Positions 1 through 41,379 of a stretch of 41,379 nt of DNA are shown piece after piece. How positions within the stretch are numbered: the first letter of the stretch is position 1; the number at the start of each line of letters is the position of its first letter. The notes under the pieces are model-generated. The model had not been told where the DNA came from. It was given only the letters and a program-made list of their open reading frames with translations, and ran no database searches. Source of the DNA: Candidatus Cloacimonadota bacterium (lineage in GTDB: Bacteria; Cloacimonadota; Cloacimonadia; Cloacimonadales; TCS61); the NCBI GenBank assembly GCA_021735645.1, contig JAIPGP010000025.1, positions 1 through 41,379 of the forward strand. Reading direction: 5' to 3'. Both the position numbers and the translations under genes were made by a program.

Positions 1-42
1 AAGCTATAATGTAAACCTTTTTGGTTCTGGCTTGTCCAGGTT

Positions 43-180
43 AGGATTTCACAAATAGCACCAAGTTTCTGGCACAGAATAAGATAGAAAATGATAATAA
101 ATATAAAAAATATTCACTGATCATTTTCTAACTTCTCTGCACTCATCCCGATAAATCGGGATTAGCACTCTTTGCAAAAG
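43..180. repeat. Left arm of contig-terminal inverted repeat
   Basis: Bases 43-144 are the reverse complement of 41278-41379 with a single mismatch (C at 134). The match resumes at 163-180 against 41253-41270. Between the two blocks the left arm has an 18 bp palindrome (145-162, ATCCCGAT-AA-ATCGGGAT) where the right arm has the unrelated 7 bp 41271-41277. The arm itself can fold: AGAAAATGAT (86-95) pairs with ATCATTTTCT (120-129). The right arm ends exactly at the last base of the window, so the repeat may be longer than seen. Confidence 0.95.
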
Positions 181-711
181 CCTAACTCGGATAAACCGAA
201 GCCAATTGAAAGATTATCAACCACGGACGTCACGGACAGCACTGACAATGTAAGAAAAGAACGGATTTATTCTGTAGAGACTATTCAAGTTAAGTGAATG
301 ATATCATTGTAGAATTTCCATTTTGGCTAGATAAAAGTGCGCATATCCATCATATTTATCAATTTTATGGAATTGACTGGCATCCTCCGCCGAAATTTCT
401 CCAGTTTGTTGTTTTCATCTTCACCCTGAAAGGGCGTAACTACGGCAAAGCGGGGCTGTTTCAAAGCCCCATCGTATCAAGACCATTCTGGTCTTGGTCA
501 GGAGACCGTGAAAATTGAAATAAAAGATAAGTTTCTGTATAATAATGTGTTATCTGTTATCTTAAAAAAAATACAGAAACCCAGACCAGGGATGGTCTGG
601 ATACAATAAAGAGGGCTGTGAAACAGCCCCGATTCAAAATCATATTAAGTCCTCACCCTCCCGATCTTGATTAATTGTATTTCCGCGAAGAAGGTTATGA
701 GGCTTGCTGCT
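181..711. other. Gene-poor stretch with repeat fragments and two mirrored hairpin pairs
   Basis: No convincing gene. It holds a CCACGGA-type repeat (219-255), a hairpin pair GGGGCT...AAGCCCC (452-470) plus AAGACCA-TTC-TGGTCTT (479-495), and a second pair in mirrored order: CCAGACCA-GGGA-TGGTCTGG (581-600) plus GGGCTGT-GAA-ACAGCCC (613-629). The two pairs are inverted copies of the same composite, with stems diverged but still pairing. The open frame at 294-518 is made largely of these repeats and is not called. Confidence 0.7.
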
Positions 712-1776
712 CTATTTATCCAGATCAATGAGCTGATAGCTGCTATTGCCTAAACCGAGTTTTTCAGCATATTCAATTTGATCTTTTCCGCTGGTTCCAT
801 TTACAGCAGAGAAGGTGTCATCATGTCCATAAGCTTTATTTACCAGATCAAGGGAGGCTTTTTCCAGAGCGACAATATCTCTGGAAGCCAGAATACCGAT
901 ATCATCAATGAAAGGTGATGCTGCGCGGGCACTGCAATCGCAATCTTTTGATATATTAATCAGCAGATTGATGTAAACCGCAGGGTAGTGCTGAGAGATT
1001 GCACTGGCATATTCCACCAGTCTTTCATTAAAAACATTATTATCCGTACTGCCCCAGGGAACGCGCATTGTAGATGTAGGGCAGGTGCCAATGCACATGC
1101 CACAGCCGATACATTTATCCATGTCGATAACCAGAGGATCCAAAGTGATGGCATTCACAGGGCACTGGCTCACGCACATACCGCAGGAAATGCAGCGGGA
1201 AGCTTTATAGACCGGCATTGAAGAGGCATGCATAGCCATTTTACCTGGAATTGCAGCCAGGCCCATTGCCACGTTTTTGATTGCTCCACCAAATCCGGCT
1301 AAACCATGTCCTTTGAAATGGGAGACTATCACCAGATTATCATAATTATCCAGATGAGTGCCTACATATATTTTATCAAAGTATTTTCCCTTTACTGACA
1401 GCTCTTTTTCTCCTTCAGAATCCAGAATATCAATTGGGGCATAGCCAAACCCGTGTTCTTTTGCCAGATCAATATGAGATTCCGTAATGCGTCTTTTACT
1501 GCGGTAAAGAACATTGGTCTCAATAAAGCTGGCATTGAGCTTTTCCACTAAGGGCTTCAATAGTTCCGGGTCGATGAAATTCTGATTACCGTCTTCTCCA
1601 AAATGTACTTTTATACCTGTTTTTCCCGTAAATTCAGTATCTAAGCTATTAAATACATGCAAAACTCCTGCAGGAGAAATATCCGAGGTGAAATATACTG
1701 GTGATTTTTCCTTACTGTTCGCTGCAAGGCAGAATATTAATAATATTATTATTCCCAGCCAGATAAAAATTTTCAT
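712..1776 (-). CDS. DUF362 family protein with two [4Fe-4S] ferredoxin motifs, exported
   Basis: The 354-residue protein begins with a hydrophobic signal or anchor (about residues 4-19), followed by a DUF362-type domain and a 2x[4Fe-4S] ferredoxin insert. The cysteine motifs are [12 protein letters not shown] (195-206) and [12 protein letters not shown] (222-233), each a full CxxCxxCxxxCP. The segment around [17 protein letters not shown] (152-168) is typical of DUF362. A good ribosome-binding site (GGAGGA) lies 6 nt before the ATG. The family's reaction is not established; electron transfer is inferred from the clusters. The N-terminal hydrophobic stretch suggests export or membrane anchoring, but Phe precedes the Cys in LIFC, so a lipobox is unlikely. 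It is a single-gene unit, transcribed away from the arsR operon. Confidence 0.85.
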
Positions 1777-2222
1777 GCTTTCCTCCAGATTAATTTGCTC
1801 ATCTATATGGATTTTATTTTTTCCGATTTAAATTAAAGCTGTCAAATAATAAAATTCTACGAAGTCACTGAAGTGACTACACCTCGCACAATATAACGAC
1901 CACCAGATGAATCTGGTGGTTAATGAGAGTGGTGTTTGCCGTGAAAAAGCGGTGCGGCATGAAGGTGGGACGAGAACTACGAGCAGTTATCTAATCTATT
2001 ACAAATTATATCCTGAAAATGTTTAGCAGTTCTCCTAAAAATGCTTAATCGGGGACGATTAAGCTACGTAAAAATGTTTAATCGGGGGCGATTAAGCTAC
2101 GTAAGTACACCTGTATTGAAATCAGGTGATAATGGTCGTTATCTGCGCCCCACTTGGAAATACCCGGCGGTGCACGTCTAACTTAGCAGGGGAATGATGA
2201 AGTGAGAGCAAAAAAAGCTTGA
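1777..2222. repeat. Intergenic cluster of perfect short palindromes
   Basis: This spacer holds at least five hairpins: AGTCACT-GA-AGTGACT (1863-1878), ACCACCAGAT-GA-ATCTGGTGGT (1899-1920), GCTTAATCG-GGGA-CGATTAAGC (2043-2064) with a tandem near-copy one 33 bp unit later (2074-2105), and CACCTG...CAGGTG (about 2108-2128). The motif GGTCGTTAT beside the last one recurs inverted at about 1891-1902, so the group is framed by an inverted repeat. No gene is visible. Confidence 0.75.
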
Positions 2223-2248
2223 CCTATTTGGTTATTTAGCCAAATAGG
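2223..2248. promoter_or_regulatory. Palindromic operator in front of arsR
   Basis: A perfect inverted repeat, CCTATTTGG (2223-2231), 8 nt spacer, CCAAATAGG (2240-2248), lies 35 nt before the arsR start codon. A TTGACC hexamer (2219-2224) overlaps its left arm and TATATT (2250-2255) follows its right arm. Neither spacing is ideal: 25 nt from TTGACC to TATATT, or 16 nt if TTGGTT at 2228-2233 is the -35. Size, symmetry and place fit an ArsR/SmtB dimer site, so autoregulation is inferred. Confidence 0.75.
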
Positions 2249-2282
2249 TTATATTGTATTTATTAATAGATAAGGAGTGATT

Positions 2283-2618
2283 ATGGCGGAGCATAAATGT
2301 GGTTGCAGCAGCGGCGGCGGATGTCAATGTGATAGTTATGAGCAGGAGGCGGGGATATTTAAGGCGATGGGTCATCCTTCGCGTTTGCAGATGATCATGG
2401 CACTGGCGGAGGGCCGCAGATGCGTATGTGAATTACAGGAACTTGTAGGCTCAGATATATCTACAGTATCACGTCATTTGAATGTATTGAAAGATCATGG
2501 GATAGTGAGTTTTCAGAAAGAGGGTAATTATTATTATTACCGATTACTGATGCCTTGTGTACTTGATTTTGTGAATTGTATCAGTAAAGAGAGGGGCTGC
2601 CAGTGTTCACCTGGTTAG
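2283..2618 (+). CDS. arsR: ArsR/SmtB-family metalloregulator
   Basis: This 111-residue winged-helix repressor has the As(III)-type metal site Cys-Val-Cys at 47-49 (RCVCELQEL, compare the ELCVC motif of ArsR), followed by the recognition helix DISTVSRHLNVLKDHG. It is unusually cysteine-rich (10 Cys), with a CGC...CQC cluster at residues 6-16 and CQC at 106-108. The start is the ATG at 2283, because AAGGAG (2272-2277) sits 5 nt before it; the upstream in-frame GTG at 2277 lies inside that ribosome-binding site. The gene leads a six-gene operon and its stop overlaps the next start. It most likely represses the operon until arsenite or a similar thiophile binds. The metal is inferred from the CVC motif only. 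Confidence 0.92.
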   Translation: MAEHKCGCSSGGGCQCDSYEQEAGIFKAMGHPSRLQMIMALAEGRRCVCELQELVGSDISTVSRHLNVLKDHGIVSFQKEGNYYYYRLLMPCVLDFVNCISKERGCQCSPG

Positions 2619-3568
2619 AGAATCTTGTCTGGCTGCTGGTAGAAGACGTATTTGGCCTGGCACGGGGTAGCAATCTGGCAGGTAGTGTCCATTTTTTTAT
2701 CTATGATGTAATCAAGATCTTGATCTTATTATCTTTAATGATCTTTTTGATCTCTTATGTGCGGAGCTATTTTCAGACGGAGCGAACCCGAAAGATAGTA
2801 AGCAAATTCAAGGGTATCCAGGCGAATTTCATGGCGTCGCTTCTGGGCATAGTAACGCCATTTTGTTCATGTTCATCAGTGCCTTTATTTATAGGATTTG
2901 TGGAAGGCGGGATACCATTGGGAGTCACCTTTTCATTTTTGATCACCTCACCAATAGTGAATGAGGCGGCATTTGTGATCCTGCTGGCATCATTTGGGAT
3001 CAAGACTGCAGGGTTATATGTTCTGTGTGGAGTATTGATCGGGACATTAGGAGGCTATTTGATCGGCAGGTTGAAGCTGGAAAGATATGTAGAAGAATAT
3101 GTGTGGAAGCTGCAGATGGGAGCAGGTGGTGAGATTGAGCAGAATCAGAAGGAGCGTCTGGATTTTGCCTGGTCACAACTCCGGGAGATCGTAGGTAGGA
3201 TCTGGATATATTTACTGATCGGAATCGGTATAGGGGCAGCAATTCATGGCTGGGCACCGGAGGCGATACTGGCTCGTTATGCGGGCCCGGAAAATCCACT
3301 GGCAGTGATAGTGGCGGTAATATGCGGTATTCCGTTATATTCCAATGCTTTGGGTGCGATACCCATAGCTGAGGCGTTGATCGGAAAAGGCGTAGGGCTG
3401 GGGACAGCGCTGGCATTTTTGATGGCAGTGACAGCATTATCATTACCGGAGATGATCATTCTGCGAAAAGTGATCAAGGTGAAGCTGATTGCTGCTTTTC
3501 TGGTAATAACCGGCATTGGAATAATTCTGGTTGGATATTTATTTAATGGGATATATCAATATTTATAA
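2603..3568 (+). CDS. COG0701/DUF318 permease, ArsP-like
   Basis: A 321-residue polytopic membrane protein. It carries the family hallmark TPFCSCSSVPLFIGFVEGG (about residues 86-104) and the second conserved block NALGAIPIAEALIGKG near 250-265, in the two-half layout of the COG0701 permeases. Members include ArsP, which exports trivalent organoarsenicals. The CSCSS motif is a plausible thiol site for metalloid. Translation starts at a GTG that overlaps the end of arsR by 16 nt, with AGAGGGG upstream, which indicates translational coupling. Control by ArsR and pairing with a small CxxC thioredoxin support a metalloid efflux role, but the substrate is not shown by the sequence. Confidence 0.88.
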   Translation: MFTWLENLVWLLVEDVFGLARGSNLAGSVHFFIYDVIKILILLSLMIFLISYVRSYFQTERTRKIVSKFKGIQANFMASLLGIVTPFCSCSSVPLFIGFVEGGIPLGVTFSFLITSPIVNEAAFVILLASFGIKTAGLYVLCGVLIGTLGGYLIGRLKLERYVEEYVWKLQMGAGGEIEQNQKERLDFAWSQLREIVGRIWIYLLIGIGIGAAIHGWAPEAILARYAGPENPLAVIVAVICGIPLYSNALGAIPIAEALIGKGVGLGTALAFLMAVTALSLPEMIILRKVIKVKLIAAFLVITGIGIILVGYLFNGIYQYL

Positions 3569-3582
3569 GGAGAAGATTAATA

Positions 3583-3861
3583 ATGGAAATCAAGATCTTA
3601 GGAAGTGGCTGTAAAAAGTGTCATCAACTTGAGAAGAATGTGCGTGATACCGTAGAGAAGCTGCAGTTAGTTGCAGATATCGAGCATGTGACAGATATAG
3701 AGAGGATAATCGGATATGGAGTGATGAGCACCCCTGCACTGGTGGTGGATAATAAAGTAGTATCTACTGGAAAGGTATTAAAGGATAAGGAACTGGAGAG
3801 AGTTTTCATGAGAAGTGAGAAGAAATGTAATCAGACCAGGGATGGTCTGGGTACGCAGTAA
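3583..3861 (+). CDS. Small thioredoxin-fold protein (thioredoxin_3 type)
   Basis: 92 residues. GSGCKKCHQLE gives the redox CxxC at Cys10 and Cys13, and MSTPALV supplies the cis-Pro at residue 51. This matches the compact glutaredoxin-like group often encoded beside COG0701 permeases. It is cytoplasmic (no signal) and could reduce the permease substrate or pass electrons to the CcdA-like protein encoded next. Odd: the last ten residues (83-92, NQTRDGLGTQ) are encoded by a copy of the intergenic hairpin repeat (3829-3858), so the native C-terminus has been extended or replaced. The fold should be complete before that point. Confidence 0.9.
   Translation: MEIKILGSGCKKCHQLEKNVRDTVEKLQLVADIEHVTDIERIIGYGVMSTPALVVDNKVVSTGKVLKDKELERVFMRSEKKCNQTRDGLGTQ
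3824..3861. repeat. Hairpin repeat forming the 3' end of the thioredoxin gene
   Basis: CAGACCA (3832-3838), GGGA, TGGTCTG (3843-3849), then GGTACGCAG. The left flank AATGTAATCAGA and right flank GGTACGCA also surround the hairpins at 30156 and 30891, and 581-600 has the same stem. Here the element lies inside an open frame and supplies the stop region. Confidence 0.85.
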
Positions 3862-3884
3862 TAATTAATCGGGAGAAAAGAAAG

Positions 3885-4580
3885 ATGCTGGAAAATATTG
3901 CGACGGCACTATATGGCTCGCCGGTAAGTGCGATACTTGCCTCATTTATCTGGGGGATTTTTAGCGTATTGCTAAGTCCCTGTCATTTATCGAGCATTCC
4001 TCTGGTGATAGGCTATATAAACCGTCAGGAAGGACTAAAGCCTCGGGACGGATTTCTGATCGGGTTGTTTTTTTCCTTAGGAATACTGGTTACCTTAGTG
4101 TTGATAGCCATTTTATCTTTTCTGGTGGGGATTCTACTGGGTCCGGTGCAGCTAATTTTTCAGATATTTGTGAGTTTACTGTTATTTTTAGCCGGTTTGT
4201 ATTTTCTGGAACTGCTGCCTTTCAATATAGGCATGGAAATGATCGACCGGGGGATAACAAAACACCGTTACTGGAATGGATTTTATCTGGGTATCTTATT
4301 AGGAGTAGGGCTGGGAGTATGTGCTCTGGCATTTATGGCACCAGTGCTGAGCATCAGCATCAGTAGTTTTGAGAGCATGCCCCTATTCAGTATTGGACTG
4401 GTAATGGCATTTATAATAGGGCATTGCGGTATAATCGCCGGGGCGGGAGGATTTCTGGAATTGATCAAGAAGCTTTTGCGTTGGAATAATCAGTCATCCG
4501 GCACAACGTATATCCGTAAGATCAGCGGTATAATACTGATAATAGCCGGGATATTCAATGTGCTAAAAAATGTATTTTAA
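3885..4580 (+). CDS. CcdA/DsbD-beta-like transmembrane thiol transporter
   Basis: 231 residues with about six membrane segments. The two redox cysteines of the family are visible: Cys33 in LSPCHLSSIP and Cys146 in GVGLGVCALAFMAPVL. CcdA-type proteins carry reducing equivalents from cytoplasmic thioredoxin to an exported thioredoxin. The flanking genes encode exactly such partners: a cytoplasmic CxxC protein upstream and an exported one downstream. Another possible role is cytochrome c maturation, but no heme gene lies nearby, so a dedicated role in this operon is more likely. Confidence 0.88.
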   Translation: MLENIATALYGSPVSAILASFIWGIFSVLLSPCHLSSIPLVIGYINRQEGLKPRDGFLIGLFFSLGILVTLVLIAILSFLVGILLGPVQLIFQIFVSLLLFLAGLYFLELLPFNIGMEMIDRGITKHRYWNGFYLGILLGVGLGVCALAFMAPVLSISISSFESMPLFSIGLVMAFIIGHCGIIAGAGGFLELIKKLLRWNNQSSGTTYIRKISGIILIIAGIFNVLKNVF

Positions 4581-4592
4581 AGGAGACAAGAG

Positions 4593-4916
4593 ATGAGGAT
4601 GTTAGCGGAATTTTTTCCTGAGTTTAGTGAGAAGTTATCAGAGCTTGATACTTTATATGAATCCAGTCGCAGTATTGATGAGAAGACATATCAATTCATT
4701 TGTTTTGCCTTATCGATCAAGTCAAGGTCAAAGCCTTGTGTATTAAAGCATTTTAAGGGAGCTTTAGAAGCTGGTGCCACAGTGCAGGAGCTGAGTTATA
4801 TTCTGGCGCTGGTGATGCGGGAGGCAGCGGGAGCAGATGACTGCTGGACGCATGATGTGATTGGAGACTGGAAGGAAATATTAAAAAACAACGTGAAATG
4901 CACGTGTGAGGTGTGA
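4593..4916 (+). CDS. Carboxymuconolactone decarboxylase/AhpD-like protein, monothiol
   Basis: 107 residues with an AhpD-like alpha-helical core: SRSKPCVLKHFKGALEAGAT (44-63) followed by the VQELSYILALVMREAAGA helix. The family's CxxCxxxH site is reduced to SxxCxxxH (Ser46, Cys49, His53), so it cannot form the usual internal disulfide. Other cysteines (Cys37, Cys84, Cys103, Cys105) could substitute. A GGAG site precedes the ATG. A redox or peroxide-related role with the neighbouring thioredoxins is inferred. It lacks the features needed to call a true decarboxylase. Confidence 0.8.
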   Translation: MRMLAEFFPEFSEKLSELDTLYESSRSIDEKTYQFICFALSIKSRSKPCVLKHFKGALEAGATVQELSYILALVMREAAGADDCWTHDVIGDWKEILKNNVKCTCEV

Positions 4917-4918
4917 TA

Positions 4919-5320
4919 ATGAGAAAGCTGATATTATTAATAATATTATGTACAGTGACAGGTCTTTTATGGTCAGAAGAAGTTATAGAGCCGGAAATAG
5001 TCAGTCTGGATAGTCAAGTGGTATTGAAGCCGGAGGTAACATTTCTGGAATTTGGATCGACGACCTGCATACCGTGTAAGATGATGGAAGAGGTGATGGA
5101 CGAGGTTCGCTCTGCATATTCTGAACAGGTGGAAGTGGTATTCCACAATGTAAATGAGGAGCGGGAACTAGCGGTAGAATATGGGATCAAGATGATCCCA
5201 ACCCAGATATTTCTTGACAGGGAGGGCAAGGAATTCCATCGTCATGTAGGATATTATCCCAGCGAAGAAATCGGCAAGGTTTTATTAGAAAGAGGGATTA
5301 AGCCGGTAGTAAAAGAATAA
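4919..5320 (+). CDS. Exported thioredoxin-like protein
   Basis: 133 residues: a signal peptide (hydrophobic 4-17, cleavage probably near residue 19), then a thioredoxin fold with STTCIPCKMM (Cys50, Cys53) and IPTQIF (cis-Pro94). The ATG at 4919 is preferred over the GTG at 4913 because GAGGTG (4908-4913) sits 5 nt upstream and the signal then starts MRK. As the last gene of the ars-type operon it is the likely periplasmic acceptor of electrons from the CcdA-like protein. Its final target is unknown; the exported domain of the permease or misoxidised thiols are candidates. Confidence 0.88.
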   Translation: MRKLILLIILCTVTGLLWSEEVIEPEIVSLDSQVVLKPEVTFLEFGSTTCIPCKMMEEVMDEVRSAYSEQVEVVFHNVNEERELAVEYGIKMIPTQIFLDREGKEFHRHVGYYPSEEIGKVLLERGIKPVVKE

Positions 5321-5438
5321 TTACGAGAAAAATATTATCTTCGGGGGAATATTAGGCAGGTATACTGTAAGTAATGGAATGAATTATGCTTAAATAACGG
5401 GGTATGAGAAAAGAATAGAAATTAATCGGAGGGTAAGG

Positions 5439-8400
5439 ATGAAAAAATCATTACTTGTTTTACTCACAATTTTCTTAACCTTGGTAATACATGCTGAGGT
5501 AATAGAGATTAATGGCAGTGGACTGAATGTAAACGTGCTCAGTTCAGATGAAGGCGTAAGTGTATTAGCGTTGGAATTAGGCAGTTTTAATCGTGAAGCA
5601 GTCACGATTAATGGAGAAATGTGGTGGCGTGTAGGACTTGCAGGAGAAAGTCGCACCCAGACTGCGGGCAGCCCGGAAGTGGCACGAATCGTCCGAAATC
5701 TGGCAATCTCAGATGCCGGCTTAATGGAAGTGGAAGTGCTGTCCAGCGAATATGTGGAATATGAAATGTCAATAGCTCCCAGCCGGGGAATCATGTCGCG
5801 TAGTATAGATCCCGCAACAGTACCTTTTGAGTTTGGAGCGGACTATGAGGAAGACAGTTTTTATCCGGAAAACATAGCAAGTTTACAGACACCTTACATC
5901 TTTCGTGATGTACGTGGAATAGGTGTAAATATCATGCCCATGCAGTATAATCCTGTAAGCGGAGTATTGCGGGTGTACACAAATGTGACTTTGTCAGTAG
6001 CGAATATAGGCAGAGATACAGTGAATATCAAAGAGAACCGCAGCAGTTTCCGGCCGGAATTTGTGAAGTTATATGAGCGGGAGTTTATAAACTGGTCAGA
6101 ATACCTGTCATCAACGCGTTATGATCAGATAGCTGAAACAGCGGGTCGGATGATAGTGATCAGTTATCCTGATTTCATGGACGAGATGCAGCCTTTTGTG
6201 GACTGGAAGAATCAGAAAGGGATAGCAACAACACTTGAAGATGTAAGTGTGATAGGAAATAATTCGACCAGTATTCAGAATTTCATCACCACAGAATATG
6301 AAGCCGGAGATGGGCTTGTCTGGATTTTATTAGTAGGCGATGCTAATCAGGTAGCCACCAAGGCATATTCAGGAGCTGGAGGCGACCCGCAATATACTTA
6401 TCTGGAAGGCAATGATAATTATTCCGAGATATTTATCGGCAGATTTTCGGCAGAGACAGAGTCGCAGGTAGAGACCCAGGTAGAGCGGAGTATCTATTAT
6501 GAACGCGATGTAGTAGATGGAGACTGGATGCAGAAGGGAGTGGGTATAGCCTCCTCTCAGGGTTCTGGACAGGGTCATTATGGCGAAGCGGATTATACTC
6601 ATATAGGTTATATCCGTGATGATCTGCTGGATTATGGTTATCTGGAAGTAGATGAGATATATGATACTAATGGCGGCAATGCCACTATGGTGGCAAATGC
6701 CTTGAATGAAGGTCGTGGAATAATAAATTACTGCGGTCATGGTTCAAATACAACCTGGGTTTCAACCGGATTTTCTAATACACATGTGAATGCACTCACC
6801 AATGATTATATGCTTCCTATTATAAATTCCATTGCCTGTGTGAACGGTAATTTCACGAGTACGACGTGTTTTGCCGAAGCCTGGATGCGTGCTACCAATG
6901 GCGATGCACCTACGGGAGCAACAGCAATATTTGCCTCATCGATCAATCAGAGCTGGGCACCGCCCATGTATGCCCAGGATGAATCTATAGATCTAATGAT
7001 AGCCGAAGAATTAAACACTTTGGGCGGATTATGGTTCAATGGAGTATCTTATATGCTGGATGAGAGTGGAGATGATGCCATGGCTAAGACCTGGCATATA
7101 TTTGGAGATCCATCTCTGCAGATACGGACAATGGAGCCAGTTGCCATGGAGATAGAGCATCTTCCCACAGCTTTTATTGGTTTACCTGAATTTGAAGTTG
7201 CTACAGATGCCCCCAATGCCATGTATTGCCTGAGTTATGATGGAATGATGATAGATAATGGTTATGCTGATGAGAATGGCGACTTTGTGATAGATATGAC
7301 CAATGCTCCGGCTATGCCGGCAGATCTGGAATTAACTATAACAGCGTATAATAAGATAAGTTCAGAAGAAATAATTCAGTTATTACCTAATGATGGTCCT
7401 TATATGTTGTTGCATTCCTTTGAAATAGACAGTAATGGCGATGAGGTGATAGATGCCGGAGAGACGGTGAATGTGAGTCTTAATATAGAGAATCTGGGGA
7501 GCGAGCAGGCAACCAATACAGTATTGAGCCTGACAATAGATGACCCATATATCACAGTGACAGACGGCGAAGAAGTATTGGGAGATGTAGCATCATCAAC
7601 ATTACTTAATCTGGCAGACATTTTTAGTTTTGAAGTTTCAGATGCGATCAATTTCGGTCATCCTTTCGAGGTGACTTTCACGATAAGCTGTGATGAAGCT
7701 GAGTGGGTGGAAGCTTATGTTCTGGCGAGTTATGCTCCTCCGGGATTATGGATAACGCCAGAAGATTTGAGTTTTGAAATTATACAGGGCGAACGCGAAA
7801 GCAGCCAATTAGAAATATCTAATTACTCTGATGAGCCGGTATATTATTCATTACGGACAGAAGCGGTATCCAATCGCAGCATAGAAGGCTCATTTGTGGA
7901 GTGTAGTACGCATCATTTTGAGCCGGGCGAGGTAGTAACCTGGGTATTCAGCGTCACGAATAACAGTGTAGATGACGAATGGATAGAAGGCTTAATGATA
8001 AATTTCCCTGCGGGAGTGAACGTGGTTACTGTCAGTGATTTCATTGGCGGCACAGGTGGACCTCTGGAATGGGACGGAGTAAGTGGAGAAGGAGTGGAAA
8101 TCAACTGGTTTGGCACAACCCCGAGTGGATATGGCAGATTGCGAGATGGCGAGACGGCAGTAAGTGAAATCAGTGTAGAGATCAGTGCTGGATTCACGGG
8201 TGAATTAGCTCTGGAATGGCGTTTAAATGGAGATGGCTATGGTCTGGAGCCCCATGATCTGTTTGGTGAGATAGTACTTGAATACCCGTTAAGCTGGGTA
8301 GAATTAAGCGAAATAGAAGGGGAACTGGGCTACGGAGAAGCTGCCATAATAGAAGTAACTGTTGATACAGAGGAACTTACCGTGGGCATTCATCAGTGTG

Positions 8401-8771
8401 AAATAGTGATCACAGATAATCGTCTGGAAACTCGAATTCCTTTAACTGTGGAAGTATTAGAAGCAAACGGGACAGATGACACAGATATCACTGAGGCAGC
8501 TGGTTTATTGGGGAATTATCCCAATCCATTCAATCCTGAGACTGAAATCCGGTTCCTGATGCCAGAATCCGGGGATGTGAGTCTGACAATCTACAATGTG
8601 AGAGGTCAGGTTGTGAAAACAATTTCTCTGGCAGGTATTTCAGCAGGAGAACACAGTGTCATCTGGAAGGGAGTTGACCAGACCGGCAGAGCTGTGAGCA
8701 GTGGGGTATATTTTTGTAAATTCAGTACCAGCGATTATACAACGACGAAAAAGATGGTATTAATGAAGTAA
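5439..8771 (+). CDS. Secreted gingipain-like C25 cysteine protease with C-terminal sorting domain
   Basis: 1110 residues. In order: signal peptide (1-19); gingipain-type propeptide (about 20-230); C25 catalytic domain from about 234 to 570 with catalytic His434 in NYCGHGSNTTW and Cys467 in NSIACVNGNF; a CARDB/Ig-like module starting at SFEIDSNGDEVIDAGETVNV (about 658); a further beta-rich region; and a C-terminal FlgD-Ig-like/type A sorting domain beginning LGNYPNPFNPETEIRF (Tyr1027) and ending VYFCKF...KKMVLMK. The last domain is the signal used by type IX secretion in the FCB group, so surface display or release is expected. No T9SS component is in the window. GGAGGG precedes the ATG, and a terminator follows, so the gene is probably its own unit. 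Confidence 0.93.
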   Translation: MKKSLLVLLTIFLTLVIHAEVIEINGSGLNVNVLSSDEGVSVLALELGSFNREAVTINGEMWWRVGLAGESRTQTAGSPEVARIVRNLAISDAGLMEVEVLSSEYVEYEMSIAPSRGIMSRSIDPATVPFEFGADYEEDSFYPENIASLQTPYIFRDVRGIGVNIMPMQYNPVSGVLRVYTNVTLSVANIGRDTVNIKENRSSFRPEFVKLYEREFINWSEYLSSTRYDQIAETAGRMIVISYPDFMDEMQPFVDWKNQKGIATTLEDVSVIGNNSTSIQNFITTEYEAGDGLVWILLVGDANQVATKAYSGAGGDPQYTYLEGNDNYSEIFIGRFSAETESQVETQVERSIYYERDVVDGDWMQKGVGIASSQGSGQGHYGEADYTHIGYIRDDLLDYGYLEVDEIYDTNGGNATMVANALNEGRGIINYCGHGSNTTWVSTGFSNTHVNALTNDYMLPIINSIACVNGNFTSTTCFAEAWMRATNGDAPTGATAIFASSINQSWAPPMYAQDESIDLMIAEELNTLGGLWFNGVSYMLDESGDDAMAKTWHIFGDPSLQIRTMEPVAMEIEHLPTAFIGLPEFEVATDAPNAMYCLSYDGMMIDNGYADENGDFVIDMTNAPAMPADLELTITAYNKISSEEIIQLLPNDGPYMLLHSFEIDSNGDEVIDAGETVNVSLNIENLGSEQATNTVLSLTIDDPYITVTDGEEVLGDVASSTLLNLADIFSFEVSDAINFGHPFEVTFTISCDEAEWVEAYVLASYAPPGLWITPEDLSFEIIQGERESSQLEISNYSDEPVYYSLRTEAVSNRSIEGSFVECSTHHFEPGEVVTWVFSVTNNSVDDEWIEGLMINFPAGVNVVTVSDFIGGTGGPLEWDGVSGEGVEINWFGTTPSGYGRLRDGETAVSEISVEISAGFTGELALEWRLNGDGYGLEPHDLFGEIVLEYPLSWVELSEIEGELGYGEAAIIEVTVDTEELTVGIHQCEIVITDNRLETRIPLTVEVLEANGTDDTDITEAAGLLGNYPNPFNPETEIRFLMPESGDVSLTIYNVRGQVVKTISLAGISAGEHSVIWKGVDQTGRAVSSGVYFCKFSTSDYTTTKKMVLMK

Positions 8772-8796
8772 GAATTTCTTCCTTGGAAATAAGAAT

Positions 8797-8829
8797 AGCC
8801 TCGTTCTGTAAGGGACGGGGCTTTTTTTT
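8797..8829 (+). terminator. Rho-independent terminator after the C25 protease gene
   Basis: AGCCTCGTTC (8797-8806), loop TGTAAG, GGACGGGGCT (8813-8822), then a run of T to 8829. The RNA stem closes with two G-U pairs. Confidence 0.9.
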
Positions 8830-9173
8830 ATGTAAAAAAGTTGTCAACAAAACTTACACGGTGTAAAGAAAATAATAGACAGAAAAGGGATAAAATTATG
8901 GATTTGTATTTGAGAGTGGTAAGGGTTGAATAGTCAGGCAATGGGTACTTAAAGTAAATTTTTATTGACAAGAAGTTAGGGTTGTGTTCATTTTGGCACT
9001 GACATGGTGATGTAGCATAGAAGGTATGACATGAAACAGGAGAAGAAAGTATGCAAAGGTTAAAATTATTTAACAAAACATCAAAAAGAGTGATAATTTT
9101 GAAATGTGGAACATATTCTGCTTTAGAATAGAGTATCAAAAAAAGGAAAAAGTATCATCAATAAGGAGGAAGA
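8830..9173 (+). promoter_or_regulatory. Leader of the pilus locus
   Basis: About 340 bp with no credible gene. TTGACA at 8965-8970 is the best -35 candidate, but nothing better than TCATTT stands 17 nt downstream. TGGCAC at 8994 resembles a sigma-54 -24 box, but the -12 GC is absent. AAGGAGG lies just before the pilin start. The length suggests a regulated 5' leader; no riboswitch is recognised. Confidence 0.4.
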
Positions 9174-9602
9174 ATGTTGATGAAGTTCAAGAACCAAAGA
9201 GGATTTAGTTTAATTGAGTTATTGGTAGTGGTAGTAATAATTGCTATCCTTGCCGCCATCGCAGTCCCGATTTACATGAGTTATGTAAACAAAGCAAGGG
9301 CGACCGAAGCTCAGAGTGCTATCGCAGCGATTCGTAGCGCCTATCGTGTACAGTATCAGACATTTGGCACAACCGAAGGTTATGCAGTAGAAGATGCGTT
9401 GCTTGACGCGAAATTAGGAAATGCTACCGAAAAGAACTGGGAGTTCGAGGTTATCGGAAATCCCCCAACCAGATACGTGGCAACTTCTACCAATGAGTTT
9501 CCAGCCGGGGAAGGAAAGCAGGTATGGTATGATGTAGAAGATGCTTTGTATCACGGCTACGGCATCGATCAGGAAGCACAAGAAACAGAAAACATCGATT
9601 AA
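9174..9602 (+). CDS. pilA: Type IV major pilin (class III signal)
   Basis: 142 residues. A short leader ends ...NQRG, followed by FSLIELLVVVVIIAILAAIA. This is the canonical prepilin site (cleavage Gly10/Phe11, with Glu5 of the mature protein at residue 15) and the hydrophobic N-terminal helix. The globular part is small and acidic, similar in size to short pilins of Geobacter or Bacteroidota relatives. AAGGAGG precedes the ATG. It is first in the pilus locus, next to pilT, and is the only one of the pilin-like genes here with Glu5, so it is the likely major subunit. Processing would be by PilD, encoded 14 kb downstream. Confidence 0.93.
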   Translation: MLMKFKNQRGFSLIELLVVVVIIAILAAIAVPIYMSYVNKARATEAQSAIAAIRSAYRVQYQTFGTTEGYAVEDALLDAKLGNATEKNWEFEVIGNPPTRYVATSTNEFPAGEGKQVWYDVEDALYHGYGIDQEAQETENID

Positions 9603-9615
9603 TCGGAGGCAAGCT

Positions 9616-10671
9616 TTGACCATAAGGGAATTACTTCAGTTTACGGCAGATGCAGGCGCATCGGATCTGCATATAAGTGCGGGCTCAGTACCAATGGTAC
9701 GGGTCTATGGTCGGATGAAAAAGCTTAATATGCCAGTAATGAGTCAGAAAGATATTGACGAGCTAATATTCTCAACCATGAATGAGAGTCAAAAGACTCT
9801 TTTTATGGAAAGGTTGGAATTTGATTTTTCCACTAAGCTGGACGATCAGACTCGATTTCGGGTAAATGCCTTTCATCAAGTGAATGGACGGGCATGTGCT
9901 TTTCGAGTAATTCCGAATGAGATAAAGAGTCTGGACGAACTTCATCTTCCGGACATATTATCAAGGCTTGCATTACGGCAGAAAGGTTTGATTTTGGTAA
10001 CGGGTCCCACAGGAAGTGGCAAATCGACGACATTGGCAACAATGATAGATCATATAAATGAGAAGAAGCAATGTCATATAATATCAATTGAGGACCCGAT
10101 TGAGTTTGTGCATTCGAGTAAGAATTCGCTGGTAAATCAGCGAGAATTAGGTCATGATACCTGGTCATTTACAGCAGCCTTGCGATCAGCTCTGCGTGAG
10201 GATCCGGATGTGATCCTGGTGGGTGAGATGCGTGATCTGGAGACAGTATCACTGGCATTGACAGCGGCAGAGACGGGACATCTTGTACTGGCAACGCTGC
10301 ACACATCCAGTGCGACAAAATCAATAGACCGTATCATTGACATGTTTCCCAAGGAACAGCAGGGTCAGATCAGGTCGATGCTGTCAGAATCTTTGCAGGC
10401 AGTAGTAGCACAGACGCTATTATCACGTAAAGATGTTGAGGGACGTATTCCTGCCTTGGAGATCATGATCGCCAACGCTGCTGTACGAAATCTTATTCGA
10501 GAAGAAAAAACATACCAGATACCTTCAGTGATCCAGAGTGGAACCAAAGAAGGTATGCAAACCGTAGATCAGTCATTATACAATCATGTAATGAACGGAT
10601 TGATCGATAGGACCGTAGCGGAACAGGTTGCAGATAATCCTAAGATGTTTGCGACCGGCGTAGGATTCTAA
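9616..10671 (+). CDS. pilT: PilT twitching-motility retraction ATPase
   Basis: 351 residues. N-terminal PAS-like region (SDLHISAGSVPMVRVYG), Walker A GPTGSGKSTT with Lys136, Walker B ILVGEMRD, and His box HLVLATLHTSSA. The TTG at 9616 is chosen as start: GGAGG (9605-9609) is 6 nt upstream, and the protein then begins MTIRELLQ as in typical PilT. A longer frame runs back into the pilin gene but gives a non-homologous extension. PilT depolymerises the pilus, so its presence separates this locus from a type II secretion system. Its stop overlaps the next ATG. Confidence 0.95.
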   Translation: MTIRELLQFTADAGASDLHISAGSVPMVRVYGRMKKLNMPVMSQKDIDELIFSTMNESQKTLFMERLEFDFSTKLDDQTRFRVNAFHQVNGRACAFRVIPNEIKSLDELHLPDILSRLALRQKGLILVTGPTGSGKSTTLATMIDHINEKKQCHIISIEDPIEFVHSSKNSLVNQRELGHDTWSFTAALRSALREDPDVILVGEMRDLETVSLALTAAETGHLVLATLHTSSATKSIDRIIDMFPKEQQGQIRSMLSESLQAVVAQTLLSRKDVEGRIPALEIMIANAAVRNLIREEKTYQIPSVIQSGTKEGMQTVDQSLYNHVMNGLIDRTVAEQVADNPKMFATGVGF

Positions 10672-11162
10672 TGAATAAAATAGTAGATATACGTAATGAA
10701 TCTGGATTTGGATTGATTCACGTATTAGCGGTGACGCTTATAGTATCAATAGCCACACTGGGGCTTTTTATGTCAATCGAATATGCCCGGCGGCAGGCGG
10801 ATGTGAATTATCATACCCGCAGTGCCCTGCTGATCGCTCAAGGTTACCTTGAAGAGATCAAGTATAACAACCGGAACGCAGGTTTATATTCGAGACCAGT
10901 AGTGCAGACAAGAACTGAAACGGCAAGGCTGGAGGACAATAATGGCAAGGTTACCACAGGGACGGTAAAGATATCATCCTCGATAACGGGTAATGCTACC
11001 AGTGTACCTGGATTATTTGGTTCTTTCAGCGATTACGTGGAAGTAAAAATTACCTGGAAGGAAAAGCCGACAGCGAGTATGGCATCTAACCAGAATAAAG
11101 AACATAGCATATTGCTAAGGGAAGATTATTACTGGAAAAAGCGAGGGGCAAATGTTCAATAA
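10671..11162 (+). CDS. Minor pilin-like protein (PilV/GspI-like)
   Basis: 163 residues. A prepilin-like leader ends ...NESG (cleavage Gly12/Phe13), followed by a long hydrophobic helix FGLIHVLAVTLIVSIATLGL. The residue corresponding to Glu5 is His17, which is unusual. The remainder is a soluble domain with ALLIAQGYLEEIKYNNRN, reminiscent of the post-helix region of PilV/GspI. It overlaps pilT (TAATG) and the next gene (11 nt), so it is translationally coupled. Likely a pilus-tip or priming subunit. Confidence 0.78.
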   Translation: MNKIVDIRNESGFGLIHVLAVTLIVSIATLGLFMSIEYARRQADVNYHTRSALLIAQGYLEEIKYNNRNAGLYSRPVVQTRTETARLEDNNGKVTTGTVKISSSITGNATSVPGLFGSFSDYVEVKITWKEKPTASMASNQNKEHSILLREDYYWKKRGANVQ

Positions 11163-11829
11163 AATACATAATGAAAAAGGTATTTTGTTACCGGATATTA
11201 TAGCTTCTCTTCCGCTTGGAGTGATCGTATTTGCCGTGATGGCGATGTCTGTAATAAATTTTACAGCTGCTTATCAGGATTTACGGGAATACACCAAGCT
11301 CCAGGATGATCTTTTTCAGTCGATAGAGACAATCCGATATGGCTATGTACAGCGTGGTATCAATACAAACAATCAGTCGCTTAGCGGCTTATTATCAGCC
11401 AATAAAGCGAGCATTGGCGGGAATGGGAACAGCATCACCATGAAGATCGACACCAATCCCCAATCATCGATAGAGAGTTATGTATTTATCGATGACGGGA
11501 CGATAAAAATGCGGGGAAATTATGGTACGACCATGTTTTCCTCTCCCTTGACAAATTCCCGCGACATCGCGATATTTCCGGAAGGGAATACTCGAATAGA
11601 TGGACAATTAAAATATCGAATAACAAATACCGGATCAGCTTTCACCCCACTGAAAGTAGATAGTAAGGGGAATATCCGTTTACTGGGCATAGATCTGGAT
11701 GCTAGAGTACGTTTTCGCGAACGTAGAAATGGGCAATCTAATGCAGAGGATTTGCAAATGAACACGAGGTCGATTCATTATGAGACAAAAGTGTACATTG
11801 GCAATACTCCCACTGAAGTTGCAAGTTAA
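11152..11829 (+). CDS. Minor pilin-like protein (PilW/GspJ-like)
   Basis: 225 residues. Leader ...HNEKG (cleavage Gly10/Ile11), then the hydrophobic ILLPDIIASLPLGVIVFAVM. An Asp (residue 15) replaces Glu5, keeping the negative charge. The Pro in the helix and larger beta-rich C-terminal domain fit PilW/GspJ. It starts inside the previous gene and is followed 14 nt later by the third member of the set. Assigned by position, leader and size; the globular domain is not recognised. Confidence 0.72.
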   Translation: MFNKIHNEKGILLPDIIASLPLGVIVFAVMAMSVINFTAAYQDLREYTKLQDDLFQSIETIRYGYVQRGINTNNQSLSGLLSANKASIGGNGNSITMKIDTNPQSSIESYVFIDDGTIKMRGNYGTTMFSSPLTNSRDIAIFPEGNTRIDGQLKYRITNTGSAFTPLKVDSKGNIRLLGIDLDARVRFRERRNGQSNAEDLQMNTRSIHYETKVYIGNTPTEVAS

Positions 11830-11843
11830 AGGCAGGAGGCAAA

Positions 11844-13775
11844 ATGAAAAAACTCTTATTAAGTGAAAAGGGTGCAGTCCTGCTATTAAGTACAGCGGTA
11901 ATAGTGATAATGATAGCCACAATTTCAACGATATCTTTGATGGGTCTGGTTCGATTTGACAATATGAAGGTGCAGTATGTGAATGATATACTGCAGGCAG
12001 AAACGATGTTAAGATCAGAGCAGATGCGCACAAACATCATCATGCAGGATAACCCGGGCTGGTTTCCTAACAGCGACCATAAAGAAGAAGTGAAGAATGG
12101 CGACAGATATACTACTTATGAAATAGACAATCAGCCAGTCTTCAGTAATGGCAGAGTGCGAATAGGACCTACATTAGTAACTGTACGTCGCGGGCGTAAA
12201 TATGAATCATCGAATGATGATATGAAAAAATCTCCAGTACGCAGGTATGCGGAGAGTCAATTATCAGGAAAAAGTCTGGCACAATATCAGTACTTCACCA
12301 TGTATGAAGCATCTGAGAATGACGAATACACAGGTACTGATCACGTGAGATTTTATGGTCCTGATGTACTGAATGGTCCGGTTCACAGTAATGATGACAT
12401 CTGGATTCGGCAGATAGGCGGCGGTAATAATAACGGCTGGCCCACATTTAATGCCTTAGTGACAACTCACGGCAGGATCATGGATTATAATACGCAGGCT
12501 CCTGCGATCAATTCTGCACCGATGGATGACATTTTTACTGAAGGCTATATCGAAGAATCTGCCTATATAAACATCTCAGCCGGTAATGCAGTAGAAATCA
12601 GGCAAAATGGTTTCAGCTTAGACAGTTCCATGGACCGAGATGTCTGCTATGCAAGAATTGATGGCAATTCTGCTACCTGTAAGTATGCAGATATTGTCAC
12701 AGAGCGTGATACCTTCACAGTATTTAATTCTTTTCCAGACGATCAGCATATGAATTTTCCGGTAGGAGACTCGATCTGGACAAACTATATAGATGTGAAG
12801 ACATTAGACTGGGATGATGGAACTTTTAATGTAACCTTAAATAACAGTTCTGTATTTGTTTACTGTCAATTATGGATAGAGGGTGATGTAAGCGGTAAAA
12901 TGACCTGGGGCTGCGCAGACACAATTTTTATCACCAAAGATTTAACCTACCAAAGTGTAGCAATGGGTGATCCTCCGGATGAAGGTAATTGTCAAGACAT
13001 GCTGGGACTAGTATCAGAAGAGCGGATTTATATTCAGTATAAGAATTATAATCCCTTCGAAGATGTTATCCAGGATGATAACACAACCGATATTTACCTT
13101 TATGGATGTTTTGCAGCGATAGGCGATGGAGACAGGAATGTATATGGAGATATGAATACGCATTACGAAGGTATTTTCTCCTTCTATTATCAGCATCCGC
13201 ACGGCTCCACACCAGGTTTTCCTCTGCCGATGCCAAACGGAAGCACATGGTACATTGATTATCCGGATTTTCATAAGTTCATTTTCCCACCTTCTCAATA
13301 CTGGACTGGTAATCAGGGATTCCAGCTTCATGGAAATGCTCCAGTTGCCAATAATGGATTTTTTACTTGCGGTTATCCTTATGAAGTGCCAACTTATGGC
13401 AACCCAACAGTAACTCCCTATGGTACTGACTGGCCCTGGTATAATCCAGTCTGGCCGGAAGGTGTTAATGGTGGAATGGGAGAACGTGGACAAATCCACA
13501 TGTTTGGTGGCGTGCAGCAATTCCGGCGTGGTTTTGTGCACAGATCAGGCATTGACGAGTTGAATCACAGTAATAATACGGAATGGGATATTCAGCACTG
13601 GCAATACGACGGAACTCATGGATCGACTGGATATGATAAAGATTATAACTGGGATGATAGAATAGATTACGGGATGTTACCCCCCGATTATCCCCAGGTA
13701 TATGAAGGCATGGGCAGTACAGATTTATTTTACAGTTCTACGGGCTGGACGATGAAGGTACCCCCCAGGAATTAA
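11844..13775 (+). CDS. Large PilX-like pilus-associated protein
   Basis: 643 residues. The N-terminus SEKGAVLLLSTAVIVIMIATIS is a PilX-like prepilin helix (potential cleavage Gly10/Ala11; no Glu5). After about 100 residues comes FYGPDVLNGPVHSNDDIWIR, a motif seen in very large PilX-like proteins, followed by a long aromatic- and Asn-rich domain (many W, Y, G, P) with no recognised family. It is far larger than ordinary PilX (about 200 residues). In such a minor-pilin cluster it is the best candidate for an exposed tip adhesin. A GGAGG site precedes the ATG. Confidence 0.72.
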   Translation: MKKLLLSEKGAVLLLSTAVIVIMIATISTISLMGLVRFDNMKVQYVNDILQAETMLRSEQMRTNIIMQDNPGWFPNSDHKEEVKNGDRYTTYEIDNQPVFSNGRVRIGPTLVTVRRGRKYESSNDDMKKSPVRRYAESQLSGKSLAQYQYFTMYEASENDEYTGTDHVRFYGPDVLNGPVHSNDDIWIRQIGGGNNNGWPTFNALVTTHGRIMDYNTQAPAINSAPMDDIFTEGYIEESAYINISAGNAVEIRQNGFSLDSSMDRDVCYARIDGNSATCKYADIVTERDTFTVFNSFPDDQHMNFPVGDSIWTNYIDVKTLDWDDGTFNVTLNNSSVFVYCQLWIEGDVSGKMTWGCADTIFITKDLTYQSVAMGDPPDEGNCQDMLGLVSEERIYIQYKNYNPFEDVIQDDNTTDIYLYGCFAAIGDGDRNVYGDMNTHYEGIFSFYYQHPHGSTPGFPLPMPNGSTWYIDYPDFHKFIFPPSQYWTGNQGFQLHGNAPVANNGFFTCGYPYEVPTYGNPTVTPYGTDWPWYNPVWPEGVNGGMGERGQIHMFGGVQQFRRGFVHRSGIDELNHSNNTEWDIQHWQYDGTHGSTGYDKDYNWDDRIDYGMLPPDYPQVYEGMGSTDLFYSSTGWTMKVPPRN

Positions 13776-13837
13776 TATCGGTGGCGCATTAGCGTCCAAG
13801 AAAACAATGAATTTTAATTTAAAAACAGGTGAGATAT

Positions 13838-14911
13838 ATGGCGAAGAAGAAAAAACTAAATAAGATTAAAGAATCAATAGGGCTTGATATAGGCACACAC
13901 AGCATCAAGCTGGTTCATCTGAAGCATGTTCATGACGGTTTTAAGCTGGTGAATTTTGCCATCAGGTCAACCATACCGGAAGGATTGGAGCATAATCAGT
14001 CAGATTTGATGAATGACCGTTATGCTCCAGTTTTGACCGGCATGTTGCGGTCGCTGAAGATCAATCCAAAAAAGGTGAAACATCTGGTTACATCGGTTGG
14101 TGGAGATAATACCAGCATAAAGCAGATCAAAACGATATTTCTGCCGGATGATGAGCTGGAGTCTGCCCTGTTCTTTGAAGCAAAGAAGCATTTGCCGATC
14201 AGTGGATCAGAAATGGTCCTTGATTATCAGGTATTAAATGTAGAGGAGAAGACGAATAATATGAATATTCTGCTAGCTTCTACAACGCGAGCTTTGCTGA
14301 AAGAACACACCCAGATATTAGGTTCTGGGGGACTTCAACCCAATGTAGTGGATTTGGAACCTTTGGCTGTTGCTAATAGTTTTGCATTAACCACCTTAGA
14401 TGAAGACGGTCTGTATGTACTCTTAAATGTGGGAGCTTACAAGACGAATATGGTGGTTTACAGCAATAAGTCAAAGTTTTTTACCCGCGACATCAGTTGG
14501 GGCGGCTATCACTATTCCAAGGATTTGGCAAAGATTCATAAGTGTTCATTTGAGGAAGCCGAGAAAATGAAATTGGAATTAGGACTAGCAGCTCAGAAGA
14601 CGAATGCCAGTAAAGAGTCACTTTTAGCACTGGACATCACAGAAAAGACGGCAATTGAGCAGATTGCACTTGAAGTAAAGCGTTCGCTGAGATTTTATGT
14701 AAAAGAAGCCGGAGACAGTGATTTCCGGAAGATTTTGCTTGTAGGCGGCACCGCGAAACTGAAAGGATTGCCGGAATATTTTTCAGAACAATTGAATATT
14801 CCCACGGAAATATTCAATCCAATGACAGAAATCGATGGTGCAGATAGATTTTCAGATGCACTTGATCCTCAGTTAGCCCTGGCCTTGGGTCTGGCAATGA
14901 GACCGGAATAG
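13838..14911 (+). CDS. pilM: PilM actin-like pilus assembly protein
   Basis: 357 residues from the ATG at 13838, with AGGTGAG 4 nt upstream (an in-frame GTG at 13829 overlaps that site). The actin-fold phosphate-1 motif SIGLDIGTHSIKLVHL is near the N-terminus. The C-terminal ILLVGGTAKLKGLPEYFSEQ block and the final LALGLAMRPE are typical of PilM/GspL-type ATPase folds. PilM is cytoplasmic and binds the N-terminus of PilN. It starts the pilMNOPQ block, 62 nt after the PilX-like gene. Confidence 0.92.
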   Translation: MAKKKKLNKIKESIGLDIGTHSIKLVHLKHVHDGFKLVNFAIRSTIPEGLEHNQSDLMNDRYAPVLTGMLRSLKINPKKVKHLVTSVGGDNTSIKQIKTIFLPDDELESALFFEAKKHLPISGSEMVLDYQVLNVEEKTNNMNILLASTTRALLKEHTQILGSGGLQPNVVDLEPLAVANSFALTTLDEDGLYVLLNVGAYKTNMVVYSNKSKFFTRDISWGGYHYSKDLAKIHKCSFEEAEKMKLELGLAAQKTNASKESLLALDITEKTAIEQIALEVKRSLRFYVKEAGDSDFRKILLVGGTAKLKGLPEYFSEQLNIPTEIFNPMTEIDGADRFSDALDPQLALALGLAMRPE

Positions 14912-14921
14912 AGGAGATGAT

Positions 14922-15518
14922 ATGAACCAGCTATTTTTTAAGATTAACTTAAACAAATACGGTGAACTGAAGCAGGCCATACAGAAAGAACGCAGAGCCT
15001 TCTGGACAACAGCGTTAGCTTTCGTGATACTAACCGCACTGATTTATGGTGTGGTATTGTATTATAATGGTATTATGGCCCGCAAAGTAGATAACCGTCG
15101 TCAACTCCTCTCCGATATAAAACAGGAAATAAAATCCTATAAAGAAAATGACCAGTATCTTTCATCCAAAGACTTGACGAATATAGCCGAGATCAGCACG
15201 GACAGGATTTTCTGGTCAAAAAAGCTTGTAGCTTTGTCTGAGAAGACCAGTGACAAGATAGCGATCACGGATTTTTCATTTAAAAACGATATTTTGAGTA
15301 TTTACGGAATCACGCGCATGGACAAGAATGAGAAAGAATTTGATCTGATCAATGCATTCATCGAGAGTTTGAAGGATAACAAACAGATCAACAGTGATTT
15401 TGAAGAGATTTATTTTGTAAAGTCAATGCGCGATTTTGAAAAAGATGTAGAGATTATCAGATTCCAGATAGACTGTGTCCATCAGGGAGCAAACACAGGA
15501 AAGAGGAGGAGACAATGA
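14922..15518 (+). CDS. pilN: PilN-like inner-membrane alignment protein
   Basis: 198 residues. A short cytoplasmic N-terminus starts MNQLFFKINLNKY (the PilM-binding INLL-like motif appears here as FKINLN), followed by one membrane helix (about 26-49), a coiled coil, and an alpha/beta periplasmic domain. GAGGAGAT precedes the ATG, 10 nt after pilM. The architecture and order are diagnostic; sequence similarity is modest. Confidence 0.82.
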   Translation: MNQLFFKINLNKYGELKQAIQKERRAFWTTALAFVILTALIYGVVLYYNGIMARKVDNRRQLLSDIKQEIKSYKENDQYLSSKDLTNIAEISTDRIFWSKKLVALSEKTSDKIAITDFSFKNDILSIYGITRMDKNEKEFDLINAFIESLKDNKQINSDFEEIYFVKSMRDFEKDVEIIRFQIDCVHQGANTGKRRRQ

Positions 15519-16072
15519 GACAGCATTATTTAATTTTACTGGCTTTTATGATCATGGTTTCTATTCTTTTTTTCCATTTCAGCTCTCTGATCATCTCACA
15601 TAAAATAGACTCAATTAGCAGATATGATGAAAGAATTAAGATTGAACAGGAAAAATTGAATAGTGCCAAAGTTCTCAATGAACAATTGCGACAAGTATCC
15701 CGTGTTATCATGGGTAGCATCACAACGGAGAAGAAATTCGATGCTGATGAAATTGGTACATTTACCAAACAGATATACGACATAGCTGAGAAATATAAAT
15801 TTGCCATTCATAGTTTTTCGCACAAAGATATATCATCCTTAAATGGCGACCTCCTGGAACATCTTTATACCATGGAACTGAATTGCACCTTTGTGCAGTT
15901 AGGTAAATTTTTGACTGACATGGAAGCCTTGGACAATATCATCAAGATCAAGACACTTGATGTAGTCACGTACCAGTCCCGGGGTAAAAACGAATTATTA
16001 GATGCAGAAGCAGAAACTCGCTATAAAGTAGAGATAGAGCTTTCAACCATCAAGATCATCAAGGAGGCATAA
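15515..16072 (+). CDS. pilO: PilO-like inner-membrane alignment protein
   Basis: 185 residues with one N-terminal membrane helix (about 5-25), a coiled-coil stretch with DERIKIEQEKLNSAKVLNEQ, and a ferredoxin-like periplasmic domain. Its ATG overlaps the pilN stop (ATGA), a common arrangement for the heterodimer partners PilN and PilO. Identified mainly by position and topology. Confidence 0.8.
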   Translation: MRQHYLILLAFMIMVSILFFHFSSLIISHKIDSISRYDERIKIEQEKLNSAKVLNEQLRQVSRVIMGSITTEKKFDADEIGTFTKQIYDIAEKYKFAIHSFSHKDISSLNGDLLEHLYTMELNCTFVQLGKFLTDMEALDNIIKIKTLDVVTYQSRGKNELLDAEAETRYKVEIELSTIKIIKEA

Positions 16073-16073
16073 A

Positions 16074-16649
16074 GTGGAACAGAAGTATTTGAAAGACTTT
16101 GTAATTGTACTTGTAGTAATTCTGCTATTAGCCTTTGGGATCAAGACTTCGTCTTTATACAAGAAGGTCATAGAAGTACCCGATGAGTCCAAGTATCAAA
16201 AGATGGGTTTAGGAGAGAAGCTTTTACACCAGATTCAGGAGATAGACACATCAATCCGTGACAGAAAGAATTTCTATTTTACAGTAGAGAAAGATCCTCT
16301 GGAACAGAATTTGATCGTGAAAACACAAAAGGATCTGGAAAAGCAATGGCGTGAGAAAGTAGAGAGTTTGATTCGTCTGGAAATGACAATCTTACCCGAA
16401 ATCGGCGAGAAGAAAGCCGCAATCAGCTATAAAGGGATGACGACTCTTTATGGAATTGGTGATAAGTTTGAATTAGGACAGGATTTTAGTTCAGGAGCCA
16501 TAGGCATGATAACAGACATTCAGCCCGGCGTGATTACTTACAAATATAATGGTAAGAATTATGAGATGAAACTGAGCAAGATCCCGCCCAAGCCCGAAAA
16601 ACTTAAAACTGAAAACAAATCCAATTCAATAAGAGAATACAATTGGTAA
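16074..16649 (+). CDS. pilP: PilP-like periplasmic connector
   Basis: 191 residues from a GTG start, with AAGGAGG 5 nt upstream and 1 nt after the pilO stop. One N-terminal membrane segment (about 9-26, no lipobox cysteine, unlike classic PilP lipoprotein). The C-terminal beta domain has GDKFELGQDFSSGAIGMI and ITYKYNGKNYEMKL, resembling the PilP/GspC homology region that docks to the secretin. Position between pilO and pilQ supports the call. Confidence 0.7.
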   Translation: MEQKYLKDFVIVLVVILLLAFGIKTSSLYKKVIEVPDESKYQKMGLGEKLLHQIQEIDTSIRDRKNFYFTVEKDPLEQNLIVKTQKDLEKQWREKVESLIRLEMTILPEIGEKKAAISYKGMTTLYGIGDKFELGQDFSSGAIGMITDIQPGVITYKYNGKNYEMKLSKIPPKPEKLKTENKSNSIREYNW

Positions 16650-16670
16650 AAAAGTATCAAAGGAGTATAA

Positions 16671-18065
16671 ATGAAATCATTCAACATTAAAGCATCGTTA
16701 TCTTTTAGCATAATCTTAATTCTGCTTATAGGGTCAGTATCATTGTTTGCTGGTACTGATTTACTGGATAACAAGATCAGCCTTGATGCAACGGATGGGA
16801 AGGTTTCCAATATTATCGCAACAATGGCTCAGATGAGCGAGTGTAACATAGTGTTAGCCATGGCGACAGAAGAGAATGCTGACGACTCGGCAGCCGATAA
16901 GAAAATAACCATACATCTAAAAGATGTTCCCATTGAGCAGGCACTTTCCCTGGTAGTGAAATCAGTTGGTTTATCATACCGATTGATAGGAGAAAATACA
17001 TTTATCGTAGGCGATAAAAAGAAGATCGATGAAGAAATAGGTGAGCGCACTTATGTAATTCATCTTAATTACGTCGAAGCTAAGAAGATAGTAGATGCCA
17101 TGAAAAGCATGCCCGGCATGTTTTCTGAAATCGAAGGACAAAATGCTCTGATAATCAGGGCAAATCCGAACACTTATGCAGAAACTATCAAAAGAATAGA
17201 AGAAATTGATGTACCACAAAAACAAATAGAAATTCGCGCCCGGTTGATTGAAGTGCATGTGACAGAAGCTGAAAAATATGGTATAGACTGGCAAAGATTG
17301 AATCAGCTTACCACCATTCTGGCAGAAGACCCTACTAATGCTACGGGAGTTGGTTTACCTTATGGTTATACTGATGATACAGGTGCTCTTCCGCACGGTG
17401 GTCTGGAAACGATGAATGTTCTTCCAGAAGACCAGTATTTCCAGAAATTAGACGGTTTTAATGACATAGGTCATTTTTCTCGTCAGCTTACAGCTTTTGA
17501 TATCACTCTTGATTTCCTGCTGGAAAACAATGCGGCTGAACTACTCACAGATACTCATATCACTGCTTTGAACGGAGAAGAAGGGTATATTCACATTGGT
17601 GAAGTAGTACCTTATGTAGTGAGAGATGAAGATGATGAAGTTCAGGTAGAACGAGAAGAAGTGGGAATAATGTTACGGGTGAGACCTAAGGTGAATCGTG
17701 ATAACCAGATCACAACAACTATCGAACCGGAAGTCAGCTCAGTAACTGAACTGGTTCAGGGTAGAATTCCCCGTACCAAGGTACGTAAGATCACCTCAAC
17801 AGTGACAGTGCCTAATGGACAGAGAATCATTGTGGGAGGTTTATTATCAACTAATATTATCACCACGAACAGTAACCTGCCTTTCTTAAGTGAGATACCT
17901 TATATTGGCGGATTATTTAAGCACAAAAGCGTTTCAATGGAAAAAACCGATTTGATCATAGAAGTTACTCCGCATATTGTAGATATCACCGAAGCATACA
18001 ATTATAAGTTAACTGATGATAGACTGGACAAGCGAATTTTAAAAGAAGAAACCGAAGAGGAGTAA
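16671..18065 (+). CDS. pilQ: PilQ/GspD-type secretin
   Basis: 464 residues, short for PilQ (often 700+). Signal peptide ending near residue 28. Then an N0/STN-like domain (KISLDATDGKVSNIIATMAQ and VPIEQALSLVVKSVGLSY), one secretin_N domain (HLNYVEAKKIVDAMKSM, NALIIRANPNTYAETIKRI), and the secretin barrel from EIRARLIEVHV (about 187) to the signature VPNGQRIIVGGLLS (380-393) and IPYIGGLFKHK. No AMIN domains are present, which explains the size. It forms the outer-membrane exit pore for the pilus. AAAGGAG lies before the ATG. Confidence 0.93.
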   Translation: MKSFNIKASLSFSIILILLIGSVSLFAGTDLLDNKISLDATDGKVSNIIATMAQMSECNIVLAMATEENADDSAADKKITIHLKDVPIEQALSLVVKSVGLSYRLIGENTFIVGDKKKIDEEIGERTYVIHLNYVEAKKIVDAMKSMPGMFSEIEGQNALIIRANPNTYAETIKRIEEIDVPQKQIEIRARLIEVHVTEAEKYGIDWQRLNQLTTILAEDPTNATGVGLPYGYTDDTGALPHGGLETMNVLPEDQYFQKLDGFNDIGHFSRQLTAFDITLDFLLENNAAELLTDTHITALNGEEGYIHIGEVVPYVVRDEDDEVQVEREEVGIMLRVRPKVNRDNQITTTIEPEVSSVTELVQGRIPRTKVRKITSTVTVPNGQRIIVGGLLSTNIITTNSNLPFLSEIPYIGGLFKHKSVSMEKTDLIIEVTPHIVDITEAYNYKLTDDRLDKRILKEETEEE

Positions 18066-20561
18066 ATGATGAATTTGAAAACAGCAAGGGTAATACTTCT
18101 AATTGTTATTATCCCAGCAATTCTGCTCATAACGGGCTGCGATACCCGAGATGGGGATGGAATTGATTATGAAATCACTTCCATGACAGTTAATCCCAAT
18201 TCTCTATACGCAGACCAAAATATAACTACCGCTTCTGAAGTAAGAGTAACTGTAGAAGACAATAAGGGTTTTCCGGCATCGGGAATACCCGTATCGTTTG
18301 AAGCAGATCTGGGATATATTCAGGGTAAGGTATATACAGATGAATCCGGTGTAGCACTCACCTCTTTTAATGATAATGGGGTAGTAGGCATGGCTCATAT
18401 CTCAGCTTTTATAGAAGGCGATGATCAGGGTCAGGTTATGCGGGATTCAATTGAAGTTAGATCAAATCCTCACTTGAAAATAGTAAGAATTACAGCCACT
18501 CCTGATGAGATTTATCTTGATAATGGAATCACTTTCAGTGATGTTGAAGTACTCGTACAGGATCAGGACGGTTTTGCCGCAACTGATGAAGATGTGTATT
18601 TCAGAGCCAGTATTGGCAATATCATCTCGCATGTAAAAACTGATTCCAGTGGTCTGGCCAGCACCACTTTCTGGGATGCAGGTATCCAGGGTACATGTAC
18701 TATTGATGCCTTTGTGGGAGTAACAGATACTACTATAAATGTAGTAATTGCCCCTCAGCCGGAAGTGATCACACTGAATCTTGACGTGGTCAGCAATGAA
18801 CTGACAATTAATAATGTCCGCACTATAGAAGCTAATGCTCATAATGTGATTGGTCTTGTACCTAACGGAACTTCAATTACTTTTGAAACCCAGTTAGGTT
18901 TTTTCCAGACCAGTATGAGTGATGCTACTTATCTGGGTAAAACGGTAACAACCACAACTTCCAATGGAACAGCGAGGGCATTTTTGAATGCTGGCACCCA
19001 GGCAGGTACAAGCCTGGTTACTGCAACAATTGATCGAGATGGTGAAGGCAATATGCTGAGTGATGAAGATACAATGACATTCATGGCTGGCAGACCCACA
19101 CAGATGACGCTGATCCCCAAGAATATTGATGAAGAGCCCCAGAGCATAATTCCAGTAAACAGCACAGAAGACCTTTATGTATGGGCTTATGTACGAGACA
19201 GTTTTGGCAATCCGGTCAGAAATGACTATGTAGTAATCTTTCAAAGTGATCTGGGCACAGTAATGAGCCCGGTACCAATCACAGAAGGCGGGATAGCAGT
19301 ATCTACCTATTCAGCCGGAATTGAAGCCGGAGTAGCTCAGATTACCGCTACGGTGGACTCTGCAGCAGCCTCTACAGCTATCACAATAATTTCCGATGAT
19401 GTAAATTCTATTCAATTCATCAATCAGGATCAGATATCTATTGATATTCAGGGAACTGGTGGCACGGAATCTGCTGAACTGGCAGTTAATCTTTTTGATA
19501 TGAATGGAAATATGATCGATGAATCTGTAGAAGTATGGTTCAAATTTCTGGTTCGACCTGAAAACAACTATCCGGAAGGAAGTAATATTAATACAGATGT
19601 CTATAACCTCTCTGATTCAACGAGTACAATTTCATCAAATGGTATGGCTGTAATTTCGGTTAATAGTGGTACAGAATCCGGTATTATCAAAATACAAGCC
19701 TGGTGCCGCAACCTGGAAGGACGGAAGATTTCGGCTTCCAAGCCTAATATCATAGTCCAGTCTGGACCTGCTGACCAGTGTGAATTTGCGATAAGTGGAA
19801 ATGATGGTGGAGAAGACATGGGTGGTGGAATGTGGAGTGTGCAAATTGCCGCACTGATCACTGATGAATGGGGTAATCCTGTTGGTAATGGAACAGCTGC
19901 ATATTTCTCACTTGATCCCAATCCTGATTATGCTACCATTGAATCAGCAAATGCATTTGTCGGTAATGAAAATGCCAATGGAGATTCTCTGGCTGGAACT
20001 GCTTTCTCATATCTGATCTATGATGGAACATACACCAACGAGATGGTGACAGTAAAAGTAGATGTTGGCAATGAAATTTCTTTCGTTGGTGATTTGAAAC
20101 TACCTCTCCAGATGGGCGAAATCACTATGATCTGCACACCTATCCATTGTGACTGGGTTGAAGAAGGTGACTGGGATGATAAACTTACGCAGTGCCGTGT
20201 TACCATTCATGATGCCCAGCAGAATCCGATCAGTAATCAGAGAATAGTATTTACAACATCTCTGGGTGAAGCTACAGATGATGATATTCATCCGATAGAA
20301 TCTGACATCACAGATCCTGTCATACTTCAAACTTATGACTGGGATGGACTTAATGATGATAATGATGCTCATGATGGTTATACTGGCTGGTATGAAGGTG
20401 ATTTGGGTGTGCTTTACAAGTATGTGCTTTTCCACAAGTATGAATGCCCGGAACCATTTCCAACCCCACCAGGACAGACATCGGCTTCTATTAATGCTAA
20501 TATCTTCGGAACAAATACATCCGTTAATCAGACACTTCAATTGTTTAGATATACAGACTAA
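18066..20561 (+). CDS. Large Ig-like (Big_1) repeat lipoprotein, copy 1, inside the pilus operon
   Basis: 831 residues. Signal with lipobox ILLITGC (Cys25) followed by acidic residues. Tandem invasin-type Ig modules each start with a VNPNSLYAD / ATPDEIYLDN / motif and end in GTAxIxA strands: about 38-130, 138-230, 238-345, and an extra one near 350-445. A conserved C-terminal block (about 575-831) carries CTPIHCDWVEEGDWDDKLTQC, an acidic DDNDAHDGYTGWYEGD loop, FHKYECP and the final RYTD. It starts immediately after the pilQ stop (ATG at 18066 or 18069) and is followed 16 nt later by pilB, so it is co-transcribed. It may be an outer-membrane pilus accessory or adhesin; no known T4P protein matches. 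Two paralogs follow at 25000 and 27647. Confidence 0.85.
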   Translation: MMNLKTARVILLIVIIPAILLITGCDTRDGDGIDYEITSMTVNPNSLYADQNITTASEVRVTVEDNKGFPASGIPVSFEADLGYIQGKVYTDESGVALTSFNDNGVVGMAHISAFIEGDDQGQVMRDSIEVRSNPHLKIVRITATPDEIYLDNGITFSDVEVLVQDQDGFAATDEDVYFRASIGNIISHVKTDSSGLASTTFWDAGIQGTCTIDAFVGVTDTTINVVIAPQPEVITLNLDVVSNELTINNVRTIEANAHNVIGLVPNGTSITFETQLGFFQTSMSDATYLGKTVTTTTSNGTARAFLNAGTQAGTSLVTATIDRDGEGNMLSDEDTMTFMAGRPTQMTLIPKNIDEEPQSIIPVNSTEDLYVWAYVRDSFGNPVRNDYVVIFQSDLGTVMSPVPITEGGIAVSTYSAGIEAGVAQITATVDSAAASTAITIISDDVNSIQFINQDQISIDIQGTGGTESAELAVNLFDMNGNMIDESVEVWFKFLVRPENNYPEGSNINTDVYNLSDSTSTISSNGMAVISVNSGTESGIIKIQAWCRNLEGRKISASKPNIIVQSGPADQCEFAISGNDGGEDMGGGMWSVQIAALITDEWGNPVGNGTAAYFSLDPNPDYATIESANAFVGNENANGDSLAGTAFSYLIYDGTYTNEMVTVKVDVGNEISFVGDLKLPLQMGEITMICTPIHCDWVEEGDWDDKLTQCRVTIHDAQQNPISNQRIVFTTSLGEATDDDIHPIESDITDPVILQTYDWDGLNDDNDAHDGYTGWYEGDLGVLYKYVLFHKYECPEPFPTPPGQTSASINANIFGTNTSVNQTLQLFRYTD

Positions 20562-20577
20562 AAGAGGAGCTGCATAA

Positions 20578-22284
20578 ATGTCATTTAATCCCCAATTTGC
20601 CCGTTTAGGTGAGATCCTGGTACACATGGGTATGGTCACAGAAGATCAGATCAAAGAAGCTCTTGTGAAACAGAATAATTTCAGACTTAAGATAGGGGAG
20701 ACTCTGGTTAAATTAGGATATCTTAAAGAAAGTGTACTCCTGACAGCGTTGCAACAGCAGCTTGATATTCCGGTGGTCAAAGAAAAAGACCTGCTGGAAT
20801 TGGAGCTTACTGTTGTGAAGATCATTCCGGAGCCCTTTGCTGTAGAAAATCGTGTAATTGCTGTTAAAAAGACTAATGATACAGTTTTTGTGGCAATGAC
20901 CGATCCTGAAAACATCATGATAGTGGACAGTTTGAAAAAGATCATAGATATGCCCATCACCCCACTTTTGATTGGCGAATCTACTCTTACTGATACTTTG
21001 GAAAGATACTACAAATCAATTAGAACTACCTCTCAGGTAGAAGATGCTGTAGGCAATTTTGAATTTGTAGCTGTTGATGAAGATGAGAATGAGATCACAA
21101 TAGATTCCAAGTCAGGAGAAGATGCTCCGGCGGTAAAGCTGATCAATCTCATAATCACAGAAGCTATAAAATCAGGTTGTACAGATATTCATATTGAACC
21201 TCTTTCCAAAAGTTCAAGAGTCCGATTTAGAATTGATGGAGCTTTGCGTGAGGTAATGTCTCCACCTGTTCACATGCACCCCGGTCTGGTTTCCATAATC
21301 AAGGTGATGTCCAAGCTCAATATTGCGGAAAGAAGATTGCCACAAGATGGTCACATTTCTTTGAAAACTGCAGTTAAAAGCGTGGATGTCCGTGTATCTC
21401 TCACTCCCACAGTGGTTGGTGAAAAAGTTGTGATGCGTCTGCTTGATAAAGGCGAATTCGGTTTCACACTCACTAACCTGGGATTTACCGGAGATAACCT
21501 TGATATGTTCAAGAAATGGATTAAGAGACCTTATGGTATCAATATAGTTTCAGGTCCTACTGGTAGCGGAAAATCCACTACTCTCCACGCTGCACTCAAA
21601 GAAATCATGGATATTGAAAATAATATCGTAACAGTAGAAGACCCTGTGGAATACAGGCTGGATGGTATCTGTCAAATTGAAGCAAACTCCAAGATCGGGC
21701 TAACCTTTGGTAAAGCCCTGCGCTCGGTGCTGCGTCAGGACCCTGATATCGTCCTTATTGGTGAGATCAGAGATCATGAGACAGCAGATATAGCCATCAA
21801 ATTCTCACTTACCGGTCACCTTGTATTTTCCACATTGCATGCAAATGATGCTCCATCAACAGTTACTCGTCTTATCGATATCGGTATTCCTCCCTATCTG
21901 GTTGCCAGTTCGTTAAATCTGGTGATGGCACAGAGACTCGTAAGGCGAGTATGTCCGCATTGTGTGGGAGATTACAAGCCTACAGACGAAGAGCTGGTAA
22001 ACATAGGAATGACCAGGGAAGAAGCTGATAAGATCAATTTCAAGAAAGGAGTTGGGTGCGTTCATTGTGACAACACAGGGTATTCTGGTCGTACAGGTAT
22101 CTTTGAGATGCTGGAAGTTATCCCCAAGATCAGACATCTGATCTTTAATGGTGCTAATCAGGATCTAATCCGTGACGCTGCTCTTGAAAATGGAATGCTT
22201 TCACTTCATGAGAGCGCCATTATTAAAATGAAAGAAGGTGAGACATCAATCGGCGAGGTAATTAAATTCACTGTCGTTGAATAA
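20578..22284 (+). CDS. pilB: PilB extension ATPase with MshEN c-di-GMP-type domain
   Basis: 568 residues. The N-terminus has two tandem 24-residue MshEN motifs: RLGEILVHMG...ALVKQ (9-32) and KIGETLVKLG...ALQQQ (38-61), the pattern that binds cyclic di-GMP in MshE. The ATPase core has Walker A GPTGSGKST (326-334, Lys332), Walker B IVLIGEIRD, His box HLVFSTLHAND, and the zinc tetracysteine CPHC...CVHC. PilB powers pilus polymerisation. GAGGAG precedes the ATG. The domain makeup predicts that extension depends on c-di-GMP. Confidence 0.95.
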   Translation: MSFNPQFARLGEILVHMGMVTEDQIKEALVKQNNFRLKIGETLVKLGYLKESVLLTALQQQLDIPVVKEKDLLELELTVVKIIPEPFAVENRVIAVKKTNDTVFVAMTDPENIMIVDSLKKIIDMPITPLLIGESTLTDTLERYYKSIRTTSQVEDAVGNFEFVAVDEDENEITIDSKSGEDAPAVKLINLIITEAIKSGCTDIHIEPLSKSSRVRFRIDGALREVMSPPVHMHPGLVSIIKVMSKLNIAERRLPQDGHISLKTAVKSVDVRVSLTPTVVGEKVVMRLLDKGEFGFTLTNLGFTGDNLDMFKKWIKRPYGINIVSGPTGSGKSTTLHAALKEIMDIENNIVTVEDPVEYRLDGICQIEANSKIGLTFGKALRSVLRQDPDIVLIGEIRDHETADIAIKFSLTGHLVFSTLHANDAPSTVTRLIDIGIPPYLVASSLNLVMAQRLVRRVCPHCVGDYKPTDEELVNIGMTREEADKINFKKGVGCVHCDNTGYSGRTGIFEMLEVIPKIRHLIFNGANQDLIRDAALENGMLSLHESAIIKMKEGETSIGEVIKFTVVE

Positions 22285-22317
22285 AGTGTCTTATGTAATT
22301 AGGCAGAAGGAAAATAT

Positions 22318-23571
22318 ATGGCTGCTTTTCAATATATAATTAAGGATGTCAAAGGGGCACGCTCCGAAGGGATCATCAAAGCGAATTCGCTGGATGAAGC
22401 TGTTGATAAACTTACAGCGGAAGGTAATACTGTAATAACGGTAAAAACCGCTGCTGAAGGTTCGTTCCGCGGGAAAATGTCACTATTTGACAAATTGATG
22501 CTGCAAATCTATAAATGGCGTACCGGCGTGGGGCTTAAAACCCTCGTTTTTTTCACACGTCAGATGGCAACGATGTTTTCAGCCGGGCTCACTATCGAAA
22601 AATCGATCAGTAATCTGGAAAAGAGTGAAAAAAATAACAAGTTCCGTAAAGTGCTCGTGAGAATTGCCAATGACATCAAAAAAGGCTTTAGTCTCTCCGA
22701 AGCGTTGGAAGAACATCCGGGTATTTTTAACCCTCTATATGTCTCGCTGGTGAAAGCCGGAGAGGTATCCGGCACTTTGCACACTATTCTGGATGAACTG
22801 GCAGTTTATCTGGAGAAACTGGAAGACACCAAGCGTAAGGTCTCTACAGCGATGACCTATCCGACATTTATTCTTTGTTTCCTCATTATTGTGGCATTTT
22901 GTTTATTCTATTTCATTATCCCCATGTTTGCCAAAGTTTATGCAGATTTTGACGCTGAATTGCCAATACCAACTCAGATAGCAATTGCTATAGCTTCCTG
23001 GATCGGGGCAAATGTCTTTTATTTCTTCCTGATAATTCTAGGTCTTGTTATGACAGTTTTCCTGATCTACCTAAGTGACCGTGGCAGGTTCATTATGGAT
23101 AATATGGTTCTGCACTTTCCGGTTATAGGTGGTTTGATGAAGAACTCAATACTAAGTAAATTTGCCAGAACTTTCAGTATCCTGATGACCGCGGGTGTTC
23201 CTATTATGGATACCCTGGAGCTTAGTCAGGATGTGGTTCAGAATGCAGTTGTAGAAAAGGCTGTTGCAGATGCACGAGATATGGTGAAAGAAGGTTACAC
23301 AGTGGCAGGCGCGCTCAAAAGAACCGGGGTATTCCCCGCTACTCTGCTGCAGCTCGTGGCAACTGGTGAAGAAACTGGTGATATGGACAGGCTGCTTGCC
23401 AAGGCTGCAGAGTTTTATGAAAAACTCGTTGACTCGGTGATCGACAGACTGTCTTCACTGATTGAACCTCTTCTAATAGTGCTGATGGCAGCTGTTGTAG
23501 GTACTATTGTTATTGTTATTTATCTACCGATATTCAATCTTGGTCTTGCCATCTCGGCAGGTGCAAAATAA
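22318..23571 (+). CDS. pilC: PilC inner-membrane platform protein
   Basis: 417 residues with two T2SSF domains (LVFFTRQMATMFSAGLTIEKS and FARTFSILMTAGVPIMDTLE) and three main membrane segments (about 180-205, 230-250, 385-410), the standard GspF/PilC plan. It lies 33 nt after pilB and anchors the PilB/PilT motors to the growing pilus. A strong terminator follows. Confidence 0.95.
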   Translation: MAAFQYIIKDVKGARSEGIIKANSLDEAVDKLTAEGNTVITVKTAAEGSFRGKMSLFDKLMLQIYKWRTGVGLKTLVFFTRQMATMFSAGLTIEKSISNLEKSEKNNKFRKVLVRIANDIKKGFSLSEALEEHPGIFNPLYVSLVKAGEVSGTLHTILDELAVYLEKLEDTKRKVSTAMTYPTFILCFLIIVAFCLFYFIIPMFAKVYADFDAELPIPTQIAIAIASWIGANVFYFFLIILGLVMTVFLIYLSDRGRFIMDNMVLHFPVIGGLMKNSILSKFARTFSILMTAGVPIMDTLELSQDVVQNAVVEKAVADARDMVKEGYTVAGALKRTGVFPATLLQLVATGEETGDMDRLLAKAAEFYEKLVDSVIDRLSSLIEPLLIVLMAAVVGTIVIVIYLPIFNLGLAISAGAK

Positions 23572-23600
23572 TCAGGCTGAATACTGGTAATATTATAAAT

Positions 23601-23630
23601 GCTCGGGTCTTAATGACCCGAGCGTTTTTC
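23601..23630 (+). terminator. Rho-independent terminator between pilC and pilD
   Basis: Perfect 9 bp stem GCTCGGGTC (23601-23609), loop TTAAT, GACCCGAGC (23615-23623), then GTTTTTC. It would uncouple pilD from the long pilus operon, or reduce its readthrough expression. Confidence 0.93.
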
Positions 23631-23644
23631 TATCTGGTGAGTTT

Positions 23645-24415
23645 ATGGATATAATCATTATTTACCTGTTTATTTTTATCACCGGAGCTGCCTTTGGCAG
23701 TTTCTTCAATGTCTGCATCTGGAGAATTCCTCTGCACCAGTCGATAGTTTCTCCCCGTTCAAAATGTCCGCATTGCCAGCAAAATATTAAACCCTGGCAC
23801 AATATTCCTATTTTCAGTTATATTTTTCTCCACGGTAAATGCGCCTATTGCGGTACAAAAATTAAAATGAATTATCTGCTTGTAGAGCTGCTCACGCCAA
23901 TCATCTGGATGCTGCTATTCTGGAGATTTCATAACCGTTTCAGCTGGATATTTGCCAAATACATTATCTTATACAGTGTAGGTCTAATCATATTCTTTAT
24001 TGATCTCTATCATAAGATCATTCCTGATCTGCTTTCGCTGCCCCTGATCATTATTGGACTGGGACTATCATGCATCAGCCAGATTGACCTGCCTTTTTTA
24101 TCCGCTCTTGCCGGCGCAGCTACCGGATTCTTTTTTTTCTATCTTCTCGCTCTGGCGGTTAGCCACTCTCTTAAAAGAGAAGCATTAGGTGGAGGTGACA
24201 TTAAATTCATTGCTGCTATTGGTGCTTTTATCGGCATCAAAGGTGTACTATTCACCATCTTCAGCTCTGCTGCTATTGCACTCACAGTTGTCCTGATCCT
24301 GAAAGGTGAAAAAAGCCGAGAAATCCCCTACGGTCCATTCCTTATACTCGGAGCTTTCATTCACACTATTATAGGCGACTGGCTGCTGTTCATCTATTTC
24401 AGCCTCTTCTTTTAA
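23645..24415 (+). CDS. pilD: PilD prepilin peptidase / N-methyltransferase
   Basis: 256 residues, polytopic. The zinc-binding CPHC (about residue 40) and CAYC (about 67) motifs of bifunctional enzymes are present. The aspartyl protease residues are Asp120 (FFIDLYHKIIPD) and Asp185 (LGGGDIKF). It cleaves prepilin leaders after Gly and methylates the new N-terminus. It lies after the terminator, with GGTGAG upstream of its ATG, so some separate expression is likely. It is the last recognisable pilus gene. Confidence 0.94.
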   Translation: MDIIIIYLFIFITGAAFGSFFNVCIWRIPLHQSIVSPRSKCPHCQQNIKPWHNIPIFSYIFLHGKCAYCGTKIKMNYLLVELLTPIIWMLLFWRFHNRFSWIFAKYIILYSVGLIIFFIDLYHKIIPDLLSLPLIIIGLGLSCISQIDLPFLSALAGAATGFFFFYLLALAVSHSLKREALGGGDIKFIAAIGAFIGIKGVLFTIFSSAAIALTVVLILKGEKSREIPYGPFLILGAFIHTIIGDWLLFIYFSLFF

Positions 24416-24936
24416 ATAGAAAAACACTGTTAGCACTGTTAACATTGAAAGTGTTTATGGGGACGTGAACCGTGATCCGAAACTCGGTACTTGGAACCTG
24501 GCTGATGAAGTGGGGGCAATTATATTTCGACTCACGACTCACGATATAACCGCGAAAAATGTAATGTAAGATTGTTTACCACAGAGGGCACAGAGAACAC
24601 AGAGGTAATGTAATGTGTTTTTTAGGGTGAACAGTGATTAGTGAACAGTGAATTGCAATGTAATCAGACCAGAGATAATGTAAGATAATTAACCACGGAA
24701 CACACTGACCACACGGACAAATGTATTTTTTAGGGTGAACAGTGAATTGCAATGTAATCAGACCAGAGATAATGTAAGATGATTAACCACAGAGGCCACA
24801 GAGAACACAGAGAAAACCAGAAAAGGTAGTTCATTGTATCCAGAGCATCTTGCTCTGGGATTATATTTATTTCACATTTTACTTTTTACAATTTTTCATT
24901 TAAACTTCAGGGAAACGAGGTATCTGTAAAACAAAC
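24416..24936. repeat. Repeat-packed intergenic region after pilD
   Basis: No gene. Contents: a CGACTCACGACTCACG fragment (24529-24545); three CCAC(A/G)GA...CACNGANNACAC modules (24579-24605, 24692-24718, 24786-24816); a 56 bp direct repeat (24641-24696 and 24735-24790, one mismatch) beginning GTGAACAGTGAATTGCAATG and containing a half hairpin CAGACCAGAG; and the hairpin CAGAGCA-TCT-TGCTCTG (24841-24857). The two 56 bp copies are so alike that a recent duplication is likely. Confidence 0.85.
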
Positions 24937-24966
24937 TTGACAAAAGGACACAAAAAAACCTTTAAT
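24937..24966 (+). promoter_or_regulatory. Sigma-70-type promoter for Ig lipoprotein copy 2
   Basis: TTGACA (24937-24942), 18 nt spacer, TTTAAT (24961-24966), 34 nt before the ATG at 25000. This is a close consensus match and the clearest promoter in the window. Confidence 0.7.
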
Positions 24967-24999
24967 GACTCGGCAATAAGATTGATAGAGGAGTTGAAT

Positions 25000-27459
25000 A
25001 TGAAGTATTATCATGCTATTATGTGTATAATGATTTCTGTTATGATTATTGCCCTGCTCACCAGTTGCGATAAAAGAGATAATGATAACAGTGATTATGA
25101 AATTGTTTCCCTTTCTATTAGTCCGTCCCAGCTATATGCCGATAATAATGCTGCCACGAATTCGCAGATTGAAGTCAGAGTAGACGATAATGCTGGTATC
25201 CCGGCAATGAATATTACTGTTTTCTTTGAAACTGATCTTGGTATTATAATAAATAGTGCTGTCACGGATAGCAGCGGTATAGCCCATTCTATTTTCAGGG
25301 ATAACGGTCAATCCGGCATTGCTCATATTATTGCCAGTCTCTCTGAGGATGGCAGCCAGGCAGTCACTGATTCTCTAACAATTCTTCCCTTTCTTTATAA
25401 TATTTCATCAATGACGGTTAATCCCCATACTCTGTATGCAGACGGGAATATGATGACTCATTCGGAAGTAAGCATTACTGTAGAAGATAATAATGGTTTT
25501 CCGACAGCCGGAGCACCTGTAATATTTGCAGCTGATCTGGGCTATATTCAGGGTAAGGTATATACGGATGAATCTGGAGTAGCTTTCACACAATTTAATG
25601 AAAATGGAATTGTAGGCACAGCTCATATATCTGCCTGGATAGAAGGTTATGAAAATATTCAGGTAGTCCGTGATTCTGTAGAAATACTACCTACTCCCTA
25701 CCTGAATATTATCAGCATAACTGCAAATCCTGAGGTGATATTCCTGGATAATGGAGTCACTTACAGTGAGATAGAAGTTATGGTTCAAGATCATAATGGC
25801 ATGGCAGCACCTGATGAAGATGTGTATTTTAGAGCCAGTATTGGTAATATAATATCACATGTGGTCACAGACGTTAATGGGTTAGCAGTTTCTTCTTTCT
25901 GGGATAATGGTGAAGCTGGGATAGCCGAAATAGATGCATTTGCCGGAGTGACAGATACCACTATCTGCGTAACTATCCTGGACGGAAATGTCACTGAGCT
26001 TAACCTGCAGGTCTCTTCTTCTGATCCCATTATCAATGAGGTAATGGAAGTTTCTGCTTCTGCTGCTAATGACTCGGGTTTAGTACCGGATGGCAAAGAA
26101 ATCACTTTCAGCACCGAACTGGGTTTCTTTCAAATCTCGGAATCTGATCCCACACCTGAGGGACAATCTATCACCGCTTCCACACTCAATGGCATTGCCA
26201 CTGTATATCTGAATGCCGGAACTCAAAGCGGCACCAGTCTGGTTACGGCAGAAGTAATCGCAGATGCAGCCGGAAACACCCTGACGGATACAGAAGAAAT
26301 CACTATCCATGAAAATGATGTGAGCCAGCTTCATTTTACTTCTGAGCCATTTACGATCATGGCGTGTGATGATAACACTTTTTTCCACGGATTAGTTCTT
26401 GAACTTCTGGATAGTAATGGAAATCTGATATTATCTCCCCGCGAAGTCTGGTACAAATTTCTCACTCATCCCGAGGGCAGCAATATAGAAAATATCGTCT
26501 ATAACCTGACGGATTCCACCAGCGTTATTTCCAATGAAGGACAAGCAATCGTATTTTTGCACAGCGGAACTCAAACTGGTGCTATTGCCATACAAGCCTG
26601 GGCTCGCAATGCTGAAGATCAGATGATTTCCGCGGTTTTTGAGGATATCAGTGTTGTTGCAGGTGTTCCCGCTCAATGCCAGATAAATATCTCTGGCATG
26701 AATTCCGGCATAGATATGGGAGGTGGTATGTGGGCTCTGGAAATCTCAGCTTACCTAACTGATGCCTGGAGTAACCCTGTGGCTGATGGCACTTCAGCAT
26801 ATTTTTCTATTCGGCCTAATCTTGATTATGCCAGTATTGGGGATGGTGGCGGACCTGTAGGCAATGAAAACCTGGCAGGTGAAACCGTGGCAGGTACTGC
26901 TTTTGGTACTTTCGCTTTTTTTGGTGAATTCACTAATGAAATGGTAAATTTTAATGTAGATACCATTAATGATATAACTTTTGAACAGGAACTTGCACTT
27001 CCACTTCAATTTGGAGAAATCACTATGTTGTGCAGTCCCATTCATTGTGACTGGGTTGAAGCAGGTGATGAAGAGGATAAACTCACCCAGTGCCGGATAA
27101 CTGTTCAAGATGGTCAGCAGAATCCCATCAGCAATCAGCGTATTATGTTCTCCAGCACATTAGGTGATCCTACTGATGAAAATATTCATCCCGTGCTGGC
27201 TGATATCGATGATCCGGTTATCCTGGAATTATACGACTGGGAAGGGATCAATGAAGATACAGACCCCTATGATGGCTATACCGGCTGGTATGAAGGTCAT
27301 TTGGGCAGGCTCTATAAATACGTGGCATTCCACAAATATGAATGCCCTCAACCAATTCCAGAACCACCTGGCATGACAACTGGTGTGATCACTGCCACAA
27401 TATACGGCACTCAAATATCCGCTAATCAGACAATCTCACTGTTCAGGTATACGGATTGA
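25000..27459 (+). CDS. Large Ig-like (Big_1) repeat lipoprotein, copy 2
   Basis: 819 residues from the ATG at 25000 (AGAGGAG 6 nt upstream; a longer frame from TTG 24937 would begin inside the promoter). Lipobox IALLTSC (Cys23). Compared with copy 1 it has one additional N-terminal Ig module (VSLSISPSQLYADNNA) but lacks the fourth, central one, so total size is similar. Shared stretches such as LGYIQGKVYTDESGVA and EDVYFRASIGNIISHV show recent common origin. The C-terminal block CSPIHCDWVEAGDEEDKLTQC...FHKYECP...RYTD is conserved. It has its own promoter, outside the pilus operon. Function unknown; outer-membrane surface location inferred. Confidence 0.85.
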   Translation: MKYYHAIMCIMISVMIIALLTSCDKRDNDNSDYEIVSLSISPSQLYADNNAATNSQIEVRVDDNAGIPAMNITVFFETDLGIIINSAVTDSSGIAHSIFRDNGQSGIAHIIASLSEDGSQAVTDSLTILPFLYNISSMTVNPHTLYADGNMMTHSEVSITVEDNNGFPTAGAPVIFAADLGYIQGKVYTDESGVAFTQFNENGIVGTAHISAWIEGYENIQVVRDSVEILPTPYLNIISITANPEVIFLDNGVTYSEIEVMVQDHNGMAAPDEDVYFRASIGNIISHVVTDVNGLAVSSFWDNGEAGIAEIDAFAGVTDTTICVTILDGNVTELNLQVSSSDPIINEVMEVSASAANDSGLVPDGKEITFSTELGFFQISESDPTPEGQSITASTLNGIATVYLNAGTQSGTSLVTAEVIADAAGNTLTDTEEITIHENDVSQLHFTSEPFTIMACDDNTFFHGLVLELLDSNGNLILSPREVWYKFLTHPEGSNIENIVYNLTDSTSVISNEGQAIVFLHSGTQTGAIAIQAWARNAEDQMISAVFEDISVVAGVPAQCQINISGMNSGIDMGGGMWALEISAYLTDAWSNPVADGTSAYFSIRPNLDYASIGDGGGPVGNENLAGETVAGTAFGTFAFFGEFTNEMVNFNVDTINDITFEQELALPLQFGEITMLCSPIHCDWVEAGDEEDKLTQCRITVQDGQQNPISNQRIMFSSTLGDPTDENIHPVLADIDDPVILELYDWEGINEDTDPYDGYTGWYEGHLGRLYKYVAFHKYECPQPIPEPPGMTTGVITATIYGTQISANQTISLFRYTD

Positions 27460-27469
27460 AGAGGTTAAT

Positions 27470-27627
27470 CGTGAGTAGAAATTCGTGAGACGTGAATCGT
27501 GAGTCGTGAGACGTGAATCGTGAATCGAAACTTGACAGGTGGGTGTGGAGCTGCGTATTCAGAGCTTCCAGCTCTGATCATATTACGTTTCGACTCACGT
27601 CTCACGACTCCCGTCTCACGTCTCACG
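27470..27627. repeat. Composite palindromic repeat (CGTGAGTCG type), copy R1
   Basis: Arms of imperfect CGTGAGTCGTGAATCG units (27470-27529) face ACTCACGTCTCACG units (27591-27627). Between them lie CTTGACAGG, GCTGCGTATT and the hairpin CAGAGCT-TCC-AGCTCTG (27560-27576). It is inverted relative to R2 and R3. Its right end abuts AAAAGGAGG, the ribosome-binding site of the next gene. Confidence 0.9.
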
Positions 27628-27646
27628 TTTTTAAAAGGAGGATGTT

Positions 27647-30097
27647 ATGTCTTTACAAAGATTGATTTTTAATGTGATCATTGCGCTGTTATTCTGTCTG
27701 CTGCTCATGAGTTGTGACAGTCGCGATGAAGAATATTACAGTGAAATAAGTTTTATTTCCATAATTCCTGATACCCTTTATGCTGATAACAATGAGGAAA
27801 CTTACTCAAATATAGAAGTTATTATCACCGATAATAATGGCAATCCTGTCCCAGGAAAACACATTAATTTTGAATCTGATCTGGGATACATACAATTAGA
27901 AACTTATTCCTTGGATGATGGACATGCCTCTGCTGTTTTCCACGATAATGGCATACCGGGTATTGCTCACATTTATGCCAGTTTGGAAAATGAAAACCAG
28001 GTATTTTCTGATTCACTCAAAATACTATCTGTACCCTTTTTGATCACATTTATGTCTGAATATCCAGATTTACTGTGGGCTGATGGCAGTAATAATACCT
28101 TTTCTGAAATCAGAGTCGGAGTAGAAGATATGCAGGGCTTCCCAGCCCCCGGGATTCCGGTACATTTTTCTACAGATTTAGGCTGCATGCCGGCACAGGC
28201 ATATACAAATGATGCTGGTGTAGCTCTTACATATTTCAATGAGGAGGGAATTCCCGGAACAGCACATATTTCTGCCTGGATTGATGAAGATTACGGACAG
28301 GTAGTGAAAGATTCCATAGAGATTATCCCTTTATATCAATACAGTATCCAAAGTATTACTGCTAATCCTGATACAATATATGCAGATAACGGTATCACCA
28401 GCAGCACCATAGAAATTATGGTGCAAGATCAATACGGCACTCCGGTTGCTGATCTGGACGTCTGGTTTCTGACTGATATTGGCTGTATCATCTCTCATGT
28501 GAATACTGACCACAATGGTATAGCTGCTACAAACTTCTGGGACGATGGAAATACTGGTATTGCCACAATTCGCGGTTTCGCTGGCACAGCAATAGACACG
28601 ATTCATGTAAGCATAATAGAAAACGAGGTTATATCTTTCTGGTTGAACGAAATACCGGATCTGGCTGCTGTCAATACATTGCTGCTGGTTACTGCTGCGG
28701 CTCAGAATGAATATGGAGCCGTGCCAGACGGAAAAGAAATCTTTTTTACTACAGAAATGGGTTTCTTTCAAGTAAGTGAAAATGATAATACATCTCTGGG
28801 AACATCGATTTCTGCTTATACTGAAAATGGTTCAGCTACTGCCTACCTTAATACTGGAGAACAGACAGGTTTTAATCAGGTAAGTGCTCAAATTTCTGCG
28901 GATATTGCGGGTACAATACTTACTGATTCTGCTGAGCTGGAAATCATGCCTGCCTGGGTCAGTGAGATAGTTTTACCTATGTATGACATCAATATATTTG
29001 CCTGTAATGATAACAGCTATTCTGCTGGTATTCATATTGAGCTAAGAGATGTTAGTGGTAATCTGGTTCTTGATCCCAGCCAGGTCTGGGTCAAATTTCT
29101 CACACATCCTCAAGGCAGCAATATTGAAAACATTGTCTATAACCTGTCTGATTCCACCAGTGTAATCTCGTCTGAAGGTGAAGCGCTGGTCTATATTTAC
29201 AGTGGACCTCAAACCGGGATAATTGCTATTCAGGCATGGGTGCGTAATCCCAGCGGACAAATGATCTCCGCTGTTTGTGAGAATATTATGGTAGTTCCTG
29301 GAATGCCGGCTAATTGTGAGCTCAGTATGGATGGTATTGATGAAAGCTACAGCTATAGTGAAGGCTATTGGAATCTGGAAATATCTGCTTACATTACTGA
29401 TGATTGTGGTAATCCTGCTGCTGATGGCATGGCAACGTATTTCTATATGGACCCTGAACCTGATTATGCTTCATTGATTTTTGCTGATGCTTATATTGGT
29501 AATGAAAATCAGCAAGGCAATTCCCTGCCAGGTATGTCATTTGCCTCTATTACTTTTGATGGAGCTTTCACTAATGAAGTGATCAATCTTAAAATAGATA
29601 TGGGTAATAATTTTAATTTTGAAGAGGAATTTACTCTTCCGCTTCAGTTTGGTGAGCTATCTATGATCTGCACTCCTATTCATTTAGATTGGATAGAGGA
29701 AAATGATGAAGATGACAAACTTACCCAATGCCGGGTTACTGTACATGATGGTCAGCAAAATCCAGTCAATAAACAGCGGGTCATGTTCTTTTCCACAGCC
29801 GGATTCCATACTGATGAAAACATCCATCCCATAGAATCTGATATCACTGACCCCGAAGTTTTACAATTATACGACTGGCAAGGTCTTAATGAAGATGATG
29901 ATCCATATGATGGATTTACTGGCTGGTATGAGGGAGATCATGGCTTATTATATAAATATGCCGGATTCCACAAGTATGAATGCCCTCCACCTGTCCCAGC
30001 TCCACCAGGTATGACAACTGTCGTCATCAATGCCATCATAGCAGACACACAGATATCTGTCAGTCAGGCGATTACTTTGTTGAGATATACGGATTGA
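27647..30097 (+). CDS. Large Ig-like (Big_1) repeat lipoprotein, copy 3
   Basis: 816 residues, lipobox CLLLMSC (Cys24), AAAAGGAGG 5 nt before the ATG. It shares the domain order of copy 2 (three N-terminal Ig modules from ISIIPDTLYADNN, a GKEIFFTTEMGFFQ module, and the conserved C-terminal block) but is the most divergent. The second Cys of the CTPIHCDW motif is Leu (CTPIHLDW), while QCR and FHKYECP remain. No promoter is evident other than in or before repeat R1, so it may be read through from copy 2. Function unknown; probably the same surface role with altered specificity. Confidence 0.85.
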   Translation: MSLQRLIFNVIIALLFCLLLMSCDSRDEEYYSEISFISIIPDTLYADNNEETYSNIEVIITDNNGNPVPGKHINFESDLGYIQLETYSLDDGHASAVFHDNGIPGIAHIYASLENENQVFSDSLKILSVPFLITFMSEYPDLLWADGSNNTFSEIRVGVEDMQGFPAPGIPVHFSTDLGCMPAQAYTNDAGVALTYFNEEGIPGTAHISAWIDEDYGQVVKDSIEIIPLYQYSIQSITANPDTIYADNGITSSTIEIMVQDQYGTPVADLDVWFLTDIGCIISHVNTDHNGIAATNFWDDGNTGIATIRGFAGTAIDTIHVSIIENEVISFWLNEIPDLAAVNTLLLVTAAAQNEYGAVPDGKEIFFTTEMGFFQVSENDNTSLGTSISAYTENGSATAYLNTGEQTGFNQVSAQISADIAGTILTDSAELEIMPAWVSEIVLPMYDINIFACNDNSYSAGIHIELRDVSGNLVLDPSQVWVKFLTHPQGSNIENIVYNLSDSTSVISSEGEALVYIYSGPQTGIIAIQAWVRNPSGQMISAVCENIMVVPGMPANCELSMDGIDESYSYSEGYWNLEISAYITDDCGNPAADGMATYFYMDPEPDYASLIFADAYIGNENQQGNSLPGMSFASITFDGAFTNEVINLKIDMGNNFNFEEEFTLPLQFGELSMICTPIHLDWIEENDEDDKLTQCRVTVHDGQQNPVNKQRVMFFSTAGFHTDENIHPIESDITDPEVLQLYDWQGLNEDDDPYDGFTGWYEGDHGLLYKYAGFHKYECPPPVPAPPGMTTVVINAIIADTQISVSQAITLLRYTD

Positions 30098-30113
30098 ATC
30101 GGGAGACGAAATC

Positions 30114-30267
30114 CGTGAGTCGTGAATCGTGAATCGAAATATAATGTAATGTAATCAGAGCTGGAAGCTCTGGGTACGCAACTGGGTACGCAGCTGGGTA
30201 CGCAGCTTCGCGTTTGCCTGTCAAGTTTTCGACTCACGACTCACGATTCACGGATTTCGATTCACGT
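30114..30267. repeat. Composite palindromic repeat, copy R2
   Basis: CGTGAGTCGTGAATCG arms, TAATGTAATG, hairpin CAGAGCT-GGA-AGCTCTG (30156-30172), then tandem 12-mers (GGTACGCAACTG / GGTACGCAGCTG), CTTCGCGTTTGCCTGTCA, and TCGACTCACGACTCACG arms. It lies between convergent genes. Its last TTCACG supplies the stop codon (30262-30264) and the last sense codon of mntP. Confidence 0.92.
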
Positions 30268-30807
30268 CTTCAAAACCATCTTCACGGCAATTCCTATCAG
30301 GATCACTCCACCAAACACGTCTGCATAGTTCCGCAGCAGGCAGCCGGAAATCTTACCGGCATACACGCCAATAATAGAAGTGCAGAAAGTGACAATACCG
30401 ATAATAATCACCGGCTGGATAATTCTGAGGTGCACAAGCTGAAAACTCACTCCCGTGGCAAAAGCATCAATACTGGTGGCAATTGCCAGCAGCAGCAGGG
30501 TTTTATGAGAGCTAAAATCGTTCTTAATACTGCACGGCTTCCGGCTGTCAGCAATCATTTTAATACCGATAGCTGTTAAGATCACAAAGGCGACGTATTT
30601 CTGAAAAGACCCGATAAAATCACTGAATGATGATGCCAGCAGCCAGCCAAATAAAGGCATTACCGCCTGGAACACGCCAAAATACAGCGCTATGCGGAAA
30701 GCATGCTGTAAATGATTTTTCTCAATTGTCAGCCCGGCGGTAATAGATACTGCAAAGGCATCCATTGCCAGTCCCAGGGCGATAAAGATGATTGAGATTG
30801 TGTCCAT
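30262..30807 (-). CDS. mntP: MntP manganese efflux pump
   Basis: 181 residues, six membrane segments as two three-helix repeats with the paired signatures GLAMDAFAVSITAGL and ATSIDAFATGVSFQ, whose Asp residues are essential in the family. The protein exports Mn2+ from the cytoplasm. The ATG has only a weak AGGA upstream, formed by the edge of repeat R3; the stop codon lies inside repeat R2. No manganese riboswitch is visible in the short leader, which is filled by the repeat. Confidence 0.93.
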   Translation of the reverse strand: MDTISIIFIALGLAMDAFAVSITAGLTIEKNHLQHAFRIALYFGVFQAVMPLFGWLLASSFSDFIGSFQKYVAFVILTAIGIKMIADSRKPCSIKNDFSSHKTLLLLAIATSIDAFATGVSFQLVHLRIIQPVIIIGIVTFCTSIIGVYAGKISGCLLRNYADVFGGVILIGIAVKMVLKT

Positions 30808-30818
30808 TTATTATTCCT

Positions 30819-31008
30819 GTGAGTCGAAATTCGTGAGTCGTGAATCGTGAGTCGTGAGTCGAAATATAATGTAATGTAATGTAATGTAATCAGAGCTGGA
30901 AGCTCTGGGTACGCAACTGGGTACGCAACTGGGTACGCAGCTGGGTACGCAGCTGCGTACAATGCTTCGCGTTTGCCTGTCATTTCGATTCACGATTCAC
31001 GACTCACG
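30819..31008. repeat. Composite palindromic repeat, copy R3 (longest)
   Basis: CGTGAGTCG arms, four to five TAATG pentamers (30866-30890), hairpin CAGAGCT-GGA-AGCTCTG (30891-30907), four GGTACGCA(A/G)CTG 12-mers, CTTCGCGTTTGCCTGTCA, and TTTCGATTCACGATTCACGACTCACG. Same order and orientation as R2, with two more 12-mers and extra pentamers. It occupies the whole gap between mntP and the terminator of the acyl-CoA dehydrogenase gene. Confidence 0.92.
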
Positions 31009-31037
31009 AAAAAAAAGGCTGCTCGCAGCTTTTTTTT
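31009..31037 (-). terminator. Rho-independent terminator of the acyl-CoA dehydrogenase gene
   Basis: An A-run, GGCTGC-TC-GCAGC, and a T8 run (31030-31037) form a symmetric hairpin flanked by A and T tracts, usable in both directions. It overlaps the stop codon of the minus-strand gene. Confidence 0.85.
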
Positions 31038-32181
31038 AAAATTCTTTCAGCAGATTAGATGCAATGATATTTCTTTGCACCTGATTGGTGCCTTCATAAA
31101 TCTGAGTTATCTTGGCATCACGCATCATTTTCTCTACGGGATATTCTTTCATATAGCCGTATCCAGCCAATATCTGAACGGCATCAGTTGTAACTTTCAT
31201 TGCCATATCACTGGCAAAAACCTTGCACATGGCAGATTCTTTGGCAAATTTCTTCGCTCCACTGTCTATCATTCTGGCTGTTTGACGGATCAATGCTCTG
31301 GCAGCTTCAATCTGAGTTGCCATATCTGCCAGCATGAACTGAATAGCCTGGAACGAGGCTATGGGCTTGCCAAACTGTTTACGCTGTTTCGCATAACGGG
31401 CTGCTTCTTCATAAGCGCCCTGGGCAATTCCTATTGCCTGAGACGCTACCATCGGTCTGGAGGCATCAAAAGTCTTCATAGCTGTCATAAAGCCGGTACC
31501 TTCCCTGCCAATGCGGTAATCTACCGGGACTTTTACATTATCCATGATCAGCTCAGTTGTGCTGGAACCGCGGATTCCCATTTTGTCTTCTTTCTTGCCA
31601 AAACTGAATCCTTCCATCCCTTTTTCTACGATAAAGCATGATGCTCCGCGAGGTCCTTTTGCTTTATTAGTCATGGCAAAAACCGTATAAATATCAGCTT
31701 CTCCGCCACCTGTGATCCATTGCTTGGTGCCATTTAAAATATAATAATCACCATCCCGCTCAGCAGTAGTTTCGATACCGCCAGCATCAGAACCGGCATT
31801 GGCTTCAGTAAGCGCAAATGCTGCCAGTTTCTCGCCGGAAGCTATCAAAGGCAGCCATTTCTGTTTTTGCTCTTCCGTACCGGATAACAGGATCGGGTCC
31901 ATGCCTAATCCGGAACCGCCAAATGCCAGCGCTATTCCGCCACATACCCGGCTCAGCTCTTCCATCACTATTGCCAGATCTACTACCTTGCCGCTGATCC
32001 CACCATATTCTTCCGGTACTAAGACGGCATATAGATCCGTCTGACGAAACACTTCCACAAGTTCATGGGGAAACTTATTCTCTTCATCATATTTAGCTCT
32101 TACAGGTTTTATCTTCTCTTCGGCTATCTGTCTTGCCAGCTGTTGCAGTTCCAACTGATCTTCCGTTAAAAAATAATCCAT
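31036..32181 (-). CDS. Acyl-CoA dehydrogenase (short-chain/butyryl type)
   Basis: 381 residues from the ATG at 32181 (GGAGG 6 nt upstream; an in-frame TTG four codons earlier overlaps that site). FAD-binding signature FALTEANAGSDAGG, substrate/flavin loop TKQWITGGGEADIY, and the catalytic base Glu363 in IYEGTNQVQ near the C-terminus, the position used by medium/short-chain enzymes and BcdA. It oxidises acyl-CoA to enoyl-CoA, passing electrons to an ETF. No etfAB or other beta-oxidation gene is next to it, so the substrate is not defined by context. Confidence 0.94.
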   Translation of the reverse strand: MDYFLTEDQLELQQLARQIAEEKIKPVRAKYDEENKFPHELVEVFRQTDLYAVLVPEEYGGISGKVVDLAIVMEELSRVCGGIALAFGGSGLGMDPILLSGTEEQKQKWLPLIASGEKLAAFALTEANAGSDAGGIETTAERDGDYYILNGTKQWITGGGEADIYTVFAMTNKAKGPRGASCFIVEKGMEGFSFGKKEDKMGIRGSSTTELIMDNVKVPVDYRIGREGTGFMTAMKTFDASRPMVASQAIGIAQGAYEEAARYAKQRKQFGKPIASFQAIQFMLADMATQIEAARALIRQTARMIDSGAKKFAKESAMCKVFASDMAMKVTTDAVQILAGYGYMKEYPVEKMMRDAKITQIYEGTNQVQRNIIASNLLKEF

Positions 32182-32810
32182 ATATTCCTCCAATTACATT
32201 TTCTGAAACTGATTCATCAAAATTTACTAACCATGATTTAGTCAAGGGATTACTAATCGAGGGGAGGAGGGGACGAGGGAAGGAGGGAAGGAGGGAAGGA
32301 GGGAAGGAGGGAAGGAGGGAAGGAGGGAAGGAGGGGACGAGGGAAGGAGGGGACGAGGGAAGGAGGGGACGAGGGAAGGAGGGAATGAGGGGGAGGGGGA
32401 GAGCGAAGAATATTAACAACTGAACACACGGAAAAGAAAAAGTAATGTAAAATTTAAAATGTAAAAAGTAAAATAAATGTAATGTAAGACTATTAGCCAC
32501 GGAACACACTGAACACACGGAAAATGTAATGTGAATGTGAAATTAGCAGGATTGTATCAAGACCATCCTGGTCTTGGATTATATTACATTTAATTTTTTT
32601 TTACATTTTACATTGCGAAGCCCCCTCTATCCCTCAATCCCTCAATCCCTCAATTCTTCTTCTTCTCGACTCACGACTCACGTCTCACGAACCTCGATTC
32701 ACGACTCACGACTTACGATTCACGTCTCACGACTTACTATTTCCTTGACTATATTTTACCCGATAAGAAATTAATACATAAAAACATACTACGGAATCGT
32801 AGGAGGATTT
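32182..32810. repeat. Repeat-packed spacer with octamer purine array
   Basis: Contains a purine array (32259-32402) of 8-mers GGGAAGGA, passing into 16-mers that alternate GGGAAGGA and GGGACGAG, with at least 17 octamers; CCACGGAACACACTGA modules (32497-32521); the hairpin CAAGACCA-TCC-TGGTCTTG (32558-32576); pentamers CCTCAATC(C) (32632-32653); and CGACTCACGACTCACG arms without a core hairpin (32668-32738). Open frames here are low-complexity and are not genes. The downstream gene's -35-like TTGACT is at 32745-32750. Confidence 0.85.
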
Positions 32811-35087
32811 ATGAAAAAATATATTGTTTTGTTTTTGTTTGCCTTGATCATTGCGCTGCCTCTGAGTGCCTTTCAGTCTATGGATAGTTATACTGAAATG
32901 CAAAACAGGCAGGCAACGCCTTATCTCAGTCATAATGCCGAATGCGTCAGTTTTGACGGACTTATCTGGACACGTAATTACGGCATGAAGGAATATTTTA
33001 TTTCTCCTTCAATGAAGGATATAAAAACCTATATGCTTAATCTGAAAGGCGACGGCGCTACATCCGGACATCATGAACTGATCTCCGTTCCACTCAATTC
33101 TGCTTCCCGCGCTGCTTTAGCAGAATATAGTGTGAAAATCCCCGCTGATTACCCTTTTGATCACATTAATGTCATGCTGCCGCAGGCTTATGCCCGGCAA
33201 CTGAGTGTACCATATCAGACTCTGCCCTTTGATGCCACAGCTAAACCGGAAAACTCCAGACCCCAAAACAGGCAGCTTATTTATGAACAGGGCTTTGAAG
33301 AACCTTTGGGAAATGAATATGAGATCTCAGGCTGGGTGGAGCAGCCCCACATTGTTATCAGAAATATCTGCTGGGGCGTAGTGGACTGTGTCTCTTATGA
33401 AGGTGATAATTCGCTCTGGTGCTCTGCTGACCTTTATGATGATGGCTGGTATGATGACCCGCCAGATCCCTGCACTGCTTACACTAACTGGATTTGGACA
33501 TATTTTGCCAGACTGGAGACTATAGATGTCACAGTCGCAGAAGAACTCATCTTTGAATGGTGGTCTGCCTATGCGGCTGATCCCGCGGGAGAAGGCGACT
33601 GGTGCCGTGTATATGCCATTGATTATCCCACTACTGACTGGATGCTTATTTCCGAATATAACGGCTGGCAGCCCTGGATAGATTTCCAGTATGAGCTGGA
33701 AGGCATGTCTAATTTTGCTTATTACTTTGATTTTGAATCTGATGATATGGAATTTTCCAGCGGGGTGTACCTCGATAATATCAGTATATATAACACAGTG
33801 CCAAACCTCACTGTCGGCGAAAACAGCTCCATTGAATATCCCTATAATTATACTATCACCGAACCGCATAATCTGATGATCGGATATGAAGTTCTAAATG
33901 ACAGTAATGCTGATGTGGAAGACAGCTTCAATGTTGACCTGCTGCTTTCCTCTGATAATGAATATACCACCACTGATGACAATTTCCGCCTCGATGAGAT
34001 TACGGTAACCGGCGGTATATTAGCTGGCGAATCTTATAGTGATGAGCTTATCGTCAATCTGGATACGGTAGTAATTCCCGGGGTTGGCAGTCTGCCCGAA
34101 GGCGATTATTATGTGATGTTCTATATCGATAATAATGAAGATATAGATGAATATGATGAAGAAGATAATATGGCGGTTACCACTAATCCCATCTCATTTG
34201 GTACTGTTAACCTGCTGCCCGGAGATGCTTCATCTTTCACTTTCCCCGCTGTGGCAAATTCTAACGATTTGCAGATCAATGCCCAGATCACTAATGACGG
34301 TAATGAAGCCACCGGTGACGTCTTTGACGTAGCTTTTATTCTTTCCGCGGATTATGATTATTCTACTTTAGATGATAACTATAATCTGGGTACAAATACC
34401 GTAACAGAGATACTTATGCCGGGAGCTTCCACAAATTCTGTCTTTAATATTGATCTGGAAACTACTGAAGTACCCGCTGATGACTACTGGATATTCTTCT
34501 TTATTGATTCCAGTAATGCGATCGGTGAAAATAATGAATATGACAATATCTGGGTTTCTGACTCTGAAATCGACTATTTGGGTGCCCCATATCTAATTGT
34601 GGACCCACTCACCTATGAATTTAGTTACTTTGGCGGCACGCAAAATATTAATATTTCCTCAAATGCAGACTGGACAGTGAGTTGCCCTTCTACCTGGTAT
34701 TCGATTACTCCGCTAACCGGCAATGGTGATGCAGTGCTCACACTTACCTGCCAGGAAAATACTGTACCCGCAGCTCGTAATCAGGATTTCACGGTTACCG
34801 GTGCCGGTGAATTTATATTTGCAGGTGTCTCTCAGGAAGCCGGGACAAATATCCTCTATGGCGATGTAGATGGCACAACTGTCATTGATGCCTATGATGC
34901 CTCACTCGTGCTGCAATACGTGGTAGGTCTGCCCACTGGCATTGACCCCTTCCCTATAGTCGTAGCTGATGTAGATGATTCTGATGATATCTCCGCCTAT
35001 GATGCCGGACTTATTATGCAATACGTGGTAGGGATCATTGATATTTTTCCAGTTGAAGAGACAGGACGAAAAAATACTACTGATTGA
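32811..35087 (+). CDS. Secreted CARDB/BACON/dockerin multidomain protein
   Basis: 758 residues. Signal peptide (1-20, ...ALPLSA). A jelly-roll-like N-terminal region of unknown family with many Trp and the stretch YEQGFEEPLGNEYEISGW (about 160). Two CARDB-type modules (about 330-460 and 467-585), each with a DLLLSSD/AFILSAD strand and ending in DNNEDIDEYDEEDN-like acidic turns. A BACON domain (about 592-670, SNADWTVSCPSTWYSITP). A type I dockerin-like pair of Ca-binding repeats, GDVDGTTVIDAYDASLVLQYVVG and ADVDDSDDISAYDAGLIMQYVVG (about 683-750). It has no YPNPFNP sorting domain. The dockerin suggests docking to a cohesin encoded elsewhere; substrate (glycan or protein) is unknown. Confidence 0.85.
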   Translation: MKKYIVLFLFALIIALPLSAFQSMDSYTEMQNRQATPYLSHNAECVSFDGLIWTRNYGMKEYFISPSMKDIKTYMLNLKGDGATSGHHELISVPLNSASRAALAEYSVKIPADYPFDHINVMLPQAYARQLSVPYQTLPFDATAKPENSRPQNRQLIYEQGFEEPLGNEYEISGWVEQPHIVIRNICWGVVDCVSYEGDNSLWCSADLYDDGWYDDPPDPCTAYTNWIWTYFARLETIDVTVAEELIFEWWSAYAADPAGEGDWCRVYAIDYPTTDWMLISEYNGWQPWIDFQYELEGMSNFAYYFDFESDDMEFSSGVYLDNISIYNTVPNLTVGENSSIEYPYNYTITEPHNLMIGYEVLNDSNADVEDSFNVDLLLSSDNEYTTTDDNFRLDEITVTGGILAGESYSDELIVNLDTVVIPGVGSLPEGDYYVMFYIDNNEDIDEYDEEDNMAVTTNPISFGTVNLLPGDASSFTFPAVANSNDLQINAQITNDGNEATGDVFDVAFILSADYDYSTLDDNYNLGTNTVTEILMPGASTNSVFNIDLETTEVPADDYWIFFFIDSSNAIGENNEYDNIWVSDSEIDYLGAPYLIVDPLTYEFSYFGGTQNINISSNADWTVSCPSTWYSITPLTGNGDAVLTLTCQENTVPAARNQDFTVTGAGEFIFAGVSQEAGTNILYGDVDGTTVIDAYDASLVLQYVVGLPTGIDPFPIVVADVDDSDDISAYDAGLIMQYVVGIIDIFPVEETGRKNTTD

Positions 35088-35337
35088 TCTTTTAGTGGAC
35101 AGTGGACAACATGACTTCGTGAAAATGCGAAAGTGCGAAAGTGCGATGGCACGAAAACAGGACTGCGGGACAACTCGAAGATGAGAAAGGGAGAAAATGG
35201 ACAGTGGACGCAGTGGACGCAGAGGACGCAGTGGACGTGAATCAGAGGACATGAATCAGTGGACGGGCATTTCGTCCACTGATTAATGTCCACTAAGTCC
35301 ACTGCGTCCTCTGCGTCCACTAAGTCCACTGTCCACT
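35088..35337. repeat. Long imperfect hairpin between convergent genes
   Basis: Bases 35199-35265, built of GGACGCAGT/GGACGCAGA units, pair with 35273-35336, built of GTCCACTAA/GTCCACTGC, around the 7 nt loop GGCATTT (35266-35272). The stem is about 65 bp with small mismatches. Upstream (35107-35165) is a copy of the GCGAAAGTGCGATGGCACGA repeat also found at 38171. The hairpin sits between two gene ends and could act as a two-way transcript end, but it has no U-run. Confidence 0.85.
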
Positions 35338-35937
35338 TTATTCCACTTCTTTATTTTCTTGATTATTCTTTCTGGCGTCAATTCTGGCTTTGTGCATTCT
35401 TTCGGAGAAGCCGCCGCTGTTTTGGAAATCTCGGGCTAAACGCTGGATCTGGCGGTCTAAAAGATAGCCGGCTACATTTACCAGGGTGAGGGCTGCATTG
35501 GCTGAATATTCCGGGTAGAGGATGTTTGTGTTTTTTTCGGGGCTGCGTTTAGCGGCTTCTATTATCCAGTCTGCCACCTGGTCAGCAGACTGGCATCTGC
35601 AATCAATAAATTCCTGTCTGAGCGGATCATCCCGCTGCCACTGGTTAAGATTCTTCTGTCGCAGGAAATCCTCGTAATCCAGCTTCAGCTCTTCCAGGCT
35701 TGATCTGGCAACTTGAGTGAGTTTCAGTTCAGTCTGGCGGGAAGTTGCGGAGGCTTCGGAGCCTTCGGCGATATTTTGCACTCCACTACGCGCTGCCTGA
35801 ACCATTTGATCCCTTGTCCTGCTATACTTATCTATATAGCGCTCACAGAACCTGACAGTGATATCAAATACAAGCTGAGCGATTTGAAAACTCTTTAATT
35901 TACGATAGCCACCATGTTTTGGGATTAGATCAGGCAT
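35338..35937 (-). CDS. Four-helix-bundle protein with suffix domain
   Basis: 199 residues, all-helical. YRKLKSFQIAQLVFDITVRF and RDQMVQAARSGVQNIAEGS are the hallmark of the 23S-rRNA-insert/four-helix-bundle family (compare S23), and the C-terminal extension (DRQIQRLARDFQNSGGFSERM) matches the suffix-domain subgroup. The biochemical role is not established; members are thought to bind nucleic acid or proteins. AGGAGT precedes the ATG. Its 3' end abuts the long hairpin. Confidence 0.85.
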   Translation of the reverse strand: MPDLIPKHGGYRKLKSFQIAQLVFDITVRFCERYIDKYSRTRDQMVQAARSGVQNIAEGSEASATSRQTELKLTQVARSSLEELKLDYEDFLRQKNLNQWQRDDPLRQEFIDCRCQSADQVADWIIEAAKRSPEKNTNILYPEYSANAALTLVNVAGYLLDRQIQRLARDFQNSGGFSERMHKARIDARKNNQENKEVE

Positions 35938-36878
35938 TTTTATTTACTCCTGTACAAAGTATAGTATTAGCTTTGTTGGTGGCAAGCAAAAAAACTTTGG
36001 AAAGGGAGAAAGGGAGAAAGTGGACAGTGGACTTAGTGGTAGAGGGAAGGAGGGGGAGAAGAGGGGAAGAGGGAGTGAGGGATGGGGAGAAGATGGGAAA
36101 ATGTGAAGGCGCGAAAGCATGAAAGCACGAGGGCACGACTTCTGGAAAGCATGACAACTTGACTTCTTGAAAACTTGACTTCTTGAAAACTTGACTTCTG
36201 GACTTCTTGACTAAATAACTTCCAAAATCCGAGTTCCGAGTCACGAGTAACGAAAAAAAAACATTTTTCGCGGTCTTAGCGGCTTTCGCGGTTTAGTATT
36301 CTCCTTATTATCATTTCATAAAACAGTTTCCCATTTCCATTCGGATAATTCACTAATTCACCCCTGCCAATTCCTCGGAGATATCTGTGGTTGAAAATAA
36401 ATTGAAGGTCAGAAGGTTTGAAGGTTGGAGGGTTTGAAAGTTTGAAGGTTGGAGGGTTTGAAAGTTTGAAGGTTGGAGGGTTTGAAAGTTTGAAGGTTGG
36501 AGGGTTAGAAGGTTAGAGGGGGAGAATTCGAAGATGAGAAGGGAATATTAATTGAAAATTAAAAATTGAAAATTTAATGTAATCTGTGCTTCGCACCGTG
36601 AATAGTGATTTGTGAACAGTGAATGGGAAAATGGAGAGAAAGTGTGAAAGTTAGAGGGTTTGAGGTAGTTCTTTAAATTTCCAATCACCAGATAGTTACA
36701 TTACATTCTAATTTTCAATTTTACATTTTCAATTTTTAATTTTTAATTATCCCCGATCATCTGTATTCTATTCCCTCATTCAACATTCAAAATTATTGTA
36801 GGACACTCCCTGTAGCTTCCCTGTGGCTCCGTCCAATCCCAACAGATGAATCGTAATTTTTGCTCTTTAATCTGTAAA
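35938..36878. repeat. 940 bp of tandem and dispersed repeats
   Basis: No gene seen. From left to right: purine tract (36044-36090); GCGAAAGCATGAAAGCACGAGGGCACGAC repeat (36109-36140); TTGACTTCTTGAAAAC tandem (36157-36210); a GAGTCACGAGTAACG fragment (36236-36251); a 24 bp tandem array of 3.7 identical units starting GTTTGAAGGTTGGAGGG (36416-36504); TTGAAAATTAAAAATTGAAAATT; small hairpin GTGC-TTC-GCAC (36587-36597); GTGAACAGTGAATGGG; and AT-rich TTTTACATTTTCAATTT. These modules recur elsewhere in the window. Confidence 0.8.
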
Positions 36879-37490
36879 TTATAGTGCTTTCCAATAAGCT
36901 GAGACCAGAAGTTCTTTTCCGTTTAATATTCTGCCTTCGTAAACGCCACTTTTTTCTACTTCACCCACACCTTGGGGAGTTCCTGTCATCACAATGTCTC
37001 CATCGTTCAAAGTAAGGAAGGATTCAATTTCCTGCAGAATTTGATCCGGCTTATATATCATCTGCTGAACATTACCGCTTTGCAATGTTTTACCATTGCC
37101 ATCGAGTTCTAAAGTAAGTTCTGGCTTTATCTCATCGATCGGAACAAAATCACTGAAAAGTGCTGCTCCATCAAATGCTTTAGCTCGTTCCCAGGGAAGT
37201 CCTTTTCCTTTGAGTTTGGATTGCAAAGTTCTTTTTGTTAGATCCAAACCAAATGCTACAGCGACAAATTTATGGTCTTCAACCAGGAAGCAGATCTCTC
37301 CTTCATAATGAATTGCTTCCCGATCATAGGAAATAAGCTGGTGACCAATAGCTGAATTTGGCTTGATAAAAAGTACCATGCTTTCGGGTATTTCACTATT
37401 TAATTCTCTAATATGCTCTACGTAGTTTCTTCCCACGCAGACGATTTTGGAAGGTGTAATCTTTCTTTTCCCAAAATTAACTGTTTTCAC
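36879..37490 (-). CDS. Fumarylacetoacetate hydrolase-family (FAHD1-like) protein
   Basis: 203 residues from the GTG at 37490 (GGAG 6 nt upstream; the TTG four codons earlier overlaps that site). Motifs: KIVCVGRNYVEHIREL, KPNSAI, the metal ligands Glu63 and Glu65 in HYEGEICFLV, GLDLTKR with Asp83, KAFDGAALFSDFVP and IVMTGTPQGVG. It is a compact single-domain member, similar to FAHD1 acylpyruvate hydrolase/oxaloacetate decarboxylase or small isomerases. The substrate cannot be fixed. It stands alone, with its nearest gene a minus-strand zinc-ribbon protein 78 nt upstream. Confidence 0.88.
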   Translation of the reverse strand: MKTVNFGKRKITPSKIVCVGRNYVEHIRELNSEIPESMVLFIKPNSAIGHQLISYDREAIHYEGEICFLVEDHKFVAVAFGLDLTKRTLQSKLKGKGLPWERAKAFDGAALFSDFVPIDEIKPELTLELDGNGKTLQSGNVQQMIYKPDQILQEIESFLTLNDGDIVMTGTPQGVGEVEKSGVYEGRILNGKELLVSAYWKAL

Positions 37491-37567
37491 AATATACTCC
37501 AATTCAATAATTTATGTTGCTTTTTTTAATGTTTTAGTTTTTTCTCTGTTACATTTCCTGCTTTTGC

Positions 37568-38023
37568 TCAATCCCAACAGATGACTTCATATTCGTCTTT
37601 ATATAGGCTGTGTTTACCGCATTCAGGACAGTTATAATTTTTCAGGTCTGGTAATTCATCGCTGTCATTTTGAGCTGATCTATTAACTGGCTCCAGGATA
37701 GATTTGCAGGTCGGGCATTTGTAATCAATTTCAAAAATCCCGCCTTCATAAACTAATTTGATATAGAACCTTTCAAATAACATCTTGCAACTGTTGCAAT
37801 GATATATTTTATGTCCATAATCGCGATCGAGTTCTGCGTGTTTATCTTCTATAAGAGTTCTGATCTGTTCAATAGTTTTCTTTGATCTGACCATTTGCGG
37901 GAGCATTCCATGTTTGGGATCAAAGTCCAATACTCTTATAGGATTATACATCATGCCGATACCAAGCATAAATGTCTCGGAATAATTGCAGTTACTGCAT
38001 TTAATTTGAATACTTGAACCCAT
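37568..38023 (-). CDS. Zinc-ribbon protein of unknown function
   Basis: 151 residues with four CxxC knuckles: Cys9/12, Cys76/79, Cys103/106 and Cys132/135, enough for two zinc sites. Between the first and second is a helical stretch (RSKKTIEQIRTLIEDKHAELDRD). AAGGAG precedes the ATG. The N-terminus (MGS...C9xxC12) and C-terminus (Y..ICWD) resemble the divergently oriented gene at 38402, so the pair probably arose from a common ancestor. No named family is recognised. Confidence 0.8.
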   Translation of the reverse strand: MGSSIQIKCSNCNYSETFMLGIGMMYNPIRVLDFDPKHGMLPQMVRSKKTIEQIRTLIEDKHAELDRDYGHKIYHCNSCKMLFERFYIKLVYEGGIFEIDYKCPTCKSILEPVNRSAQNDSDELPDLKNYNCPECGKHSLYKDEYEVICWD

Positions 38024-38401
38024 TAGATATCTCCTTTATGCTAAATATAACTTTTTGAGATACATTGGCAAGGGAATTTTTTGAAGAAGGGTGAAGAATA
38101 GAACACAGGGGGGGGGGGGGGGGGGGGGGACGAAGAGGGGAAGAGGGGAAGAGGGGAAGAGGGGAAAATGAGAAAGTGCGATGGCACGAAGGCGTGACTT
38201 CTGGAAAACATGACTGCGGGACTTCTTGAAAACTTGACTGGGAGAAAACACGAAAGCGAGAAAGCACGAGGGCACGACTTCTGGAAAACTTGACTGATAG
38301 AAGGGGGCAATTGAAAATGTAAAATGGGAATTATAGAATAATCCAAGACCAGGATGTCTTGATACGATGATAGCAATACTTTTATATTAGAGGTGATCAT
38401 T
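38024..38401. repeat. Divergent intergenic region with a 22-G homopolymer
   Basis: Contains 22 consecutive G (38108-38129), then GAAGAGGGGAAGAGGGGAAG (from 38132), the GAAAGTGCGATGGCACGA repeat (38171-38190), GACTTCTTGAAAACTTGACT, AAAGCACGAGGGCACGACTT (38261-38280) and a degenerate hairpin CAAGAC...GTCTTG (38344-38361). The G-run is long enough for slipped-strand variation. Confidence 0.9.
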
Positions 38402-38779
38402 ATGGGAAGTGGTTATAAAGCGCGTTGTCTTGATTGCGGTAAGGAGTTTATGGTAAGTGAAGGTCCTGGCTTTCATACTGTCATTTTACATTGTGATAAA
38501 TGCGGTAAAGAAACTGGTATTGGGCATGATGAAGACGATGTTCTGTATTTTGAATATGTACATGCAATAATTGGACTGCCCCATGACGTAAATGATAATA
38601 TCGAAGAATGTGCTCCAGAGATCCAAAAGGTTATCAGGAAATGCCGGTAAATTGAAAAGAAGTTAGCCGGAGAATGTAAATGTGGAGGAAATTTCACATA
38701 TTTTGCACCACCCCGTTGTCCGAAATGCCACTCATCCAGGATTGAAGATACACAAACAGAGTATATAAACTGGGATTGA
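38402..38779 (+). pseudogene. Zinc-ribbon gene interrupted by an in-frame TAA
   Basis: The ATG at 38402 (GAGGTGAT 4 nt upstream) opens a frame that stops at TAA 38648-38650 after 82 residues (Cys9/12 and Cys31/34). The same frame continues for 42 more codons to TGA 38777-38779 and encodes LAGECKCGGNFTYFAPPRC, then PKCHSS...EYINWD, which is an obvious third zinc knuckle (CxC...CxxC). Its ending resembles the C-terminus of the neighbouring gene at 37568 (EVICWD). So either a sense codon has mutated to TAA, or the stop is a sequencing error or is read through. If the stop is real, the product is the 82-residue fragment. Confidence 0.75.
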
Positions 38780-38793
38780 TGCAGCTATGCTGC

Positions 38794-38891
38794 CGTGAAT
38801 CGCATTTCGTGAGACGGGAGACAAAAGTGCGTATCCAGAGCTTCCAGCTCTGATTACATTCTGCCTTCCGACTCACGAACCTCGACTCACG
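38794..38891. repeat. Composite palindromic repeat, copy R4
   Basis: Short version in the same orientation as R1: CGTGAATCG...CGTGAGACGGGAG arm, GTGCGTATC, hairpin CAGAGCT-TCC-AGCTCTG (38836-38852), GATTACATT, then CCGACTCACGAACCTCGACTCACGG. It has no 12-mer array. It begins 15 nt after the end of the interrupted zinc-ribbon frame. A GCTTAATC-AAGA-TGATTAAGC hairpin follows at about 38927-38946. Confidence 0.88.
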
Positions 38892-39005
38892 GATCAATGT
38901 AAGATTTAAAATAAAATTAATAGGCTTAATCAAGATGATTAAGCTACATGGGGAAAGGGAATCCATAATCATTTACGTCAAATAGAAAAGGCTTTATCGG
39001 TTATT

Positions 39006-39029
39006 AATTGACAAATAGAATAGTCAATT
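39006..39029 (+). promoter_or_regulatory. Inverted repeat overlapping a -35 box, before the ATPase gene
   Basis: AATTGAC (39006-39012), 10 nt, GTCAATT (39023-39029). The left arm includes TTGACA, a consensus -35. A possible regulator site 22 nt before the start codon; the regulator is unknown. Confidence 0.5.
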
Positions 39030-39051
39030 TTGTTTTTGATTCGGAGGGTTT

Positions 39052-40269
39052 ATGAAGCTGATATTAAATGAGTTATTTGAGATACAGAACAGGATTGCGG
39101 GGTTTATACCTTTGGAATTCAGGCGTTATCTAAAGCTTCCGGCAGGTAAGCGATTGATAGCCCTTACTGGTTCAAGGGGTATCGGGAAAACAACCCTGAT
39201 CATGCAGTATTACCTTGATAATTTTAGCTCAACTGAAGAATGTTTATATTTTTCTGTTGATAATCCATTAGTCAGCAGGAGCAGTATTTATGAGATCGGC
39301 AAGGAATATTTTACCTATCACGGCAATACTCTGATCATTGATGAAGTCCATAAGCAGAAAGCCTGGTCACTGGATGTGAAAGCCTTATACGATTCGTTTC
39401 CTGATAAGCAGATCATAATTTCCGGTAGTTCAAAACTGGGGATCATTAATCAAAAAGGTGATCTGTCACGCCGGGCAGAGATCCATAATCTGAAAGGATT
39501 GTCTTTCAGAGAGTTTCTGGCATATCATTATGGATATCAGTTAGAAGTATATACACTGGAAGAGATACTGGCTGATCATATTTCCATCAGCTCACAGATC
39601 AATCGTCAAGTAGTAGAGCTAAAGAAATATTTTCAGGAATATCTGCATTACGGGTTCTATCCTTTTTATGAGCGGAAAAATGAAACAAATTACCAGCAGG
39701 CATTATTGAGTATTATAGATAAGATCATTTATGAAGATGTACCGGGGATAGCAGATATAAAAAGTTCATCGAGCCTGGAATTTAAGAAGCTGATCGCTTA
39801 TCTGGCAATGTCAAAAATTCCAACTTTGCAGGTATCATCGCTTTGCAATGAACTTGATATAAGCAAAGAGACGTTGTATAAATATCTTGATCTGCTTGAT
39901 CGGAGTGAGGTTATCAATATAGTCCGGGAGAGGAGAGCTTCTATCAGGTCTATTAAAAAGTCGAGGCTGCTTTTTCTGAATCCTAATTTATATTATGCCG
40001 TAAGCAGTGAGTTATGGAGGCATAGTACTGAGCTGGGAAATATCAGAGAGGCTTTTTTTGTTTCACAGATTGATCAACCGCTTTATTCGTCTCAGGCTTC
40101 CGATTATGAACTTGATCTGCCGGATAAGATCATAACTATCGAGATTGGTGGAAAGAACAAGTCACGCAGACAGATTAAAGATGTTGATGATGGATATTTA
40201 TTTAAGGATGACATAATTCAGGGTTATGAGAATGTTATTCCTTTATATCTGGCGGGATTTACTTATTAA
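39052..40269 (+). CDS. AAA ATPase with DUF4143 domain
   Basis: 405 residues. The N-terminal AAA_14 ATPase has Walker A GSRGIGKTT (40-48), Walker B TLIIDEVHK (Asp97, Glu98) and sensor-like IIISGSSKL (about 126-134). The C-terminal DUF4143 has a winged-helix-like region (ISKETLYKYLDLLDRSEVI) and a nuclease-like end (LPDKIITIEIGGKNKSRRQ), where Glu/Lys spacing resembles a decayed PD-(D/E)XK core. The family is widespread and often called an archaeal-type ATPase; its role is unclear. CGGAGGG precedes the ATG. Not linked to a nuclease or toxin partner here. Confidence 0.88.
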   Translation: MKLILNELFEIQNRIAGFIPLEFRRYLKLPAGKRLIALTGSRGIGKTTLIMQYYLDNFSSTEECLYFSVDNPLVSRSSIYEIGKEYFTYHGNTLIIDEVHKQKAWSLDVKALYDSFPDKQIIISGSSKLGIINQKGDLSRRAEIHNLKGLSFREFLAYHYGYQLEVYTLEEILADHISISSQINRQVVELKKYFQEYLHYGFYPFYERKNETNYQQALLSIIDKIIYEDVPGIADIKSSSSLEFKKLIAYLAMSKIPTLQVSSLCNELDISKETLYKYLDLLDRSEVINIVRERRASIRSIKKSRLLFLNPNLYYAVSSELWRHSTELGNIREAFFVSQIDQPLYSSQASDYELDLPDKIITIEIGGKNKSRRQIKDVDDGYLFKDDIIQGYENVIPLYLAGFTY

Positions 40270-40512
40270 TTTTGAATTGAGAATAGAACGTGGGGGGGGC
40301 GGGAGACGAAGAGGGACGAAGGGGCGAAAGCGAGAAAGCACGACTTCGGGACTGCTGGAAATTGAAGGTTGGAAAGTTTGAGGGTTTGAGGGGGGGGGAG
40401 TAATTGAAAATTGAAAATGGAAGAGGGGGGAGTAATGGAAAATTGAACTAAAAAGGCTCAATATGAAGAAATTGAACCAAAAGAGTACAGTTGCTTTTAA
40501 ATGGGTTACAGA
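40270..40512. repeat. G-rich repeat spacer
   Basis: Three G-runs of 6-9 (40292-40298, 40391-40399, 40427-40432), GACGAAGAGGGACGAAGGGG, another GCGAAAGCGAGAAAGCACGACTT repeat (40325-40347), and TTGAAAATTGAAAATGG. The small open frame at 40463-40633 mostly overlaps the opposite-strand gene and is not called. Confidence 0.8.
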
Positions 40513-41145
40513 TTATCTAATTATGGTTACCATACTTTTAGCTAAATATGCTCCCACAATTGCTAATGTACTTGATAACAGAGTACCAATCAATACATAT
40601 TCAGCAAATTTTTTATCATCCAAAGCTTTGTAGCGAGTAATTCCTTTGGCAGTTAAAACAAAAGCAATTGAAGTGTAGTTTCCAGTAATGACAAAAAAGA
40701 AGAACATGATTCTTTCGATAATACCGATAATTTTTCCTTTTTTAATTTCTTGAGATTCAATATTATCATTTTCGCCCTCTTTACTTTCTCTAATATCTAT
40801 TGTTTGCAAGATATACCTGACTAAGTTGTTGATTTCGTTAGCTGTTATCAATATACCGCTACTGTAAATTAATACAATCTTTAACTTGTTAATATTAAAA
40901 GCTGACAATATTGGGTGATGGTTAACTATGTACTCAGCAATTTGAATAGAACTGGCATTGAATCTGAGACTTTGACCGAAAATGCCAAAGATAAAACCTC
41001 CGATAAGCATGAAAAAAGCAAATTCGACAAATCTTTTTAAGTATATAGCTTTTTTATTCTTCTCGAATAAGAAGATTAATATATGGAATGCTGTCAGAAA
41101 GCAAATGAGTAAGATGATGGCGGTTGATTGACTAAATAAGGGCAA
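40513..41145 (-). CDS. DUF3307-like C-terminal membrane protein, N-terminus uncertain
   Basis: At least 210 residues with five to six membrane segments. The C-terminal block (KGKIIGIIERIMFFFFVITG, then TAKGITRYKALDDKKFAEYVLIGTLLS) matches the typical end of DUF3307 proteins, commonly encoded next to SatD regulators. The N-terminal His/Asp domain is missing. The start is not clear: the listed TTG has no ribosome-binding site, and the frame stays open upstream to 41301, encoding ALRTLALFAKVYCTTGLITR. That upstream part runs into the terminal inverted repeat, so the true 5' end may be cut off by the contig end, a rearrangement or a misassembly. Confidence 0.65.
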   Translation of the reverse strand: MPLFSQSTAIILLICFLTAFHILIFLFEKNKKAIYLKRFVEFAFFMLIGGFIFGIFGQSLRFNASSIQIAEYIVNHHPILSAFNINKLKIVLIYSSGILITANEINNLVRYILQTIDIRESKEGENDNIESQEIKKGKIIGIIERIMFFFFVITGNYTSIAFVLTAKGITRYKALDDKKFAEYVLIGTLLSSTLAIVGAYLAKSMVTIIR

Positions 41146-41252
41146 TAGTAAGAAAATTTCAATTGCACAGATCAGCGATTCGATTTTGAGAGAATTAGTT
41201 TTTTTGTTCCACTGGTAAAATAATCTGGTAATTAAACCCGTTGTGCAGTAGA

Positions 41253-41379
41253 CTTTTGCAAAGAGTGCTAAGGTTCTGAGTGCAGATAAGTTAGAAAATG
41301 ATCAGTGAATATTTTTTATATTTATTATCATTTTCTATCTTATTCTGTGCCAGAAACTTGGTGCTATTTGTGAAATCCT
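41253..41379. repeat. Right arm of contig-terminal inverted repeat
   Basis: Reverse complement of 43-180 as described for the left arm: 41278-41379 matches 101 of 102 bases, and 41253-41270 matches 18 of 18. In place of the left arm's palindrome it has AGGTTCT (41271-41277). It overlaps the upstream open part of the DUF3307-like frame. Confidence 0.95.

Follow-up and report, generated by a model that had tools for sequence, protein, structure and literature searches.

Small hairpins scattered through a Cloacimonadota genome are probably REP-type elements spread by a resident RAYT

The 41,379-nt stretch of Candidatus Cloacimonadota DNA analysed here (the window) carries ten copies of a hairpin family that are probably tiny mobile sequences. 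Judged from sequence comparisons, it is very likely that these hairpins are REP-type elements spread by the genome's own REP-associated tyrosine transposase (RAYT). This reading rests on the recurrence of the family, its intergenic placement, RAYT genes surrounded by hairpin arrays in two species, two junction differences between genomes and covariation of the hairpin arms.

The ten sites share one layout, consisting of GTA[T/C], an 8-bp stem, a TCC, TCCC, TCT or TTC loop and the complementary arm. Nine of them had been named in the initial annotation, and a re-reading of the sequence found all nine at their positions, in both orientations. Plus-strand copies, all with GTAT heads, lie at 468-504 (CAAGACCA-TTC-TGGTCTTG; 41.6 bits), 24830-24866 (CCAGAGCA-TCT-TGCTCTGG; 51.4 bits), 27549-27585 (TCAGAGCT-TCC-AGCTCTGA, with a foot pair T-A, not C-G; 45 bits), 32548-32584 (CAAGACCA-TCC-TGGTCTTG; 47.7 bits) and 38825-38861 (CCAGAGCT-TCC-AGCTCTGA; 42.8 bits). 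On the minus strand, a GTAT-headed copy at 573-610 (CCAGACCA-TCCC-TGGTCTGG; 38.1 bits) is the heads-outside partner of 468-504, and GTAC heads are found at 3823-3860 (CCAGACCA-TCCC-TGGTCTGA) and 30147-30183 (CCAGAGCT-TCC-AGCTCTGA); the copy at 30882-30918 is identical in kind to the latter. These last three are placed by the covariance model, the first and third of them also by junction comparison. The tenth copy, at 38336-38371 on the minus strand (GTAT head, CAAGACATCCTGGTCTTG; 37.5 bits), was recovered in the window with the covariance model and has lost one base from its 5' arm. Hairpin 30147-30183 is bordered on its head side by 12-nt tandem copies of CTGGGTACGCAA/G. ORF 30262-30807, which lies between two hairpins and had been suspected of encoding a transposase, was found to encode a manganese efflux protein (PF02659).

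Several details of the first description needed correction. The stem has 8 bp and comes immediately after GTA[T/C]; the stem placed at 479 begins at 478 and reads CAAGACCA, and that at 581 reads CCAGACCA. The flank GATTATATT, described as fixed, has an exact match at just two sites, 24840 and 32558, and is replaced elsewhere by ATTACATT, ATCATATTACG or other sequence. The differing stems do pair, except that the foot pair is broken (C..A) at 3832, 30156, 30891 and 38836. Perfect hairpins with main-family loops number 13 in the window, where 60 dinucleotide shuffles averaged 0.48 and peaked at 3, and those with a GTA head number 7, compared to 0 in each of the 60 shuffles. With filters off, the covariance model gave the ten window sites E-values of 5e-6 to 3e-10, seven of the ten having been training sequences, while untrained copies on other contigs reached E-values down to 5e-8.

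Across the genome, the covariance model yielded at least 143 matches on 46 contigs, at least 128 of them at E 0.01, when 150 of 3,669 first-look candidates were scored, and the family was also found in 6 of 58 other genomes. Because the family recurs outside its contig, the failure to recur that the initial annotation would have held against its proposal is not what is observed. Similarly, the remark that sites lie mostly between genes extends to the whole genome: none of 138 copies resides inside an ORF of at least 200 aa (55.7 expected), and only 16 of the 138 are inside any ORF of at least 100 aa, versus 72.8 expected. Many copies with an almost exclusively intergenic distribution are a defining trait of REP elements, as is a short palindrome of variable base composition, and the main family has both. 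Arm and loop counts cover the 133 of 138 copies whose core is at least 19 nt long, the five short-core copies being excluded, and 23 different 5' arms occur among them. The stem letters AGA.C are nearly fixed. Adjacent hairpins (n = 57 pairs) are arranged heads-out in 20 cases, heads-in in 15 and in the same direction in 22.

The proposal that the arms covary was borne out by three measures, each of which was reached by none of 500 column shuffles: 94.2% of cells are paired versus 79.9% in the shuffles, 105 cells show double changes versus 30.7, and the covariation score is 0.312 versus 0.075. These values come from an alignment that was fitted to the structure and whose copies share ancestry, with column shuffles as the null. 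Neither pairs changed on both sides nor further pair types were in excess over the column shuffles, 307 and 217 of 500 of which, respectively, reached the observed value. Paired stems, together with placement between genes, would also be expected of a structured RNA or a terminator/attenuator, whose hairpin would work at the transcript level, the covariation then stemming from selection on the RNA. RNA roles have been proposed for REPs (PMC3733652). The terminator version was rejected because T runs are lacking (T5 within 9 nt of the foot in only 6 of 138 copies). An RNA explanation in general is very unlikely given that both orientations occur, that a covariance model search of the window against Rfam returned no match at gathering score, that the arrays surround a transposase gene and that one copy extends a coding frame. 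None of the results requires an RNA function, and the REP-type hairpins may have a secondary RNA effect.

The copy that extends a coding frame is the hairpin at 3823-3860, which forms the last codons of a thioredoxin-like ORF (3583-3861) and hence a new protein end. At the corresponding junction (3798-3884), the hairpin is absent in two relatives, G001 and G015. The junction of 30882-30918 differs as well, as G002 carries an oppositely oriented hairpin whose stem is different and G015 has none, so that presence/absence differences are found at two orthologous junctions. Missing hairpins at orthologous positions are difficult to reconcile with immobile palindromic binding sites for a regulator or nucleoid protein that are held in place by selection. 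Such sites would account for the symmetry, the intergenic location and the nearly fixed AGA.C letters, but not for a conserved asymmetric head and asymmetric loop of 3-4 bases, for arms that change in paired fashion or for dense arrays, and we regard their probability as practically negligible.

The initial annotation had suggested looking for a linked RAYT and had listed the substrate of a REP-associated transposase among its options. Such a gene, encoding a protein of 196 aa, is found on another contig of the genome (G000:C103:487-1077) with the same hairpins on both sides. Within 500 bp of it lie 16 hairpins, all with GTAT heads. Inverted pairs and alternating arrays of the kind known as REPINs and BIMEs are seen at C103. 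In pairs that do not involve C103 (n = 30), 7 are heads-out, 3 heads-in and 20 in the same direction. In another species of the genus, the orthologous gene (G001:C243; 74% identical) is likewise surrounded by these hairpins; the sequence data thereby favour the substrate option, and it is a further hallmark of REP elements that the repeats lie on both sides of their cognate RAYT gene. The C103 protein matches PF01797 at 31.4 bits (cut-off 23) and the TnpArep structure PDB 4er8 at E 3e-8. Its best match among three NCBIfam families is NF047646 (REP-associated tyrosine transposase), at 69.2 bits and below the curated cut-off of 80. The HuH histidine and the motif tyrosine, both diagnostic of RAYTs, are invariant across 23 aligned proteins. 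This alignment (A4) represents 23 of 30 loci, the remainder being L102 (internal stop), L105 and L108 (frames too long or fused), L109, L113 (close to L106), and L116 and L120 (shortened).

A search of genome contigs with a single protein found no relative, whereas a profile search gave at least 303 matches; the best 80 of these at least 303 were kept and are near relatives, not a representative sample. Hairpins of this layout cluster near RAYT genes, with 434 in the 157,636 bp near and 22 in the 182,501 bp far from 170 RAYT loci, and at least two are present at 57 of 90 Cloacimonadota RAYT loci. This recurrence of the layout at many RAYTs, the same association in two species, and an 8-bp hairpin with short flanks, far below the length of ordinary terminal inverted repeats, make it extremely unlikely that the hairpins are MITE-like derivatives of another transposon with the RAYT as a chance neighbour. 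Such an origin would fit the location of the window copies on a different contig from the RAYT, and also G040, which has 16 hairpins and is absent from the 55 RAYT-positive genomes listed. G040 and G015 also weigh against the RAYT reading itself; the only RAYT match listed for G015, which has 23 hairpins, covers part of the query at 38% identity.

By the definition quoted in PMC3686654, the palindrome of a REP element carries GT[A/G]G as its 5' tetranucleotide. The main family departs from this definition, as its heads (n = 138) are GTAT in 96 copies, GTAC in 25, GTAA in 13, GTAG in 1 and other sequences in 3. In a core-only scan of the retrieved loci, GTA was present in 100 of 103 cases and the fourth base was never G. 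A second hairpin family with the same plan, an unrelated stem (GTAG-CTTAATC..) and the GT[A/G]G-type head occurs in the window on the minus strand, at 2044-2067 (CTTAATCG-TCCC-CGATTAAG) and 38925-38947 (CTTAATCA-TCT-TGATTAAG). An imperfect GTAG-headed copy in tandem, at 2077-2100 on the minus strand (CTTAATCG-CCCC-CGATTAAA), was read from the sequence. The core CTTAATC..GATTAAG is found at 71 sites genome-wide, and the likely partner of this family is a second RAYT, of the Gln type, which this genome encodes on C14 and which the contig end truncates.

Gln here refers to the residue after the conserved Trp, which tracks the fourth head base at 85 RAYT loci: G accompanies Gln at 27 of 35 loci and His at 0 of 21. 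The tree comprises 85 of the 87 loci with at least two hairpins; L191, which is locus L105 again, and L248, which lacks a Trp column, were dropped. After correction for ancestry the association is only suggestive. Gln compared with any other residue gave 14 independent pairs (5.3 in the same direction, 1.0 opposite, 7.7 without difference; median p 0.22), and Gln compared with His gave 4 pairs (2.6 to 0; median p 0.25). It is a possible but somewhat doubtful reading that this residue acts as a specificity switch, setting the fourth head base (G with Gln, G excluded by His) as head and enzyme change together. The equivalent residue of E. coli TnpAREP, Gln95, is among those reported to contact the GTAG head. 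In E. coli, however, G160 and E161, both absent in group 3, reportedly contact the last two bases of the head, which weakens the switch reading. If the switch were real, the two states would coexist in this genome, GTAY hairpins being served by a RAYT with His and GTAG hairpins by one with Gln. In one studied pair the cut site is guided by the head, and such a switch would therefore also alter where the element can be cut. The pattern recasts RAYT-REP co-change as a question of one residue and one base.

We infer that the hairpins are short non-autonomous elements that would be cut and moved, as folded single-stranded DNA, by the C103 RAYT, an HuH/Y1 single-strand nuclease-transposase. Recognition by the enzyme would depend on the head of four bases (GTAY), on the TCC-type loop and on the 8-bp stem being paired, with several stem letters left free, so that stems would drift by compensatory change as head and loop stay. 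The change from GTAG to GTAY may have accompanied the Gln-to-His change in the enzyme. Group 3 RAYTs in vitro need stem pairing and certain loop letters, the stem letters being largely free (PMC8266576); by analogy, this fits a fixed head and loop with a paired but changeable stem.

Among known systems, the hairpins most resemble REP elements and the REPINs/BIMEs that form REPtrons with a RAYT (PMC2817692, PMC3686654, PMC3733652), with which they share the short palindrome, many intergenic copies, the variable stem and, at the RAYT gene, arrays with inverted pairs. The perfect 8-9 bp stem immediately after the head is as in Stenotrophomonas REPs. Unlike in classic alternating REP arrays, neighbours outside C103 mostly run in the same direction. 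The perfect palindrome is shared with the group 3 RAYT/REP pairs of S. maltophilia and Marinomonas (PMC8266576), but their head is GTAG, where GTAT and GTAC are usual here, and they belong to another RAYT group; in the S. maltophilia pair, a GTAC head abolished cleavage. By its motifs, not by the profiles of PMC6006769, the C103 protein looks like a member of TnpAREP subclass 2.4 (group 4), described there as having a median length of 194 aa, NH[IFV]H, WQ, YIxNNP and REPs inside the gene. Length, NHVH and the Trp motif agree, and a further RAYT encoded by this genome (L004) has in-gene repeats, whereas the C103 protein has WH in place of WQ and Y---NA in place of the class 2 motif Y---NP, which the G001 orthologue retains. 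The likeness to IS200/IS605 lies in the HuH/Y1 protein, by sequence match, and in a head at the hairpin foot that resembles a guide sequence; the score of the C103 protein against NF033573 (IS200 transposase) is, however, 18.1 bits against a cut-off of 55, and many of the hairpins are distant from the gene. These results place the RAYT/REP system in Cloacimonadota, a phylum on which a search of the open-licence PMC literature found no papers about RAYT/REP elements. Unlike GTAG REP families, the main family combines a GTAT, GTAC or GTAA head with a TCC-type loop. As its tag lies outside the accepted GT[A/G]G, tag-based searches (as in PMC6006769) can be expected to overlook families of this kind, and this four-letter tag may help to show how RAYTs recognise their targets.

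All nine hairpin sites listed in the initial annotation were found in the window sequence, together with a tenth, damaged copy at 38336-38371. Read in one orientation, these main-family hairpins consist of a GTA[T/C] head (the four bases before the stem), an 8-bp stem, a loop of TCC, TCCC, TCT or TTC and the complementary arm, which is frequently followed on its 3' side by GATTA or ATTACATT. Perfect hairpins with these loops number 13 in the window, compared to a mean of 0.48 and a maximum of 3 in 60 dinucleotide shuffles, and seven perfect hairpins also carry a GTA head, a combination with no occurrence in 60/60 shuffles. Two half hairpins, AATGTAATCAGACCAGAGATAATGTAAG at 24660 and 24754, lack the second arm and lie inside a 94-bp direct repeat. 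Additionally, 12-nt tandem copies of CTGGGTACGCAA/G (30170-30223 and 30905-30958) directly adjoin two hairpins on their head side, and our guess is that they arose by slippage of the hairpin end. Arrays of the 7-mer CGTGAGT/CGTGAAT occupy 27459-27640, 30095-30275, 30818-31016, 32657-32745 and 38790-38900, and at several sites are inverted around a hairpin, the whole making up a single larger palindrome. In another genome, G002, an array of this type follows the Mntp gene without a main-family hairpin, indicating that array and hairpin can be separate.

The family recurs beyond the window's contig. A covariance model built from 16 copies, applied to 150 of the 3,669 first-look candidates, gave at least 143 matches at E ≤1 and at least 128 at E ≤0.01; these were spread over 46 contigs of the draft source genome (3.77 Mb). 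Under stricter filters, 7/59 genomes contained matches: 109 in the source genome, 27 in G001 (a second species of the same genus), 14 in G002, 23 in G015, 16 in G040, 4 in G048 and 1 in G029. Sequence fetched around the model matches yielded 138 copies at E 0.01, with GTAT (96), GTAC (25), GTAA (13), GTAG (1) or other (3) heads. Among the 133 copies with a core of at least 19 nt, the leading loops were TCC (74), TCCC (25) and TCT (24), and 23 different 5' arms were present, usually reading CC or CA, AGA, G/C/T, C and A/T. When the same loci, which had been fetched with a model containing the head, were scanned using only inner stem and loop, GTA preceded 100/103 hairpins and G was the fourth base in 0/103. 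The claim that copies lie mostly between genes also held: with ORFs taken as ATG to stop inside the fetched stretch, 0/138 copies fell within ORFs of at least 200 aa (55.7 expected from random positions in the same loci) and 16/138 within any ORF of at least 100 aa (72.8 expected). Taken together, these findings show that the hairpin family is real and genome-wide.

The proposal that the arms covary was borne out in part. Across the 138 copies (117 distinct), with 500 shuffles as the sole baseline, 94.2% of cells were paired (79.9% shuffled), 105 cells were changed on both sides (30.7 shuffled) and the covariation score was 0.312 (0.075 shuffled), none of which was reached by any of the 500 shuffles; because the structure guided the alignment and the copies are related, these values are read as pairing kept, not as a count of independent events. 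Pairing fell to 22.8-43.2% once the partner was slid by 1 to 3 columns. In contrast, two measures stayed within the range of the shuffles: double changes occurred in 4 pairs (shuffle mean 3.7), and further pair types numbered 11 (shuffle mean 10.3). Nearly all double changes (103/105) fall in pairs 2, 6 and 8, with none in pairs 3, 4, 5 and 7, and the foot pair is unpaired in 23/117 distinct copies.

Comparison of orthologous junctions indicates that main-family hairpins are very probably mobile. At the junction of the thioredoxin-like gene (3583-3861) with the gene that begins at 3885, matched blocks are separated by 87 bp in the window and by 24 bp in G001, and the hairpin at this junction is missing in both G001 and G015. 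The final codons of the window ORF come from the hairpin element: the G001 protein terminates in ..KELEKLLGSE while the window protein continues through the hairpin to ..RSEKKCNQTRDGLGTQ, an extension absent from G001 and G015. At the junction of 30882-30918, G002 carries a hairpin with a different stem in opposite orientation, and G015 has only terminator-like sequence. Both are presence/absence differences between species with approximately 67-85% identity in the flanks, from which the ends of an insertion are not exactly readable.

A linked tyrosine transposase, suggested as a partner of the hairpins, was identified. Y1 transposase matches in the source genome lie on contigs C120, C103, C52 and C42, the last below cut-off. 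The C103 REP-associated tyrosine transposase (RAYT; 487-1077, 196 aa) has arrays of main-family hairpins on its two sides, with 16 hairpins within 500 bp, 16/16 of them GTAT-headed. Its protein scores 31.4 bits against Pfam Y1_Tnp (cut-off 23), 69.2 bits against NCBIfam REP_Tyr_transpos (cut-off 80) and E 3e-8 against the solved TnpArep structure 4er8. Its orthologue on G001 contig C243, 74% identical, is likewise flanked by main-family hairpins. Two genomes count against a simple one-to-one hairpin-RAYT link: the only RAYT match of G015 among those listed covers part of the query at 38% identity, and G040, despite its hairpins, is absent from the 55/124 genomes listed as matching a RAYT at E 1e-10. 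On C42, a RAYT cut off by the contig start (11-523 of locus L004) contains six in-frame NLRRGRRSSQ copies between the HuH and Tyr motifs, recalling the REPs that subclass 2.4 reportedly carries inside the gene, and a hairpin, CGAGGAGC-TCCC-GCTCCTCG, lies downstream. Elsewhere (contig C4 of G109, 43-2520 of locus L108), a RAYT with hairpins on its two sides sits in frame inside a larger open frame, which spans 826 aa or more, runs off the fetched stretch and has outer parts that are presumably DNA methyltransferase-like, judging by motifs.

Similar layouts accompany other RAYT genes. The analysis covered 170 RAYT loci: 90 lie in Cloacimonadota genomes, and 80 come from named records that belong mostly to other phyla, the best 80 of at least 303 profile matches. 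Hairpins scored as GT[AG]N with a 2-4 nt loop and an 8-bp stem reaching a pair score of 7 or more numbered 434 in 157,636 bp near the gene versus 22 in 182,501 bp away. At least two were present at 57/90 Cloacimonadota and 30/80 named-record loci, and fewer at the remaining 33 and 50; hairpins lay on both sides of the gene at 48 and 28 loci, respectively. Stems vary among loci. Oriented by the head, 262 of the 434 near-gene loops are of TCC type and 8 are of the reverse-complement type; the remaining 164 include GCC, GCT and CCT.

The window also contains two hairpins of a second family (2044-2067 and 38925-38947), which follow the main-family plan with a GTAG head and an unrelated stem. Their common core, CTTAATC..GATTAAG, occurs at 71 sites in the source genome, 27 in G001 and 8 in G002; the reversed pattern occurs at 0 sites in these three genomes. 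Other repeats include an inverted repeat of 103 nt with 99% complementarity that joins the contig ends (43-145 and 41277-41379) and is either an assembly end or a repeat; 8-nt periodic, G-led arrays (32259-32420, 35121-35200, 36030-36540, 38108-38300 and 40292-40400), among which 35338-35937 encodes a 23S rRNA intervening-sequence-like protein (PF05635, 28.4 bits, below cut-off); and dispersed repeats of approximately 60-70 bp (1861-1932, 2127-2190 and 24557-24618) that match G001 and G002 many times.

The most interesting part of this system is a link, not yet proven, of a base in the head to a residue in the enzyme. GTAG-interacting residues of E. coli TnpAREP include W94, Q95 and R104 (PMC6006769); in group 3, Q95 belongs to the comparatively well conserved contacts, and the contacts named for the last two head bases are G160 and E161 (PMC8266576). 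Among 85 loci with at least two hairpins, G was the main fourth head base at 27/35 with Gln after the Trp, 0/21 with His and 8/29 with another residue (Fisher’s test on related loci, 2e-8 for Gln versus the rest and 3e-9 for Gln versus His). In independent tree pairs, the head followed the residue in 5.3 and opposed it in 1.0 of 14 for Gln versus the rest (median p 0.22), and in 2.6 and 0 of 4 for Gln versus His (median p 0.25). The closest Gln/His case joins a Candidatus Kuenenia record (Gln; GTAG twice, GTAA once) to its sister pair, the C103 and G001 RAYTs (His; GTAT and GTAA). A second source-genome RAYT, cut off by the start of contig C14, has Gln and GTAG heads in 5/5 hairpins counted beside it, two of which contain the second-family core.

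The definition of REPs is a GT[A/G]G tetranucleotide ahead of a palindrome whose composition varies, and most REPs form inverted doublets (PMC3686654). GTAG families have been reported from Proteobacteria, Cyanobacteria, Chloroflexi and the PVC group (PMC3733652); a full-text search of open-licence PMC literature gave no paper on REP/RAYT-type palindromes in Cloacimonadota among those listed, judged by title and opening of the abstract, and its single RAYT match was the name of an author. For group 3 pairs in vitro, PMC8266576 reports that a broken stem pair seriously reduces cleavage, that exchanging stem letters causes a moderate loss and that certain loop letters are essential; the S. maltophilia pair does not cleave with GTAC, and an altered head alters the cut site of the Marinomonas pair. 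Unlike these tested pairs, the C103 RAYT resembles subclass 2.4 (group 4) by motif; if group 3 biochemistry is valid for it, this would explain a fixed loop and head with paired, changeable arms. As the main family does not conform to GT[A/G]G, we class it among variants of the REP/RAYT system instead of among ordinary GTAG REPs: a hairpin family with its own transposase, known in kind but unusual in its head.

Follow-up and report, generated by a model that had tools for sequence, protein, structure and literature searches.

The association of CcdA-type membrane proteins and thioredoxins with ars operons has been known since Castillo and Saier (2010; PMC2963123), who described 8 instances, 7 of them with arsC, and linked them to arsenate reductase. 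The permease ArsP has been reviewed as an exporter of trivalent organoarsenicals (PMC6205960). ArsEFG is reported to confer organoarsenical resistance (Chen, Zhang and Rosen 2019, cited in PMC9144182); it resembles the operon examined here in having a cytoplasmic ArsE-family thioredoxin, an exported thioredoxin-like protein and a DsbD-type membrane protein. The present operon, from a Candidatus Cloacimonadota bacterium, carries the same three redox protein types as the set of Castillo and Saier, together with arsR and arsP. It differs from that set in lacking arsC (an unlinked ArsC-like gene is found elsewhere in the genome, G000:C106:43595), and it is a variant in which ArsP is the constant partner. 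A conserved operator and an added gene for a five-cysteine AhpD-like protein further distinguish it.

The window, that is, the whole stretch of DNA analyzed, comprises 41,379 nucleotides of contig JAIPGP010000025.1. Six open reading frames, all on one strand between positions 2277 and 5320, were found in the place and order given in a preliminary description of this DNA (Table 1). They are separated by -16, 14, 23, 12 and -4 bases. Just 5' of the operon (2040-2103) there is a hairpin-forming tandem extragenic repeat in two copies, AATGCTTAATCGGGG.CGATTAAGCTACGTA. Directly 3' of it, positions 5439-8771 encode a Peptidase C25 (gingipain-type) with a type IX secretion sorting tail. On the other side, a minus-strand gene at 712-1776, pointing away from the operon, encodes a DUF362 protein with two 4Fe-4S clusters and a signal-like N-terminus.

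Table 1. Genes and predicted operator of the operon, in window positions
Feature	Position	Strand	Family match or remark
ArsR operator palindrome (predicted), CTATTTGG-N8-CCAAATAG	2224..2247		single genome copy, conserved 5' of arsR
arsR repressor	2277..2618	+	PF01022/NF033788; ATG at 2283 likelier start
arsP-type permease (COG0701), 321 aa	2603..3568	+	PF03773
cytoplasmic ArsE/MTH895-type thioredoxin, active site CKKC	3583..3861	+	TIGR00412
CcdA-type transmembrane thiol carrier, cysteines 33 (SPCH) and 146	3885..4580	+	relatives match PF02683
five-cysteine AhpD/CMD-like protein, inserted accessory gene	4593..4916	+	PF02627
exported thioredoxin, signal peptide then CIPC	4913..5320	+	PF00085; ATG at 4919 likelier start

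The palindrome that had been placed at 2223-2248 is present, and the more precisely defined element forms its centre. This putative operator occurs once in the 3.77-Mb genome. With two mismatches or fewer, it precedes arsR at 22 of 32 related loci, against an expectation of 0.15 for shuffled DNA; 13 of these 22 matches were perfect. The same element was seen in loci of SAR324 and Spirochaetales. A promoter scan gave matches no better than the chance level. The repressor matches NF033788 with 82.5 bits, above the cut-off, and contains a CVCEL site and a C-terminal PC-V-L-D-F-x-x-C helix, the cysteines of which are conserved in the relatives compared. The CVC site and the conserved C-terminal cysteines fit a role in arsenic sensing, as judged by comparison with the E. 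coli ArsR sequence.

The permease matches PF03773 (ArsP_1) with 238.4 bits (cut-off, 32.3). This match, its TPFCSCS motif and its arsenic context are features in common with the ArsP methylarsenite efflux permease. On the other hand, it falls below every NCBIfam subfamily cut-off, its relatives comprise 320- and 440-residue forms, and its substrate is a predicted one. The nearest NCBIfam models are SaoE of the SAO organometal system (98 bits against a cut-off of 325) and SO_0444 (87 bits against 300); assignment to SaoE was dropped on this score. No sequence relative with a solved structure was found for the permease. A second full-length ArsP-family gene is present in the genome, on contig C11.

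The three relay proteins were assigned as follows. The cytoplasmic thioredoxin matches TIGR00412 (MTH895/ArsE) with 100.8 bits (cut-off, 62), and its CxxC is kept in every relative listed. The CcdA-type protein of the window itself has no family match and misses DsbD_TM (PF02683), which 23 of its 28 relatives match. A profile of these relatives matches the solved CcdA structure 5VKV with an E value of 1.5e-9, and C33 and C146, invariant in the 28 sequences, align with the two PC sites of 5VKV. By sequence comparison, the fourth protein of the operon is probably CcdA-type. The second cysteine site reads GVC in place of GPC in the sister genome, and likewise in the window (GLGVC). The predicted carrier shares its two membrane cysteines with the DsbD/CcdA outward electron carriers, but belongs to a distinct SPCHLxSIP ... 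GHC subfamily that is clustered with an ars-type permease and with its own donor and acceptor thioredoxins. The exported thioredoxin matches PF00085 with 48 bits and has a hydrophobic signal sequence preceding CIPC; its relatives keep CxPC and the hydrophobic N-terminus, and several have a lipobox-like cysteine. At many loci (L041:3931-4998 and similar), the exported thioredoxin has 350 residues, and its N-terminal part is SurA-like. The genome holds 26 copies of a 19-base palindromic repeat, CAGACCAGGGATGGTCTGG, in tandem in places; of its window copies, at 582-600 and 3832-3850, the latter lies within the ArsE-type thioredoxin gene, at its 3' end, and adds to the protein a tail without counterpart in relatives.

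Conservation of the redox genes with the permease in relatives, on which the preliminary description had staked its reading, was found. Within the phylum, approximately 46 of the 125 genomes encode a CcdA-type protein, and ArsP lies within 6 kb of its gene at 39 of the 46 loci, with an ArsP fragment at 2 more; the other 5 are on short contigs or near contig ends. Forty-three loci were mapped, and 25 of these had enough flanking DNA. Among the 25, ArsP and the ArsE-type thioredoxin were present at all, the exported thioredoxin at 24, ArsR at 22, and the AhpD-like protein at 2. The conserved unit consists of ArsR, the ArsP-family permease, the ArsE-type thioredoxin, the exported thioredoxin and the CcdA-type protein. 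Since this membership is constant despite a gene order that varies between loci, function rather than simple descent appears to hold the set together. The converse association is weaker, with the CcdA relay at 37 of 61 high-scoring ArsP loci. A search of plasmid collections detected no close relative of either the CcdA-type or the AhpD-like protein.

The arsenic reading of the operon is strong, because Acr3 is encoded within 6 kb of 20 of the 46 CcdA genes, there being only 31 such Acr3 genes in the 125 genomes, and because arsenate reductases (ArsC) are frequent neighbours of the relay loci, as are DGC-domain proteins. Acr3 was not found in the genome of the window, and the ArsC-like gene there is unlinked; therefore, the ArsP of the operon may be the main arsenic exit of this organism.

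On this basis, the operon is probably an ArsR-controlled resistance operon, directed against trivalent organoarsenicals and/or arsenite and equipped with an outward thiol relay of its own. Further points in its favour are the conserved operator, the two CcdA cysteine sites that align with those of a true CcdA, the exchange of CcdA at three loci for ArsF and ArsG, which are families known from arsenic resistance, and the closeness of the AhpD-like gene to ars-type genes, the last two described below. Arsenic would bind to the ArsR cysteines and free the operator, and trivalent arsenic would be exported by ArsP. Electrons taken up in the cytoplasm by the ArsE-type thioredoxin would reach the exported CIPC thioredoxin by way of the CcdA-type protein and its two membrane cysteines. 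The exported thioredoxin would reduce a target on the outer side of the membrane, most likely the arsenical itself or oxidized or blocked thiols at the pump outlet. Counting against this explanation, arsC, acr3 and arsM are absent from the window operon, and no periplasmic arsenic enzyme that plainly needs electrons is encoded. In addition, ArsC is cytoplasmic, so that a transmembrane path is unneeded for it (Castillo and Saier, PMC2963123), and the model scores of the permease described above would also allow another soft metal or metalloid.

An alternative is a different use of the same electrons: reduction by the relay of an organoarsenical, such as a nitro-aromatic or pentavalent one, either at the membrane or beyond it, followed by export of the product through ArsP, as in an ArsEFG-like system. 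Of 20 ArsP loci without the CcdA relay, 3 encode ArsF, ArsG and an additional thioredoxin in its place. At these loci (L181, L184 and L188), ArsF and ArsG occupy the position of CcdA beside ArsP and the ArsE-type thioredoxin, and a further lipoprotein-like thioredoxin of 330 residues is present. ArsG is named an efflux permease in NCBIfam. The ArsG of L188, however, matches DsbD_2 (PF13386) with 63.6 bits and carries cysteines in SPCP and FCP sites, and ArsG sequences can be aligned along their length to the CcdA family found in the operon (hhalign probability, 96.8%). The DsbD-type match and the placement at three loci suggest that ArsG is an electron carrier rather than a permease, and that ArsG and CcdA may do the same job of outward electron transfer. 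These observations, together with the ArsE family membership of the window thioredoxin and the organoarsenical resistance reported for ArsEFG, favour the ArsEFG-like alternative. Nevertheless, the exported thioredoxin of the window scored 13.8 bits against the ArsF cut-off of 60 and the CcdA-type protein gave no match to the ArsG model, so that both assignments were dropped; ArsF/ArsG and CcdA share one place, but at different loci of the phylum. Nitro-aromatic arsenicals are, moreover, man-made feed additives and improbable as natural substrates. We regard this alternative as rather unlikely.

Two further explanations concern the cargo of the permease and the ordinary duties of the relay. The operon could export another soft metal or organometal (mercury, copper or antimony), with the thiol proteins protecting against that metal. 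The best subfamily scores of the permease are to two metal exporters, SaoE and SO_0444, and none of the arsenic subfamilies was matched; both scores are nevertheless far below their cut-offs, the commonest extra genes at the relay loci, Acr3 and ArsC, are specific for arsenic and antimony, and ArsM is encoded near the AhpD-like gene in some loci. Export of another metal is thus quite improbable. Alternatively, the CcdA-type protein and the thioredoxins might have general tasks in periplasmic disulfide or cytochrome c maturation and merely share a promoter with arsP. They do belong to the CcdA superfamily, and no ordinary DsbD_TM match was found in the genome, which could make the window protein its sole carrier; this is weak evidence because the model misses the window protein too. 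Cytochrome c maturation genes did not recur beside the relay in the loci examined. Furthermore, the set is confined to approximately 46 of the 125 genomes and always accompanied by ars-type genes where the flanks allow, which shows that its genes are not housekeeping genes; this explanation is very unlikely. The arsenic resistance operon with its own outward relay is the reading retained here as the most probable.

Within this arsenic resistance reading, the AhpD-like protein stands apart. A continuous electron path from cytoplasm to periplasm had been proposed with this protein as one of its members. All parts for a cytoplasm-to-periplasm thiol path are indeed present, but the AhpD-like protein was dropped as a link because it accompanies only 2 of the 25 relays and occurs elsewhere without CcdA. 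The description of it as monothiol was likewise dropped: CxxC is missing, but the protein has five cysteines. C37, C49, C84, C103 and C105, as well as S46, H53 and H87, are invariant in 75 of 75 aligned sequences, with Ser 46 in place of the first Cys of CxxC in all 75. There is no visible signal peptide. PF02627 is matched narrowly (24.4 bits; cut-off, 23), and TIGR00778, the AhpD core-domain model, gave 21.8 bits, under its cut-off of 27.8; because of this score and the lack of CxxC, assignment to the AhpD family was abandoned. Sequence and fold likeness to AhpD/carboxymuconolactone decarboxylase (CMD) proteins (3bey; RclX, 7y4r) is weak but consistent. C49 and H53 are placed as the second Cys and the His of the CxxCxxxH of those proteins, from which the AhpD-like protein differs in lacking CxxC and in having invariant C37, C49 and C84 and a C-terminal CxC. 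The predicted structure is of low confidence (pLDDT 61) and usable for helix order and CMD-type fold matches; the best PDB fold matches of this model were CMD proteins.

Comparison with the sister genome (G088) and an outgroup (G083) showed that the exported thioredoxin gene directly follows the CcdA gene in both; the AhpD-like gene is absent from the sister genome. In the window, the AhpD-like gene is inserted after the sister-shared stretch AGGAGAYAAGAGATGAGG and has thereby acquired the thioredoxin gene's ribosome site. The AhpD-like proteins of operons in the phylum are approximately 80-84% identical to each other, whereas their CcdA proteins are only 36-50% identical to that of the window. 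A genome scan yielded 216 relatives of the AhpD-like protein, of which the best 80 were analyzed and 75 aligned. The best 80 of the 216, a choice that favours high identity, are 76-89% identical and come from Bacillota, Desulfobacterota, Spirochaetota, Chloroflexota, Synergistota, methanogens and others. The cultured Desulfosarcina cetonica (L163) carries both the relay and the AhpD-like gene. The tree of this protein is poorly resolved, with 2 starred branches of 74. It does not prove transfer of the gene; the scattered placement, the presence and absence between genomes and the insertion suggest it.

Among the best 80 of the 216 relatives, those outside Methanosarcinaceae lie near ars-type genes in 46 of 55 cases, and near ArsR, ArsP and the ArsE-type thioredoxin together in 31 of 55. 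The density of ars-type genes outside Methanosarcinaceae was 0.28/kb near the AhpD-like gene and 0.02/kb far from it, a 13-fold difference. Within Methanosarcinaceae, only 2 of 25 (again of the best 80 of 216) lie near ars-type genes, and a wider role of the protein is thus possible. The gene in Methanosarcinaceae stands apart from arsR, arsP and the thioredoxin gene and is often followed by a gene for a cysteine-containing DUF6951 protein (L113, L140, L142, L145, L149, L159, L176 and others). At L085:1393-1773, the end of an AhpD-like reading frame reads into an ArsC-like C-terminal stretch, forming a hybrid or decaying gene.

A literature search, mostly of sources other than subscription journals, returned no description of the AhpD-like protein or of an ArsP-linked CcdA relay. 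From sequence and gene neighbourhood, the AhpD-like protein forms an unnamed family, usually beside arsR-arsP-trx, and may be a new arsenic-handling protein. It would be a separate cytoplasmic module and a later arrival in the operon, and its five cysteines suggest a role in the binding or reduction of arsenicals alongside the ArsE-type thioredoxin. We put forward, tentatively and as less probable than not in its combined form, that it represents an unrecognized type of arsenic-handling protein, very strongly conserved among anaerobic bacteria and archaea, which acts together with ArsP and the ArsE-type thioredoxin, and that ArsG is a CcdA-type electron carrier exchangeable with the CcdA of the operon.

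If the proposed function is correct, some anaerobes would couple arsenic export to transmembrane electron delivery, which is outside the usual ArsP and Acr3 models. There would then be a testable reason for the presence of CcdA, ArsE, ArsF and ArsG genes in ars operons, and the reported permease role of ArsG would be doubtful. The analysis also points to a widespread five-cysteine protein without an assigned function.
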